This document shows, piece by piece, positions 1 through 64,000 of a stretch of 64,000 nt of DNA (its first letter is position 1; each line of letters opens with the position of its first letter). The stretch is from contig OX439046.1 of NCBI GenBank assembly GCA_949317995.1, positions 60,057,774-60,121,773 of the forward strand, given 5' to 3'. The DNA comes from Acholoe squamosa. Its lineage: Eukaryota > Annelida > Polychaeta > Phyllodocida > Polynoidae. The position numbers and the translations under genes are program-made. The notes below the pieces were generated by a model. The model saw only the letters and a list, made by a program, of their open reading frames with translations. It was not told the DNA's origin and made no database searches.

Positions 1-1504
1 CATGGACCCATCCATTAATGACCTTTCCTCTACTTATTATTTAAGCTCTTAGTGTCAATATCTGCTGAATCTCAAAAAGTGTTTACTAATTTACTCAATA
101 AATTTGACCTTTGACCTTAAAATGACCTTGACCTTGATCAAAGTCAGGCAGTAGGTCATTGGAATCACCCATTAATGACCTTTCCTCTACTTTTTATTTC
201 AAGTTCCTAGTGTCAATACCTGCAGAGAAACAGTGATTTAAGTGTTCTAGGCAATCCTGACCACAACTACCATGATCACAAAATTTGAATCCTGATTAAA
301 CTCTTAAATATGGGCTATTATGACAGAATATTGGGGTCATTTTGTGACCTTTGGGCGGTCATAAATAATGTCACTTCAAATTAACATAAAGACTTCATTC
401 AAAAAGCAAATCCACTTATTTTCTTGAGAGCTATCCAATTGTATACAAATAAACTACATAGTTATATCATAGTACAAAGTCTTGAAAGCTAGGTAAGTGC
501 CTACCCTGGTGGTATCTCAGCAAATGCCAAAGCCAAGGTGCTTCCATTGAGGCTATTTCAAATAGAATTCCCCCATAAATGTTAAAATAATTTTTCATCT
601 GATCTAGGGGCCTACCTATCATAAGCATACCGGGCATCTTAAAATCGATAGATCATCAGGATACACCCCCCTCCCCGAACTCTATGATATCAAATTCCAT
701 CAGCTACCGATGAATATTCGTAAAAAAGAGTGGATTCAAGGCCATTTCCGTGATCAAATAGGAAACAGTGTCCCCCGGAAGTCCAAAGTGGCCACCACCT
801 CTCAGACCAGCCCCCTTTTTCACGAAGCCAAACCGGCCTACAAAAACACCCGACAACAAATCGCCGAAACTACAGGAAATAACAATCCTAGTGCTAAAAT
901 ACGAACCCTGTGCCATTGTCAATGACGACTGCTGGTAACCGTCCAGTCATTTTGGGCCCTTTCCGTCCGTTTTACAACAAATTCAGATGAAGTTTTGGCG
1001 TTGTCCCCTTCCTCAGTTCTCCATGTGAAAATCTACGATGGCGGCTCTGTGACCTGAGGGGAATTCAATAGGCGGCACGCCCAGCCATCGGCGCGCGCCC
1101 GGACCTGAACGTGATCGCACTCCAGCTAGAGAGGAGGTGCGCCTGTGGCGCCCGCTGCGTGGCTGGCGTGCGGCTAATGAATACCGTGCCGGTTTACCTT
1201 GTTCCTGAAAGCAGGTAGCGGAACTGATCTGTAATCTCTAAAAACATATATATATATATATTTCCATAATTTATACATTTTTTATATTTAAAATAAGAAT
1301 ATTACATGCCAAAATTAGTATATGTACTTCATTGCAGTTGTAAAGGCACGCATTCGTGATGTCTTGTGTTGTCCGAATTGTGGTAAAAAGTTGTGACATT
1401 TGTCCACAGGAGGCCGCGTCGGACGCTGGCTACGCATAGTGCTGCCGTCTTGCGTCGTGACGTTACCGCCACACCAATTAAAGAAGCAAGAAATGTACAC
1501 CAGT
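1..1504. other. Intergenic DNA, no gene supported
   Basis: No credible coding region. Bases 1-230 carry an imperfect direct duplication around the phrase CATTAATGACCTTTCCTCTA (near 15 and 171) with TGACCTTTGACC-type low-complexity sequence between. Bases 1060-1200 are clearly more GC- and CpG-rich than the surroundings, which could mark an old promoter or exon, but I see no supporting ORF or splice sites. A short TA microsatellite lies near 1247-1262. Small ORFs on both strands around 704-925 overlap each other and are not supported. Confidence 0.6.
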
Positions 1505-1608
1505 AGTATCTAAGACGGTCTCCTATAAATCACACCTTTTGAATTGAAGATTTCAATTTAAAGTTTGATTTCAAAAGGTGTGATTTATAGGAGACCGCCT
1601 TAGAAATA
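1505..1608. mobile_element. Palindromic 104-bp MITE, copy 1
   Basis: A near-perfect hairpin: the left arm starts AGTATCTAAGACGGTCTCC and is mirrored by GGAGACCGCCTTAG at the right end, with arms of about 38 bp and an AT-rich centre. A second copy of the same length is at 8113-8216. It is too short to encode anything, so it is a non-autonomous (MITE-like) element. The mobilising transposase family cannot be told from the sequence. Confidence 0.85.
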
Positions 1609-2164
1609 GAACTTATACTAAGCTACTTTAGGTTTTAAATAAAAGAGGTCAAGTGGTAACCATGTCACAAGTCTTGTTCTTTTTCCGCTGAGCTTTTGGT
1701 GCAGAGGAATGAACTGATTAGCGAATGTGCTTTGGAGTGAGGAGGAGAGAGGATTATACTCGTCAGTAATGATCGACGGTTTTTAAGGTTTTAGTTAGTC
1801 AGTAATGATCGACGTTTTATTAAGGTTTTAGTAATTCTTCCGGGTTAAGCCAGGCATCCGGGTTAAGCCGGGTATAGCAACATTCATTCTGGTGTAAACC
1901 ACTCCATATCCAACCTGTTCACGTAGGTGCTAAGGTCTGATACATTACTGAAACTTGTTAACAGCATCCTAATGGTTTAAAATAAATCATTTTAAATTTT
2001 AGTTCCCTAAAGCCTACCTAGTTCTTGTGTAAACCAACCCATGTTATCCAAACTGTTGACGTAGGTGCTGAGGTGTAGGACAGTTGTTTTTGGTAGTATG
2101 GTATAATCAAAGTTATTGTACACAAGGAATGTAATTGGTAACTCATTTTCTAAATGACAAAGCT
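1609..2164. other. Intergenic spacer, no gene seen
   Basis: AT-rich DNA between the first MITE and the retrotransposon. It contains short duplicated phrases (GTCAGTAATGATCGACG near 1763 and 1798; CCGGGTTAAGCC near 1848 and 1859; a degenerate repeat of 'gtaaaccaacccatgttatcca' type near 1890 and 2030). No ORF or RNA gene is supported. Confidence 0.5.
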
Positions 2165-2346
2165 AAATATGACTACTATATGTACAAAAGGAACGGAGTA
2201 GATATAGGGGTATATTTCCCCACTAGATGGACCTCCCCACCACCTGGGTCAGGTGGTACTGTGCTGCCACACCAGATGGCACTGCACTGAGACTGAACAA
2301 AGGAACTGAGTCATGGACTCCATGGACATTTGGTCATAAAATTTTT
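2165..2346 (+). repeat. Split direct repeat A1
   Basis: 182 bp, matched at 7687-7868 (A2); both start AAATATGACTACTATATG and diverge after AAAATTTTT. It is the left end of the retrotransposon and probably carries its promoter. Confidence 0.9.
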
Positions 2347-3020
2347 GGTCAAAGCAACTTAGTCATGGACTCCATGGACATTTGCTCATCCAAAGTGGCT
2401 TGGAAATAAGTTGAGGATGCCTGTTGTGCACTAGAGTTCACTTCTATACCTCCTGGAACACTGCTGGGAGGGACTTTCATTGCACTCAAGCTAGACCCAG
2501 CACCCGCGGTGGTCGAAAGAACCGACCGGGAGCTACCGGGTACCGCGTGGGCACCAAAAGACTATTTTGATGGGTTTTTTGTAAATGAAGATTATTCATA
2601 CCTGTGACAAGTTGTTGAGGGCCTGTAGGGGCCTGTTGGAGGCCAGTTTGGCCTGTATTCATCGTTCTAGATGCCGTAGAGCCGTGAACCGGCTATTGTC
2701 AACATTTGGTGCGTTCGGGCCCCTGCCTACTACCTCAGTCACTAACTGTTTTATTGTCAGAACCCACGGCCTCTTCTGCCCTTCTCCATAGCTTGTAAGC
2801 TTGTAATTGGGCATCTCCTGCTCAATTTGCCCTCAGTGTGTGCTTGTTCCCTCAACCCTGGCACCAGATTGCCAGATACCCAAAAAATTTTTGAGGTATG
2901 TTACTGGGGTTTGGGTAGTCGAACGCTCTATGGTGCGTTCGGGCCCCTGCAACCTCAGTCACTAACTGTTTATTGTCAGGACCTGCGAACTCTTCTTCAG
3001 CTAATTCCACCACCGTCGAT

Positions 3021-4580
3021 ATGACTAATTGTGTCGCTTGTAGTACCCCGTATCATGGGAATTCCTCTAAATGTCCACATTGTGGTGTGGTGAACCCAGG
3101 GAAAGCGGGAGATACGTCCCATAATATATCGGATTCATCCAACCGTGACCCTACCGGGCAGGAGGACCAAGCCACCGGGGGTGAGAGCTCTCCGCCCAGC
3201 CCGCAGGACGGGCAGGACGTGCAGGACGATAATTCTGACGATTATTTGGGAGAGAATGGGGACTTGCTGAGGCAAATTGCTGCAGAACGCTCACGTAAAA
3301 AGGAGATTGTTCGTTTATCTAAGCGCAGAGAATTAGAATTAGAGTTAGCTAGTATCCGTTCAGAAAATAATAGGACATTGCGTGAATTGGAACATGGTGA
3401 GCGGGCTTGGCGAGGCGCCATTTCGGCGCTTGATAAACCCACATTTATTGGCCAATCAGAGGCCGACGTCAATATTCCGGACAAGTCAACTTCCCGGTAT
3501 AATCAACCGCACACCCAGGGAAATCAACCGCACAGCCAAGCTACTATTCCCCAGTCCCGAGTTGATTTAGACAGTGAATACCATGAATTTCTGTTATGGA
3601 AAGAGTGGAAGCAGGGCAGATTGTCATCTAATTCAGCTGTGGGTCAGTCTGTTGGTGTTAAAGTTGAGCCCCCAGGTAGACAACCGACTGGCAGTGTTGA
3701 GGGAGCTGCACCCTGGGGGGATGGCCTGGCCCAACACCCACAGTTGTTCTATCAGGATGGTAGTCCCTACATTCCACAGCAATCTAACTCTCCTGTTCGA
3801 CATCCTCAACAACACGGTGTCTTTGTACAACAACAACAACCAGCATGGGTAGGAGCTGGTAGGCCTATGCAGTCAGCTGATGGTAGGCCCCTGTATCCAC
3901 CTGCCCCCTTGGTTAATGCTCAGCCATCTGTTTCTTCAATGTACAGTGCACCGGTCCCATCCTTGAAGCAACAGCAACAGTCTAGGCAACAGCAACAGCC
4001 TCAGCAGCAAGTCCCACCTGTGGTTGTTTATGCTTCAAAGGACACCAAGAGTAAGTTTACTACTTTTGATATTGAGCAGCACATGCCTCAGAGTAAACAC
4101 AAAAATCCATCACTAGGAGATGTGATCTCGGCTAGTATGGGCCTTCTCAACAGTATGATGGAACGCGGCCACCCATGTAAAAATTATGGGATGCATGTAA
4201 AATTCCTCACGGACAAGAGGGATATTTACAAGGAAGATGCTCTCATTACCTATGATTTTGCCATGCGAGAACGTGGCGATGCTTTCGGTGAATTCACCTT
4301 TTGCTATTTTGATCATAACATGTTCGCCCAGCATGTGGGCCTAGAAAACCTGGATAAGGGTTATTTGGAGAAGTTGTTAGGTATCCAGCTGTCCTCCTCT
4401 CAGAATTCAGGTAGCTCTCCCGGTACTAGTAAGAAAAAGAAAAAGAAAAAGAGATTTCTTTCTTGCAATGCCTATAATGGAGATGGTTGTAAAGCTAAAG
4501 AATGTAACTACCCACATGTTTGTCAATTGTGTCAGGGATCACATACAAAATCTAAATGTCCCAACAAATCTAATGATTGA
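3021..4580 (+). CDS. gag: Gag-like protein of the SDR retrotransposon
   Basis: About 519 residues from the first ATG (3021); the frame is open 48 bases further upstream but without an ATG. Near the N-terminus are two CxxC pairs (CVAC, CPHC), a possible zinc knuckle. The middle is charged, then rich in Gln and Pro (runs of glutamine near residues 270-330). Near the C-terminus a lysine run is followed by a Cys/His cluster (CNAYNGDGCKAKEC, then CQLCQGSHTKSKC) of the kind seen in DIRS-type Gag proteins, expected to bind RNA. The frame ends in TGA at 4578-4580. The next in-frame codons are open directly into the reverse transcriptase, so Gag may also be made as a Gag-Pol readthrough product. Confidence 0.85.
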   Translation: MTNCVACSTPYHGNSSKCPHCGVVNPGKAGDTSHNISDSSNRDPTGQEDQATGGESSPPSPQDGQDVQDDNSDDYLGENGDLLRQIAAERSRKKEIVRLSKRRELELELASIRSENNRTLRELEHGERAWRGAISALDKPTFIGQSEADVNIPDKSTSRYNQPHTQGNQPHSQATIPQSRVDLDSEYHEFLLWKEWKQGRLSSNSAVGQSVGVKVEPPGRQPTGSVEGAAPWGDGLAQHPQLFYQDGSPYIPQQSNSPVRHPQQHGVFVQQQQPAWVGAGRPMQSADGRPLYPPAPLVNAQPSVSSMYSAPVPSLKQQQQSRQQQQPQQQVPPVVVYASKDTKSKFTTFDIEQHMPQSKHKNPSLGDVISASMGLLNSMMERGHPCKNYGMHVKFLTDKRDIYKEDALITYDFAMRERGDAFGEFTFCYFDHNMFAQHVGLENLDKGYLEKLLGIQLSSSQNSGSSPGTSKKKKKKKRFLSCNAYNGDGCKAKECNYPHVCQLCQGSHTKSKCPNKSND

Positions 4581-6734
4581 AACACAGATGCTCCTGGTGG
4601 GAATTTTCCCTCTCGGGAGCCTAACATTGGCTCGGTAATTCATGAATTACCAGGTGAATGTGTTTTTGTGTCTGACCTTCCCGATGCCCCAGACATTCCA
4701 GTCACTCATATTGATGATGTTATAGATTCCGGTTCAAATTGTGTCGATACCGATTGTGTCAACTATGTATGGAATTCTGCTGGTCAATGTAGTGAATTAT
4801 TTGGTAATTTGGACAACCTGGGTAGCCTTGGGATCACCCCTGTTACTGTCAACCCGCGCACTGACGGAGGTGCTCGGGTGGAAGTGACTTTAGGCGGTGA
4901 CAACAGATGGGAAAATTTACCAGAATCTGTCAGACTCAGTACGGATAAGGAAACTTTAACTAAATTCTCAAAGAGGTTTAATGTTGATGTTCCTATTTGT
5001 TGTGTAGATGTAGCCCCTGGCATTCTCGTACCTGTGTTCAACGAATGTAGCGATAAAACCTGTCATTGTGTTTATGTGCTAGAATCTGTCGTTACACAAG
5101 TTAAACCTTGCGCCTTTGCTTGTAAGTTACTGGAATTCGGTGACCTGGCAACTGGAAGTGACTGGTATGTCCTGACTGGTATTTACCGAGGATTTAGGAT
5201 TGTTGATCATGACTGCCCATCTATGTATAATTGTATTAATTATGCTTCTCTCACAAACAGTGCCTTTTGTTCAGAAATGACTGAACGTGTAATTAGTGAG
5301 CTTTCTGAGGGAAAAGTCAGGAGAGTGGATTCTCGACCTAAATGCGTTCATGCTATGGGTGGCGTTCTGAAATCCGACAACACCTTGCGCCCTATCACTG
5401 ACTGCTCTATGCCTGAGCATATCAATATCAACTGTTATATGGAAGATTCATGTGAAAAATTCCATTATCATTCTGTAGATGATGTTGTGTCGGACTTGAA
5501 TCAATTCGATTTCTGCGCAGTGACTGACATCGCCGATGCTTATCGTTCTATTAATGTATTGCCTGCCCATCGTGACTTTCAGGGGTTTGCCTGGGATGTG
5601 GGCAATGGCAGTGAATTCTTCCAAGATATGTCATTATGCTTCGGGTTGCGCTGTGCTCCCTTCATCTTCACCCAAGTTTCCGACTTCATAGTGAAGTGTG
5701 GGGCCAGCGGCAGTTATCCACGCTGTACCAACTATTTAGATGATTACCTCGTTATAGGGAATTCAGAGTCTTCTTGCCAGGAAGCTCAGAGCCAATTGTG
5801 TGCAATGTTGAATGGCCTGGGTTTCAAGGTAAAAATGAACAAGCTGGTCCCCCCGTCTCAAGTTACTAAGTTCCTTGGGATTGTTATTGACTCAGTGAAC
5901 TTGACCTTGTCAATCGATAATGAAAGACTTGATCGTATGAAAGCGGAGGTCAATTACTTCAGGGGCCGTAAATCATGTACTAGGAAACGCTTGGAGAAAT
6001 TAGCTGGTCTCCTGGGCCATTGTTCGACTGTCGTTAAAGGCGGCCGCACCTTCTCCCGTCGTGTGTATAATGAGCTTCGAGACCTTCCACCCGGCATTCA
6101 CTGCTTCAATTTGTCTGAAAGTTTATTATTAGACTTGGAGTGGTGGTACCAATTTGTAACTTGGTTCAATGGCAAGGCCCGCATGATAAGAACTGATACC
6201 CCGTCCCATACTGTGTATACAGATTCTTCAAAATATGGTTTCGGCGGTCACATCGAAGACGACTTCTTCTATGGTTGTTGGTACAGGGATGACAAGTGTT
6301 GTGGCCATCATGAAAATCCCCCGCAGGATGAGTCGTACTGTGATCATATTAACATTGAAGAAATGTGGCCTGTTGTAGTATCTGTGCATCGCTGGGGCAA
6401 CGAGTGGAAAGATAGCTTTGTAGCTGTGTATACAGATAACACTCAGGTACAGGGCATGATAAATTCTGGCAGGAGTACAAGCCCCCATGCCATGCCTTGG
6501 TTGCGGGAATTATTTTGGTGCTGCGCCTTATACAACATTCATCTAAGAGCCTTCAGAATCAGCTCTGAAGATAACATATTAGCTGACGCCTTGTCTCGTC
6601 TGAATAATGCCGACCATGTAATTATTTGTGGCTATACTATTGACACCTTCATCGATTGTTGTTACAGAGCGGGAGGCACTGCGACGCAGTTGGGAGGTTC
6701 TGAGATCGAATTGCTGGTCTGCCACCACTTATAG
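4581..6734 (+). CDS. pol: Reverse transcriptase-RNase H polyprotein of the SDR retrotransposon
   Basis: Open in the same frame as gag, starting right after gag's TGA; it has no usable ATG for several hundred codons, so expression probably needs readthrough of that TGA. RT motifs in order are LRPITDCSMP, FCAVTDIADAYRS (first catalytic Asp), CFGLRCAPFIFTQ and NYLDDYLVIG (catalytic YxDD-type box). RNase H follows with VYTDSSKYGFGG, INIEEMWPVV, VAVYTDNTQVQG and a final DNILADALSR, giving the D-E-D-D set. No aspartic protease or integrase motif is visible, consistent with DIRS-type elements. Its 3' end overlaps the recombinase frame by 107 bases. Confidence 0.92.
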   Translation, partial: NTDAPGGNFPSREPNIGSVIHELPGECVFVSDLPDAPDIPVTHIDDVIDSGSNCVDTDCVNYVWNSAGQCSELFGNLDNLGSLGITPVTVNPRTDGGARVEVTLGGDNRWENLPESVRLSTDKETLTKFSKRFNVDVPICCVDVAPGILVPVFNECSDKTCHCVYVLESVVTQVKPCAFACKLLEFGDLATGSDWYVLTGIYRGFRIVDHDCPSMYNCINYASLTNSAFCSEMTERVISELSEGKVRRVDSRPKCVHAMGGVLKSDNTLRPITDCSMPEHININCYMEDSCEKFHYHSVDDVVSDLNQFDFCAVTDIADAYRSINVLPAHRDFQGFAWDVGNGSEFFQDMSLCFGLRCAPFIFTQVSDFIVKCGASGSYPRCTNYLDDYLVIGNSESSCQEAQSQLCAMLNGLGFKVKMNKLVPPSQVTKFLGIVIDSVNLTLSIDNERLDRMKAEVNYFRGRKSCTRKRLEKLAGLLGHCSTVVKGGRTFSRRVYNELRDLPPGIHCFNLSESLLLDLEWWYQFVTWFNGKARMIRTDTPSHTVYTDSSKYGFGGHIEDDFFYGCWYRDDKCCGHHENPPQDESYCDHINIEEMWPVVVSVHRWGNEWKDSFVAVYTDNTQVQGMINSGRSTSPHAMPWLRELFWCCALYNIHLRAFRISSEDNILADALSRLNNADHVIICGYTIDTFIDCCYRAGGTATQLGGSEIELLVCHHL

Positions 6735-7584
6735 GACAAGGAAATCCCAATGGAAACAATATGAGGACTTCTGTGAGGAATATGATCTGTGTTATTTACC
6801 AGCCTCAATAGAAACCGTCTGTCTATATATAACTTATCTTGTTAGTCGCGTGGCTTATAACACCATTGAGAACTACATCTCGGGCCTATGGGCTCTGCAT
6901 GACTTTATGGGCTACCCTCATCCCACAAGAGCATGTTTCCTTATCAAATCTACCTTTGATGGTGCGAAACGATTGTTGGGCTCAGCATCTAAGCCAGCCG
7001 AACCCCTGACAGCCTCTGACTTATTACGTATAAAGGCTGTCCTGAACTTATCTAAGGCTAAAGACAGGAAATTCTGGGCCGCGCTATTGTTGTCCTTCCG
7101 TTGCTTGTTGCGCGTTGGGCACATCACAAATTCGATACATTCCCTCTTAGTGAGTGATGTGAAATTCTGGGATGGTGGACTTGACTTATGTATTCGCAGC
7201 TCGAAGACGGTTCAATTCCGTCAATATAAACAAATTATTCCTGTTATTGCATCACCTGGCAGTAATCTCTGCCCTGTACAGCTGCTGAAGGATTATATTC
7301 TGGAGTCTGGGCTAGAACCCAATGACCAACTATTTTCATGGACTTATAATGTTTATTCATACAAACTCAAGGACTCTTGTCGGATCGCCAAGCTGGAAGG
7401 GGATTTCACTACCCACAGTGTGCGTCGGGGTGCCGCCATGTTTTTGGCAGATTTTATGCACCTTCACGACGTTAAAAGCTATGGCAACTGGAGATCCTGG
7501 GCGGTTCTGATTTATTTATCAGATTCTTACCGCTCGCGACGTGTTAAAGACTTACGTGTGGCTCATGAATTGAGCAGGTATTAA
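6628..7584 (+). CDS. Tyrosine recombinase of the SDR retrotransposon
   Basis: About 318 residues open in the +1 frame relative to pol, overlapping it by 107 bases; there is no early ATG, so the exact N-terminus is unknown and a frameshift or re-initiation is likely. The N-terminal part looks like a SAM-like core-binding domain (WKQYEDFCEEYDL and onward). The catalytic part shows the first Arg in SFRCLLRVGHI, the HxxR box in HSVRRGAAMFL, and a distal Tyr near the end (IYLSDSYRSRR). It would integrate the circular element DNA by strand exchange at short homology, without a retroviral integrase. Confidence 0.88.
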   Translation: MAILLTPSSIVVTEREALRRSWEVLRSNCWSATTYRTRKSQWKQYEDFCEEYDLCYLPASIETVCLYITYLVSRVAYNTIENYISGLWALHDFMGYPHPTRACFLIKSTFDGAKRLLGSASKPAEPLTASDLLRIKAVLNLSKAKDRKFWAALLLSFRCLLRVGHITNSIHSLLVSDVKFWDGGLDLCIRSSKTVQFRQYKQIIPVIASPGSNLCPVQLLKDYILESGLEPNDQLFSWTYNVYSYKLKDSCRIAKLEGDFTTHSVRRGAAMFLADFMHLHDVKSYGNWRSWAVLIYLSDSYRSRRVKDLRVAHELSRY

Positions 7585-7613
7585 CTGGGCAAAGTGTTTT
7601 TGTATGCCGTGTG

Positions 7614-7692
7614 CCGCCCCAATTGTCAGCGATTGTCAGCGACTTGGGCAAAGTGTATATATGTTGTCGTGTCCATCCATACAAGGAAATAT
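7614..7692 (+). repeat. Split direct repeat B1
   Basis: 79 bp starting CCGCCCCAATTGTCAGCG, matched at 7913-7991 (B2). It overlaps A2 by six bases (AAATAT). It contains a short internal duplication (ATTGTCAGCG twice). Confidence 0.9.
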
Positions 7693-7868
7693 GACTACTA
7701 TATGTACAAAAGGAACGGAGTAGATATAGGGGTATATTTCCCCACTAGATGGACCTCCCCACCACCTGGGTCAGGTGGTACTGTGCTGCCACACCAGATG
7801 GCACTGCACTGAGACTGAACAAAGGAACTGAGTCATGGACTCCATGGACATTTGGTCATAAAATTTTT
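7687..7868 (+). repeat. Split direct repeat A2
   Basis: 182-bp copy of A1 located downstream of the recombinase gene; the B1-A2 overlap is the circle-junction equivalent of the element. Confidence 0.9.
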
Positions 7869-7912
7869 CTTTTTGTTTCTGACGTTGTCTGTTAGGTTTA
7901 AAGTTTAATAAA

Positions 7913-7991
7913 CCGCCCCAATTGTCAGCGATTGTCAGCGACTTGGGCAAAGTGTATATATGTTGTCGTGTCCATCCATACAAGGAAATAT
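7913..7991 (+). repeat. Split direct repeat B2 (right end of element)
   Basis: 79-bp copy of B1, preceded by a 44-bp spacer after A2 and ending in AAATAT, the same six bases with which the element begins. Confidence 0.9.
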
Positions 7992-8112
7992 AGCAATATA
8001 ACATTGTTGATTACTATTCGAGATCTTAATTAAACATAGTAAATCAAATTTAAGATTTTTGTCTTTTCTCATAATATTTTATTAGTATAACAAAATTAAA
8101 ACGTTAAGCTCT

Positions 8113-8216
8113 AGTATCCAAGACGGTCTCCTATAAATCACACCTTTTGAATTCAAAATTTTTATTCAAACTTTGAATCCAAAAGGTGTGATTTATAGGA
8201 GACCGTCTTAGATACT
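8113..8216. mobile_element. Palindromic 104-bp MITE, copy 2
   Basis: Same hairpin as at 1505-1608 (outer arms AGTATCCAAGACGGTCTCC and GGAGACCGTCTTAGATACT). The two copies differ mainly in the AT-rich centre. They lie on either side of the SDR retrotransposon, probably as independent insertions. Confidence 0.85.
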
Positions 8217-8331
8217 ACTTACACCAGGCGGCCTGGTGAAATGAAAGATGGTAAGATGAAAAATTATTTATGGGGGATTTCATACATCGCTTTGGCTTAC
8301 CTGCATCAGAAATACTTTAGATAGCAGTGGA

Positions 8332-8922
8332 TTGGGGTATGTATTTAATGAGGACCCTGAGTATGTTAGCCCCCCTCGTAGAAAAACTATTTATAGAAGA
8401 AGGATATTAGATATTGAGGAGCAGGAATGGAGATGCAGAGTCAACGAATCAGGACACTGTCATCTCTACAGTCTTTTCGATAAAAACCTCTGCTATGAGA
8501 AGTACCTGTCTATCTTAACAAAGAAGGAGGCCACAGACTTATGTAGATTTAGATGTGGCAACCATCGGTTACCTATAGTGGCAGGGAGGTATAATAACAT
8601 TGAAAGGGGGGATAGAAAGTGTACTCTGTGTGAAAAGGGAGACATAGGGGACGAGATGCATTACCTATTTTCATGCTCAGCTTTTACTAAAGAGCGAGTT
8701 TCTTATATCAACAAATCCTATGCAAATTGCCCAGACCTGTCCACTCGGGCCAAAATCTTTAATAGCAATAACAAACTAACCTTGACTAACCTATCCAAAT
8801 TCTGCATAATAATCATGGATAGCTTTAAATTATGCAGAAGTAATGGTGCTAATAGAAGGACAGGTAATAAGAGAAAACCCAAGAGCACAGAAAAAAAAAT
8901 AAAAAAAATAAATAATAAATAA
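8332..8922 (+). pseudogene. C-terminal fragment of a LINE reverse transcriptase protein
   Basis: Open frame of about 196 codons without a convincing own start. It shows the C-terminal region of non-LTR retrotransposon ORF2: a conserved stretch with RFRCGNHRLPI, then a zinc-knuckle-like CTLCEKGDIGDEMHYLFSC, a pattern common in jockey/CR1-like LINEs of marine invertebrates. It ends in a lysine/asparagine-rich tail and a (TAAA)n tract at about 8900-8935, likely the LINE 3' end. The RT core is missing, so this is a 5'-truncated copy. The following DNA to 9178 holds nothing I can assign. Confidence 0.75.
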
Positions 8923-9178
8923 ATAAATAAAAAGATTACTGGAAATGTTCCTGGTGCTACAAAGTAAAGGGTATATGTAGACTAGATATGAAAGGGTAAC
9001 AATAAATGTCAGATTATGGGTGCTATAAGATTATTCTGACCAGGTGCTAAACCCTGCCTTTACTATAGTTTGAACTACCCCAATATCTGTAGTTATTATT
9101 TATATGTAACCTATCCATGCTTGTGTGAGCTACGCAATGACTGAACTCTTTATGTTGTCAATTAGCTGCTGATTGTCA

Positions 9179-10597
9179 TCACAACACATTGAATATTGAG
9201 CCAATACCATTAACTAGTCTATCATATCTACTATTCATAGATGTGGTTTGTTTTTTATAAGTGTTAGTAACTAGTCTATTCACCATATTTACTTTATCTA
9301 ATACACCTATAACACCTAGGTACTTATAACTTGGTACAACTTGTAATAATTGGTCGTTAAGTTTGATGTTCACAGTTAGAGTATTCAATCTCCTTGTACT
9401 AGAGGAGAAAAGCATAATTTTTGTTTTAGAGGCATTTATAGATAGTTTATTTTGAATACACCAGGTTTCGTAAGCCTCTAGATCATTCTGTAGATGTGAT
9501 TTTGCATGATCAAAAATGTTTTGAGAGGAGTAAATAACAGTATCATCAGCATATAGTCTTACTTCGCAATTTTTCACACATTTTGTAACATCATTGACAT
9601 AGATTAAGAAAAGTAAAGGACCTAAAATCGAGCCCTGGGGTACGCCACAGGACACTTTAGCTCGGTCAGATAATATTCCATTAGCCATGGTAGTTTGATA
9701 TCTGTTTTCTAAGTAATTTTTAAACCAGTGATAAGTATTCGATCGGATACCATAGTGATGTATTTTGGTTAATAAAACTGAGTGGTCTACAGTGTTGAAA
9801 GCTTTCTTGAGGTCTATAAAAGCAGCTACTGTTGATTTACCCACATTTAGATTTCTTTTAATATCATCAGTAAATTTTGCCAATGTATCAATAGTACTAA
9901 AGCCGGATCTGAACCCACCTTGCTTTGGTGTTAATATGTTTTCTTTTATTAGAAATCCATAAACTCGGTTATGTACAATTTTTTCAATTAATTTACCTGG
10001 TAAAGGAAGTAGTGAAATTGGTCTATAGTTATTTACTAATTTCTGGTCTCCCGGTATAGGCGTGACCTTTGATATCTTCCATGAGTTTGGGATACAATTT
10101 TGTGCAAAAGACAGATTAAAAATTTTGACTAATTTAGAGGGAGCATGCTTGAAAACTGTTTTTAAAATAGTTGAAGAAATATTTTCAAAGGCCGAGGATT
10201 TAATGGTGTTTATATCATGTACCAGTTTTACTACTTCTTGTATATTAGTTTCAATTTTATCGATTTGATTCCTCACACATTCATCATAAGGTTTCCATGG
10301 TATAAATAAATTTTTGGCAAGCAAGGGACCAATATTGACGAAGTACTGATTAATAAAGTCAGAAACTTTTTCCTCTTCAATCGAGTTATTATTATTCATA
10401 TGGCAATATTTATCCAGGATCTTCCTTATAGCTGATTCCATATGAGACCAAGCACAGTTAACATCATTGGTATTGTTAAACTCAGTCCAATCATAAGCAT
10501 CAAATTCCCTCAGTAGTGTATTATTATCTAGTTTAGAGTATGACCTACCGGTAATATAAATCTTTTCATTTTTAATTTTCCATTTCTTTCTTACCAA
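9179..10597 (-). pseudogene. LINE reverse transcriptase fragment
   Basis: About 472 codons open on the minus strand. RT motifs visible: NNYRPISLLPLPGKLIEKIV, AFIDLKKAFNTVDHSVL, GVPQGSILGPLLFLIYVND and VRLYADDTVIYSS (catalytic YADD), then YKYLGV. The thumb and C-terminal domains are missing or replaced. The upstream endonuclease is in another frame, so the fragment cannot make a complete ORF2 protein. Confidence 0.85.
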
Positions 10598-10664
10598 GAA
10601 AACCGGTAGATGATCAGTTATTGAATTGTTACAAACACCAGTGTAGATATAGTTCCTTCTTAGG

Positions 10665-10928
10665 TTAGTAAAGATCAGGTCTAATATTGATTTTTTTCCT
10701 TGTAACAGAATTAATTTCTTGGTTTAAGCCTAAACCTTTCATCTTATTCAAGAGGTCATGTACAATGTCGCTATCATCACTAATATTAAAATTGAAGTCT
10801 CCCATAGCTATTATTTCATAATAGTCTTTATCATCAATAGTGGATATCGTTTCAATTAATGTGTCAATAAAGACAGCTTTAGACCCATCAGGTGGTCTAT
10901 ATATGTTAAATAATAGGATAGGTTTCAT
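10665..10928 (-). pseudogene. LINE apurinic endonuclease fragment
   Basis: About 87 codons with FNIYRPPDGS and IIAMGDFNFNIS, the motif with the catalytic Asp and Asn typical of APE-type LINE endonucleases. It is separated from the RT fragment by a frame break and from the N-terminal endonuclease part near 11087-11296 by another. Confidence 0.8.
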
Positions 10929-11884
10929 ATGGTCCTTGTTTATTGTTATACATTGAAGTTCTATATTAGAATCAGATAGAAATAGTGTGGAGAATCTGTC
11001 ATAATCATGTTTCAGTCCATGTTTAATATAAATACATATACCACCACCAGTTTTAATAACACCTTTTTCATCAAGGACCTGTCTGTCTAATCTATAGCGT
11101 GTGTAGCCAGAGAATTGATATTCCGACTCATCATCCTCACTCCTAAACCAAGTCTCAGAAATGTAAAAATCTCAAAATTAGCAGGATATATTTCAGCACA
11201 GATACTAGCATAATTACATTTGAAACTTCGAGCATTCATATGCATCAGACGTAGACCCTTGGTGTCATTTAGGTTATTCAGTGGAGTGTGTTGCATAATA
11301 CAGGTAATTCCAAGTTAAACACTACAGAAGACATTGTTACAAGATCGAATTTACATTCATAAATACAGTCAGAGCCCCCCCAGACTCCATAAACAGTTTT
11401 CAAAGTATATACCACAAAAGGGGCATAGGCCTTAATGCTGCACCCTATACCGGTATAATATGTTTTCATCGGTTGGTACAAGTGGGTTGAACTATAGCAG
11501 CATATCAACAGTTGTAAGACAAGTAATTAGGGAAAGAAGGAAGGCAAAAAAAAAACAAATTTACAAAGGAGACTAGTGACGTATATAATCATATAAGGTG
11601 GGGACACAAACATTTTCATGTAGTAAAATACAATTAGTCTCTTTTAGCATCTTGTAGGCGAATTTCTTCAGATGTTGGCAGTGGGATTTCGCCTGTATGC
11701 TTATACCTGATTTTCATGAGCATTTCCCCAAGTTTGTTAGAACATTCGAGTTGGTTGTGGGCCACATTTTTAATAGTTATTTGGTCTCTTTGGCCTAGGT
11801 GGAAACCTATACCATAGGTGTTGTGGTAAGTAGCCTCATATAGGTATTTTCCTTTGGAGTTAACCAGCGTTTGTGGTAGGTTTG

Positions 11885-12152
11885 GCTGTGCAAACTTTAT
11901 TTACATGCTGGTAACTGTGTGTGCTCTCACTCTCTTGTACAGACCATCTCCACATGTATTTAACTAGTCTACTATTTTATATTTACATGCACGTGTTGCG
12001 ATGTGGTCACTCCATTTATCCACAGACATATTTGAGGACTCATGTACATCAGGAATGCCACTGTAACTATCGGCTAAACCTGATTCTTTTCCTTTGTCCC
12101 AGAAGGGGCTGTGAATAAAGAATTGAATTGAATTGAATTGAATTTGAAATAG
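11885..12152 (+). mobile_element. 3' end of a non-LTR element (LINE or SINE)
   Basis: The stretch ends CTGTGAATAAAGAATTGAAT followed by (GAATT)n to about 12145. A 3' microsatellite of this type after a short untranslated tail is typical of 5'-truncated LINE/SINE copies. No coding part is retained, so the family is not assignable. The DNA at 11300-11880 shows nothing assignable. Confidence 0.5.
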
Positions 12153-12223
12153 GCTCAATGGAAGCACCTATTCTATTGCTGAGATACAACTAGGTACCGT
12201 AAAACTAGTGCTATGGTATAGGC

Positions 12224-13414
12224 TATAGCTCGATGCAGCAATTAAGTTGGGAACCTGAGTGTTTTCCAGTTTTGGAGGCAGCAGTACATGTAAAATGCCT
12301 TCATTCAAGGGACATATGCTGCAGAAGACAAGTCTTCCTTATGATTCTATCTAAAAAATCATAACAAAATATGAATTAAAAGCATTTGCTATGCATTATT
12401 TCCTCATAATACATGTCAGACAAGACAAAATGCCCTCTGTAGGTCTCATACGGGCTGGAAAAGCACCATGTTCATAAATGTCTTTTATCATTTTCAAGAT
12501 AAGGGAGTGGTCATTATTTATCAACAGGGGGGTGGTGGGTTTTTTACGCCCCCCCTCGACAGCAGTAAAAAAAATTTGCGCCCCCCGTGCCGGAGGCGCG
12601 GAGAGTTTTCGCGCCCCCTCTTTGATCTATAGTAGCGCGCGGGCTTTTTTGCTAAAAAGAGGGTAAATTTTTTTAGCCCCCCCTCAAGAGGGGTCAAATT
12701 TTTTTTAGCCCCCCCTCAAGAGGGGTCAGAATTTTTTACGCCCCCCCTCAAACCCACCACCCCCCCTGTTGATAATAAATGACCACTCCCTAAGAATATT
12801 TGAAGACCTGAACAATGTGAACAGGTCCATGGTGCAAAACCCTTTTGAACTATTAAACTCCATCATCAATTGTTGTTTTGACCTGATGATTCATTGAAAA
12901 CCATATTGAAATGCTATTAGAACCCATATTAGGCATGTGAGGCCTATTATGATGCACTATTGAGCTATTTAGCTGTAAATAGAAACAAAAGCGTTGTCAG
13001 CACCAAAGACTAGAATCACAAGATGTGCCTAATTCTTCTCACACTTATTGTATCACTTAGATATTTCACATGCCTTTAAGATGATCAAGTAGAACCTAAA
13101 AATGGATATTTCTGGTATCAGGAGGTGATCACGCGTCCATACATGGTGTTCTATGTGGTCCCACATCAAAAAGCAAGCAGAAATTTTGCCGAAAGTCACA
13201 GTTTTTGCAAACTAACAAAAATCACATGTCTCTCATAGTGTAATAAGCCACCATAGAGGTAGGGAAAATAACATACTCATTTATAAACTTGATCTTTCAT
13301 TTGCTGAAAATATTATGTAAATCGGATACATTTTGGCTAAACTACAGCATTTCTTAGCAAAAGTTTAGGAAAAACTAAGATTTAGGTTCCCAACTTGCTG
13401 CATCGAGCTATAGA
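12224..13414. repeat. Element bounded by inverted repeats, type 1
   Basis: The left end near 12224 reads CTATAGCTCGATGCAGCAA and the right end near 13385-13414 is its reverse complement (TTGCTGCATCGAGCTATAG), with AGTTGGGAACCT next to both; the left copy has a four-base insertion. No coding region is visible inside. A Harbinger-like MITE (12503-12790) has inserted into it. The termini are related to those at 13416 and 14870. Confidence 0.6.
12503..12790. mobile_element. Harbinger-like MITE
   Basis: 288 bp with terminal inverted repeats of about 38 bp (outer GGGAGTGGTC / GACCACTCCC) flanked by TAA on both sides, the three-base target duplication expected for PIF/Harbinger elements. The inside is a set of short repeats of the kind AGAGGGGTCAAATTTTTTTT with long C and T runs; no protein is encoded. 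Confidence 0.75.
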
Positions 13415-13443
13415 TGGCAGGATGCAACTTGTTACATCGGACT

Positions 13444-13871
13444 ATGCCCTGAGAGCATGAAGCGCCGCCCGCGTGGTGATGCATATATATTTTCGGGACC
13501 GTGCGGCATTGAGCATGCCCTGAGGGCATTATGCTGCACTTCTACAAATCAGCAATGACTAATTCTAGGGTATGCCCTCAGGGTATCGTGTATCGTCCCT
13601 TAGGGCATGTTCCTGCCCTCTTGAAGTTCTGGGATTGACCAAAAAGATGCACATGCCCTGAGGGCAACACCAGTGTTATCTATGCCCTCAGGACATATTT
13701 CTTGCTTCTTTAAAACATGATTGACTCAACTAGGGCATAGGCCCCCAGGGTATATACTAAACTTCTACAGATTGAGGCCATCTAGGCCCCGAGGGCCAAG
13801 ATGGCCCCAGGGCATACCGTGTGAGAATAGACACCTGTAACAGTCAGCAAAGGAACATGCCCTGAGGGCAT
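13444..13871. repeat. Cluster of ATGCCCTGAGGGCAT palindromes
   Basis: About nine copies, some degenerate, of the palindrome ATGCCCTGAGGGCAT (intact at 13515-13529 and 13857-13871; variants near 13444, 13571, 13597, 13653, 13681, 13735 and 13801), spaced irregularly by 30-60 bases. The core GCCCTGAGGGC fits the TFAP2 (AP-2) consensus GCCN3GGC. Whether it is bound is unknown. Confidence 0.6.
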
Positions 13872-14120
13872 GAATGACTGTAGTGTAAGGTAAAGAATAC
13901 AGTAGGATTGTATAGATTGTCATAAAATAAAGTTTGTATTTTCTGGTGTATATCTGTAACATTGAGAATGTCATAGTTTATAACTAAATGGGTTAGAATC
14001 AAAGTACAGTAAAGGTATGTTGATGGTTGTATGTTTCAATGACCTAGTATTATGTGGTAAGCCTACATCAGCATTCTTGGAACATATACACTGGCTGATC
14101 TCATGGCTGCTGATGTCATA

Positions 14121-14462
14121 CCCCACTTGGCAGAAAAACGTTTTTTTGACGTAAAAAAAACCGTTTTATTTTGGTTCCTAAGTTTGCAAAACGTTTTTTT
14201 TCAACGTCAAAATAATGTTTTTACATGTACTCAAAAAAACGTTATTTTGACGTTTTTATAAAAACGTTTTTATATCAGGTTAAAAAAACGTTTTATTAAC
14301 GTAAAAGAAACGTAAATAAAAAACGTTTTTATTTGGTTGAAAATTGGTTGAAAAAGCAAACGTTTTTATTTGGTCGTCAAAATAACGTTTTTTAAAAACG
14401 TTTTTTACCCAAACCAAATAAAAACGTTTGCAAACGTTATAAACACGTTTTTTGCCAGGTGG
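14121..14462. mobile_element. MITE made of AAACGTTTT motifs
   Basis: The ends are inverted: CCCACTTGGCAGAAAAACG at the left and CGTTTTTTGCCAGGTGGG at the right. The inside is almost wholly AACGTT/AAAACGTTTT palindromes in both orientations. No clear target-site duplication. It is non-coding; the family is unassigned. Confidence 0.65.
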
Positions 14463-14607
14463 GACTTGTCTCATGTGTACCACTCAGTGTGCTTACTTCA
14501 TCCTTTTAGCTGATATCATCAGTCACCTGTTTGTCTCCCTATCTGACATCAGTCCTACATCATACTTCTGGATGATGTGAGACTCTGATCTCAGCCTTTA
14601 GATAGCA

Positions 14608-14740
14608 TATAAAAGCAGGTCCCTCTCTTCCCTCCTCAATCACTACATCTGATCTGTGCTGTTCACATCAACCCTACCTTGCTGATATACTGGACTTTGT
14701 ACCTGAGGACTAAGAGGAGGCAATATTCTTTGTACAGGTT
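14608..14740 (+). promoter_or_regulatory. Possible promoter with short exon
   Basis: TATAAAAG at 14608-14615 is followed by about 130 bases ending in TACAG|GTTATT near 14738, a possible splice donor. No ORF follows, so any transcript would be non-coding or spliced far downstream. Weak evidence. Confidence 0.25.
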
Positions 14741-14897
14741 ATTATACCAGATTACCCTGAAGGTTATATCCATGCTAAGGTTGGACTACTGAATGTTATT
14801 GCACACAGTTATGTTCAATGGACTCTATGCTGAAATGTTATATTACCTGAGGACATTTGTGTGTTACTATAGTCCGATGTAACAAGTTGTATCCTGC

Positions 14898-15950
14898 ACC
14901 TAGCAGTAGACCTGCCAACCGGTCCCTAGGCATATGATGTTAGGGACCGGCTCCTCTCCATCAAAAGGTCTGGAGGTTGATTTTGCTGCCACCTGCTGTT
15001 ACGTACTGGCAAACGGAAGTTGCAACTACAGTAAAATTCCGCTACAACGAATCCTGTTACAACAAAATTTTAATTTTCGTTTATAACAAACAAACTGTAT
15101 TGTCCCAATTCAACTCCATACATTTGTATAGTAAATAAATCTCCTTATAGCGAACTTCACATGATCTAAATTCGTTTATAACGAATTTCTTTGGGCTTTA
15201 GAGTGGTTTCAAAACATCCCTACCTGCCCCCATATCACTTATATATAATTGTGCATGTGGGTGGAGGTAGGGGATTCAAAGAGGTGTTAGGCCCTGTTTT
15301 AGGATATCTCTACCGGCCTCCACTCACCTGTGCGGCAGTATAGAGGGTTCAAAGAGGTGTTTTAGGACATCTCTATACCCCAACATGAAAATGTTGGGGT
15401 ATGCTTAGAACAAGATATAAGTAGTATATTAAATGGTCTTTTCTGGATATTATCCAGAAAAGACCACCATATTTAGATTATCCAGAGAAGAGGTCGTTTA
15501 TAGATATATTTAATTTATCTATAAAAGAGGTTGTTTATAGATATTTTTAGATTATTTATAAAAGAGGTCGTTTATAGATATATTTAATTATATCCAGAAA
15601 AGACCACCATATTTGGATTATCCCGACAAGACCTGATATTTGAATTATCCTTACAATACCCGCTTCTTGAGATATTTAGACAAGACCTTATATTTGGAAT
15701 ATCTAGAAAAGACCTGCATATATATATGAGAAACTCTTTGTGTAAATCTTTTGATTAGTTCTTATGAATGCCACCAGCTGGGAGAGCACTAGATAGCTGA
15801 TGAGTGTTGCCTTGTGCATAACGGTTCCCATTTATGTTTCTTATGTGGTGCTCCATGGTGGCTATGTCACTGAGTCACTCGGTTCCAAGCCTGCTGTGTA
15901 TGTGTGTTAGTATGTTTGTGTGAGAAGGAGAGGAGCAGCATGAGTTACGT
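14898..15950. other. AT-rich repeat DNA, no gene
   Basis: About 15030-15190 holds repeated phrases around CGTTTATAACGAA. About 15420-15720 holds degenerate repeats around ATTATCCAGAAAAGACCACC and TTTATAGATATATTTAA in both orientations. About 15200-15370 has two related stretches containing TTCAAAGAGGTGTT. No credible ORF. Confidence 0.5.
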
Positions 15951-15956
15951 TCTGCA

Positions 15957-16110
15957 TATGTTATGCCGTATATGGTTTTCTACGTCTTACTTTTTACGCC
16001 TTATAAGGAAGAGAATATATTATGTTGATATGTTATGCCGTATATGGTTTTCTATGTCTTACTTTTTACGCCTTATAAGGAAGAGAATATATTATGTTGA
16101 TATATGTCAT
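15957..16110 (+). repeat. Two 71-bp direct repeats
   Basis: Two copies of a unit containing TATATGGTTTTCTA, ACGCCTTATAAGGAAGAG and ATATATTATGTTGATATG. Three shorter-period (about 68 bp) copies of the same unit occur at about 18118-18320. A small ORF spanning the repeats is a by-product of the period and is not a gene. Confidence 0.75.
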
Positions 16111-17227
16111 ATATGGCTACACACTGGACTTAGAAAGTTTTAGAAAGGCTTCTGTTTGGATACTTTGGATCTCAGAGAGGTTTTCTCTCTGCTTTGGAAA
16201 GTTTCTTTTTCTTTTATGATACTTAATTACTTTGAATTTGCTGAGACAGATTTTAGATTATAAATTTTTGGACTGAAATTTACTTCAATCTATTAATGCA
16301 GTGCATTTTGACACTTGTATTTTGCCGTTTTAGTCATTTTTAACATACAAGGAGTAGAGATAGATGCTGGACTATATAAAATAAAATGTAGCCCCCGAGT
16401 TGTCCTTTAAGAAGAAAAAATCAGCTTGAAAATCGGTTGGTAAACAAACTCAGAATCATGCAAAACGTGAATGGAGCTAAACTCAACTTTTCTCCTGGAA
16501 AAGCTTGATATAGACACACAATTACATTAAACGAATTGTGTGTCTAATACCCTTAAACATGTACAAGAAGAAATTGCATTGATTGGTCCATAGACAAAGT
16601 GAGAAACAGTCCAAGACTGCATTTTGTTTACACTCGTTTTTCTCACTATAAGCTGCGTTGCAACTCATGAGTAACTCATAACAGTTTTTTAATAATGCCT
16701 ACAAAGAGGGCAAGCATCATAGATAGGACAGAGGTTTCATGGTAGGTCCCTCCTCCTCCTGTATGGATACTCCTGGTTCTAATGGGAAACTCAGACAGCT
16801 GCAGCCAGAGGACTCACTTTGTTACTGTAAACACTAGCTCTGCCACTCGTGTGTAACTAGGTTACTGGTGTGAGCAGGGCTATGTAGTAGTAGAAGTACT
16901 AGTAATACACAGGACTAGCAGAGATACATAGACATACATACAGGTTTGTATATCTCTAACAATGCTGTCTTGCACATAGGATAACACAGAGGTAGAGATA
17001 CTTTAAAAGACTCTAACAATACATACATGCACACATTATTACAGATTGGAGATTGTAGCCATCTATAGCTTATATAGCAGGGATGATGGGTGGAGTAGGA
17101 ACCCTTCAGCAATGATCCAGCACAGAGAGCTATAGGGACTATTCTACTGTGATGCATGGAATAAAGGTCTAAAGTGAAAATTTTGGAACAAAAACAATGT
17201 TTCCTATCCCTCTATGAGCTAGCTGAA
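16111..17227. other. No gene seen; AT-rich DNA
   Basis: No convincing ORF or RNA gene. The segment near 16135-16290 is repeated at about 19195-19345 (phrase TTTGGATACTTTGGATCTCA), which lies behind the TATA boxes at 18.9 kb, so this is a duplicated part of the same leader/intron-like sequence. Confidence 0.5.
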
Positions 17228-18640
17228 AAGAAATTGCGCAGTTTGTAATGGAAAATTCCATTGCTGAAAGGAACTGCGTAGTTATAATATAGTAATGGAA
17301 AATTACTATACAGTGTTATAGCATACACTGTATGCTTTGTTTTTATGAGTAACTCACATGAGTTTTTTATTATGATACTTATAGAGACAAGTATCATGGA
17401 AGGGGGCAGAGAGCTGCAGGATTGTTCCTATGAATCCCACCAGATGGAAGATGAGTAGCAAGTATCAGACAAGTATCATGGAAAGGTGCAGAGAGTTGCA
17501 GGATGGTTCCTATGAATCCCACCAGATGGAAGATGAGTAGCATAATGGTACACTGTATGCTTTGTTTTCATGAGTTGCTCACACGAGTTTTTTATTATAG
17601 CATTTAAAGAGACAAGCTACATTGAAAGGTGCAGAGAGCTGCAGGATGGTTCCTATGAATCCCACCAGATGGAAGATGAGTAGCATAATGGTACACTGTA
17701 TGCTTTGGTTTCATGAGTTGCTCACACAAGTTTTTTATTATAGCATTCAAAGAGACAAGCTACATTAAAAGGTGCAGAGAGCTGCAGGATGGTTCCTATG
17801 AATCTCACTAGATGGAAGTGTGCTTCAGGAAATTCCATGACGTAATGCATATATTATGATGCTTCAGGAAAATTCCATGACGTAATGCATATATTATGTT
17901 AAGTAGAATCAATGTTGTGCTTCCATATTTAGCTTTATACGTCTTAGAAATGTGCTTCAGGAAAATTCCATGACATAATGCATATATTATGGTGCTTCAG
18001 GAAAATTCCATGACGTAATGCATATATTATGTTAAGTATAATCAATGTTGTGCTTCCATCTTTTGCTTTATACGTTTTAAAACAGAAAAGAAAATTCCAT
18101 GAAACATATGCATATGTTATGCCATATATGGTTTTCTACGTTTTACTTTTATGCCTTATAAGGAAGAGAATATATTATGTTGATATATGCCATATATGGT
18201 TTTCTACGTCTTACTTTTATGCCTTATAAGGAAGAGAATATATTATGTTGATATATGCCATATATGGTTTTCTACGTCTTATTTTTGTGCCTTATAAGGA
18301 AGAGAATATATTATGTTGATTTCCCTTGCTATATTTGGTCTTTTACGTAATGGAAAATACCATAGCAGTAATGGAAAATTCCATTGCTGAAAGGAACTGA
18401 GTAGTTAGTAATGGAAAATACCATAGCAGTAATGGAAAATTCCATTGCTAAAAGGAACTGCATAGTTAGTATTGGAAAATACCATAGCAGTAATGGAAAA
18501 TTCCATTGCTGAAAGGAACTGCATAGTTAGTATTGGAAAATACCATAGCAGTAGTGGAAAATTCCATTGCTGAAAGGAACTGTGTAGTTAGTAATGGAAA
18601 ATACCATAGCAGTAATGGAAAATTCCATGTCACATGTCAC
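17228..18640 (+). promoter_or_regulatory. Enhancer-like array of Rel-type and CRE-type repeats
   Basis: Several short tandem families lie together. GGAAAATTCC (fits a Rel/NF-kB site) occurs at 17250, 17867, 17960, 18000, 18373, 18434, 18495, 18556 and 18617, and GGAAATTCC at 17828. TGACGTAA (fits a CRE/ATF site) follows directly at 17838, 17878 and 18011, and as TGACATAA at 17971. The copies at 18373-18626 are in a 61-bp repeat; those at 17828-18018 in a repeat of about 40 bp; about 17400-17810 is another tandem family. TATA boxes with splice donors follow 270-330 bases downstream. The motif identities are inferred from sequence only. Confidence 0.5.
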
Positions 18641-18889
18641 TAAATTTGTAATTTCCTCTGTCCTTGTCACTTAGCTCTATGTCACATGTCAATTTTAAGA
18701 AAGGACCATGTCCCATGTCATTTTTTTTTCTCCCCTGTCCTTGTCACTAGAGCTCTATGTCCCTTGTTGATTTTAAGAAAAGGCCATGTCACACTATCGA
18801 TTTTAGGGGTCTAGACCCCCACTAGTGTGTAGCCAGGGTACTGAGGAGTCCCGCCTCTTCTGCATAGCTTACATGGCTCCTCCTCTTTT

Positions 18890-19025
18890 GGACCTATATA
18901 AGGTACATGGACACCGCCTCTTCTGCATAGCTTATATGGCTCCTCCTCTTTTGGACCTATAAAAGGTACATGGACACTGGGCACTTGGACACTAGGCACT
19001 TGGGAGCAGCATTTGCAAGGTGAGT
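18890..19025 (+). promoter_or_regulatory. Duplicated TATA promoter with short first exon and splice donor
   Basis: TATATAAG at 18895-18902 and TATAAAAG at 18958-18965 lie in two copies of a 63-bp unit (phrases CGCCTCTTCTGCATAGCTTA and CTCCTCCTCTTTTGGACCTA). About 55 bases after the second box is GCAAG|GTGAGT (donor GT at 19020), a near-ideal 5' splice site. The predicted exon has no long ORF, so it may be a leader or a non-coding RNA exon. Confidence 0.5.
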
Positions 19026-19451
19026 CTGTTTCTATGTTCTGATAGATAAAAGCTTTTGGTACTTTAGATCTCAGAGGAGTTTTCTCTGTTAGACTTAGCT
19101 GTAGGTTTGAGGCATAGGTATTAAGTTAGGTAAAAGCAAACTGTTAGACTTAGCTGTAGGCTTGGGGCTTGGAGGTAAATGCAGAGCTGGACTTAGAAAG
19201 TTTTAGAAAGGCTTCTGTTTGGATACTTTGGATCTCAGAGAGGTTTTCTCTCTGCTTTGAAAAGTTTCTATTTATTTTATGATACTTATTTACTTTGAAT
19301 TTGCTGAGACAGATTTTAGATTATAAATTTTTGGACTGAAATTTGATTGGTCTTCCTTGGTAGGAGTCCCACCTCTTCTGCTCAGCCATTGGTCCTCCAC
19401 AGCATATTATGTTTATTCATGAAAATTTATTTTTAGAACTTGGAGTAGAGC

Positions 19452-19514
19452 TATATAAGGCGCAGGCTCTCAGTCTCACCCTGACCACTAGAGGGAAACT
19501 TCAGCAAGGTAAAG
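19452..19514 (+). promoter_or_regulatory. Second TATA box and splice donor module
   Basis: TATATAAG at 19452-19459, then about 50 bases, then CAGCAAG|GTAAAG (GT at 19509). The sequence after the donor (TTGTTTCTATATTTTGAC) resembles that after the donor at 19020, so the module is a diverged duplicate. Same uncertainty about the product. Confidence 0.45.
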
Positions 19515-20339
19515 TTGTTTCTATATTTTGACTTAGGAAGTTTTAGAAGGGTTTCTGTTTGGACAATTTATATCTTAGAAAGGTTTTCTCAGTTAGACTT
19601 AACTGTAGGCTTGAGGCTTGGAGTTAAATGCAAAGCTGGACTTAGCTTAGGCTAGGTGTTTATTGCTTAAGTTTTTCATGGATTTGATGGTCTAAGAAAA
19701 TGTTTCTGCCACATTTGTAGAAATTTCTCTTGCTTTAGAGAAGATTTTATGGCAATTTGTTTTATTTTGGGTTAAGTACCCTGAGAGGTTTTGAGAGTAA
19801 ATAATCAGTTGGACATTTTTGTAAGCTTAGGCTGGGTATTTATTGTATGACTTTCTTCAGATTTGATAGTTTCAGAAAATGTTTGCTACTTTGAATTTAA
19901 CAGGCTAGGTTTCTGCCACATTTACAGAAATGTCTCTGAGTATAGAAAGGTGTTCATTGGATACTGTGCTATTATGTCAAAGTTTCTAAGGGTAAGTACT
20001 CAGTGTTACATCTATAAGCTTAGACTAGGTTGGCTCTTAATATTATTGAATATTGTTGTGTTAGTTTAGGATTTAGCAGTCTAAGAAAGGCCTTCTGAAG
20101 CAAAGGTCTCAACTAAGTTATTTTGAATTTAGAACTTTCAAAAATGTTTCTAAGATTGAATACAGAGTTGCAATTAGATGTTTTTCCTAGCTGAGGCTGG
20201 GAGGCTCTGAAATATGAGAAAGTTGAATAGCTTATGAGTTTGATATGATTAGTCATTGAGGGATTGGATTAAAACAGGAATAGTGTATAATAATGAATCA
20301 GAGCATTGTGTCATAATACATAAAGTCTTTTGTCAGCAG
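19515..20339. other. Intron-like degenerate repeats, no gene
   Basis: Degenerate copies of a roughly 200-bp unit (phrases TTAGGCTAGGTATTTATTG-like, TCAGAAAATGTTTCTGCCAC-like, GAGAGTAAAT) that recurs at 23.4-24.1 kb. A weak acceptor-like TTTTGTCAGCAG ends at 20339, just before the 180-bp array. Confidence 0.45.
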
Positions 20340-23005
20340 GATAACGCCATTGACCGGTGAAGCTGAAGTCACTTTTCTGGAAAGTGCATTGCTTGGGCTA
20401 CCAGAGGTACCCTCCTGTACTGTGCTGAGCAGATGGACTGTAGCCACTCATGGCTATTTTGGTTGAAGGCAGAACAGGTAAAACTAACTCTCTAGTTTCT
20501 CCACTGCTTTGGCTTTCATGGTGATACGCCACTGTACTGGAGGAGGTAGACTATTCTGGACAGTGCACTGCTTGGGCTACCAGAGGTACGCCCCTGTACT
20601 GTGCTGAGCAGATTGGCTGTAGCCAGCCCATGGCTATTTTGGTTGAAGGCGGAACAAGTAAAACTAACTCTCTAGTTTCTCCACTGCTTTGGCTTTCATG
20701 GTGATACGCCACTGTACTGGAGGAGGTAGACTATTCTGGACAGTGCACTGCTTGGGCTACCAGAGGTACGCCCCTGTACTGTGCTGAGCAGATTGGCTGT
20801 AGCCAGCCCATGGCTATTTTGGTTGAAGGCGGAACAAGTAAATCTAACTCTCTAGTTTCTCCACTGCTTTGGCTTTCATGGTGATACGCCACTGTACTGG
20901 AGGAGGTAGACTATTCTGGACAGTGCACTGCTTGGGCTACCAGAGGTACGCCCCTGTACTGTGCTGAGCAGATTGGCTGTAGCCAGCCCATGGCTATTTT
21001 GGTTGAAGGCGGAACAAGTAAAACTAACTCTCTAGTTTCTCCACTGCTTTGGCTTTCATGGTGATACGCCACTGTACTGGAGGAGGTAGACTATTCTGGA
21101 CAGTGCACTGCTTGGGCTACCAGAGGTACGCCCCTGTACTGTGCTGAGCAGATTGGCTGTAGCCAGCCCATGGCTATTTTGGTCGAAGGCAGAACAAGTA
21201 AAACTAACTCTCTAGTTTCTCCACTGCTTTGGCTTTCATGGTGATACGCCACTGTACTGGAGGAGGTAGACTATTCTGGACAGTGCACTGCTTGGGCTAC
21301 CAGAGGTACGCCCCTGTACTGTGCTGAGCAGATTGGCTGTAGCCAGCCCATGGCTATTTTGGTTGAAGGCGGAACAAGTAAAACTAACTCTCTAGTTTCT
21401 CCACTGCTTTGGCTTTCATGGTGATACGCCACTGTACTGGAGGAGGTAGACTATTCTGGACAGTGCACTGCTTGGGCTACCAGAGGTACGCCCCTGTACT
21501 GTGCTGAGCAGATTGGCTGTAGCCAGCCCATGGCTATTTTGGTTGAAGGCGGAACAAGTAAATCTAACTCTCTAGTTTCTCCACTGCTTTGGCTTTCATG
21601 GTGATACGCCACTGTACTGGAGGAGGTAGACTATTCTGGACAGTGCACTGCTTGGGCTACCAGAGGTACGCCCCTGTACTGTGCTGAGCAGATTGGCTGT
21701 AGCCAGCCCATGGCTATTTTGGTTGAAGGCGGAACAAGTAAAACTAACTCTCTAGTTTCTCCACTGCTTTGGCTTTCATGGTGATACGCCACTGTACTGG
21801 AGGAGGTAGACTATTCTGGACAGTGCACTGCTTGGGCTACCAGAGGTACGCCCCTGTACTGTGCTGAGCAGATTGGCTGTAGCCTGCCCATGGCTATTTT
21901 GGTTGAAGGCGGAACAAGTAAATCTAACTCTCTAGTTTCTCCACTGCTTTGGCTTTCATGGTGATACGCCACTGTACTGGAGGAGGTAGACTATTCTGGA
22001 CAGTGCACTGCTTGGGCTACCAGAGGTACGCCCCTGTACTGTGCTGAGCAGATTGGCTGTAGCCTGCCCATGGCTATTTTGGTCGAAGGCGGAACAGGTA
22101 AAACTAACTCTCTAGTTTCTCCACTGCTTTGGCTTTCATGGTGATACGCCACTGTACTGGAGGAGGTAGACTATTCTGGACAGTGCACTGCTTGGGCTAC
22201 CAGAGGTACGCCCCTGTACTGTGCTGAGCAGATTGGCTGTAGCCTGCCCATGGCTATTTTGGTCGAAGGCGGAACAAGTAAAACTAACTCTCTAGTTTCT
22301 CCACTGCTTTGGCTTTCATGGTGATACACCACTGTACTGGAGGAGGTAGACTATTCTGGACAGTGCACTGCTTGGGCTACCAGAGGTACGCCCCTGTACT
22401 GTGCTGAGCAGATTGGCTGTAGCCAGCCCATGGCTATTTTGGTTGAAGGCGGAACAAGTAAAACTAACTCTCTAGTCTTCCACTGCTTTGGCTTACATGG
22501 TGATACGCCACTGTACTGGAGGAGGTAGACTATTCTGGACAGTGCACTGCTTGGGCTACCAGAGGTACGCCCCTGTACTGTGCTGAGCAGATTGGCTGTA
22601 GCCAGCCCATGGCTATTTTGGTCGAAGGCGGAACAGGTAAAACTAACTCTCTAGTTTCTCCACTGCTTTGGCTTTCATGGTGATACGCCACTGTACTGGA
22701 GGAGGTAGACTATTCTGGACAGTGCACTGCCTGGGCTACCAGAGGTACGCCCCTGTACTGTGCTGAGCAGATTGGCTGTAGCCAGCCCATGGCTATTTTG
22801 GTTGAAGGCGGAACAAGTAAAACTAACTCTCTAGTTTCTCCACTGCTTTGGCTTTCATGGTGATACGCCACTGTACTGGAGGAGGTAGACTATTCTGGAC
22901 AGTGCACTGCTTGGGCTACCAGAGGTACGCCCCTGTACTGTGCTGAGCAGATTGGCTGTAGCCTGCCCATGGCTATTTTTGGTTGAAGGCAGAACAGGTA
23001 AAACT
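20340..23005 (+). repeat. 180-bp tandem repeat, 15 copies
   Basis: Fifteen head-to-tail units; the phrase CAGAGGTACGCCCCTGTACT recurs every 180 bases (179 in one copy near 22480). The first unit (from 20340) and the last (to about 23005) are diverged; the inner ones differ by only a few bases each, a sign of recent amplification or homogenisation. Each unit has stops in all three forward frames. Each carries GAACAAGTAAAAC or GAACAGGTAAAAC, a splice-donor-like sequence. Confidence 0.95.
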
Positions 23006-24236
23006 CTCGTTTATCCTCTGCTTTGGCTTTGAATTTACACGTCTGAGAGTTTCTTAGTTATTCTGAATTAAAAACTCTCTGAGAGCAAATACAGCGTTAG
23101 ACTTAGCTGTTTTCTCAAGCTGAGGCTAGGGATGGTTTGTATGGAATTAAATTTTGCTGTGTTAGTTTTAATTCAGCAGTTTCAGAAAAGAATTTTCATG
23201 CGTTTATTGAAGTTTCTATACTTTTAAAATTGATTTGTCCTAGCTTCAGAAAGATTTCTGCACACCGAATTTTGACAGCCAATCACAGCCCTTGAAGGTA
23301 ACTGGGTTCGATTCCTAGCATAACCAACACAAAACATAATGCTGGTGCAAAGGGACAGATTGGTTATGGTCCCACCTGCAATTGCTGTGATGAGCTATCA
23401 GTTTCCCCCTGACTTTAGAGAGGTTTTCATAACATATTGCATTATTTTGAATTTACTAGTCTGAGAGTAAATTCTCAGTTGGACATTTCTGTCAGCTTAG
23501 GCTAGGTATTTATTGCTTGAGTTTCTTTGACATCAATGGTCTCAGAAAACTTTTCTCTCACCTTTGTAAAAAAAGGCTCTGCCTGCAGAAACATTTTCAT
23601 TGGATATTGTGTTATTTTGGATTTAATAGTGAGAGTCTCTAAGAACTAATACTCATTCAGACTTTGATATTTATATCAGTTTAGGCTAGGTAGGCTTTCA
23701 TAGCATCTTGCCAGTTTTATATACTAGTTTGAGAGTTTCTAAAAGTAAATACTCAGTCAGACATTTTTGTTAACTTAGGATAGGTATTTATTATTTAAGA
23801 TTCTTAAGCTTTATTGGTCTCAGAAAACATTTCTCCCACCTTTGTAGAAAAGGCACTGCCTATGGAAACATTTTTATTGGATATTGCGTTATTTTGGATT
23901 TAATAGTGTGATAGTCTCTAAGGGTAAGTACTCAGTCAGATTTTGATATTTATATCAGTTTAGGCTAGGTAGGCTTTCAATATTACTGAAAATTGTTGTG
24001 TCAGTTGGGATTTAGTGGTCTTAGAATAGCTTTCTTATAACTTTATGAAAGTTTCAATTGTCTAAAGTTTTCTGTTAGCTTTAGAAACTTGACTGTGACC
24101 TCTACTGAGTTATTCTGAATTTAGAACTCTCAGAAATGTTTTTTGAGATTAAACACAGAGTTGGATTTACAAGGGACTAATATTTAAGTTGTCCTGATAT
24201 TACATATGTGTTAGTTGTGGTTTGTCTACAAAATAA
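23006..24236. other. Intron-like degenerate repeats, no gene
   Basis: Continues the roughly 200-bp degenerate family seen at 19.5-20.3 kb (phrases such as TTAGGCTAGGTAGGCTTTCA near 23680 and 23960). A GGTTCGATTCC box near 23307 could be a tRNA-type B box, but no tRNA folds around it. No ORF is supported. The 13 bases AAGGGACTAATAT at about 24172 recur at about 24245, at the broken end of the DIRS remnant. Confidence 0.45.
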
Positions 24237-25022
24237 TTACAACAAAGGGACTAATATCAAATTATTTTGATTGTTTGGTTTGTCAACTTTCTGTGAGTCG
24301 AATGTCCACTGTAGGCCCTGGAATTGCCTATCGCTTGGCCTAATCATAATAGAGCGGTACGCTGCGGAAATGTCTGTGACTGCCATGAACATACCGGGTC
24401 GGAGCACCTTGGTCACATCATCGATGCTAGTGTAAATAAAGTGGTGGAATGTCTCGTTCATGTGTGAATTAATAGATAGACCTTCTGGTCTACTGGCGTC
24501 CGTTACCGGTCTATAACCGCCATCTCTTTTCTCAACCGCACCTAAGGCGTGGATGCAAGTAGGTGCTGCTGTGACTATAGACAATTTGCCTTGGTCTACT
24601 TCTGTCTTTAGCAGGTTATCAATGAAGTTCCTTGCTTCTTGGGGTACATAGTTCTTAGTGCTATACTCACTAATATGTGTGTTTGGGTCCACTACTTTAA
24701 ACCCGTGCATTATGCCGTCCATTAGGAATGCGGCGTCATAATCCCAACCATTTGTACCATAAACTGAATTAGGGCCTCCACTAAGCATTGATAACCAGCC
24801 TGCGGGTTTCATTTGAGATCTGACCCCTTTTAGGATATGGGTGGAGTTAATATCCCACAATGGAGCATAGCTTACATAAATTGACAATAATTCTGATATG
24901 TCCGAAGTACACACAAGCGAGTCTCTATCACAATAAATGTCTGGTAAATTGTCGGTTGTTACATTGACCACGGAACCGTAGGAATCCGGAATATCATGGG
25001 CACCGTCAATATTATTTGTACA
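24237..25022 (-). pseudogene. pol: Truncated reverse transcriptase of the DIRS-like remnant
   Basis: Starts directly after the gag TGA in the same frame, with no ATG early on. It contains GGYRPVTDASRPEGLSINSH and FMAVTDISAAYRSIMIRPSD (first catalytic Asp), then QFQGLQW, where sequence similarity ends near 24290. The YxDD box, RNase H and recombinase are absent. The last residues are read from flanking DNA. Confidence 0.8.
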
Positions 25023-25904
25023 TCAAGATACGCGGGAGTGGATCGGTGGTGCGAAAAAGGTTGACCCCCCTCCCGCATTATTGTTTGCTCCACTGCTTGT
25101 GGTTGTTGGTTGATTTTTGCACCCCCCTTTTGCTGGGTGGGGGCCCTTACACACCGCGCATACGTGTTGCCTGTTACATGGGTTATACCAACATCTAGTG
25201 AAATTGAACAAAGCACAAACATCCGTAGGGCAATGGATTCTGTTTTGAGTAGAGGGGCCTTTACCTTTAGTGCCTTGTTTGTTACCTGCTTTTAATCTGG
25301 CTAATTCAGCCTTCAAATCCTGTACCACCTGTAGGTTATCGGAGCCCAAATTATCAGAGACTGATGCGTGCTCAGCTGTCTGAAATCCGGGTAACTCCCC
25401 TGAAATCACTCTAGTAGTGAGATCGTGCTCATATTTAGCTAGTGCACTCGAGGTATAAGTGGCATTGAGGCCCTTCCTAGCTACGAATCTCATATGGTCA
25501 CCATAACTTTTTGCAGACCACTGTGGTAAATTAGCAATAGCTAACTTCTCCTGGACACATGTCATACCATATATTAGCTCTCTGTATGTCATATCAGAGT
25601 AGACTTTGTCAGTGGGAATGTGGTAATCTGGCCTTAACCAGTGTTGTGACCTCTTTTTCTTAGAAGCTTCACCTATCTTAAATAAAGTGGATAACAAGTC
25701 ACCTTGGTCCTTTGCATCCAGGTAGCCGGCAAGGTCCCCCTCCACGCCCATATTCTCAGCTGTCAGGCCTGCAGTTGATAATCCAGCCTGGATGGTAGCA
25801 GAGGGGGGAAGCTTGGGTGGTGTGATCCTGTGTTGTTGATGTTGTGTGTCAGGCAAAGACCCAGTGTAGGGTGTCCCATCCAAGTAACTCAAACTTTCGG
25901 TCAT
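25023..25904 (-). CDS. gag: Gag-like protein of the DIRS-like remnant
   Basis: 293 residues from an ATG that lies inside the terminal repeat. A C-terminal Cys/His cluster (HCPTDVCALFNFTRCWYNPC, then HVCAVCKGPHPAKGGC) matches DIRS-type Gag zinc regions. It ends with TGA at 25025-25023; the frame then stays open straight into the RT. Intact as an ORF although the element is broken further on. Confidence 0.8.
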   Translation of the reverse strand: MTESLSYLDGTPYTGSLPDTQHQQHRITPPKLPPSATIQAGLSTAGLTAENMGVEGDLAGYLDAKDQGDLLSTLFKIGEASKKKRSQHWLRPDYHIPTDKVYSDMTYRELIYGMTCVQEKLAIANLPQWSAKSYGDHMRFVARKGLNATYTSSALAKYEHDLTTRVISGELPGFQTAEHASVSDNLGSDNLQVVQDLKAELARLKAGNKQGTKGKGPSTQNRIHCPTDVCALFNFTRCWYNPCNRQHVCAVCKGPHPAKGGCKNQPTTTSSGANNNAGGGSTFFAPPIHSRVS

Positions 25905-26019
25905 TAATTTTTTTTAAAACCCCGGAAAAATAAGGGCCATATGAAAACCAAATATGCAGCTGCACTACCAGAGAAACCTCTGTCAAGGAACTAATAGATA
26001 GTTACTCACACAGAGGAAT
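25894..26019 (-). repeat. 126-bp terminal repeat of the DIRS-like element, copy 1
   Basis: Identical, in inverted orientation, to 28869-28994. It covers the outer end (ATTCCTCTGTGTGAGTAACT on the minus strand) through the gag start codon (ATGACCGAAAG). Perfect identity over 126 bp points to a recent event. Confidence 0.9.
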
Positions 26020-26229
26020 GAATGATTTGACACTCGGGACATGGTTTGGGTTGTTCAGGTCCTGAGGTCTGGTCAAATCTGATGCTAGAGCAGGTGTTTA
26101 AGGAGTGCATGGATAAAGTCTGGCCCCGAAAAAAATTGGGTACATCTGCAGAAGTCGACCACGTGCCCAATGTGTCATGTGATGAGACCTGATAATTTTG
26201 CCCTGGGCCTGACTCCTGGCCCTGGTTTG

Positions 26230-27740
26230 AGGTAAAATAGGCACTTCTTCACTAGGACTGAGTGTTGATTTGGCAATATGCCAGCCAGTCAATTCTACAC
26301 ATGCTCTAGGTGCTCATCTGGCACATTGCCAAATCAACACCCAGTCAAAGGGACTAAGTGCTGATTTGGCACAATGGCAGAAAGACACTCCCATGCTTAG
26401 TCTTAGTGTCTGTTTGGCAAATGGCCAAATGATGTTCTAGGCACTACGACTGAGTGCTTATTTGGCAAATGGCCAGAAAGTCTCTCACAAGCTTAGCCCT
26501 GGTGTCTATTTGGCAAATGGCCAAATGATGTTCTAGGCACTACGACTGAGTGCTTATTTGGCAAATGGCCAGAAAGTCACTCACAAGCATAGCCCTGGTG
26601 TCTATTTGGCAAACGGCCAAATGATGTTCTAGGCACTAGAACTGAGTGCTTATTTGGCAAATGGCTAGAAAGTCACTCACAAGCATAGCCCTGGTGTCTA
26701 TTTGGCAAATGGCCAAATGATGTTCTAGACACTAGAACTGAGTGCTTATTTGGCAAATGGCCAGAAAGTCACTCACAAGCATAGCCCTGGTGTCTATTTG
26801 GCAAACGGCCAAATGATGTTCTAGGCACTAGAACTGAGTGCTTATTTGGCAAATGGCCAGAAAGTCACTCACAAGCATAGCCCTGGTGTCTATTTGGCAA
26901 ACGGCCAAATGATGTTCTAGGCACTAGAACTGAGTGCTTATTTGGCAAATGGCCAGAAAGTCACTCACAAGCATAGCCCTGGTGTCTATTTGGCAAATGG
27001 CCAAATGATGTTCTAGACACTAGAACTGAGTGCTTATTTGGCAAATGGCCAGAAAGTCACTCACAAGCATAGCCCTGGTGTCTATTTGGCAAATGGCCAA
27101 ATGATGTTCTAGACACTACGACTGAGTGCTTATTTGGCATATGACCAGAAAGTCACTCACAAGCTTAGCCCTGGTGTCTTTTTGGCAAATGGCCAAATGA
27201 TGTTCTAGACACTACGACTGAGTGCTTATTTGGCAAATGGCCAGAAAGTCACTCACAAGCTTAGCCCTGGTGTCTATTTGGCAAATAGCCAAATGATGTT
27301 CTAGGCACTAGAACTGAGTGCTTATTTGGCAAATGGCCAGAAAGTCTCTCACAAGCTTAGCCCTGGTGTCTATTTGGCAAATGACCAAATGATGTTCTAG
27401 ACACTACGACTGAGTGCTTATTTGGCATATGACCAGAAAGTCACTCACAAGCTTAGCCCTGGTGTCTATTTGGCAAATGGCCAAATGATGTTCTAGACAC
27501 TACGACTGAGTGCTTATTTGGCAAATGGCCAGAAAGTCACTCACAAGCTTAGCCCTGGTGTCTATTTGGCAAATGGCCAAATGATGTTCTAGGCACTAGA
27601 ACTGAGTGCTTATTTGGCAAATGGCCAGAAAGTCACTCACAAGCTTAGCCCTGGTGTCTATTTGGCAAATGGCCAAATGATGTTCTAGGCACTAGAACTG
27701 AGTGCTTATTTGGCAAATGGCCAAAAGGTGACTCCAAAGC
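26230..27740 (+). repeat. 96-bp tandem array of NFI-type sites
   Basis: A 96-bp unit (phrase GATGTTCTAG recurs every 96 bases from 26431) made of two 48-bp halves. Each half has a dyad: TTGGCAAATGGCCAA in one, TTGGCAAATGGCCAG in the other. The first is a full match to the nuclear factor I site TTGGC(N5)GCCAA. From about 26411 to 27715 there are about 28 such dyads, roughly half of them perfect; degenerate versions lie at 26255-26400. No ORF. It lies between the two 126-bp inverted copies and next to the viral-type genes. Confidence 0.85.
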
Positions 27741-27901
27741 CTAGCCAAAGTGCAGGGTCAAACAAATTTTGCAACATTGCCAAATGAGATCCATAGCCCC
27801 TAAACCAGGTGCTGATATGGCCCAGCCATTTCAACATTGGACAAAGTAGTTCTATATATGCCAAGGAAAAACAAACTGACAAAACTTTTTTTTCTTTTTT
27901 T

Positions 27902-28276
27902 TTATTGCACACTAACAGCGAATGGATGGCTGAGTCGACAATTCTCTGCAACCATGTTACAAACATACATTGCCATCAAGCGATTCAGGGTCTCAATTTC
28001 TACATCAGTCAATGTGATTATGTCAATTTCTCTGGTGTAACATGCTGGGAAGTTGTAAAACGTTGGCCCACCATCAGCTTTCTTAACCAGTAAATGGAGG
28101 GGTTGGGACAATTCTGCCCCGAGACTGTTGAAGTCGTCACGGATCTCGTTCATATTTCTCAAGGTCATGATCTCATCCTCCGATGGTGTCACATGGTAAA
28201 ATTTGGTGTATAGTTCTGCCAATCTGGATCCTCGGTTGGTGGGAGGCCCAACGTCGGCTTCTTTGTTGTGTTCCAT
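27902..28276 (-). CDS. Small conserved protein, family A, member 1 (unknown function)
   Basis: 124 residues, intronless. A paralogue of the 132-residue protein at 31059-31457: they share FNSLGAELSQPLHLLVKKA / FYSLGGKLTKPVRLLVKKA, a GPxFYxFPAxY segment, and a C-terminal block ending YVCxxxxxNCxLSHPF. No known domain, signal peptide or membrane segment is evident. The stop codon TAA is embedded in the poly(A) signal AATAAA (27901-27906 on the minus strand). A TATATAAA box and E-box lie about 95-120 bases upstream. The real function is unknown; the pair may be virus-specific. Confidence 0.75.
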   Translation of the reverse strand: MEHNKEADVGPPTNRGSRLAELYTKFYHVTPSEDEIMTLRNMNEIRDDFNSLGAELSQPLHLLVKKADGGPTFYNFPACYTREIDIITLTDVEIETLNRLMAMYVCNMVAENCRLSHPFAVSVQ

Positions 28277-28370
28277 CTTGTCAAATTAACTGCCTTTTCT
28301 TAACTAGTATCTCAGCATGCCAACCATTTGTGCTCCCACCAAAGTTGCTGACTTCAGTTTTTGCATAGCT

Positions 28371-28396
28371 TTATATACTTGAGAATCACATGACCA
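28371..28396 (-). promoter_or_regulatory. TATA box and E-box of the 27902-28276 gene
   Basis: On the minus strand TATATAAA (28378-28371), preceded by GTCATGTGAT (about 28396-28387). The leader to the ATG at 28276 is about 65-70 bases after a normal start spacing. The leader segment (phrase CTCAGCATGCCAACCATTTG, 28311-28330 on the plus strand) is duplicated near 28728. Confidence 0.6.
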
Positions 28397-28625
28397 AATA
28401 AGAATTTGGGTCAGTCGGTACAGCATACTAGATCACCAGTCATGTGATCTTATTTGAATATTACAGCAGACAAAGTCACATGACCAAATTAGGAAAAAAA
28501 AAAAAGAATGAAAGGGTCACATTGTAAATCACAGGATAAAAGATCCAGTATATGAGCAATGACAGGAATAGCATCTAATGGCATTTCAATACCCAAACAT
28601 GTCACATGACTTGATCCGATATGAA

Positions 28626-28667
28626 ATGCAAATGAATCACATGGTGCATCTCTATACAGTATATAAG
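28626..28667 (+). promoter_or_regulatory. Orphan promoter: octamer, E-box, TATA
   Basis: ATGCAAAT (28626-28633), TCACATGG (28637) and TATATAAG (28660-28667) on the plus strand. No ORF longer than about a dozen codons follows before the inverted DIRS-like end at 28869, so the promoter may have lost its gene to that insertion or drive a non-coding RNA. Confidence 0.45.
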
Positions 28668-28868
28668 AAAAGACAGGCATAGCATCCTTTACACCTTCTC
28701 ATCTCTGAGGCTCAGCTGAAGTAACAGGTCTCTCAGCATGCCAAGCATTTGTGCTCCCACCAAATTGCTGAGTTAAGTTTTGCATAGTTTTGACAATCAC
28801 ATGACAAATTTAAAAATTAACATTTTTGTTCTAAATTTGTGTAAAAGATAATGTTGTCTATAATATCT

Positions 28869-28994
28869 ATTCCTCTGTGTGAGTAACTATCTATTAGTTC
28901 CTTGACAGAGGTTTCTCTGGTAGTGCAGCTGCATATTTGGTTTTCATATGGCCCTTATTTTTCCGGGGTTTTAAAAAAAATTAATGACCGAAAG
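28869..28994 (+). repeat. 126-bp terminal repeat of the DIRS-like element, copy 2 (inverted)
   Basis: Perfect inverted copy of 25894-26019, including the ATGACCGAAAG gag start, after which the sequences diverge. No gag follows here, so this is either the opposite terminal repeat of an element, a truncated second insertion, or a product of rearrangement. The 200 bases that follow hold no gene. Confidence 0.9.
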
Positions 28995-29201
28995 CTAAAC
29001 AAGTGCAGGCTGTATATAACAGGGAGTATATCTGGCATAGAAATTATGTTGTAGTCAGAAAACAGCAATGCATTTTACTTTTGTTTTGTTTTTATCATTC
29101 TTAACAATAACATGAAAAAAGTTGGAAAGGCTCTCTTCTCGTGCATTCCTCCTCGATTTGGAATTTCTGATGCTGAACTCTCTGTGCTTTATCTTGTAAC
29201 T

Positions 29202-29933
29202 CTATTTCCTCTGGAGAAGTGACCCTGGTTTACCCACATAGAACATGTGAAGTGCACATACAAGGGCATCGATTTGCTTTTCTCTTGGATATTTTATTAA
29301 CCTGTTGGAGCACTCAATCATGTGTTTTCCAGATATTGAATTTGGTAGAGAGATTTCCACCACTCTGGTATAAAGCTTTGGGAAAGCAGCCTCTGTAGTT
29401 GTTACATTGGTAGTTATTATCCCTGGAGGAAATTGCCGACGTACAGCGCTTCTGTACCTCCTGTCTAGACGAACTTCCAATGCACCATCAATGCACGGAG
29501 TCATGTCCTGTAAAACTCGGAGTCCTACTGCAAATACGTCATCAAAGAGTAGAGCTTGTTTATTCACAGCTTCTTCAAGCCAGAACTTGTTAGTGTTCTT
29601 GTTAGGATCAAGAGTTGCATTGGTGAAGGGACTAAGAAGAACTGTGGCAAGAATAGTCTTTCCACTTTCAGATTTACCTGACATCAGTAGGTATTGCTGA
29701 CGAAATTCTCCATTTGCCATGTTTATATAATGATCCCAGAAACCTTTTCCATTGACATCATGATTCAATCTGTCATGACCCAAGCGATCCTCTAAGAATT
29801 GAATGAAATCCTGTTGATGCATCTTCAGCTGCCCTAACTGAGACAAATCAAACTGGTTACAGAGCTCCTGGAGGATTTCCAGATTTGTCTTGAAGTTGGT
29901 ATAGTCAATCTCATATGATGAGATTTTTGCCAT
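29202..29933 (-). CDS. SF3 helicase, E1/large-T-like
   Basis: 243 residues, intronless. The superfamily 3 helicase order is clear: Walker A GKSESGKT (86-93), FWLEEA before Walker B ALLFDDV (127-133), a CIDGALEVRLDRRYR segment (147-161), motif C FPPGIITTN (168-176) and an arginine finger candidate in YTRVVEI (190). The 'DG...R-[basic]-[aromatic/His]...PP...TTN' arrangement is that of papilloma- and polyoma-type replicative helicases more than parvoviral ones. An origin-binding domain is missing: only about 80 residues precede Walker A. Likely role: ATP-driven unwinding at a viral origin, or a captured relic. All catalytic residues I can identify are present. Confidence 0.85.
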   Translation of the reverse strand: MAKISSYEIDYTNFKTNLEILQELCNQFDLSQLGQLKMHQQDFIQFLEDRLGHDRLNHDVNGKGFWDHYINMANGEFRQQYLLMSGKSESGKTILATVLLSPFTNATLDPNKNTNKFWLEEAVNKQALLFDDVFAVGLRVLQDMTPCIDGALEVRLDRRYRSAVRRQFPPGIITTNVTTTEAAFPKLYTRVVEISLPNSISGKHMIECSNRLIKYPREKQIDALVCALHMFYVGKPGSLLQRK

Positions 29934-30284
29934 TTTGACACAAATAAATTGATTTAAACAGCCTCTGAAGTACCCTCCAGTGAGTCTTGGGGCAGTGATT
30001 CAAAATCCAATTTCTCGGTCAAATAACAAGCATTCCAAATTAGATAAAAACAACTCATTCATTGAACCCACATGTAGATTGGGGTAACTTCTAGCATACA
30101 TTGTTTTTTAGCACTCTCCCATTCAAACAACCAGTCTGTTCAAGCCCACTTTTGGAGGTCTAATCATGTACCTTGCAAAGCAGATAAACAAGTGAAGTTG
30201 TGAAGATTACACTTCTATTATTCCCACCCCTCAGATTCCTATCAGACATATCAGACAGCACTATTGATTTTCATACTTTTATTT
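29934..30284. other. Intergenic gap, nothing assigned
   Basis: About 350 bases with no ORF. A poly(A) signal for the upstream-facing gene (TTTATT, 30278-30283, read as AATAAA on the minus strand) lies two bases beyond that gene's stop. Confidence 0.5.
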
Positions 30285-30875
30285 TCAAAAGACTGTCCAT
30301 GTACAAAATGGCCAATCATCTCCTCCTCCTCCATTGCCTCTGATGATCTCTGACTTTGACATCATCCCCAGAAGCAATTCCCGAAATTGACTTCTGGTCT
30401 CCACCTTTCGGACATAGAACTGTTTCGGGATGTAATCAGACACGGCATCGATCCATCTGAGATATTCTACAGAATCTTTAACGAGAACATAACCATCACG
30501 AACACTCAGCAGGGCATGAAGTGTTATAACTAGATGCAGATATCCTAATCCATCTTCTCCATAATCTGATGTGTATTGAAACAGTATATGGTCTATGTGC
30601 CCTATTCTATCGAGAAACAGAGTCAGCGTTTTCAGTATATGGTTGAGTTTTACAGTTAGGAGGGAAGAACTGATGTCACCTCTTTTAAGACAGCAAACAA
30701 ATTCCTCCATATCGAAAACTCCAATTGGAATCGAATAGTGGAATGTCTCCGGGAATCCAAAATCTACCATTTTGAAGAGCGATGGCAAATCCATTCCCTC
30801 CAAATCACCCACAGGAAAGTTGTCATACAGGATTATCTGAATTTTCTCATCTGTATCACCTTCCCAATCTAGCAT
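30285..30875 (-). CDS. Hypothetical protein, 196 residues
   Basis: Intronless ORF with an ATG at 30875. No recognised domain. The N-terminus is acidic (WEGDTDEK), the middle is helical and hydrophobic (LNHILKTLTLFLDRIGHIDH; LVITLHALLSVRDG), and the end has a GNGGGGDDWPF segment. No clear signal peptide or membrane helix. The stop is two bases from an AATAAA signal, matching neighbouring genes. It lies downstream of the family A gene at 31059-31457 on the same strand. Function unknown. Confidence 0.6.
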   Translation of the reverse strand: MLDWEGDTDEKIQIILYDNFPVGDLEGMDLPSLFKMVDFGFPETFHYSIPIGVFDMEEFVCCLKRGDISSSLLTVKLNHILKTLTLFLDRIGHIDHILFQYTSDYGEDGLGYLHLVITLHALLSVRDGYVLVKDSVEYLRWIDAVSDYIPKQFYVRKVETRSQFRELLLGMMSKSEIIRGNGGGGDDWPFCTWTVF

Positions 30876-31058
30876 TATTTTGTCTATATCTTTGATGACA
30901 TATCTTACAGTAAGCTATGCACAAGTATGGCAGCTAAATTGAATTCTGGGTGGAACAGTCGTCAATCTCTTTCATTTAGACTGATACTGATCGGACATAA
31001 ACAACAAATGCATATTTTTTTTTTTTCTTTCTTTAATCATTTCACCAAATGTTTCCGC

Positions 31059-31457
31059 TCAGAACTTCACTTGAAGATCAAAAGGATGTGACAGTTGACA
31101 ATTTTTTCTGCTCAGACGACACACATACAGGCCCATCATCTCCTCAAGAATCGCCCGTTCTTCTTCGGTTAGTTTTATACCACTGCCTCCTCCATAGTGC
31201 GCTGGGAAAAAGTAGTATATCGGTCCACTTTCAGGCCCTGCTTTCTTCACCAGTAATCGAACAGGTTTTGTCAATTTCCCACCGAGACTGTAAAACTCTT
31301 CAACTGCCTTGCTCATTTCAGTCAGGATTCCAAAGTCCTGCATGAGTGGTTCACCATACAGTTCTCTGAAAAGCTTTGTCAGGGACCCAGTGTTGGTCGC
31401 GGGTTCACTGCCTGTATCTTCATTTTCTCTTTTCATTGATGTCTGCATACTTGTCAT
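31059..31457 (-). CDS. Small conserved protein, family A, member 2 (unknown function)
   Basis: 132 residues; paralogue of 27902-28276. Shared features: a SLGxxLxxPxxLLVKKA block near residues 55-70, GPIYYFFPAHY, and the C-terminal LYVCxLSRKNCQLSHPF. The N-terminal 30 residues are variable and polar. The conserved Cys pair might bind metal or form a disulfide, but this is a guess. ATTAAA (minus strand, 31037-31032) is the likely poly(A) signal. The promoter has TATATAAG and several E-boxes and octamers. Confidence 0.75.
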   Translation of the reverse strand: MTSMQTSMKRENEDTGSEPATNTGSLTKLFRELYGEPLMQDFGILTEMSKAVEEFYSLGGKLTKPVRLLVKKAGPESGPIYYFFPAHYGGGSGIKLTEEERAILEEMMGLYVCRLSRKNCQLSHPFDLQVKF

Positions 31458-31521
31458 TTTGCTGTTCGTTCAGTTCAGCCTCACCAAAGCAAAGGTCTGC
31501 AGAATCCTATTCATGTCATTC

Positions 31522-31700
31522 CTTATATACTGGATACTCTGTCATGTGATGCACCATGTGATTCATTTGCATATCATATTGGATCAAGTCATGAGACATA
31601 TTTGCATACTGAACATGCCAGCAGTTTCTTCTTTTACCGATTGTATGTCATGTGATGCACCACATGATTCATTTGCATATTATATTAGATTAAGTCATGT
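31522..31700 (-). promoter_or_regulatory. Promoter of the 31059-31457 gene
   Basis: On the minus strand TATATAAG (31529-31522), then upstream TCACATGA-type E-boxes (31542-31549 and near 31648 and 31697) and repeated ATGCAAAT/ATGCAAATG octamer-type motifs (31565-31572 and near 31602, 31673 and 31708). An approximately 110-bp stretch is duplicated here (phrases CATTTGCATATCATATT / CATTTGCATATTATATT). Confidence 0.6.
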
Positions 31701-31770
31701 GACATATTTGCATATTGAAACAGCATAAAACTGGAAGAATACGGGGGTCACACTTTAACAGTACACAAAG

Positions 31771-31935
31771 ATGCCACTAGACGCAGATATTATCCCCCCT
31801 CCCATAGAATTCAGGGATCCTCCTCCTCTTCCACCGAGACGGAAGCCACCGCCTATTCCACAAAGGCATAATGTCTGGCAACCTGTCCAGCACAGAAGAC
31901 CCATGCAGGTCGTGCATCCAATGAGGAAACACTGA
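31771..31935 (+). CDS. Small proline-rich protein, 54 residues
   Basis: ORF from ATG 31771 to TGA 31933-31935, too short for most gene finders. More than a quarter of its residues are proline, with PPPLPPRRKPPPIP near residues 18-31, a pattern like an SH3-domain ligand (PxxP with flanking basic residues). A TATA-like GCATAAAA lies about 45 bases upstream. It resembles in composition the proline-rich, basic C-terminus of the protein at 50360-50722. Reality as a gene is uncertain; the frame is antisense to two weaker ORFs. Confidence 0.45.
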   Translation: MPLDADIIPPPIEFRDPPPLPPRRKPPPIPQRHNVWQPVQHRRPMQVVHPMRKH

Positions 31936-32246
31936 TGAATTAACAAAACGGCCCTTTTTAGGGCCCCAAAAGATCACAAAAGTTGTCATTACCTCAGACC
32001 AATGTTAATGTCTATGATGTCAATGGTACTTGGGTGGCTTTTAACCACTATCAAGAACATAAGTATTCTTATTTCATCAGTTTATTTAATGCATATGTCT
32101 AGTTTAAAAATCACTAATCACATCCTGACAACAAATTTTCCTGTTTAATTGATGATTATGATATTGAAATTATCATATTAGTTTTCAATTTGAATAGGTC
32201 ATGTGACTTCAAACCCCTATAAATGTGTGCAAGTTTTCTTAAAACC

Positions 32247-32390
32247 ATGGGACTTGCCATAGTTTCTGTAGAGAGTGCTTCCAAAGCCCTATCGCTTCGA
32301 GAGCAACATCAGAATTTGGATGTATTGCTTTCAGAGGGTTCCTCATTTACTCCACGAATTCCCGTTGAGATTTCTGCTGTAATTGCTTGA
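32247..32390 (+). CDS. Possible 47-residue protein behind a strong promoter
   Basis: ATG at 32247, stop TGA at 32388-32390. Directly upstream are GTCATGTGAC (32198-32207) and CTATAAAT (32218-32225), the same E-box/TATA set as other genes here, at correct spacing. The peptide has no known motif. It could instead be the leader of a spliced or non-coding transcript. Confidence 0.3.
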   Translation: MGLAIVSVESASKALSLREQHQNLDVLLSEGSSFTPRIPVEISAVIA

Positions 32391-32657
32391 GTTGTTTGGG
32401 TGACATGATGGGACGGGGAAACGAGATGTCTGTTGGGTCCATCAGAGTGTGCTGTATGTTTTGTTTGGGTTGGCTGATTTTACCCCCAATAATAGTATTA
32501 TCTAATGCCTAAGACACCAGGAAATAGTGTTTTGTATGTTATGGGGAGCAATTTAGAGAAAGTGGTAAATGTGTCAAAGAAAGTCAGAAATTGATTTTTC
32601 ATTCTGTTTTTTTTATTGCATACACATACAAGCATCAATATCAAGAAGATAAAAGTC

Positions 32658-33215
32658 CTATGAAAACACAGATGTGCCCGGTTCACCGGATGCCTTTCCA
32701 AATCCCAATTCATTTGATGGTGCTTTGCTCAATGCCGATCCAAATCCAGCTACTGAAGCACAAGCTGAAGTTGAAGCTGAAGCTGAAGCATCAGGTTGGG
32801 AAGTCGCAGATTTCTGAGCTGATTTACCAAATGGAAATCGGTACTGAGTTGTTGGAAGAGAAAATTTCAGTTTGTTGTGATCATTTCTAAGAGTCTGTTG
32901 TTCATTTCTCACAGAGTTTAATTTTCCGATGATGTCTGCCATCAAGATCTTGCATTGGTCAACTGTTTTCACTGCTGCAAGTGCTATAGGACATACAGGA
33001 GAGTTTTTGAAGTGTTCCACTGCAACAATGTCATCTGCTTCCCATGCATGTACTACAACCCCACATTCATAGCATTGTACAACATCGGTTACTCCATGGA
33101 AAAAGAATCCATTTGAAGCCAGTGTTTCTGCAGATGGTGAAGTTTTCTTCCAACTTCCTGATTCAAAAGTATTCAGCCTCACTGACAATTTTTCGAACTG
33201 CTTATTTTTCGCCAT
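32658..33215 (-). CDS. BIR-domain protein (IAP-like)
   Basis: 185 residues. A single BIR domain spans about residues 10-80: RLNTFESGSWKK, GFFFHGVTDVVQCYECG, AVEHFKNSPVCP, with the zinc pattern C-x2-C-x16-H-x6-C complete. A short coiled helical region follows, then an Ala/Ser-rich tail. No RING or CARD is present, so it is a minimal IAP-type protein like those carried by large DNA viruses of invertebrates. It may inhibit apoptosis by binding caspases or IAP antagonists, but a mitotic (survivin-like) role cannot be excluded. AATAAA lies at 32617-32612 (minus), in the same TGCAATAAAAAAAA context as after 27902. Confidence 0.88.
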   Translation of the reverse strand: MAKNKQFEKLSVRLNTFESGSWKKTSPSAETLASNGFFFHGVTDVVQCYECGVVVHAWEADDIVAVEHFKNSPVCPIALAAVKTVDQCKILMADIIGKLNSVRNEQQTLRNDHNKLKFSLPTTQYRFPFGKSAQKSATSQPDASASASTSACASVAGFGSALSKAPSNELGFGKASGEPGTSVFS

Positions 33216-33430
33216 TGTCGATTGTTACTTTTCTGAATGCTGACTACCTCCTCACGTCAGGTGAACACTCTGTGCTAAATTAAATTCCTTTATTCGATTC
33301 TGCAACAAAAGTTCTTTCCATAGACATAGTCTGAAAAGAGCATCTTTCCCTAGTCTTTGAAAAACAAGATGCTCAAACGTTTAGTTTAAAGTTTATTAAT
33401 CATGGTTCCATGTCGCTTAGGAGATTAAAG

Positions 33431-34108
33431 CTAGCTTTCTGTGACATCTACTCTTTTGTTTGTTGAAACACTGCTAATTAGCTCCTCAACAAAAATGGCC
33501 ACATCACTCCTTCCCATGTTGTCACGTAGGACTTGAACCAGAGTGTAAGGAGGACTGAGTTGTTTGTATTTCCAGACCATCAAAACTTCAAAAACAGGGT
33601 TTTTTACAGTCCTCTCAGAAGTAATGGGAGCAGCAATTCTAGACAGCTCGCTGAAGCTGAGGCGTAATTCTATACCCAGAGACTTCCAGTCTCGTGGGAG
33701 TTCCTCTGCTAATAGAGTGAAATAACTCTCTACTTTCCAGTCATCAGTGGGTATTATAGAGTCGTCATACATTTCATTCTTACGCATGAATTCTTTACTT
33801 AACTCAACCAAATCATTCCTTCCTATTTCACTTAGAGCCCCTCGAAGGTCTCTCCATTCCGCCAAGCCTGTTTTCCTGTACCAGCAAAATAGCATATCAC
33901 GGGCTAGGGTAGAAACATCTCTTTCACTTTTTAGATACTCCATTTGACTCATCCTTAGACCTAGGAAACAACCTAGAGGCATGTAATCAGCTGTTTTCAG
34001 TTTCCGACTGACTTGGAGGAGGAGGCTGTCTGATAAATAACCCATGTCGTCTGTTAGAAAGTGAGTGTATGAGGGGACTAACCCACTGATAGCATCAGAG
34101 TACTCCAT
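33431..34108 (-). CDS. Tandem death-domain protein
   Basis: 225 residues with two death-fold domains. The first (about 27-105) has the typical order LLQVSRKLKTADYMPLGCFL, SERDVSTLARDMLFCWYRKT, then a W-x-L-x-x-AL-x-x-IGR-x-DL ending. The second (about 130-220) is more divergent: YFTLLAEELPRDWKSLGIEL, then LVQVLRDNMGRSDVAIFVEE. There is no protease, kinase or membrane segment, so it is an adaptor or decoy that could intercept FADD/caspase-type signalling. It lies beside the BIR gene on the same strand, which suggests a joint role in cell-death control. The start ATG (34108) gives a normal N-terminus. AATAAA is at 33397-33392 (minus). Confidence 0.8.
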   Translation of the reverse strand: MEYSDAISGLVPSYTHFLTDDMGYLSDSLLLQVSRKLKTADYMPLGCFLGLRMSQMEYLKSERDVSTLARDMLFCWYRKTGLAEWRDLRGALSEIGRNDLVELSKEFMRKNEMYDDSIIPTDDWKVESYFTLLAEELPRDWKSLGIELRLSFSELSRIAAPITSERTVKNPVFEVLMVWKYKQLSPPYTLVQVLRDNMGRSDVAIFVEELISSVSTNKRVDVTES

Positions 34109-34698
34109 GGTGGTTACAGCTTAGTGTGATGGTTATTTCAGTAGAAATTCTATGTGGTAATAGTCAATGAGCAGAACTCTAAATTTAATTCACTAAACAG
34201 AATCATCCGTCTAGCATTTTAAGGGGTAAAGAACATGAACTCAAAGTGAGTCATGTTCTTCAACAATGGTATATTGAGGAAAAAATGTATTTGCATCTAT
34301 AGCTCTTTTTCTTTGCAGAGGAAACAGCATATGGTTGGACAAATAAGTAGGGACAAATAACATTTTTCATGAGCTTTTAAGAAACAATTGATTAATTTTG
34401 CATAACACTCAATATAGAGAAGCCAGTTTCCTTCATAAGCATTGAGACTGAAAAGCACTTTTAAAAAAATAATGTCTGTAGTCCACTATAAAAAAATTAT
34501 TTGTGGGTCTCTAAAATACCCCTGATTAACAGTTGCAAAATATAATTTCAGTTTTATCATCATTTGATTTTCAACAAACCTACCAATCATTAAATCCAGT
34601 CCGTTTGACTCAACCGGGACAAAATAGAAATTGTATTTTACAGTCGATGCAGCAAGCTAATATAGGTCCATAAAACTCTTGCGAATGCAAGCAGGAAA
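34109..34698. other. Intergenic gap of 590 bases
   Basis: AT-rich, no ORF supported. It separates the minus-strand death-domain gene from the plus-strand coiled-coil genes. The part after about 34560 is the first copy of a roughly 800-bp tandem duplication (see the coiled-coil genes). Confidence 0.5.
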
Positions 34699-34914
34699 AT
34701 GGCAGAGGATATGTACAAGCAACAATTGACAAAGTCTATCAAGACGTGGATGAATGAAGTGGTCATCGTTCTCCAGTCCTGTGTAGTTCGTCTCGAGAAG
34801 TTGATCCACTCCAGTGAGAATAACCAGGAGATGGAGAACCTTATTAAGAAACAAGAAAACATGATATCACTTCTGGAGGAAAAGCTAGAGATCAAGTTAC
34901 AGAACTCATCATGA
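34699..34914 (+). CDS. Small coiled-coil protein, family B, copy 1
   Basis: 71 residues, rich in Glu, Lys, Leu and Ile, predicted to be a continuous helix (WMNEVVIVLQSCVVRLEKLI, then MENLIKKQENMISLLEEKLE with heptad-like Leu/Ile spacing). About 80% identical to the copy at 35513-35728. Both copies and their flanks arose by tandem duplication of about 800 bp. AATAAA lies 14 bases after the stop. Start ATG preceded by AGGAAA. Function unknown; it may form dimers. Confidence 0.7.
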   Translation: MAEDMYKQQLTKSIKTWMNEVVIVLQSCVVRLEKLIHSSENNQEMENLIKKQENMISLLEEKLEIKLQNSS

Positions 34915-35512
34915 AGTTGATTGTGTGGAAATAAAACAAACAAAAAACTCACAGTTTGTGTTTTAACTTCATGTTGTGGTATTTTGTGGTAATCTACGTG
35001 TATTGTGTGTTATGACTCGAGAGGACAACATTAAACAAGTAGGAATGGATCTATTACAAGATAATGTTACACTTGCTGAAAGGAAAGTTAAAAACCCCAG
35101 AATAGCAGATCTCTGTTTTTTAGGAATATTGTGAAGGTGCTAAAACAGGAAAACAAATGTAGTAATAGCCACTCTGTCCATGCAACACATGCAAGAGAGA
35201 AAAATGAAAACAGATCGATTTTGGTCAATTTTTGTTCAAGAGAAAATAAAAAGGCAATGTAAACTTTCATATTTGGGCCTACTGAAAGAGAATGTTGGTG
35301 CTATTGTATGTGTGACGTGAATGCATGGAAAAGTTTTCACAGGAATGGCAAAGTCAGTGGTAATTATTTTATCAACAAACCCACCACTCACCAAAGCTCA
35401 GTCTGCATGACTTGTCTTGGACAAAACTTTTACCCAAATAGAAATTGTATTTTACAGTCAATACAACAAGCTGATATAGCTTTATATACCTCTTGGGAAA
35501 ACAAGCAGGAAA

Positions 35513-35728
35513 ATGGCAGAGAATATGTACAAGCAAGAACTGACAGCGACTATCAAGACCTGGATGGATGAGGTGGTCATCACTCTCCAGTCTTGTATAG
35601 CTCGTCTCGAGAAGTTGATTCATTCCAGTGAGAATATCCAGGAGTTGGAGAACCTTATCAACAAACAAGAAGAGATCATATCACTTCTGGAAGGACAGCT
35701 GGAGATCAAGTTACAGAATTCATCCTGA
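35513..35728 (+). CDS. Small coiled-coil protein, family B, copy 2
   Basis: 71 residues, sister of 34699-34914 with the same length and ends (MAENMYKQELT to IKLQNSS). Substitutions are mostly conservative (VVIVLQ/VVITLQ, LEEKLEIK/LEGQLEIK), which suggests that both copies are under selection as proteins. A better TATA box is present here (TTTATATAC near 35481). AATAAA follows the stop within about 20 bases. Confidence 0.7.
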   Translation: MAENMYKQELTATIKTWMDEVVITLQSCIARLEKLIHSSENIQELENLINKQEEIISLLEGQLEIKLQNSS

Positions 35729-35838
35729 GGTTGCTTGTGTAGAAATAAAAAAAGAAAATATCAACGTATCAATTTGAATTTTTTGTTTCATCAAGTGATG
35801 ATTTTATTAGTGCAGATGCCAAGATTACAGAGCTAAGC

Positions 35839-36033
35839 ATGGATCTGTTTCAAGAAAATATTGTACTTTCCAAAAGGGAAGTTGAAAACCCAGATGCAAA
35901 AACAAAGTATTCACTAGCAGATCTTTGGTTTGGGGAATATTGTCAAGGTGGTAAAACAGAGGAAAAACAAAAGTCAAAATATCAGCACTTTCCAAGTAAG
36001 ACATGCAAAGCTAGAAAGGTGAAAACTGATTGA
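35839..36033 (+). CDS. Doubtful 64-residue ORF after the family B gene
   Basis: ATG-started ORF (MDLFQENIVLSKREVENPD at the start). The first duplicated block has an equivalent at about 35046 that begins alike but is cut by a stop after about 25 codons. Basic, no known motif. Because the other copy is broken, it may be only the 3' flank of the duplication. Confidence 0.3.
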   Translation: MDLFQENIVLSKREVENPDAKTKYSLADLWFGEYCQGGKTEEKQKSKYQHFPSKTCKARKVKTD

Positions 36034-36348
36034 TTTTTGGTCTATGTTGCATGTGTGACATGAAAGTTGCATGTGTGACATGAAGGTCTGCAAATGCTCT
36101 ATTCTTTTTCATTTGTTCCCTAATATATATTGTAAGGAAAAACATTGAGTAAAAGGTAAAAGAAAAATGTAATTTTTCATTCATTTTATTGGAATGACAC
36201 AGTCAATTGTATCCCATTCTTTCAGTACCTAACACCACATACACTGAGAGGATGTATATCTGTGAATTATCTAAACAAATCATCATTATAAGTATTTGAT
36301 ATTAGAAAAGTCAACATCTCAAATAGTATGTAATTGTGTTCGGACAAA

Positions 36349-37047
36349 TCAGTTAGAATATGGAAATATGGCAGTCCTGTAGTGTGTGTAGTCAACACCA
36401 CACTTGTTTACCTCTACTGCTGTTCTTGCTGAGCTAAATATTGGACTATGGTTGTTGAAGGCCAATGAATTTGAAAAGTGTTCATTGAACAGTCTGTGTG
36501 CCTCTTGCCTTGTGATTGGTGCTTCCAGGTGGTGGCAGTATTCTTCTTTGAACAGCTTAGACAAATTACGATATAGAAGGACCAAAGTAGAGGCAGACTT
36601 TATCTTCAATTCCACTGCAAACTTGTTCAGCAAATGCTGTTTGAACTGTTCTGGAACAAAAAGACTGCTCCATTCCTCTATTTTGGCTCCCTTGGCTCCT
36701 ACAAGGAAATCCTTTAGTCTTTTGATGAAGGATTGCTTCACCACTCTTCCAAGCAAGCCTGATGCTTCCCCAAACAATGTTTCCAACTTTGTGAATGTGC
36801 AATTGAATTGGAGTACAATATAGATAATTTCTTTAGAATATTGTTCAGCAGAATATACACAGTATTGTGTCTCTACTTCTTTCCCCCGTACAGTATGAGT
36901 TGTAGGCAAAGTTACCAATAAGTCCTCCACTGACTTTGCATCAGACTCTAGAGACAGTAACCAGTTTTCTGCGTGTGTGTCAGGCGTTACCACACTGGTA
37001 TCAATATAGCGCTGAAGGATGTAAATTCCAGGAAATATGTCAGTCAT
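36349..37047 (-). CDS. Conserved protein, family C, copy 1 (unknown function)
   Basis: 232 residues, paralogue of 37233-37940. Shared signatures: DTHAENWLLSLESDAKSVED near 20-40, TQYCVY, FNCTFTKLE, ASGLLGRVVKQS, then KDFLVGAK and a W-x-x-x-F near 140. The fold looks mostly helical; no domain I recognise. No signal peptide. A conserved pair of 230-residue proteins side by side suggests tandem duplication within the element. Confidence 0.7.
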   Translation of the reverse strand: MTDIFPGIYILQRYIDTSVVTPDTHAENWLLSLESDAKSVEDLLVTLPTTHTVRGKEVETQYCVYSAEQYSKEIIYIVLQFNCTFTKLETLFGEASGLLGRVVKQSFIKRLKDFLVGAKGAKIEEWSSLFVPEQFKQHLLNKFAVELKIKSASTLVLLYRNLSKLFKEEYCHHLEAPITRQEAHRLFNEHFSNSLAFNNHSPIFSSARTAVEVNKCGVDYTHYRTAIFPYSN

Positions 37048-37232
37048 TATTCCAAAAGGAAAAGCATGTTTGAGACCTTAAATTACATTGAGAAGAGCTA
37101 TGAAATCCAATTTCAGCTTAAGAAAAAAGATCGTTCTATCCTGCCTTTGATTACATATTATTTTGAATCTTACATAAAAAGAAATAAACATGTCCTGAGT
37201 ATTTTTGATTCAAGTTTATTGATTGATCAATA

Positions 37233-37940
37233 CTACAGTATGGCTGTACTCATGCAGTCGGCATAGTCAATGAGGCACCTCTTTATCTGTAGAGCCTTTC
37301 TAGCATGGGCTAACTGCTTAGTTTGACTCATGTTCACAAAGTTCAAGGAATTACAAAGGTTTTCCTCTAACAACCTTTGTGTGTCTACTTCTGTTGTTGT
37401 CACGTCCAGTTTCTTGCAGTATTCAGTGTCATTGACATCAGATAATTGACGATACAGAATCACCAAACTAGGAATGGAATCTATCTTCAATTTTACTGCA
37501 AAGCGAATCAATAAGGTCATTGAGAATTTCTCATTTTCTCTCCAGAAAATTGTGTTCCAATCATCTACTTTGAATGATTTGGCTGAGACAAGGAAATCAT
37601 TCAGTTTGTTGAAGGATGACTGCTTCACAACTCTTCCAATCACACCTGATGCTTGATTGAATATCCATTCCAATTGAGTAAATTTGCAATCAAATTTGAG
37701 TGCAATGAAAACAATCTGCTGAGAACATCTTTCAACAGGATAAACAAAGTACTGTGTTACTACTTCATTTCCATGAGTAGCAGGCAGACCTTCCAACAAC
37801 TCCTCTACTGACTTGACATCAGACTCTGAGTAGAGAAGCCAGTTTCCTGCATGAGTGTTAGGCTTAACAATGGTCTTTGAGAGGAAACGTTGAACGGTGT
37901 GGAATACATCTGCCATCATGTCAGGAAAACAATCATACAT
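37233..37940 (-). CDS. Conserved protein, family C, copy 2 (unknown function)
   Basis: 235 residues. Matches copy 1 along its length (NTHAGNWLLYSESDVKSVEE, TQYFVYPVE, FDCKFTQLE, ASGVIGRVVKQSS, NDFLVSAKS). An internal Met at residue 8 or 9 is an alternative start. AATAAA on the minus strand at 37221-37216, about a dozen bases from the stop. Function unknown. Confidence 0.7.
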   Translation of the reverse strand: MYDCFPDMMADVFHTVQRFLSKTIVKPNTHAGNWLLYSESDVKSVEELLEGLPATHGNEVVTQYFVYPVERCSQQIVFIALKFDCKFTQLEWIFNQASGVIGRVVKQSSFNKLNDFLVSAKSFKVDDWNTIFWRENEKFSMTLLIRFAVKLKIDSIPSLVILYRQLSDVNDTEYCKKLDVTTTEVDTQRLLEENLCNSLNFVNMSQTKQLAHARKALQIKRCLIDYADCMSTAIL

Positions 37941-38176
37941 GAACCTCTGTAGTGCCCCTGACAGAGCATTGCAAAATACAATTTCAGTCTTGCGATATTG
38001 TTAGCCTTACTCAGATATAGGGGAGTAAAAAATATTCACTGAATGAGGCTCCTCATGGTGTACATTTTATCTTGTTTCTTATACTGAAATATTGTGAAGA
38101 ATTCACATGATGCTCATCATCAGAACTGAACATGTGTTGATCTTCTAATAAAAGATGAGCATGGAAGCATAATTTT

Positions 38177-40438
38177 TCAATAAAGAAAGCAACTTGCAGT
38201 GTTATCTCGTCTTGAAGATACAAACGGCAAAAACAATCCATTCATAAGTTTCTTTTTACATTCTGTGCAATCCTTCTGTATTAGCTGTCTGCCCAACTTT
38301 ATTTTGAGAGCATTTAGTTTTTGACATCTATTCCATCTATAGAGATCATAACGCCTCCACATTCTTCTCCTCTCATGCTGTTCCTTCTTTTCTATCTCGC
38401 ATAGAGGCATCCATTTCTCCAGCCTCCGAGAAAGAAGTTCATCTCTTTTTTTATTCACTATGCAGTCTGGGACATCTCTGTAAATGTAGTCGGTCTCCTT
38501 CTTCTTATACATCGGTGTGTAATTTGGATGATTACTATAATTTTCCTGAAACTCAGAATCATTCACATACCTTACCATCCATTCCACACTAGTAACCGGC
38601 CAATATTCATTAGTTTCTTGTTTTGTAGGATGGGTCTTTTGGTTTTTGAGATATTTCTGGTCATAGCCTGGTTTGAGTAATTCCATAAAAGGATCACTTA
38701 ACCAAGCTTTCATCCATCCTCGTGAACCTTGCTCGTGATATATATCTTGGTCGCTTTGTCCAGTACTGTGGTCATCACCTTTCCCAGCGTTATTTGACTC
38801 AATGTGTAATTGATCTGGTTCAGTACATTTCATATCACCTTCTTTTATCTTCTCTGCATTTTCACTCTGGATTTCAGACCAACTTGCAATATCTTCATAC
38901 CTCATCTGTTTCAAAAAGTCAATTTCTTTTTTATTTTCCATATATAAATTAAATTCATAGTTCAGTTTTGTGTAAAGCATCTCTGTTCTGAACTTCTTGA
39001 TCACATAGTCTGGGACAACTCTATAAATCATATCAGTCACCTGCTTCTTGTACATAGGTGTATAAAAAGGATTGTCATAATTTGCATTGAAGTTGGAATC
39101 TTTCACATATCTTGCCATCCATTCCACACTAGTGACTGGCCAAAATTCATTGGTTTCTTCTTTAGTGGGATGGATCTTTGGGTTCTTCAGGTAGTCATGC
39201 ATAACCGAATCTCCGTCCAAGAAAAAATACTTAAATGGATCTCTTATCCAAGCACTCATATACTCCTTTGAAAATCTCCGGAGATACATATCATTATCAT
39301 TTTCTTTGGTTCTATGAAGTGATTCATGCAGTGAATTGTTTCCACCATCCCTCTCCTCTTTTACTGCAGTACTACATTGATCTGCTTCTACAGTGTTAAA
39401 TATAGTCACCTCTTTAAACAATTTCATTCCATCTTCCTTTTTTGATGTGTTATCAGCATTTCCTTTCATGTCTGAGGTCTCCATCATTGTCCCACCTGAA
39501 TGTTCTAAGGTTCCATTATTGTTACATTCTGTATCCATGGCTTCACACCTCTCCGGTTCATTTCCCATAACCTCTGATTGGAGATCTAATGAATCATGAT
39601 TCTTATCAATTAATTTTGAACCATCCACTGGTGTATGCTCTTTTGGTTCTTTATTTAAATACTCCACTATTCTCCCATCCGAACATTTCTTATTTTCACT
39701 CTCTATGACATAACCTTCATATTTCTCACTCACCATATCCATGTAATCAAATTGTTTTGGCAGATCTGAATGATGCACAATTTCACCTTCTGAATATTCT
39801 ATATTTCCACTATTCACCACTATGTCTTCATCTCTCTCACTCCAAATTTCCACATCTTCAGCTTGCGCCAGGCGAGATTTCGGACCATGTGTCTTTTCAT
39901 GTTCCTTTAGATCATCTACAGTTTCTACATCTGAATGATCTAGAAGTTCACCTTTAGAGCATGTGATAGTTTCCATCACCATATTTTCATATCTCTGACC
40001 TCTAATTTCTGTACCTCCAGATTGCTTAAGCATATCTATCGATTCCTGCTTCTTCTCATCTGTTGCAGAGTCATTCACAGCAGTATATTCCATAGGTTCT
40101 TTTAAATGTTCAGATCTTTCATCCACAGTTAGCTGAGATGAATCTTCTATTTTGCTTTTCTCTTTGGCATCTAGTTTGATCCCTGTATTGATGTATTTTG
40201 ATGTTTCATTCACATCACTTTCTTCCTTTAAGTTATGAAGCAGCCTCTTCCTTACTTTAACTTCTCTCCTATATTGTTCATTCTTGTCTCGTAATTCTTT
40301 TCTTCTCACTTGGTCTGATATCAACCTTTTGTACCATTCCCTCTTCCTTTTATTATCCTTCCCCTGATAGTTTGGGTCTTTCATCTTCCTTTTCTTGTGC
40401 CTTGAAAGAGAAGAATCGATAGAAGCCATTTTGAACAT
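38177..40438 (-). CDS. Large basic/acidic protein with internal duplication (bZIP-like N-terminus)
   Basis: 753 residues. Residues 12-75 are very basic (SRHKKRKMKDPNYQGKDNKR, then repeated Arg/Lys/Glu helix), resembling a DNA- or RNA-binding basic helix, possibly bZIP-like but without a clear leucine heptad. Residues 80-390 are acidic and low complexity. Then two copies of a module of about 115 residues (near 395-510 and 575-690) sharing HPTKxETNEFWPVTSVEWM, RYVxDSxF, and NYTPMYKKxxTDxIYRxVPD. The module is unknown to me. The N-terminus is shared with the protein at 43982-44599, and so is the promoter. Start at 40438 or at a second Met three codons later. It may be a transcription regulator. 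Confidence 0.75.
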   Translation of the reverse strand: MFKMASIDSSLSRHKKRKMKDPNYQGKDNKRKREWYKRLISDQVRRKELRDKNEQYRREVKVRKRLLHNLKEESDVNETSKYINTGIKLDAKEKSKIEDSSQLTVDERSEHLKEPMEYTAVNDSATDEKKQESIDMLKQSGGTEIRGQRYENMVMETITCSKGELLDHSDVETVDDLKEHEKTHGPKSRLAQAEDVEIWSERDEDIVVNSGNIEYSEGEIVHHSDLPKQFDYMDMVSEKYEGYVIESENKKCSDGRIVEYLNKEPKEHTPVDGSKLIDKNHDSLDLQSEVMGNEPERCEAMDTECNNNGTLEHSGGTMMETSDMKGNADNTSKKEDGMKLFKEVTIFNTVEADQCSTAVKEERDGGNNSLHESLHRTKENDNDMYLRRFSKEYMSAWIRDPFKYFFLDGDSVMHDYLKNPKIHPTKEETNEFWPVTSVEWMARYVKDSNFNANYDNPFYTPMYKKQVTDMIYRVVPDYVIKKFRTEMLYTKLNYEFNLYMENKKEIDFLKQMRYEDIASWSEIQSENAEKIKEGDMKCTEPDQLHIESNNAGKGDDHSTGQSDQDIYHEQGSRGWMKAWLSDPFMELLKPGYDQKYLKNQKTHPTKQETNEYWPVTSVEWMVRYVNDSEFQENYSNHPNYTPMYKKKETDYIYRDVPDCIVNKKRDELLSRRLEKWMPLCEIEKKEQHERRRMWRRYDLYRWNRCQKLNALKIKLGRQLIQKDCTECKKKLMNGLFLPFVSSRRDNTASCFLY

Positions 40439-40487
40439 AGAACAATTTCAAAATTAGGTTAATATACCATAATTGACAAATGTGTGG

Positions 40488-40497
40488 CTTTTATATG
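40488..40497 (-). promoter_or_regulatory. TATA box of the 753-residue protein gene
   Basis: CATATAAAAG on the minus strand, about 50 bases before the ATG. The sequence between (ATTAGGTTAATATACCATAA on the plus strand, near 40452) is closely matched upstream of the paralogue at 43982-44599 (near 44616), so the promoter was duplicated with the gene. Confidence 0.55.
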
Positions 40498-40540
40498 TCA
40501 CTCATTCAGAGAGTAGGACAATTGCACACAAGCAAGGGGC

Positions 40541-43500
40541 AGAGATTTTTCCAAGTGGCGGAGATTTTTTCCAAGTGGCGGAGATTTTTTCCAAGTGGCG
40601 GAGATTTTTCCAAGTGGCGGAGATTTTTTCCAAGTGGCGGAGATTTTTCAAGTGGCGGAGATTTTTCTGAGTGGCGGAGATTTTTTCGAGTGGCGGAGAT
40701 TTTTTCTGGGTGGCGGAGATTTTTTCTGGGTGGCGGAAATTTTTCCAAGTGGCGGAGATTTTTTCAAGTGGCGGAGATTTTTCTGGGTGGCGGAGATTTT
40801 TTCCAAGTGGCGGAGATTTTTTCCAAGTGGCGGAGATTTTTCAAGTGGCGGAGATTTTTCTGAGTGGCGGAGATTTTTTCTGGGTGGCGGAGATTTTTTC
40901 TGGGTGGCGGAGATTTTTTCTGGGTGGCGGAGATTTTTCTGAGTGGCGGAGATTTTTCTGAGTGGCGGAGATTTTTTCCAAGTGGCGGAGATTTTTCAAG
41001 TGGCGGAGATTTTTCTGAGTGGCGGAGATTTTTCTGAGTGGCGGAGATTTTTCCAAGTGGCGGAGATTTTTTCCAAGTGGCGGAGATTTTTTCCAAGTGG
41101 CGGAGATTTTTTCCAAGTGGCGGAGATTTTTCTGGGTGGCGGAGATTTTTTCTGGGTGGCGGAGATTTTTTCTGGGTGGCAGAGATTTTTTCTGGGTGGC
41201 GGAGATTTTTTCCAAGTGGCGGAGATTTTTTCCAAGTGGCGGAGATTTTTTCCAAGTGGCGGAGATTTTTTCCAAGTGGCGGAGATTTTTTCCAAGTGGC
41301 GGAGATTTTTTCCAAGTGGCGGAGATTTTTCAAGTGGCGGAGATTTTTCTGAGTGGCGGAGATTTTTTCGAGTGGCGGAGATTTTTTCTGGGTGGCGGAG
41401 ATTTTTTCTGGGTGGCGGAAATTTTTCCAAGTGGCGGAGATTTTTTCCAAGTGGCGGAGATTTTTTCAAGTGGCGGAGATTTTTCAAGTGGCGGAGATTT
41501 TTCTGGGTGGCGGAGATTTTTTCCAAGTGGCGGAGATTTTTTCCAAGTGGCGGAGATTTTTCAAGTGGCGGAGATTTTTCTGAGTGGCGGAGATTTTTCT
41601 GAGTGGCGGAGATTTTTTCTGGGTGGCGGAGATTTTTTCTGGGTGGCGGAGATTTTTTCTGGGTGGCGGAGATTTTTTCTGGGTGGCGGAGATTTTTCTG
41701 AGTGGCGGAGATTTTTCTGAGTGGCGGAGATTTTTTCTGGGTGGCGGAGATTTTTTCTGGGTGGCGGAGATTTTTTCTGGGTGGCGGAGATTTTTTCCAA
41801 GTGGCGGAGATTTTTTCTGGGTGGCGGAGATTTTTTCCAAGTGGCGGAGATTTTTTCCAAGTGGCGGAGATTTTTTTCAAGTGGCGGAGATTTTTTCCAA
41901 GTGGCGGAGATTTTTCAAGTGGCGGAGATTTTTCTGAGTGGCGGAGATTTTTTTCTGGGTGGCGGAGATTTTTCTGAGTGGCGGAGATTTTTTTGAGTGG
42001 CGGAGATTTTTTCCAAGTGGCGGAAATTTTTCAAGTGGCGGAGATTTTTCTGAGTGGCGGAGATTTTTTCTGGGTGGCGGAGATTTTTTCCAAGTGGCGG
42101 AGATTTTTTTCTGGGTGGCGGAGATTTTTTCCAAGTGGCGGAGATTTTTTCTAAGTGGCGGAGATTTTTTCCAAGTGGCGGAGATTTTTTCCAAGTGGCG
42201 GATATTTTTCAAGTGGCGGAGATTTTTCTGAGTGGCGGAGATTTTTTTCTGGGTGGCGGAGATTTTTTCCAAGTGGCGGAGATTTTTTCCAAGTGGCGGA
42301 GATTTTTTCCAAGTGGCGGAGATTTTTCAAGTGGCGGAGATTTTTTCCAAGTGGCGGAGATTTTTTCCAAGTGGCGGAGATTTTTCAAGTGGCGGAGATT
42401 TTTCTGAGTGGCGGAGATTTTTTCGAGTGGCAGAGATTTTTTCTGGGTGGCGGAGATTTTTTCTGGGTGGCGGAAATTTTTCCAAGTGGCGGAGATTTTT
42501 TCCAAGTGGCGGAGATTTTTTCAAGTGGCGGAGATTTTTCTGGGTGGCGGAGATTTTTTCCAAGTGGCGGAGATTTTTTCCAAGTGGCGGAGATTTTTCA
42601 AGTGGCGGAGATTTTTCTGAGTGGCGGAGATTTTTCTGAGTGGCGGAGATTTTTTCTGGGTGGCGGAGATTTTTTCTGGGTGGCGGAGATTTTTTCCAAG
42701 TGGCGGAGATTTTTTCCAAGTGGCGGAGATTTTTCAAGTGGCGGAGATTTTTCTGAGTGGCGGAGATTTTTCTGAGTGGCGGAGATTTTTTCTGGGTGGC
42801 GGAGATTTTTTCTGGGTGGCGGAGATTTTTTCTGAGTGGCGGAGATTTTTTCTGGGTGGCGGAGATTTTTTCTGGGTGGCGGAGATTTTTTCAAGTGGCG
42901 GAGATTTTTTCCAAGTGGCGGAGATTTTTTCCAAGTGGCGGAGATTTTTTCCAAGTGGCGGAGATTTTTTCCAAGTGGCGGATATTTTTCAAGTGGCGGA
43001 GATTTTTCTGAGTGGCGGAGATTTTTTTCTGGGTGGCGGAGATTTTTTCCAAGTGGCGGAGATTTTTTCCAAGTGGCGGAGATTTTTTCCAAGTGGCGGA
43101 GATTTTTCAAGTGGCGGAGATTTTTTCCAAGTGGCGGAGATTTTTTCCAAGTGGCGGAGATTTTTCAAGTGGCGGAGATTTTTTCTGGGTGGCGGAGATT
43201 TTTCCAAGTGGCGGAGATTTTTTCCAAGTGGCGGAGATTTTTCTGAGTGGCGGAGATTTTTTCTGGGTGGCGGAGATTTTTTCTGGGTGGCGGAGATTTT
43301 TCTGAGTGGCGGAGATTTTTCTGAGTGGCGGAGATTTTTTCTGGGTGGCGGAGATTTTTTCTGGGTGGCGGAGATTTTTTCTGGGTGGCGGAGATTTTTT
43401 CCAAGTGGCGGAGATTTTTCAAGTGGCGGAGATTTTTCTGAGTGGCGGAGATTTTTCTGAGTGGCGGAGATTTTTTCTGGGTGGCGGAGATTTTTTCTGG

Positions 43501-43878
43501 GTGGCGGAGATTTTTTCCAAGTGGCGGAGATTTTTTCCAAGTGGCGGAGATTTTTTCCAAGTGGCGGAGATTTTTCTGAGTGGCGGAGATTTTTTCTGGG
43601 TGGCGGAGATTTTTTCTGGGTGGCGGAGATTTTTTCTGGGTGGCGGAGATTTTTTCCAAGTCGCGGAGATTTTTTCCAAGTGGCGGAGATTTTTCAAGTG
43701 GCGGAGATTTTTTCCAAGTGGCGGAGATTTTTTCCAAGTGGCGGAGATTTTTCAAGTGGCGGAGATTTTTTCTGGGTGGCGGAGATTTTTCTGGGTGGCG
43801 GAGATTTTTTCCAAGTGGCGGAGATTTTTCTGAGTGGCGGAGATTTTTTCTGAGTGGCGGAGATTTTTTTCAAGTGGC
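40541..43878 (+). repeat. 3.3-kb array of a 20-bp unit
   Basis: About 170 head-to-tail copies of TGGCGGAGATTTTTTCCAAG and variants of 18-21 bp in which the last bases vary (CCAAG, CTGGG, CTGAG, CAAG, CGAG). There is higher-order structure: a block containing the rare CGAG unit followed by two CTGGG units and a GGCGGAAAT unit occurs at about 40649, 41331 and 42386. Because the minus strand of the unit has no stop triplet, long overlapping ORFs appear in all minus frames and in plus frames; these are not genes. The array lies between two paralogous genes. Confidence 0.95.
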
Positions 43879-43981
43879 AAGTGGTTCTGTCTAATGAATG
43901 AAAAAAAAACTAACATTTTTGCTTGTGCTCTTTATTCTCTAATGAAAAAAAAAGAATAAGAAGCTACTTTCATATACAAGT

Positions 43982-44599
43982 TTAGTGCATTTTCTTCTGA
44001 TATGTCCAGCACTTTTCAATGCGGTTGTTTATTGCTGTGACAACTTCTGAAAGCAAAGTCTGAGTTGCTATGACAAGACTTACTGCATAACTTGCATCTT
44101 CATGAGCACAAGAACAATGGATTAGTGACTGTTGTGGCTGATCTGTAATCACTGGTTCATTGCATAACATTCTTTCTTCTCTTTCACTTGAAGAAGAAGG
44201 AACACTGTCTGCTTTTGGTGAATGAACTGAACTCTCATTTTCACTGTCCTGCAAAGAGGTTTTGTGGTCATGATATGAAGTGAGAGCCATAACATCTGCT
44301 TTAAAATTTGTTCCTTTCTTGGATGGCTGTACCATCCCCTGGTCTCCATCACTTAGATCATTTGATGAATTTTTAGCATCACTTTGTTCCTTTGATTTCA
44401 GCAACCTCTTCTTATCTCTATATTTTCTCTGATAACGATTCTCCTTGTCCCGTCTTTGTTTTTGAGTCACTTTGTCTGCTAGTAATTGTCTGTATCGTTC
44501 CCTTTTCTTTTTACTATTTTTTTCAAGAAAATTTGGATCTTTCATCTTCCTTTTCTGGTGTCTTGTAAGAGAAGAACTGTTCTGAGGCATTTTTGTCAA
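43982..44599 (-). CDS. Basic protein related to the N-terminus of the 753-residue protein
   Basis: 205 residues. The first 70 match the N-terminus of the 38177-40438 product (SSLTRHQKRKMKDPNF, then RYRQLLADKVTQKQRRDKEN). The middle is Ser-rich and acidic; the last 40 residues are helical (LVIATQTLLSEVVTAINNRI). The shared basic region and shared upstream sequence indicate gene duplication, with the 20-bp array expanding between the copies. It lacks the two HPTKxETNEFWP modules, so it could act as a competitor if the basic region mediates binding. AATAAA at 43936-43931 (minus). Confidence 0.7.
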   Translation of the reverse strand: MTKMPQNSSSLTRHQKRKMKDPNFLEKNSKKKRERYRQLLADKVTQKQRRDKENRYQRKYRDKKRLLKSKEQSDAKNSSNDLSDGDQGMVQPSKKGTNFKADVMALTSYHDHKTSLQDSENESSVHSPKADSVPSSSSEREERMLCNEPVITDQPQQSLIHCSCAHEDASYAVSLVIATQTLLSEVVTAINNRIEKCWTYQKKMH

Positions 44600-44683
44600 G
44601 GAGTTATTTCAATATTAGGTTAATAAATTATAATGAAACAGTATAGGAGCATCAAAACTTCTGAGCAACCTCCAGTGCAGGGG

Positions 44684-45588
44684 CGATTGAAAAATATTTT
44701 GGAATAAATAGATTTATTTTTTTCGGACAGAAATTATTGCAAGTGTCCTTGTAAGCCTCTCACTTTTTCTCTGAAGGTAGTCCCTCCTTTACCTTGAAGG
44801 TAATCCATCTTTTACATTGAAGGTAATCCCTTTTTCTCTGAAGGTAATCCCTTTTTCATTAAGAGTCATCACCCATAATTGCTGCACATGAAAAATATTT
44901 TTGAATAAATAGATTTTATTTTTTTGGACAGAAATTATTGAAAGTGACCGTGCATGCCTCTCACTTTTTCTCTGAAGGAAATCCATCCTTTACCTTGAAG
45001 GTAATCCATCTTTTACATTGAAGGTAATCCCTTTTTCTCTGAAGGTAATCCCTTTTTTATTAAGAGTCATCACCCATAGTTGCTCCACATGAAAAATATT
45101 TTGGAATAAATAGATTTTATTTTTTGGACAGAAATTATTGAAAGTGACCGTGCATGCCTCTCACTTTTTCTCTGAAGGTAATCCATCCTTTACCTTGAAG
45201 GTAATCCATCTTTTACATTGAAGGTAATCCCTTTTTCTCTGAAGGTAATCCCTTTTTTATTAAGAGTCATCACCCGTAGTTGCTCCACATGAAAAATATT
45301 TTGGAATAAATAGATTTTATTTTTTGGACAGAAATTATTGAAAGTGACCGTGCATGCCTCTCACTTTTTCTCTGAAGGTAATCCCTCCTTTACCTTGAAG
45401 GTAATCCATCTTTTACCTTGAAGGTAATCCCTTTTTCTCTGAAGGTAATCCCTCCTTTACCTTGAAGGTAATCCATATTTTGCATTGAAGGTAATCCCTT
45501 TTTCTCTGAAGGTAATCCCTTTTTTATTAAGAGTCATCACCCATAATTGCTCCACATGAAAAATATTTTGGAATAAATAGATTTAGGG
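44684..45588 (+). repeat. GGTAATCC array, left copy of an inverted pair
   Basis: About four units of 200-260 bp. Each has several GAAGGTAATCC phrases (with CTTTTTCTCT, CTCCTTTACCTT or ATCTTTTACATT between), then AAGAGTCATCACCCATAATT, CACATGAAAAATATTTTGGA, ATAAATAGATTT, and ACAGAAATTATTGAAAGTGA. The same units are present in opposite orientation at 61795-62740. TAATCC is the core of K50 homeodomain (OTX/PITX/Bicoid-type) sites. No gene; ORFs crossing it are artefacts. Confidence 0.9.
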
Positions 45589-46600
45589 TTTTGGCTCAGT
45601 TCATCAACTTGCCAGTTTGGCTTTTGGTGGATTTCAGCTCTTACTGTTGATTTGGTCAATGGTACTAGCAGTAGAAATGCTCTGTTCTGCCCTCTTCCAT
45701 CAACTTCACAGGGTTTTGGCTCAGTTCATCAACTTGCCATTCTGGGCTTTGGTGGATTCCAGCTCTCACTGTGGACTTGGTCAGTGGCACTAGCAGTACA
45801 GATCCTCTGTTTTGCCATCTCCATCAACTTGCCAAATCAGGGTTTAGCATCTCTACTGCTACTTTGACTGACCAAGTCGAAAGTGAGAGCTGAAATCCAC
45901 CAAAGTCCAATATGGCAAGTTGGTGAACTGAGCCAAAATCCTGATTTGGCAAGTTGATGAGAGAGGGCAGAACAGAGCATCTCTACTGCTAGTGCCACTG
46001 ACCAAATCAAGAGTGAGAGCTGAAATCGACCAAAGTCCAATGTGACAAGTTGATGAACTGAGCCAAAACCCTGATTTGGGAAGTTGATGGAGAGGGCAGA
46101 ACAGACATCAACTTCCCAAATCGGGGTTTTGGAGTTCATCACCTTGCCATTTTGGCCTTTGGTGGATTTCAGCTCCCACTGTTGACTTGGTCAGTTGGGC
46201 TAGCAGTAGAGATCCTCTGTTCTGCCATCTCCATCAACTTGTCAAATCAGGGTTTTGGCTCAGTTCACCAACTTGACATATTGGACTTTGGTGGATTTTA
46301 GCTCTCACTGTCGACTTGGTCAGTGGAACTAGCAGTTCAGATCCTCTGTTCTGCCATCTCCATCAACTTGCCAAATCAGGGTTTAGCATCTCTACTGCTA
46401 CTTTGACTGACCAAATCCAAAATGAGAGCTGAAATCAGGGTTTTCACTCAGTTCATCAACTTACCATTTTGGCCTTTGGTGGATTTCAGCTCCCACTGTT
46501 GACTTGATAAGTGGGGCTAGCAGTAGAGATCCTCTGTTCTGCCATATCCATCAACTTCCCAAATCAGGGTTTCAGCTGACTTCATCAACTTGATCAGTTC
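45589..46600. repeat. About 120-bp repeats in mixed orientation
   Basis: Units contain CATCAACTTGCCAAATCAGG, TTTTGGCTCAGTTCATCAAC, TTTGGTGGATTTCAGCTC, TGACTTGGTCAGTGG and TAGCAGTAGAGATCCTCTGT. Copies at about 45589-45840 and 46110-46600 are direct; those at about 45841-46110 are inverted, forming a large hairpin-capable block. No coding region is supported; the gap to 46790 is unassigned. Confidence 0.85.
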
Positions 46601-46790
46601 ATCTGCCTGCAGCCCCATGTACAAATTATAGTCTAGCCTTGCAAGAGGAGAATGGCACTCCACTTCAATTTGCTAATACCCTTAATTTGAGAAAGGGAAG
46701 AAAGACAGAAAGGATTTTCATTGTGATGTTTTATCTTATTCAAGTAAGACATAGGTTAGTTGACTATTACCATATGAAAAACTAAAAATC

Positions 46791-47018
46791 TCATGGTGTT
46801 CTTCTGGGAACAGGAGGAGGAGGTGGTGGATTATGTGAACGCTGATTCCTCTCATATGCATGCTGATATGCTTTCCATCCGACTTTCATTCTCTCTAGAT
46901 TTTCTGAATTGATAGTACCATGTTCATGTAGATTTTTAACCATAGAATTGGAATGGGCAAGCAATCCATACAAAGAGTTTTCTAGAATGCAGCGATGCAA
47001 TCTTTGGCTGTCTGTCAT
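46791..47018 (-). CDS. RING-family N-terminal module without RING
   Basis: 75 residues: MTDSQRLHRCILENSLYGLL at the start, then AHSNSMVK, LERMKVGWKAYQHAYERN, and a Pro run (PPPPPP) near the end. This is the N-terminal module and proline linker of the RING proteins at 52601, 53152, 53655 and 55424, but the ORF stops just after the proline run, before any RING. It could be a truncated paralogue or a real short form that competes for the partner of the N-terminal module. It is divergent to the gene at 47149 with a 130-base shared upstream region. Confidence 0.65.
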   Translation of the reverse strand: MTDSQRLHRCILENSLYGLLAHSNSMVKNLHEHGTINSENLERMKVGWKAYQHAYERNQRSHNPPPPPPVPRRTP

Positions 47019-47148
47019 CTCTGCTATCCATCAGGAAATTAGTGGATTGCAGTAATACTCTAAATTCAAGACATAGGAATTGTATTTTGTTAGAATCATC
47101 AAGGTGTATTGAGTCTTTCCTCACAAGGGAAATCTTCATTTTTACACA

Positions 47149-47667
47149 ATGGCTCACTACAATATCGGAGAAGAGCGATCTGTTTTGATCCATGTAAATA
47201 TGGAATGTCATGAAGTGGAAATGGACATTGATCCGCATTGTCCAGAGCGGAAGGTATTTTCTCTTTCAAGACAGAGATTGTCAAGGCTTTTGTCTTGTGT
47301 ATCTGAAGTCAATTCCCGCCTTGAAAAAGATGTCGTTTTAGAGACAGATCACAAAAATTGCTGGGTCGAAGAGTCAATCCTTCACATTGGAGGACCAATA
47401 CATCTGCATGCATGTCCTGTGTGCAAGACTGTTGAAATAGCCAATTGTTGGCTGAATATAGACGGCATTTCACCAAGAAATGGAGATGTCACCATATGCA
47501 TGAGTCACAAGGAGTGGGACAAGTTATGTAATGTACTAGATAGTATAGCAGAGCCACTGCAGTTGAGACATGTTGTACCTTGCTTTCAAAGTGAAGACCA
47601 CCAGAACCAAATTGGGATGCTTAAGTGTGCCGAATGTAATCCTTTCAATTTTATGGAGTGGTACTGA
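47149..47667 (+). CDS. Cysteine-containing protein, 172 residues (unknown; weakly PC4-like)
   Basis: ATG at 47149. Two CxxC pairs (HACPVCKTVE near 88; LKCAECNPFNF near the end), which could form a zinc ribbon. A block DVTICMSHKEWDKLCNVLDS resembles FQTIGICQHEWEELLNQMRW in the N-terminal region of the BTB protein at 50826, so the two share a domain. The pattern of a hydrophobic strand followed by 'EWxxL' recalls the end of PC4/SUB1-type single-stranded-DNA-binding domains, but this is a weak inference. The stop TGA is directly followed by AATAAA. Confidence 0.65.
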   Translation: MAHYNIGEERSVLIHVNMECHEVEMDIDPHCPERKVFSLSRQRLSRLLSCVSEVNSRLEKDVVLETDHKNCWVEESILHIGGPIHLHACPVCKTVEIANCWLNIDGISPRNGDVTICMSHKEWDKLCNVLDSIAEPLQLRHVVPCFQSEDHQNQIGMLKCAECNPFNFMEWY

Positions 47668-48077
47668 AATAAACTTTCGAAAAAATATCTCCCAGTTTTG
47701 TCATTCTTTTGTATTGAACTTATTTTAAATAATATCATAAAAAGATTGTTCATAAGAGCCCTAGATTGAAGGGTGATCTTACTCAGGGGTTTACTTTTAT
47801 TCTATGATCTATAGTTATGGTTTAATCAGTTATTGGAATAAAAGGTTTTCCCCTTATTTTCTTTATTGACTTTTATGACCTTAACAATGAACTAGCACAG
47901 CTGTACATGTACCTAATGGTGGTTTATTTTTTCTTCATTTTCACTGAGCACACTGACTACTAGATCTCCATGGTTATCAAAGACAACACATATTCATATA
48001 AGTTCTTTTTTTTTATTTGGTAATTCCTTTATGGAATATACAGTAGAAGAAAAAAACATCAACTGGGAAATGGCTGT
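47668..48077. other. Intergenic gap, nothing but 3' signals
   Basis: Convergent 3' ends: AATAAA just after 47667 on the plus strand, and TTTATT at 48012-48017 (AATAAA on the minus strand) for the gene at 48078-50048. No ORF. Confidence 0.5.
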
Positions 48078-50048
48078 TCAAAGACTGGCCACCATCTGAC
48101 GCACTTCTACTATTCTCTTGGTGAACAGTGAGGAGTCATAGATGATTTCATACTGCTCTGCTAAGAGGCATAATCTAGAGTGATCAACTTGTCTTTCCAC
48201 AAGTTGCAGCAGTTCAAGTTTTTGACTTTTCACAGAGTCAAGTATTGCCTCACAAAGTCCATGTGTTGGCAGCTTTGTGAACATGACATCCAATAGAGAC
48301 CTGACGGGTTTGACCTTACCCCGCTTCTCTTCCATGTCAATGCCATAGAAGAATGTCAGTTGAGAGTCTGTGAGGGCATTATAAAGACCAGAATCGCCAA
48401 TGTTGAGGACATACCGATAGAGGAAGTGGGCCCATAGACTGACAGGAACATATGAAACTTGTTCTGGCTGTAGCTTGTGCATTTGAACAAGACCAAGGCT
48501 TTCTCTTGTGATGAACTGTGCATCTTTGATCATGGATTGGGATATGTAATCATGGAAGGTGACCAAAGAGATTTCAATGGTCGCTCCACAACCTGTCAAG
48601 AGTGGAAAAGTGATGAAAGATGAAAGGGACTCGGCTGGCAGTGTGTGTAAGTCATTGAAAACTTCACGCATAACCTGGTTGACGAACATGCTATGATTAA
48701 GTTTGCCTTCACTGCGATAAGGACCTTTGATGACTTTCCTGTTCTGTAGGTCAGCATATGTGTAAACTTTGTTAGCGTTCACTGGTTTCTGCAGGAGTGG
48801 CCCATGAATCTCAAAGTCTGTAACCCTTTCCTTGAACTTGGGTCCTTCTCTGATGCTCTCTTCATGCTTACGTTTCTTAATATTTTGATATGTGTCCATT
48901 TCAGGTGTTTCTGACGAAATGAAAAGCAGAGGACACTCACTTTTAAGGTGTTGATAGTATTTTTGTGTCATCTTGTTTGTCTTCTGTTTCATTTTGTCAA
49001 AGAGGAAATAAACATGCTTGGTTTTCTCCCAGAGTGGATTCTTACCAAGGGCCTCCTCACTACACAACACTCCTTCTTCAAAGAAACTTATGATATCCCG
49101 CTTTTCTCTGTGGCCATGAAACTCAATGTATTGAGACTCTGACATTCCCTCAGGCTTGGAACTGAGAATTTTACTGGTGCTGCATCCATGCTTTCCTCTG
49201 AATGTATGCTTGTCCACTGCCCACACTGGCATTTGAGTCAGTACTTGGACAGCTTCCCACTGTTTCTCACATGGTGTGGGTTTGATGTCCTGTGATTGAC
49301 CAAACATCATTCGAGCCAATGGAGCATACATTATCAGATTGATAGTTACATCTGGAATGGTGGCAAAGCAGTAGCAGGCAGCCAGATAGTCTTTCATGGA
49401 AACTTCCTCAGTGTTTTTATACAAAGCTGACACCACCAACAGTCCAAAGTGTGGTTTTATCTTACAAGAGTCGATCAGAAAGTCTTTTCCTTTTGGAGTG
49501 ACCTGCCGTTTCTCATTACCTACCACCATAGTTGCAAGCTTCAGAAGGGTGATCAAAGCTTTAGTGTTCTTTTTCTTCCATTCTAGGACCAGTAGTTGTA
49601 GGAGCCTGTCTGTTTTTATCTGTCCTTCCTCATATGTGATGAGACCAGCTAAATCATCATCAACTCTTGTGTCAGTGTCTGAGCAGAAAGAGGGTTCATG
49701 TGGTTCAAATGTATGATCCATCGCTGCTACTGGCATACATGCAGCAATCCTACATGTCTTTGAGTTGAGTAGAAGTTCCACAAATCTATACTTTGAGGCT
49801 GTCACCTTATCCTTATATGCATTGTACATTGCTTTCAGTGCATGAGTGTCACTTAGACAGTGATCTTCAAAAAGGAAGGTCACAAGACATTTCCATGGAA
49901 GCTGGTCTTTCCCATAGCCAAGAAGTTCCTTTGTAGCCTGTGCTGCAAGACTATGGTCTTTGCGCCTGAGAGATTTTTGCAACAGAGATCGCACCTCATC
50001 CAACATAAAGTTGTGAGGAGTGAGAAACAGCTTACCATAAATGTACAT
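48078..50048 (-). CDS. 656-residue protein with RarA/WRNIP1-like N-terminal domain
   Basis: Intronless. Residues about 18-70 (SLLQKSLRRKDHSLAAQATK, then WKCLVTFLFEDHCLSDTHAL) follow the pattern of the C-terminal oligomerisation region of RarA/MgsA/WRNIP1 AAA proteins (LxKSxRxxDxxAAxxxxxxx then EDxGLADPxAL), but the AAA ATPase itself is absent. The rest has no domain I know: it is mostly helical with conserved-looking segments such as HGCSTSKILSSKPEGMSESQ and LLTGCGATIEISLVTFHDYI. A replication-linked role is a guess from the N-terminus. The promoter (CATATAAG, minus strand) is shared divergently with the gene at 50360. AATAAA follows about 60 bases after the stop. Confidence 0.7.
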   Translation of the reverse strand: MYIYGKLFLTPHNFMLDEVRSLLQKSLRRKDHSLAAQATKELLGYGKDQLPWKCLVTFLFEDHCLSDTHALKAMYNAYKDKVTASKYRFVELLLNSKTCRIAACMPVAAMDHTFEPHEPSFCSDTDTRVDDDLAGLITYEEGQIKTDRLLQLLVLEWKKKNTKALITLLKLATMVVGNEKRQVTPKGKDFLIDSCKIKPHFGLLVVSALYKNTEEVSMKDYLAACYCFATIPDVTINLIMYAPLARMMFGQSQDIKPTPCEKQWEAVQVLTQMPVWAVDKHTFRGKHGCSTSKILSSKPEGMSESQYIEFHGHREKRDIISFFEEGVLCSEEALGKNPLWEKTKHVYFLFDKMKQKTNKMTQKYYQHLKSECPLLFISSETPEMDTYQNIKKRKHEESIREGPKFKERVTDFEIHGPLLQKPVNANKVYTYADLQNRKVIKGPYRSEGKLNHSMFVNQVMREVFNDLHTLPAESLSSFITFPLLTGCGATIEISLVTFHDYISQSMIKDAQFITRESLGLVQMHKLQPEQVSYVPVSLWAHFLYRYVLNIGDSGLYNALTDSQLTFFYGIDMEEKRGKVKPVRSLLDVMFTKLPTHGLCEAILDSVKSQKLELLQLVERQVDHSRLCLLAEQYEIIYDSSLFTKRIVEVRQMVASL

Positions 50049-50095
50049 TGTAAAGACTGTGTCTGCACACTGAGCCCCAGAAGCCCAGAACCTTC

Positions 50096-50317
50096 CTTAT
50101 ATGATGCCAATTAATATGCTAATGAGTTTCATAACCATGTGACCAATATCATATTATGTGGCACCAACTAATATGCTAAGTAGTCTCTCCCATGTGACTC
50201 TATTGTATGTTGCTATCTAATATGTTAATTAGCCTCTCCCACATGACATTCCGTCATCACATGATCATGACATTCCATCATCACATGACCAATTTGCATG
50301 TTAAAATCCTATATAAG
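50096..50317. promoter_or_regulatory. Divergent promoter region with E-boxes and octamer
   Basis: Minus-strand CATATAAG (50103-50096) serves the 656-residue gene; plus-strand TATATAAG (50310-50317) serves 50360-50722. Between them are CATGTGAC/TCACATGA-type E-boxes (near 50137, 50194, 50238, 50263 and 50281), CTAATATGCTAA/CTAATATGTTAA phrases, and ATTTGCAT (50292-50299). Same motif set as at 28.4, 28.6, 31.5 and 32.2 kb. Confidence 0.65.
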
Positions 50318-50359
50318 TACTAGAGCAAAAAGATGCAGTCAGTCATTACATCAGACACA

Positions 50360-50722
50360 ATGTCAAGCAGTCACTTCAGAGAAGCACGATTGGCTGTTCC
50401 TGTATATGTTGAGCCATATCTGATAGAATATTGGTTCGTGAAAAGAACATATCAGCCTCCGTCTCAACAAGTACAGCCTGAGACAGCACACAGCATCATC
50501 CTTCAAAGACCACCACTATACATGAAGCCAATGGAACTACAAATGCAAGGCACCTTGGCTTTGCAATCATCTCAATGCATTACTCCAGAACGTCCTCCAC
50601 CCGTGTTGCAACCTTTGGCACCTAGGAAGAGGAAATGTAAACAGAGAGTGCTGAGATACATCTCTACATCTGAACCTCTGCCACCTTGGCGAAGACGCTC
50701 ACCAGTTATTCCAGAGAATTAA
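50360..50722 (+). CDS. Proline-rich basic protein, 120 residues
   Basis: The ORF is open from an ATG at 50333, but that lies only 16 bases after the TATA box and would be upstream of the transcript start; the ATG at 50360 (MSSSHFREARLAVP) is the better start. The protein is Pro- and Gln-rich with ERPPPVLQPLAPRKRKCKQR followed by PLPPWRRRSP near the end: a basic cluster that could be a nuclear localisation signal, beside PxxP motifs. No known domain. Similar in style to the small ORF at 31771. Confidence 0.6.
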   Translation: MSSSHFREARLAVPVYVEPYLIEYWFVKRTYQPPSQQVQPETAHSIILQRPPLYMKPMELQMQGTLALQSSQCITPERPPPVLQPLAPRKRKCKQRVLRYISTSEPLPPWRRRSPVIPEN

Positions 50723-50825
50723 AAGAGAGAAAGAAAATTCATTGTATTTGGTCAATTATTTTATATAAATCCTCATTTCAAATGAACATTATTAACGGTC
50801 ATGTAATCAGGGTGTGTGCAACAAA

Positions 50826-52388
50826 ATGATAACAGGAAAGCTGGATGACTGTGATGTGAAAGACCTTGTCTATCTGAAATTGTCAGAGAGATTATTTTTT
50901 GTTTTGATTAGGTCAAAGAGATTTGTTTACTTCTGTGATGATATAAGTCAGGACATGAAAGGCAGCTGTCTGAGATGGGAGTGGATTTCTACCAATCGAT
51001 ATGAAGTACGCAAGAAACTGCGTAATTATCCCAATATTTCAATTTCTAGTGATCATAAAATCCAACCATGGCCATACACAGATATATGTTTTGAAGAAAA
51101 TGGATTTCAAACAATAGGAATTTGCCAGCATGAATGGGAAGAGCTCTTGAATCAAATGCGCTGGCTTTCTCTGGTTGTTAGAATGCCATTAGATGTAAAT
51201 CTACATACATGCTGGACACCAGAAGAATGGAGGAGACACAAATGCGAGGACATATTTAATGATCCAAAGAAATGTGATGCTGCCATTGTAATTGGCACCA
51301 ACAAATACCATGTATCAAAGAAATGTCTTTCCAAAAGCCCTGTTCTAAGTGTTATGCTTAACAGCCAAAACTTTAAGGAATCAAGACTCAAAGAGATATG
51401 TGTGATAGAAATGGATGAAGTTATGCCATACATGGAGCATGTTCTCAGGTTCATGCATTCTGGAAAAATAGACATCACACAGGAGAACATAATGCCGTTG
51501 ATGCTTATTTCTGACAAGTACAATATTGGGGAATTAGAGAGACTATGTAAAAGAGCCATGAATAATTTTGTTTTCTCTGGGATGGCTGTAGAATTAGTCA
51601 TGCAGTGGTGGGTTTTTACTGAACACCTGAGAATCGACACTATGTGTAAAGTCTATCTACAGCTCAACTTGATGTCTGTGCTAACATCTGAACTTTTCTT
51701 TGATATGGACCTAAATGATCTTGTGTCCCTGTTGAAAGGAAATAAACAAGTTATAGAGAGTGAATACACTCTGTTCAAGCATGTATTGAAGTGGCTGAAA
51801 ATGAATGACAGAATCGCAGATCTTAAAATTGTTTTGCCCCATATCAAGCTCCATGCCATGTCCATGGATGAACTGTCAGATATAGAAAGTTGTCTCCCTG
51901 AGGATGAAGGAAAAGCCTCCTTGTATGAAGCTATGACATTTAATCGTCCATGTCATACAAGAGGAAATGATCAGTTCTATAGAAGGATTTACACCGCTAA
52001 TGGCCATGAAATTCATGCCAAGACCAAACCGTTTGCCAAGTACAGCAGTATAATGTCCCCCACATTAGATCTGCGGGTCATGTATTGTACTTCAAGTGGC
52101 CAGAATGAGATTCACATAATTACTGAGCAGTTCACAGGAGCCCATTTCAGTTCAATAGAAATATCGACAGTTGTCTACTCATCAGAAAACAACATCAGAT
52201 TTGTTAAGGGAGTTCATGAGGCCAACCTTCCTATAAGAGGTAACTGTGGTCATAAACTGATCATCAATGTCCCCAAGAAGAATTTCTCTTCTAGACGTAC
52301 AAAGTTAACCCCTGATACCATTACCATAATCCCCAATCACACAGAATGCCATAACCGGGGAAATGCTGTGAGAAAGTTGTGTTTCTGA
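50826..52388 (+). CDS. BTB-BACK protein
   Basis: 520 residues from the ATG at 50826. Residues 1-140 hold a domain shared with the 47149 protein (GICQHEWEELLNQMRWL). The BTB domain (about 145-245) has CDAAIVIGTNKYHVSKKCLS, SPVLSVMLNSQNFKES and LRFMHSGKIDITQENIMPLM. The BACK domain (about 250-360) follows with VELVMQWWVF and FKHVLKWLKMNDR. The C-terminal 150 residues lack Kelch repeats and look beta-rich. BTB-BACK proteins usually link cullin-3 ubiquitin ligase to substrates, and large DNA viruses carry such genes. The N-terminal domain ahead of the BTB is unusual. Confidence 0.85.
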   Translation: MITGKLDDCDVKDLVYLKLSERLFFVLIRSKRFVYFCDDISQDMKGSCLRWEWISTNRYEVRKKLRNYPNISISSDHKIQPWPYTDICFEENGFQTIGICQHEWEELLNQMRWLSLVVRMPLDVNLHTCWTPEEWRRHKCEDIFNDPKKCDAAIVIGTNKYHVSKKCLSKSPVLSVMLNSQNFKESRLKEICVIEMDEVMPYMEHVLRFMHSGKIDITQENIMPLMLISDKYNIGELERLCKRAMNNFVFSGMAVELVMQWWVFTEHLRIDTMCKVYLQLNLMSVLTSELFFDMDLNDLVSLLKGNKQVIESEYTLFKHVLKWLKMNDRIADLKIVLPHIKLHAMSMDELSDIESCLPEDEGKASLYEAMTFNRPCHTRGNDQFYRRIYTANGHEIHAKTKPFAKYSSIMSPTLDLRVMYCTSSGQNEIHIITEQFTGAHFSSIEISTVVYSSENNIRFVKGVHEANLPIRGNCGHKLIINVPKKNFSSRRTKLTPDTITIIPNHTECHNRGNAVRKLCF

Positions 52389-52394
52389 AATGTA

Positions 52395-52595
52395 ATGAAA
52401 TTGTATTACCATACATACAATGAGAAAGGTTTTGAGCATTTCAACACAGTACACCTATCTGCAGTTGTCTATTCCATGGAAAAGAGTGTTCAATTTGTGA
52501 AAGTGACTGTAAATATACCAAAGAGAACTCAGAGTAGAACAAGACACCATTACTGTAATTCCAACATACTCTGTTATAACAGACAGAGAGTATAG
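52395..52595 (+). pseudogene. Duplicated C-terminal fragment of the BTB-BACK gene
   Basis: 66 codons directly after the BTB-BACK gene. VHLSAVVYSMEKSVQFVKV and VNIPKRTQSRT match ISTVVYSSENNIRFVKG and INVPKKNFSSRRTK of the upstream protein, with an internal deletion, and the ending PTDTITIIPN-type region is replaced by frameshifted sequence. It is probably the relic of a tandem duplication. Confidence 0.65.
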
Positions 52596-52600
52596 TGACA

Positions 52601-53014
52601 ATGAAAAGAGTGAACACAGTGACGATTGAACGAAAACGATTACAAAAGTGTACAATGGAAAATACACTGTATGGACTGTCTATACATGCAGCAACAATGA
52701 TAAGGCAGCTGAAGGATAATGGCAAGGTTTCTGGTGATGCCTTAGATAGGTTGCATGTAGGATGGAATGCTTATGTTGAGGCTCATCAAGAATGTTATCA
52801 ACAACCACCTGCACACAGGGGACTACATCCATCCTCAGAAATGAACAGCTTACTCAGATGTGAGATTTGTTTTGACCAACTTTATGACCAACCAACCATG
52901 GAAATGAATCCTTGTGGTGACATTTTTCATGTGCTCTGTGCTGAAAGATGGCTTCAGAGGTGGCAAACTTGCCCACATTGTCATGAAGCTGTACTAAATA
53001 GTAAGAAACATTAA
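52601..53014 (+). CDS. RING-family protein with altered RING (137 residues)
   Basis: ATG at 52601. N-terminal module: CTMENTLYGLSIHAATMIRQ, then LDRLHVGWNAYVEAHQECYQ. C-terminal RING: CEIC, then NPCGDIFHVLC and CPHC. The fourth zinc ligand, normally His two after the third Cys (PCxH), is Asp here (PCGD), so the RING is degenerate or binds metal differently. It could have lost E2 binding. First of three family members in a row, all on the plus strand, about 140 and 20-50 bases apart. Function: possible E3-like or decoy. Confidence 0.8.
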   Translation: MKRVNTVTIERKRLQKCTMENTLYGLSIHAATMIRQLKDNGKVSGDALDRLHVGWNAYVEAHQECYQQPPAHRGLHPSSEMNSLLRCEICFDQLYDQPTMEMNPCGDIFHVLCAERWLQRWQTCPHCHEAVLNSKKH

Positions 53015-53151
53015 ACAACCATGTCACAAAATATCTAGTTTACACCATTCATTCACTGAAAATGCTCTATTGCAAGAACAATTCCACATGAGAAAGGGAA
53101 AATTTTAGCATTACTGTAATTTCCAAGTGTATTTGAAATACATGAAAAACA

Positions 53152-53637
53152 ATGAACAGAGTGGTAACAGACAGAGTCCGTAGTAAAAGATGTACTCTGG
53201 AAAATTCCATCTATGGGCTGATTGCACATGCAACACTGATGCTCAAACAACTGCAGGAAACTGGGAGATCTACCGAAGATGTATCAGATAGAATGAAGGT
53301 AGGGTGGATTGTCTTTGTACGTGCATTTCAAGAATATCACCGTGAATGTAATCCACCCCCACCACCACCACCACCACCGCCTCCTCATCCACAGACTGAA
53401 GAAACTGTTCATATGAGAGATGAGTCCCGGATCCATATTTGCGATTCACCTGGTAGATATGAAGCTGAAGAACCTCTGAAGTGTGATGTATGTCTAGACC
53501 TGCTTGACAATGAAGACACCACAACTCTTATTCCATGCGAACACACATTTCACAGCGGATGTGCTGAACAGTCACTAAATGCGAGACCAAGTTGCCCATA
53601 TTGCCGTGAAAATGTTCATGGCCTTCGTCGTAACTGA
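53152..53637 (+). CDS. RING-family protein with intact RING-H2 (161 residues)
   Basis: ATG at 53152. N-terminal module CTLENSIYGLIAHATLMLKQ and DRMKVGWIVFVRAFQEYH, then a run of about twelve prolines, then RING-H2: CDVC, IPCEHTFHSGC, CPYC with all eight ligands in order. Probable E3 ubiquitin ligase; the N-terminal module, shared by five genes here, would choose the substrate. The proline run is the same linker as in the 46791 and 55424 proteins. Confidence 0.85.
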   Translation: MNRVVTDRVRSKRCTLENSIYGLIAHATLMLKQLQETGRSTEDVSDRMKVGWIVFVRAFQEYHRECNPPPPPPPPPPPHPQTEETVHMRDESRIHICDSPGRYEAEEPLKCDVCLDLLDNEDTTTLIPCEHTFHSGCAEQSLNARPSCPYCRENVHGLRRN

Positions 53638-53654
53638 AACACAAAGTACTATTG

Positions 53655-54095
53655 ATGGATTTATTTTCCTTGTGTTATATAGCGGCCATGCCTGGTCAAA
53701 TACAAAAGAATATTCTAATCAATGCACTGCACCTTCTAGTCGAAACTTCAGGGAATATTCTAGAGGAGATGCAAGGTGATGGATGGGCAACGGAAGATCT
53801 CTTACAAAGTATGAATGATGGCTGGCAGAACTATGTGCGAGCATATCAAGAATATTTACAGGGATCCAATTCTTCACCACCTTTTGCCCACTCATCTAGA
53901 GAAACTACAGTTGTGAACAGTACATCAGAAAATACTAAATGCGAGATATGTTTCGGCTACCTGCACACTCAATCTACTGTACAACTAGTTCCATGCAGGC
54001 ACAAATTTCACACATTGTGTGCTGAATTTAGGGTGCAAAGCAGAGACACTTGTCCACATTGTTGTGAAACAGTGGAGGGGTTTTGCTATGATTAA
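53655..54095 (+). CDS. RING-family protein with intact RING-H2 (146 residues)
   Basis: Starts at ATG 53655 or, to fit the family better, at ATG 53688 (MPGQIQK). The N-terminal module is divergent (INALHLLVETSGNILEEMQG; SMNDGWQNYVRAYQEYLQGS) and there is no proline run. RING: CEIC, VPCRHKFHTLC, CPHC, all ligands present. AATAAA occurs 11 bases after the stop. Probable E3 ubiquitin ligase. It overlaps nothing and follows the previous gene closely. Confidence 0.8.
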   Translation: MDLFSLCYIAAMPGQIQKNILINALHLLVETSGNILEEMQGDGWATEDLLQSMNDGWQNYVRAYQEYLQGSNSSPPFAHSSRETTVVNSTSENTKCEICFGYLHTQSTVQLVPCRHKFHTLCAEFRVQSRDTCPHCCETVEGFCYD

Positions 54096-54179
54096 TTTTG
54101 ATTCAATAAAAGAAAAGAAAATAAGGATAAATGGTTTGGTGCTTTATATCAATCATTATTTGATTTAGGAATGATAAGG

Positions 54180-54500
54180 AAAGAAGGGATACCATCAAGT
54201 TAAAAGAGAATCACCTTCAGTGAAAAAGAGGGATTACTTTCAGAAAAAAAAAACCTGAGAGGCATGGTTGGTCACTTTTCTTTTTGAAGTACAAATCTTT
54301 TATTGGAGAAATTTGTACACGTCATGGTCCTTGTACATATATCCATAATTATCATTTACACAAACAATATTTACATCTAAAACAAATGCTGGATTCCTCA
54401 AAATCTATTTTTTCTTTTAAAAAATAATTTTCACATTGAGCAATTATGGATGATGACTCTTCAGAACTTTCATATTTTGCACTGGTTTACATAAAAAAAA
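54180..54500 (-). repeat. Single degenerate copy of the GGATTACC unit
   Basis: Contains AGAGAATCACCTTCAG, GAGGGATTACTTTCAG, GAGAGGCATGGTTGGTCACT, and TTGAGCAATTATGGATGATG, in the orientation of the right-hand array at 61.8 kb. This is an isolated, diverged unit within the segment flanked by the two arrays. Confidence 0.7.
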
Positions 54501-54599
54501 GTAAAATTCTTATGTGAACCAAATCTGGAATGATTAATGACCCCAAACCATGTGAAATTCCATACCTGAGAGCAAATGGTTTCTGAGTTATGATCATCT

Positions 54600-54945
54600 G
54601 AAGAAGAGAAAAATCCTTGAATGTCAACCCTTGCACTCGCACTAAGCTAGGTGGTACTTAGCTGAGAATTAGAGCTCATAACTTCAGATAGGGCGACTGT
54701 ATTGTCACCCAAGTATTTTAAACTGAGTTGTGATTCACTGCTAGTTGAACTATAGCTGGTCGATCCCCAACACATTCGCCTTGGATCTCATAGGGAGAAT
54801 CCAAGCCCATGCGGCACCACGTGGAGGTGAAGTTGGAGTCTTGATCATATGAGGTAATCTAGGTAGAAGGAAGCGTCACACCATTTAGCGCTTGACCTTG
54901 TCACCATGTCATTAACTCATTTGACCCTGTGCCAGGGCACATGCC
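54600..54945. repeat. Diverged repeat shared with 56260-56560
   Basis: Phrases such as TCAACCCTTGCACTCGCACT, CTAAGCTAGGTGGTACTT, and GCGGCACCACGTGGAGGTGA have counterparts at about 56300-56510 (CCCTTGCACCCGCACTAAGC; ACCGCGTGGAGGT). No ORF is supported in either copy. Confidence 0.55.
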
Positions 54946-55410
54946 GCACTAAATTTTTTTTATGAATTTTGAAGGTTTTTATTAAACATAAACAGAAATG
55001 ATCTTCACTAACAAGAAGTATTTTTGAGTTCATCATGACTTTTGTCTTCAAACACAGACCATGAAAGAAGTGGCCTTCATTAACAATAAGTATTTTTGGT
55101 TCATGATGAATTTCAATGTTTTTTTTTTTTCAAAATATAGACCATGAAGGAAATGGTCTTCATTAACAATGAATATGTTTTTGCTGTTCAAAAGTGAACA
55201 TTTTTCTTTTTTCATCAAGAATGAGAAATTACAAATCTCAGTAACCACCAAAGGGAACCAGAAATATTTTTGCCGTTCTTAATGAACATTTTAGATTAAG
55301 TCCAAAGTATGGCCAAGAGTGAGAAAATGAACATTAACAAGAAATATTTTTGGTGTTCAGGAAAGAACTTTTTAGATATGATGCTGAAATATATATATAT
55401 ATATATATAG
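54946..55410. repeat. Tandem repeats around TTCATTAACAA and a TA microsatellite
   Basis: Degenerate copies of about 80 bp containing AGACCATGAA, GGCCTTCATTAACAATAAGT and TTTTTTTTTTTTCAAA; (AT)n at about 55388-55409. It forms the 3' flank of the minus-strand RING gene. No gene. Confidence 0.7.
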
Positions 55411-55423
55411 GAATTTCGTTGCA

Positions 55424-56065
55424 TCAATCAATGTTAGTTGTCCGCCTGTCTATTTCAGACCTACACAAAGGGCATGTGCTTCGGCCAAAATATCTCCACC
55501 TATTACTACAGCTTTCATGGAAGCTATGACCGCATGGGTGCAGTGTTTGTGTAATCTCTCCATTTTCAAGTGAGTCAAAGCATACACTGCAAAGGTCTTC
55601 CTCCTCCTCCTCCATTGGTACATCAGGTGGTGGTAACTGTGGAGGTGGTGGCGGTGGAGGTTGAGGTGGTGGTGACTGTGGAGGTGGTGGCGGTGGTGAC
55701 TGTGGAGGTGGTGGCGGTGGAGGTGGTGGTGATGGTGGTAATGGTGGTGGTGATTGTGGTGGAGATGGTGGTGGAGGTGGTAGTGACCGAGGTGGTGCAT
55801 GCCGAGGAGCTGGATGGGCTGGTGGAGACGGCGGTGGGGGCCGTGGCGGAGGTGAAGGAGGTGTTAGTGAGGCATTGAATGCTTGAACGTACCTGCCAAG
55901 GGCACGCATGTAGGCATCCAAGCCACCCTCCATTCTTTCGACCGTGTCTTGAGTGGTCGCACCGTCCTGCTGAAGTTCCATCAGCATTGTGCTCGCCCTA
56001 GACATTATGCCGGCCAGGCTATTCTCAAGCTCGCTTCTTCGGAGAACAAGTCTCCGTCTATCCAT
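55424..56065 (-). CDS. RING-family protein with long proline linker (213 residues)
   Basis: ATG at 56065. N-terminal module SELENSLAGIMSRASTMLME and ERMEGGLDAYMRALGRYVQA; then about 80 residues that are nearly all proline with Ser/Gln; an acidic EEEEED; then RING-H2: CSVC, HPCGHSFHESC, CPLC, complete. Probable E3 ubiquitin ligase. The proline linker is far longer than in its relatives, and the DNA coding it is a (GGT/GGA/GGC)-rich minisatellite, so the linker probably varies between genomes. The gene is alone on the minus strand. A valine-rich ORF antisense to the linker is an artefact. Confidence 0.85.
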   Translation of the reverse strand: MDRRRLVLRRSELENSLAGIMSRASTMLMELQQDGATTQDTVERMEGGLDAYMRALGRYVQAFNASLTPPSPPPRPPPPSPPAHPAPRHAPPRSLPPPPPSPPQSPPPLPPSPPPPPPPPPQSPPPPPPQSPPPQPPPPPPPQLPPPDVPMEEEEEDLCSVCFDSLENGEITQTLHPCGHSFHESCSNRWRYFGRSTCPLCRSEIDRRTTNID

Positions 56066-56259
56066 AATTTTTGATTGCGTGCTGTATCAGTTTTGATTCT
56101 GTCTGTAGACGTGTTGTATTGGTTGATCCAGGGGGGCCGCGGGGAGGCTACAACTACGAATTTCCCCCCATCTTGGAGAAACTGAGCAGCGAGGTGCCAC
56201 ATGCTCAGTGGCTGAGCAGCGAGGTTCCACATGCTCAGACCTGCCTATGCGCTATAAGG

Positions 56260-56587
56260 TGTTGACATGCAGCATAGGCAGGGCGATCCCTGCAGGATTT
56301 GGCCTTGGTCCGCAAGGACCAAGTTACCGTGCAACACCGCGTGGAGGTACACTGCAGAGTCTTGGTCAGTCTAGGCCAACCAGAAATGTAAGACTAATAC
56401 CAGAGGCTGCTCACATGTTCACCGAAATCAGCTATCTGGTGACCACCGGAAATACCTGTGGTCCTGGCCTAAGTCGACCCTTGCACCCGCACTAAGCAAG
56501 GTGCACGTTGCACTGTTATTTGAACCATAGCTGTACTGATTCACTGCTGGGGCACAGAAATGTGAAACAATGACAACTTGGAGCTAA
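56260..56587. repeat. GC-rich diverged repeat, no gene
   Basis: Relative of 54600-54945. Contains CTGCAGGATTTGGCCTTGGT and AAGGACCAAGTTACCGTGCA. A short duplication (CTGAGCAGCGAGGT, near 56189 and 56213) precedes it. Nothing coding. Confidence 0.5.
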
Positions 56588-56613
56588 GGGACTGTCCAAC
56601 TACGCAACTTGTG

Positions 56614-58380
56614 AGGAGTCTTGGTCTGGGAGAAGCTATACAACCAGCAATGATTGGTTCTTTGGAGAACCTTTGGGCAAACCGACATGCAACACTTTTG
56701 GTTTTACTCAGACAGGGACAGTTTGACACATCATTTGCGAGCCCCATCAGACTTTGCATTAGATCCCCACCTAGATCTAACTTGTGGCACCATGGTGAAC
56801 CAGTCCATGGTACTGATGGAGTCTTGATCCGGGAGAGGCTATTGAACCAGCAATGAGAGACTTATGACATGCTGCTCTCACTTTCACCGTTGAGGCTAGC
56901 TGGGTGTCGCTTCAAGAGCAACAATTACACACATCACCAGACCCCTATGCTCACCGTGCATATGCCACTTGTTCATTTCGATAGGGACAGTGCCATTGTT
57001 CTTTGGAGAACCTTTGGGCAAACCGACATGCAACACTTTTGGTTTTACTCAGACAGGGACAGTTTGACACATCATTTGCGAGCCCCATCAGACTTTGCAT
57101 TAGATCCCCAGCTAGATCTAACTTGTGGCACCATGGTGAACCAGTCCATGGTACTGATGGAGTCTTGATCTGGGAGAGGCTATAGAACCAGCAATGAGAG
57201 ACTTATGACATGCTGCTCTCACTTTCACCGTTGAGGCTAGCTGGGTGTCGCTGCAAGAGCGACAATTACACACATCACCAGACCCCTATGCTCACCGTGC
57301 ATATGCCACTTGTTCATTTCGATAGGGACAGTGCCATTGTTCTTTGGAGAACCTTTGGGCAAACGGACATGCAACACTTTTGGTTTTACTCAGACAGGGA
57401 CAGTTTGACACATCATTTGCGAGCCCCATCAGACTTTGCATTAGATCCCCACCTAGATCTAACTTGTGGCACCATGGTGAACCAGTCCATGGTACTGATG
57501 GAGTCTTGATCTGGGAGAGGCTATAGAACCAGCAATGAGAGACTTATGACATGCTGCTCTCACTTTCACCGTTGAGGCTAGCTGGGTGTCGCTGCAAGAG
57601 CGACAATTACACACATCACCAGACCCCTATGCTCACCGTGCATATGCCACTTGTTCATTTCGATAGGGACAGTGCCATTGTTCTTTGGAGAACCTTTGGG
57701 CAAACCGACATGCAACACTTTTGGTTTTACTCAGACAGGGACAGTTTGACACATCATTTGCGAGCCCCATCAGACTTTGCATTAGATCCCCAGCTAGATC
57801 TAACTTGTGGCACCATGGTGAACCAGTCCATGGTACTGATGGAGTCTTGATCTGGGAGAGGCTATAGAACCAGCAATGAGAGACTTATGACATGCTGCTC
57901 TCACTTTCACCGTTGAGGCTAGCTGGGTGTCGCTGCAAGAGCGACAATTACACACATCACCAGACCCCTATGCTCACCGTGCATATGCCACTTGTTCATT
58001 TCGATAGGGACAGTGCCATTGTTCTTTGGAGAACCTTTGGGCAAACGGACATGCAACACTTTTGGTTTTACTCAGACAGGGACAGTTTGACACATCATTT
58101 GCGAGCCCCATCAGACTTTGCATTAGATCCCCAGCTAGATCTAACTTGTGGCACCATGGTGAACCAGTCCATGGTACTGATGGAGTCTTGATCCGGGAGA
58201 GGCTATAGAACCAGCAATGAGAGACTTATGACATGCTGCTCTCACTTTCACCGTTGAGGCTAGCTGGGTGTAGCTGCAAGAGCAACAATTACACACATCA
58301 CCAGACCCCTATGCTCATCGTGCATATGCCACTTGTTCATTTCGATAGGGACAGTGCCATCAGATTTTGCATTAGATCCC
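56614..58380 (+). repeat. 341-bp tandem repeat, about five copies
   Basis: The phrase ATGCTGCTCTCACTTTCACC recurs at 56869, 57210, 57551, 57892 and 58233, exactly 341 bases apart. The copies differ by only a few bases. The 99-codon ORF seen in each copy is not kept in phase from unit to unit (341 is not a multiple of three), so it is more likely a satellite than a repeated gene. Confidence 0.95.
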
Positions 58381-58589
58381 CTGCTAGATCTAACGACTAA
58401 AGGTTGGCGGACCGGGCTCTTCACCACCACCCCATGTTATTGGGCCAGAGGGTCTGAGCGGTCCCCGTTGTGCATTCGCTGTCTGTGTTCAGCTGCCATT
58501 CCACGGAGCGAGAGGCCGTCAAGATGCGCCTCCGTCAGAGTTACTAAGGCTAGTCGCCGTTTCGCTCTGAGGCTCACACCTCTGCTCTC

Positions 58590-59400
58590 CTCACATATGA
58601 CACAGGGGTGGTGACATTGTGAGGCGCCTCACGGACACCCTACTCCTCCCCGGGACCCCATGGAGGGGTCATGAGCCCTGAGCTGACAGGTGCACTGCTC
58701 TCCTCACATATGACACAGGGGTGGTGACATTGTGAGGCGCCTCACATACACCCCACCCCTCCCCGGGACCCCATGGAGGAGTCCTGAGATATTCTCAAAT
58801 TTCTCAAATTTCTTCCTCTGGTGGCCATCTTGGCAGCCATCTTGGATTGTAAAAAAATAACAACTTCTGACCATTTAGATTTCTACCGTGAAGCTCCACG
58901 CCAAAAATGAGTCAAATCGGACTGTAAACACCAGAGATATTCACAAATTTCAATTTTTCCTTCTCTGGCGGCCATCTTGGCGGCCATCTTTGATTCTGTA
59001 AAAATATCCTTTTGGACTCTTTCGGGTTTATAAGGGCAAGCCCCATGACAAAAATGAGTCAAATCGGACCGTAAACACCAGAGATATTCTCCTTTGAAGC
59101 TCGCGTGCGCAGCTGGGTAGTCCCCTACACATATGATACAGGGGTGGTGACATTGTGAGGCGCCTCACAAACACCCTACCCCTCCCCATCACTACACAGT
59201 CCCCCACACATATGGTACAGGGGTGGTGACATTGTGAGGTGCCTCACAGACTTTGATGGTTAATATCTCGGAAACTTTTAGGGTCTCAGATCTGAAATTT
59301 GGCACGGTTTGGCTTCTCTATGGGGCCTTTGATCACACTAAATTTCGTCCACATCGAATCACTTTAGTTTATGGTGACATTGTGAGGTGCCTCACAAGTT
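58590..59400. repeat. Repeats with the palindrome GTGAGGCGCCTCAC
   Basis: A unit of the type ACATATGACACAGGGGTGGT then GACATTGTGAGGCGCCTCAC occurs at about 58590, 58705, 59130 and 59210 (the last two with changes such as GTGAGGTGCCTCAC), often followed by CCCCTCCCCGGGACCCCATG. The 14-bp palindrome is perfect in three copies. No ORF. Confidence 0.7.
58790..59100 (-). repeat. Inverted copies of the CAAGATGGCCGCC repeat
   Basis: Two units in the opposite orientation to the array at 59480-60960 (GGCGGCCATCTTGGCGGCCA, TGAGTCAAATCGGACCGTAA, ACACCAGAGATATTC). The pair of arrays faces each other across the end of the 29-bp inverted repeat. Confidence 0.85.
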
Positions 59401-59479
59401 GCGTAGTTGGACAGTCCCATTGCAGGACTTAGAAAAATTTCTGGTTTGCGTAGTTGGACAGTCCCATTGCAGGAGTTTA

Positions 59480-60960
59480 AAAAGAGAAACTTGAATATCT
59501 CTGGTGTTTACGGTCAGATTTGGCTCATTTTTGTCGTGGGGCCTCCCTGTACAACCCTGAAGGGTCTAAATGAACTCTTTTCACAAAATCCAAGATGGCC
59601 ACCAAAATGGCCGCCAGAGAAGGAAAAGTGGAAATTTGAGTATATCTCTGGTGTTTACAGCCCGATTTGGCTCATTTTCGTCGTGGAGCTTCCCTGTACA
59701 ACTCTGAAGGGTCTAAAAGAACTCTTTTTGAAAAATCCAAGATGGCCGCCAAGATGGCTGCTAGAGAAGGAAAATTGGAAATTCGAGAATATCTCTGGTG
59801 TTTACGGCCCGATTTGGCTTATTTTCGTCGTGGAGCTTCCCTGTACAACCCTGAAGGGTCTAAAATAACTCTTTTTGCAAAATCCAAGATGGCCGCCAAG
59901 ATGGCTGCCAGAGAAAGAAGAAATGGAAATTTGAGAATATCTCTGGTGTTTATGGTCTGATTTGGTTCATTTTTATCATGGGGCCTCCCTGTACAACCCT
60001 GAATGGCCTAAAAAAACTTTCTTAATAAAATCCAAGATGGCCACCAAGATGGCCGCCAGAGAAGCAAAAGTGGAAATTTGAGAATATCTCTGGTGTTTAC
60101 GGCCCGATTTGGCTTATTTTCGTTGTGGAGCTTCCCTGTACAATCCTGAAGGGTCTAAAATAACTCTTTTTGCAAAATCCAAGATGGCCGCCAAGATGGC
60201 TGCCAGAGAAAGAAAAAATAGAAATTTGAGAATATCTCTGGTGTTTACAGCCCGATTTGGCTCATTTTTGTCGTGGAGCTTCCCTGTACAACCCTGAAGG
60301 GTCTAAAATAATTCTTTTTGCAAAATCCAAGATGGCCGCCAGAGAAAGAAAAAATGGAAATTTGAGAATATCTCTGGTGTTTACGGTCTGATTTGGTTTA
60401 TTTTCATCATGGGGCCTCCCTGTACAACCCTGAAGGGTCTAAAAGAACTTTCTTAATAAAATCCAAGATGGCCGCCAGAGAAGCAAAAGTGGAAATCTGA
60501 GAATATCTCTAGTGTTTACGGTCCGATTTGACTCATTTTCGTCGTGGAGCTTCCCTGTACAACCCTGAAGGGTCTAAAAGAACTCTTTTTGCAAAATCCA
60601 AGATGGCCACCAATATGGCTGCCAGAGAAGGAAAAGTGGAAATTTGAGTATATCTGTGGTGTTTATGGTTGGATTTGGCTTATTTTCATTGTGGCGCTTC
60701 CCTTTACAACCCTGAAGGGTCTAAAAGAACTCTTTTTGCAAAATCCAAGATGGCCACCAAGATGCCTGGCGGAGAAGGAAAAAAATGGAAATTTGAGAAT
60801 ATCTCTGGTGTTTATGGTCTGATTTGGTTCATTTTCATCATGGGGCCTCCCTGTACAACCCTGAAGGGTATAAAAGAATTTTCTTATAAAATCCAAGATG
60901 GCTGCCAAGATGGCCTTCAGAGAAGTTAAAAGTAAAAATGAGAATAGCTCTGATATTAAC
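59480..60960 (+). repeat. Tandem array with AAGATGGCCGCC (YY1-like) sites
   Basis: About ten units of 135-150 bp. Each contains ATATCTCTGGTGTTTACGG, CCGATTTGGCTCATTTTCGT, CTTCCCTGTACAACCCTGAA, and ATCCAAGATGGCCGCCAAGA. The last phrase holds one or two matches to the YY1 site (AAGATGGCnGC). Several ORFs cross the units on both strands, but they shift frame between units and are not genes. Confidence 0.9.
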
Positions 60961-61324
60961 AGTTTGATCTGGATCATTTTTCTCCAGGAATAGACATTAA
61001 GGATACCTTGTTTGTGTTCAAACATTTTTAAATGGGACTGTGTTAAAACAACGAAAAGCTTGTTCACAATTTCCAATAATTCTTGACCTCACATATGTTT
61101 TTAGTTCCTTTTATCCATGTCAGGTAATAGTCTTTATGCTGTCTTTTCCTCCTCTCACTAAACCTCATTTTCATGCCTTGTCTTTGTTTGTGCAATGCAC
61201 CCTCTTACAGAGTTATCCAAGGGTATTCTAGTATACAATGAGAATCAAAGTTTAAAAAGAAGAAACCAACATTACAAATATAGTCAAGTTGTTTATTATG
61301 CATGGCTAAAACTGACAAGGATTT
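60961..61324. other. Spacer, no gene
   Basis: AT-rich DNA after the YY1-like array; no ORF supported. TTTATT at 61292-61297 is the likely poly(A) signal (AATAAA, minus strand) of the following zinc-finger gene. Confidence 0.5.
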
Positions 61325-61699
61325 TTAAAAGTCATCATCATCATATGGTAATGTGTTCTGACAAGTCATAATCTGCTCCTTTGAATGATAGTTATCTTCA
61401 CCTTCGTCGTTCATGTCATCATCCTCTTTTTGGGATGTCTCTTCCCACTGAAAAGACAAGTCATTCAATGATTCAGCATGGATGTTATCTTGGGGTTCCA
61501 CAGATTTTGGCACAGGGTCATAGGACCCCTTGGATGCCTGCTGCTCTTTACGAATTCCCTTCTTTTTCAGCTGACGGCAGACGCTCTGTAAAAGCCTCTC
61601 TGTCACTGATTGTTCAGTATGCTTTGCTTTCACATGGGCCAGTAGATGACGCTGATATCTGCCACATAGGGGGCACAATATATCTTTCTTGATAACCAT
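61325..61699 (-). CDS. Single C2H2-type zinc-finger protein with acidic tail
   Basis: 124 residues. The N-terminus has CPLCGRYQRHLLAHVKAKH (Cys 9 and 12, His 22 and 27; His 18 is an alternative ligand), a short C2H2-like finger. A basic segment follows (RQLKKKGIRKEQQ, near 42-54), then a strongly acidic C-terminus (EDDDMNDEGED; DDDDF at the end). This is the layout of a small transcription regulator: DNA-binding finger, basic region, acidic tail. It lies at the right edge of the gene cluster, just before the right-hand GGATTACC array. Confidence 0.65.
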   Translation of the reverse strand: MVIKKDILCPLCGRYQRHLLAHVKAKHTEQSVTERLLQSVCRQLKKKGIRKEQQASKGSYDPVPKSVEPQDNIHAESLNDLSFQWEETSQKEDDDMNDEGEDNYHSKEQIMTCQNTLPYDDDDF

Positions 61700-61794
61700 C
61701 CTAAAGTCTGATCCAGACAGCCCTCAATAGTACAGATGGGGTTTCAGCCTTCCATAAAATTCAATTTCATTTGTGAAAAGATGTTTGCCAAAAA

Positions 61795-62740
61795 AAATGA
61801 GGGATTACATTGAGAAAAAAAGTGAGTGGCATGCACAGTCCCTTTTAATAATTTGTGTCGGAAAAAAAAATTCTATTTATTCCAAAATATTTTTCATGTG
61901 GAGCAATAATGGGTGGTGACTCTTAATAAAAAAGGGATTACCTTCAGAGAAAAAGGGATTACCTTCAATGTAAAATATGGATTACCTTCAAGGTAAAGGA
62001 GGGATTACCTTCAGAGAAAAAGGGATTACCTTCAAGGTAAAAGATGGATTACCTTCAAGGTAAAGGAGGGATTACCTTCAGAGATAAAGTGAGAGGCATG
62101 CACAGTCACTTTCATTAATTTCTGTCTGAAAAAAAAAATCTATTTATTCCAAAATATTTTTCATTTGGAGCAATTATGGGTGATGACTCTTAATAAAAAA
62201 GGGATTACCTTCAGAGAAAAAGGGATTACCTTCAATGTAAAATATGGATTACCTTCAAGGTAAAGGAGGGATTACCTTCAGAGAAAAAGGGATTACCTTC
62301 AAGGTAAAAGATGGATTACCTTCAAGGTAAAGGAGGGATTACCTTCAGAGAAAAAGTGAGAGGCATGCATGGTCACTTTCAATAATTTCTGTCCAAAAAA
62401 ATAAAATCTATTTATTCCAAAATATTTTTCATGTGAAGCAATTATGGGTGATGACTCTTAATCAAAAAGGGATTACCTTCAGGGAAAAAAGGGATTACCT
62501 TCAATGTAAAAGATGGATTACCTTCAAGGTAAAGGAGGGATTACCTTCAGAGAAAAAGGGATTACCTTCAAGGTAAAAGATGGATTACCTTCAAGGTAAA
62601 GGAGGGATTACCTTCAGAGAAAAAGTGAGAGGCATGCAAGGTCACTTTCTATTATTTCTTTGTAAAAAAAAAAAGAAAGTTCATCACAAAATACTTTTCA
62701 TGTGCAGCAATTATGGATGATAACTCTTAAAGATCAGAGC
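61795..62740 (-). repeat. GGATTACC array, right copy of the inverted pair
   Basis: About three and a half units, each with repeated GGATTACCTTCA phrases (spaced by GAGAAAAAG, AGGTAAAGGAG or AGGTAAAAGAT), then GAGAGGCATGCACAGTCACT, AATTTCTGTCTGAAAAAAA, ATTCCAAAATATTTTTCAT and AGCAATTATGGGTGATGACT. It is the reverse complement of the 44684-45588 array, with longer units. Confidence 0.9.
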
Positions 62741-62879
62741 TTTGTTATTTTGGGACAAATTGAGAGGCACCCTTTATCACATCAAGTAACTTCTGTGTTG
62801 GAAAAAATCTTTTATCTTTGAATACTTTTCACTATTGTACCTTTTCATAATTCATATGTGATGACATAGTGTTTTAATA

Positions 62880-63720
62880 TTGACAGCCCCATCCTCGCTG
62901 TCAACAGTGATGACCATCCTTTTGTCTTGCCACCTCCTTTACCCCTGCCTACTCTGAGAAACTAAGTGTGTTATATGTCTGCCTACTCTAAGAAGCTAAG
63001 TGTATCAGATGCCTGCCTACTCTAAGAAGCTAAGTGTTTGAATGCCTGCCTACTCCAAGAAGCTAAGTGTTTGTATGTCTATACCTTTTGACCTCTTTTG
63101 GTGTGGACATTTTGTATGAGTTTACCTTTTGACCTGTTTTTATGTGTGTACCTTTTTATAATGTCTTTCATATCTGTTTTTGTATTTTTTTATGGTGTCA
63201 ACAGCCCCATCCTCGCTGTTAACAGTGGTGACCATCCTTTTGGTTTGCCACCTCCTTTACCCCTGCCTACTCTAAGAAGCTAAGTGTGTTTGTATGCCTG
63301 CCTACTCTAAGAAGCTAAGTGTGTTTGTATGCCTGCCTACTCTGAGAAGCTAAGTGTTTGAATGCCTGCCTACTCCAAGAAGCTAAGTGTTTGTATGTCT
63401 ATACCTTTTGACCTCTTTTTGTGTGGACATTTTGTATGAGTTTACCTTTTGACCTGTTTTTATGTGTGTACCTTTTTATGATGCCTTTCAAATCTGTTTT
63501 TGTATTTTTATGGTGTCAACAGCCCCATCCTCGCTGTTAACAGTGGTGACCATCCGTTTGGTTTGCCACCTCCTTTACCCCTGCCTACTCTAAGAAGCTA
63601 AGTGTGTTATATGCCTGCCTACTCTAAGAAGCTAAGTGTGTCATATGCCTGCCTACTCTAAGAAGCTAAGTGTATCATATGCCTGCCTACTCTAAGAAGT
63701 TAAGTTGTATGTCTACCTAT
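62880..63720 (+). repeat. Nested tandem repeats: 30-bp units within about 310-330 bp units
   Basis: The short unit GCCTGCCTACTCTAAGAAGC plus TAAGTGTG... recurs many times. The long unit starts GACAGCCCCATCCTCGCTGT or TCAACAGCCCCATCCTCGCT (near 62880, 63198 and 63516) and contains GGTGACCATCCTTTTGG and TTTGCCACCTCCTTTACCCC. The remainder to 64000 has two copies of ATCCATGTAGT...GTGTAGTCCTT (63738 and 63790) and no gene. Confidence 0.9.
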
Positions 63721-64000
63721 TCTAAGAAGCTAAGTATCCATGTAGTATGTGTGTAGTCCTTGCAATGATGATGAAGCTAGGTATCCATGTAGTGTGTGTG
63801 TGTAGTCCTTCCAGTGATGATGACAATGATGATTCCTTTCAATATCCTCTTTTCTCTTTGCATGCGATTCTACACGAGCTAGCTATGGTACAACACAGGA
63901 CATCACAACATTTAAACACATAAGAGTGGATAGAAATTTGTAGGAAACAGATTGCCAGTGGCCCCACCCTCGCCACTGGCTGTCGCAACCAACCAAGCGC

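What the first reader, a model, noticed from the sequence alone, without database searches (positions are those of the whole stretch)
27902..61699. Compact virus-like gene cluster: SF3 helicase, BIR, death domains, BTB-BACK, RING family
About twenty intronless genes on both strands, with short promoters and adjacent poly(A) signals, combine a viral-type replicative helicase with proteins that act on cell death, ubiquitination and transcription. Animal genes of these classes normally have introns and are not packed like this. The set looks like part of a large DNA virus genome, possibly endogenous, or a virus-derived giant element, but no capsid, polymerase or terminase gene is present here, so the lineage is open. 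Several families have no match I recognise.
Basis: partly seen in the sequence, partly recalled or inferred. Interest (0 to 1): 0.9.

Follow-up and report, generated by a model that had tools for sequence, protein, structure and literature searches.

The report
Unclassified virus-like gene cluster in animal DNA
A packed set of about twenty genes, which looks like a piece of an undescribed large DNA virus settled in an animal chromosome, carries a copying enzyme like that of wart and polyoma viruses split into separate genes, next to a kinase whose closest named viral look-alikes are in giant viruses.

Summary
In detail: 27.9-56.1 kb carries about twenty contiguous-ORF genes on both strands (nine ORFs of 200 aa or more; mean 0.02 in 60 simulations), with BIR, Death, BTB-BACK, a four-member RING family and an SF3 helicase. 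Two things are new here. (1) The helicase is of large-T/E1 type, and its missing front half is encoded by two separate duplicated genes 6-8 kb away (N1, N2). A relative (P0001) joins the two parts in one frame; an AlphaFold2 model of N2 (low confidence) ranks polyomavirus origin-binding domains first in the PDB and adomavirus helicases among the best viral matches. (2) The 656-aa "unknown" protein has 60 database relatives, 14 on contigs of 100 kb or more (one a Mactra clam sequence). Its confident model ends in a PI4-kinase/HipA-like kinase with conserved catalytic residues; its named viral look-alikes are giant-virus proteins. Best reading: an endogenised fragment of an undescribed nucleus-replicating large dsDNA animal virus, or virus-derived element. 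Not settled: host species, element ends, and whether the helicase half and the kinase half are one element. No capsid, polymerase or terminase was seen in the ORFs scanned. The whole-genome search did not complete.

The parts
27902..28276 (-). p124, paralogue of p132, family unknown
   Evidence: 39-40% identity to p132, dN/dS 0.25; no Pfam, no PDB match by profile better than E 0.79
29202..29933 (-). SF3 helicase of large-T/E1 type (AAA+ part only, 243 aa)
   Evidence: PPV_E1_C 3e-11, Polyoma_lg_T_C 4e-6; profile with P0001 matches large T structures at 3e-10; Walker A, Walker B and the sensor-1 Asn readable in that alignment
30285..30875 (-). p196, unknown
   Evidence: no Pfam or PHROG match
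31059..31457 (-). p132, paralogue of p124
32658..33215 (-). BIR-domain protein; no RING matched (IAP-like)
   Evidence: BIR 4.4e-16
33431..34108 (-). Death-domain protein, two Death stretches
   Evidence: Death 3.9e-11, 2 stretches; no PDB match at E 0.01
34372..34461 (-). possible remnant of a third N1/N2-type gene
   Evidence: tblastn E 0.07 only
34699..34914 (+). cc1, 71-aa coiled-coil-like ORF (label by eye)
   Evidence: 79% identical to cc2; dN/dS 0.42 in the frame; no Pfam above its cut-off
35513..35728 (+). cc2, 71-aa coiled-coil-like ORF (label by eye)
36349..37047 (-). N1: stand-alone front half of a large-T/E1-like initiator
   Evidence: C-terminal part aligns with P0001 residues 1-71, which run on in frame into the helicase; 48% to N2
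37233..37940 (-). N2: second stand-alone front half; AATAAA 13 nt after the stop
38177..40438 (-). p753, basic N-terminus shared with p202; an internal ~100-aa repeat, two copies
   Evidence: 47% over 82-86 aa to p202; repeats 59% identical, dN/dS 0.23
40533..43878 (.). 20-bp tandem array, 171 copies, between p753 and p202
43982..44590 (-). p202
44688..45584 (.). left inverted tandem-array arm
46830..47018 (-). fifth RING-family copy reduced to its N-terminus
   Evidence: tblastn 3e-14, frame then stops before any RING
47149..47667 (+). p172, unknown; AATAAA directly after the stop
48078..50048 (-). p656: helical N-terminal part plus PI4K/HipA-like kinase (residues 412-656)
50333..50722 (+). 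p129, unknown
   Evidence: no significant Pfam
50826..52388 (+). BTB-BACK protein with extra N- and C-terminal parts
   Evidence: BTB 9.5e-14, BACK 1.7e-11
52601..53014 (+). RING protein R1
   Evidence: zf-RING_2 1.3e-8
53152..53637 (+). RING protein R2
   Evidence: zf-RING_2 2.8e-11
53655..54095 (+). RING protein R3
   Evidence: zf-RING_2 7e-6, just under its cut-off; zf-C3HC4 1.5e-4, above its cut-off
55424..56065 (-). RING protein R4 with a long proline-rich linker
   Evidence: zf-RING_2 6.6e-11
61325..61699 (-). 124-aa zinc-finger-like ORF; may not belong to the cluster
   Evidence: only sub-threshold Pfam (zf-Di19 0.056)
61795..62733 (.). right inverted tandem-array arm
   Evidence: best stretch 97% identical over 426 nt to the left arm

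Best explanation
The cluster is part of the genome of an undescribed, nucleus-replicating large dsDNA virus of an invertebrate (or a virus-derived element descended from one), now lying in a host chromosome. Replication would start as in polyoma-, papilloma- and adomaviruses: an origin-binding-domain protein binds the origin and an SF3 helicase is loaded on it to melt it, with host polymerases taking over. Unlike those viruses, the binding half (two duplicated genes, N1 and N2) and the helicase half are separate genes. The BIR and Death-domain proteins would block host cell death, the BTB-BACK and RING proteins would redirect host ubiquitin ligases, and p656 is a kinase of a family that by fold is shared with giant viruses, perhaps acting with RING ligases, since two relatives carry a RING themselves. 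Shown: gene identities, N1/N2 as helicase front halves by the P0001 bridge, kinase fold of the model and conserved catalytic residues, constraint between duplicates. Inferred: origin binding, integration, virus life cycle, all functions.
For: Helicase of large-T/E1 type. P0001 bridges N1/N2 and the helicase; P0062, a separate hit on an 847-bp contig, ends where N1/N2 end. N2 model: 19 of the top 21 PDB rows are large T; of 5 viral matches at E 0.001 three have names, and all three are adomavirus or papillomavirus helicases. p656: of 12 viral matches at E 0.001 nine have names and all nine are giant viruses (two lineages checked); kinase fold. Dense contiguous ORFs, AATAAA at 9 of 19 stops, measurable duplicate pairs with dN/dS 0.23-0.50. 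Flank with reverse transcriptases and a tandem-repeat share (0.22) like that of the left half of the cluster (0.21). 14 of 60 p656 relatives on contigs of 100 kb or more, 10 on 1 Mb or more; one named, Mactra antiquata.
Confidence: 0.6

Rival explanations
1. Two separate mobile or viral elements sit side by side: a large-T-type replicon (27.9-44.6 kb, ten genes on the minus strand) and a p656/BTB/RING element between inverted arms (44.7-62.7 kb).
For: Gene orientation changes and tandem arrays fill 44.6-46.8 kb (0.73 tandem repeat); arms of related arrays up to 97% identical face each other across about 16 kb; p656 has 60 database hits, the helicase one.
Against: The arms are tandem arrays with ragged ends and different unit lengths (200 and 267 bp), a third short piece of the repeat lies near 54 kb, and I saw no clean terminal repeat or target-site duplication by eye.
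Confidence: 0.3
2. A giant transposon-like, capsid-less element (or Polinton/adintovirus-type relative) that uses the large-T-like module for its own amplification and spreads within genomes.
For: p656 clusters hold up to 10 member sequences and some lie on large contigs; arms in inverted orientation.
Against: No integrase, transposase or type-B polymerase among the 22 ORFs scanned inside the span; the weak recombinase match and the reverse transcriptases lie outside the cluster.
Confidence: 0.2
3. A cluster of host immune genes, or viral genes taken over by the host.
For: BIR, Death, BTB-BACK and RING are also animal families; duplicate pairs are under constraint.
Against: Contiguous ORFs, close AATAAA signals, a viral-type initiator and a p656 whose named viral look-alikes are giant-virus proteins.
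Confidence: 0.1
4. A free viral genome mis-assembled into, or contaminating, a host assembly.
For: Many ORFs are intact.
Against: Reverse transcriptases at 5.2-10.4 kb, long tandem arrays throughout and gene remnants.
Confidence: 0.08

Closest known systems
Adomavirus / papillomavirus E1 / polyomavirus large T replication initiators
   Same: SF3 helicase of the same type; N2 model aligned over its length with carp adomavirus helicase (237 columns, 18% identity) and ranks large-T origin-binding domains first
   Different: Binding half and helicase half are separate genes, the binding half duplicated; larger gene set with BIR, Death, BTB-BACK, RING; no capsid gene seen in the ORFs scanned
Uncharacterised giant-virus proteins (Cedratvirus, Pithovirus LCPAC, Orpheovirus, Megaviridae, Pandoravirus)
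   Same: p656 model matches them (E 1e-15 to 1e-4), the best over 740 columns
   Different: Only 11-16% identity and low TM-scores; the animal family is on an animal chromosome-size contig in at least one named case
PI4-kinase type II / HipA-CtkA kinases
   Different: About 10% identity; joined to a 410-residue largely helical part; substrate unknown
Endogenous malacoherpes-like genome of lancelet, BelcheriHV-1 (PMC12373286, passages read)
   Same: Compact virus gene blocks inside an invertebrate chromosome flanked by repeats
   Different: That one has herpesvirus genes; none was recognised here among the ORFs scanned

Membership tests
Large-T/E1/adomavirus-type initiator | SF3 AAA+ helicase with Walker A, Walker B and sensor-1 | tested here: met
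Large-T/E1/adomavirus-type initiator | Origin-binding domain fold | tested here: inconclusive
Large-T/E1/adomavirus-type initiator | Binding domain and helicase in one polypeptide | tested here: not met
   separate ORFs in the window, each with its own stop; P0001 holds the end of the front half and the helicase in one polypeptide
Large-T/E1/adomavirus-type initiator | DNA-binding hairpin Lys-His | tested here: not met
   other residues in the window helicase, present in P0001; that this pair defines the family is recalled
Adomavirus (whole genome) | Adomavirus capsid and protease genes | tested here: inconclusive
   none seen in 29 scanned ORFs, but the window holds only part of the element
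Nucleocytoviricota (giant viruses) | Major capsid, DNA polymerase B, packaging ATPase, A18-like helicase | tested here: inconclusive
   none seen in 29 scanned ORFs; only p656 points there
PI4K/HipA-like kinase (p656 C-terminal part) | Kinase fold with beta-3 Lys and Asp-Asn-Asp catalytic set | tested here: met
   which residues form the set is read from memory of the families
RarA/WRNIP1 (p656 N-terminal part) | RarA C-terminal fold | tested here: inconclusive
   one of 12 viral matches is named RarA; no RarA in the 50 PDB rows shown in each
Polinton/adintovirus | Type-B DNA polymerase and retrovirus-like integrase | tested here: inconclusive
   none seen in 29 scanned ORFs
Malacoherpesviridae | Herpes capsid, terminase, polymerase | tested here: inconclusive
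   none seen in 29 scanned ORFs

The most novel reading that the evidence does not exclude
A so far undescribed lineage of large animal DNA viruses that starts replication with a split polyoma/papilloma/adoma-type initiator (duplicated origin-binding proteins plus a separate SF3 helicase) yet carries a giant-virus-type kinase, and that has repeatedly entered mollusc and other animal genomes.
Probability: 0.35. Interest if true: 0.88.

Novelty: new variant of a known kind. Interest (0 to 1): 0.7.

Why it matters
Large-T/E1-type initiators are best known from small DNA viruses and always, as far as I recall, as one protein. A large gene cluster with the two functions on separate, partly duplicated genes would show how such initiators are assembled and lost, and would link small tumour-virus replication to large invertebrate viruses. 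The p656 family gives an unnamed, widespread marker (60 database hits, no Pfam family of its own) with which this group can be traced in animal genomes and metagenomes, and ties animal chromosomes to giant viruses by a shared fold.

Tried and rejected
Splicing of N1 or N2 onto the helicase exon was considered: N2 is followed by AATAAA 13 nt after its stop (N1 has none within 100 nt, one at 159) and I saw no shared donor at the two ends by eye, so separate genes are preferred; RNA would settle it. PC4-like single-strand DNA binding for p124/p132, p172 and the BTB N-terminus was a hunch from memory and found no support. Terminal inverted repeats of an 18-kb element: arms exist but have ragged ends and I saw no target-site duplication by eye. 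Tandem arrays as viral hr-like origins: the flank has a like share of tandem repeats (0.22 in 1-27.7 kb, 0.21 in 27.9-44.6 kb), so not argued. Host identification failed: no tRNA or Rfam match. Profile search of p656 against PDB sequences gave nothing; PHROGs gave nothing of weight; Foldseek against PDB had no match at E 0.001, and its 50 rows shown are kinases or proteins with kinase-like domains. A PDB Foldseek search for N2 was asked once, found the machine busy and was not run; the VIA second look was. All eight IMG/VR scans and the one GTDB genome scan found no relative. Ten paper searches listed no paper that by title and abstract start describes this cluster or p656; two listings were capped (20 of 179 papers, 15 of 1,628) and one was empty. 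Passages only were read of PMC12373286, PMC10145014, PMC10433990 and PMC10294476; the rest were seen as listings.

In the p656 alignment A1 I used 26 of 60 hits plus the window; residue counts and tree used all 60 plus the window. In the tree P0060 and P0061 join by long branches and the support is SH-aLRT only; the tree carries no claim here beyond P0002 being nearest.
Full report
WHAT WAS CHECKED. In 27902-56065 I count 21 ATG ORFs of 120 aa or more (antisense ORFs included) against a mean of 2.27 (maximum 6) in 60 second-order Markov simulations, and 9 of 200 aa or more against a mean of 0.02. Twenty ORFs taken as genes cover 51% of 27902-56065 and 63% of what is not tandem repeat. AATAAA falls within 100 nt of the stop in 9 of 19 ORFs, against 7.5% of random positions in the span (binomial P 3.5e-6); TATA-like boxes are only modestly enriched (5 of 19, P 0.016) (the 19 include the ORF at 61325 and leave out the two 71-aa ORFs). 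From 56.1 kb to the window's end the sequence is 71% tandem repeat with one doubtful ORF, so the gene cluster proper ends near 56.1 kb.

DUPLICATES UNDER CONSTRAINT. The cluster is rich in duplicated genes: p124/p132, N1/N2, p753/p202 (N-termini), four RING genes and a fifth reduced copy, and two small ORFs. Nei-Gojobori dN/dS between copies is 0.35 (N1/N2), 0.25 (p124/p132), 0.50 (p753/p202), 0.23 (p753 internal repeat), 0.35, 0.44 and 0.38 (R1/R2, R1/R3, R2/R3) and 0.42 (the 71-aa pair); the three pairs with R4 were saturated and give no value. Synonymous distances are 0.73 or more except for the 71-aa pair (0.29), so the values are rough, but all eight that could be measured are at or below 0.50, as expected for translated genes.

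SURROUNDINGS. Left of the cluster lie two reverse transcriptases (RVT_1 3.7e-10 and 3.7e-40), a weak integrase match (0.085) and an endonuclease fragment. The names DIRS-like and LINE, and the reading of the ORFs at 3021, 24237 and 25023 (no significant Pfam match) as retroelement parts, are by eye and recall. Tandem arrays have a share (0.22) like that of the left half of the cluster (0.21). This fits a chromosome. The left half (27.9-44.6 kb) has ten minus-strand genes and two small plus-strand ORFs; the right half (46.8-56.1 kb) is mixed and lies between two related tandem arrays in inverted orientation (44688-45584 and 61795-62733, up to 97% identical over 426 nt). The arms have ragged ends and I saw no target-site duplication, so I do not call them terminal repeats, but they keep open the reading that the halves are two elements.

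HOW IT MOST LIKELY WORKS. Shown: the gene set, the helicase type, the N1/N2 relation to the helicase through P0001, the kinase fold of the model, and constraint. Inferred from the families: N1/N2 bind an origin and load the helicase, which melts it, and host polymerases copy the DNA in the nucleus, as in polyoma-, papilloma- and adomaviruses; BIR and Death proteins hold off cell death; BTB-BACK and RING proteins redirect ubiquitin ligases; p656 phosphorylates a lipid or protein, perhaps with RING partners. Inferred: the whole is an integrated piece of a large DNA virus or an element derived from one.

WHAT IS MISSING. Thirteen requests to search the genome did not complete; no host name, junction, copy number or depth is known. 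No capsid, DNA-dependent polymerase or terminase was found among 29 scanned ORFs, but that is one 64-kb view. Eight scans of IMG/VR and one of prokaryote genomes found no relative. Ten literature searches listed nothing that by title and abstract start describes this cluster; the library lacks most subscription papers and bioRxiv.

Noticed in passing
window 3021-7584 (+) and 24237-25904 (-): Likely pieces of DIRS-like retroelements (name by eye): a reverse transcriptase (RVT_1 3.7e-10) and a weak phage-integrase match (0.085) at 5.2-7.6 kb; the ORFs at 3021, 24237 and 25023 have no significant Pfam match.
   Followed up: partly
window 9179-10928 (-): LINE-type reverse transcriptase (RVT_1 3.7e-40) with an endonuclease fragment in front (3e-4, below its cut-off).
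   Followed up: no
window 25894-26019 and 28869-28994: A 126-nt pair of perfectly complementary copies enclosing p124 and a 96-bp tandem array; one copy lies at the start of the ORF at 25023-25904.
   Followed up: partly
window 20371-23005 and 40533-43878: Long tandem arrays: 180 bp x 14.6 and 20 bp x 171 copies.
   Followed up: no
window 28517-28727 and 31462-31720: Related repeats in inverted orientation upstream of the paralogues p124 and p132, possibly shared promoter elements.
   Followed up: no
window 46830-47018 (-): Fifth RING-family copy that keeps the N-terminus and proline run but meets stops before any RING.
   Followed up: partly
window 52437-52526 (+): Short duplicate of the C-terminal part of the BTB-BACK protein just after its stop (E 0.009).
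   Followed up: no
P0034 (database protein): A p656 relative whose predicted protein runs on into a reverse transcriptase domain (RVT_1); may be a gene-call artefact.
   Followed up: no
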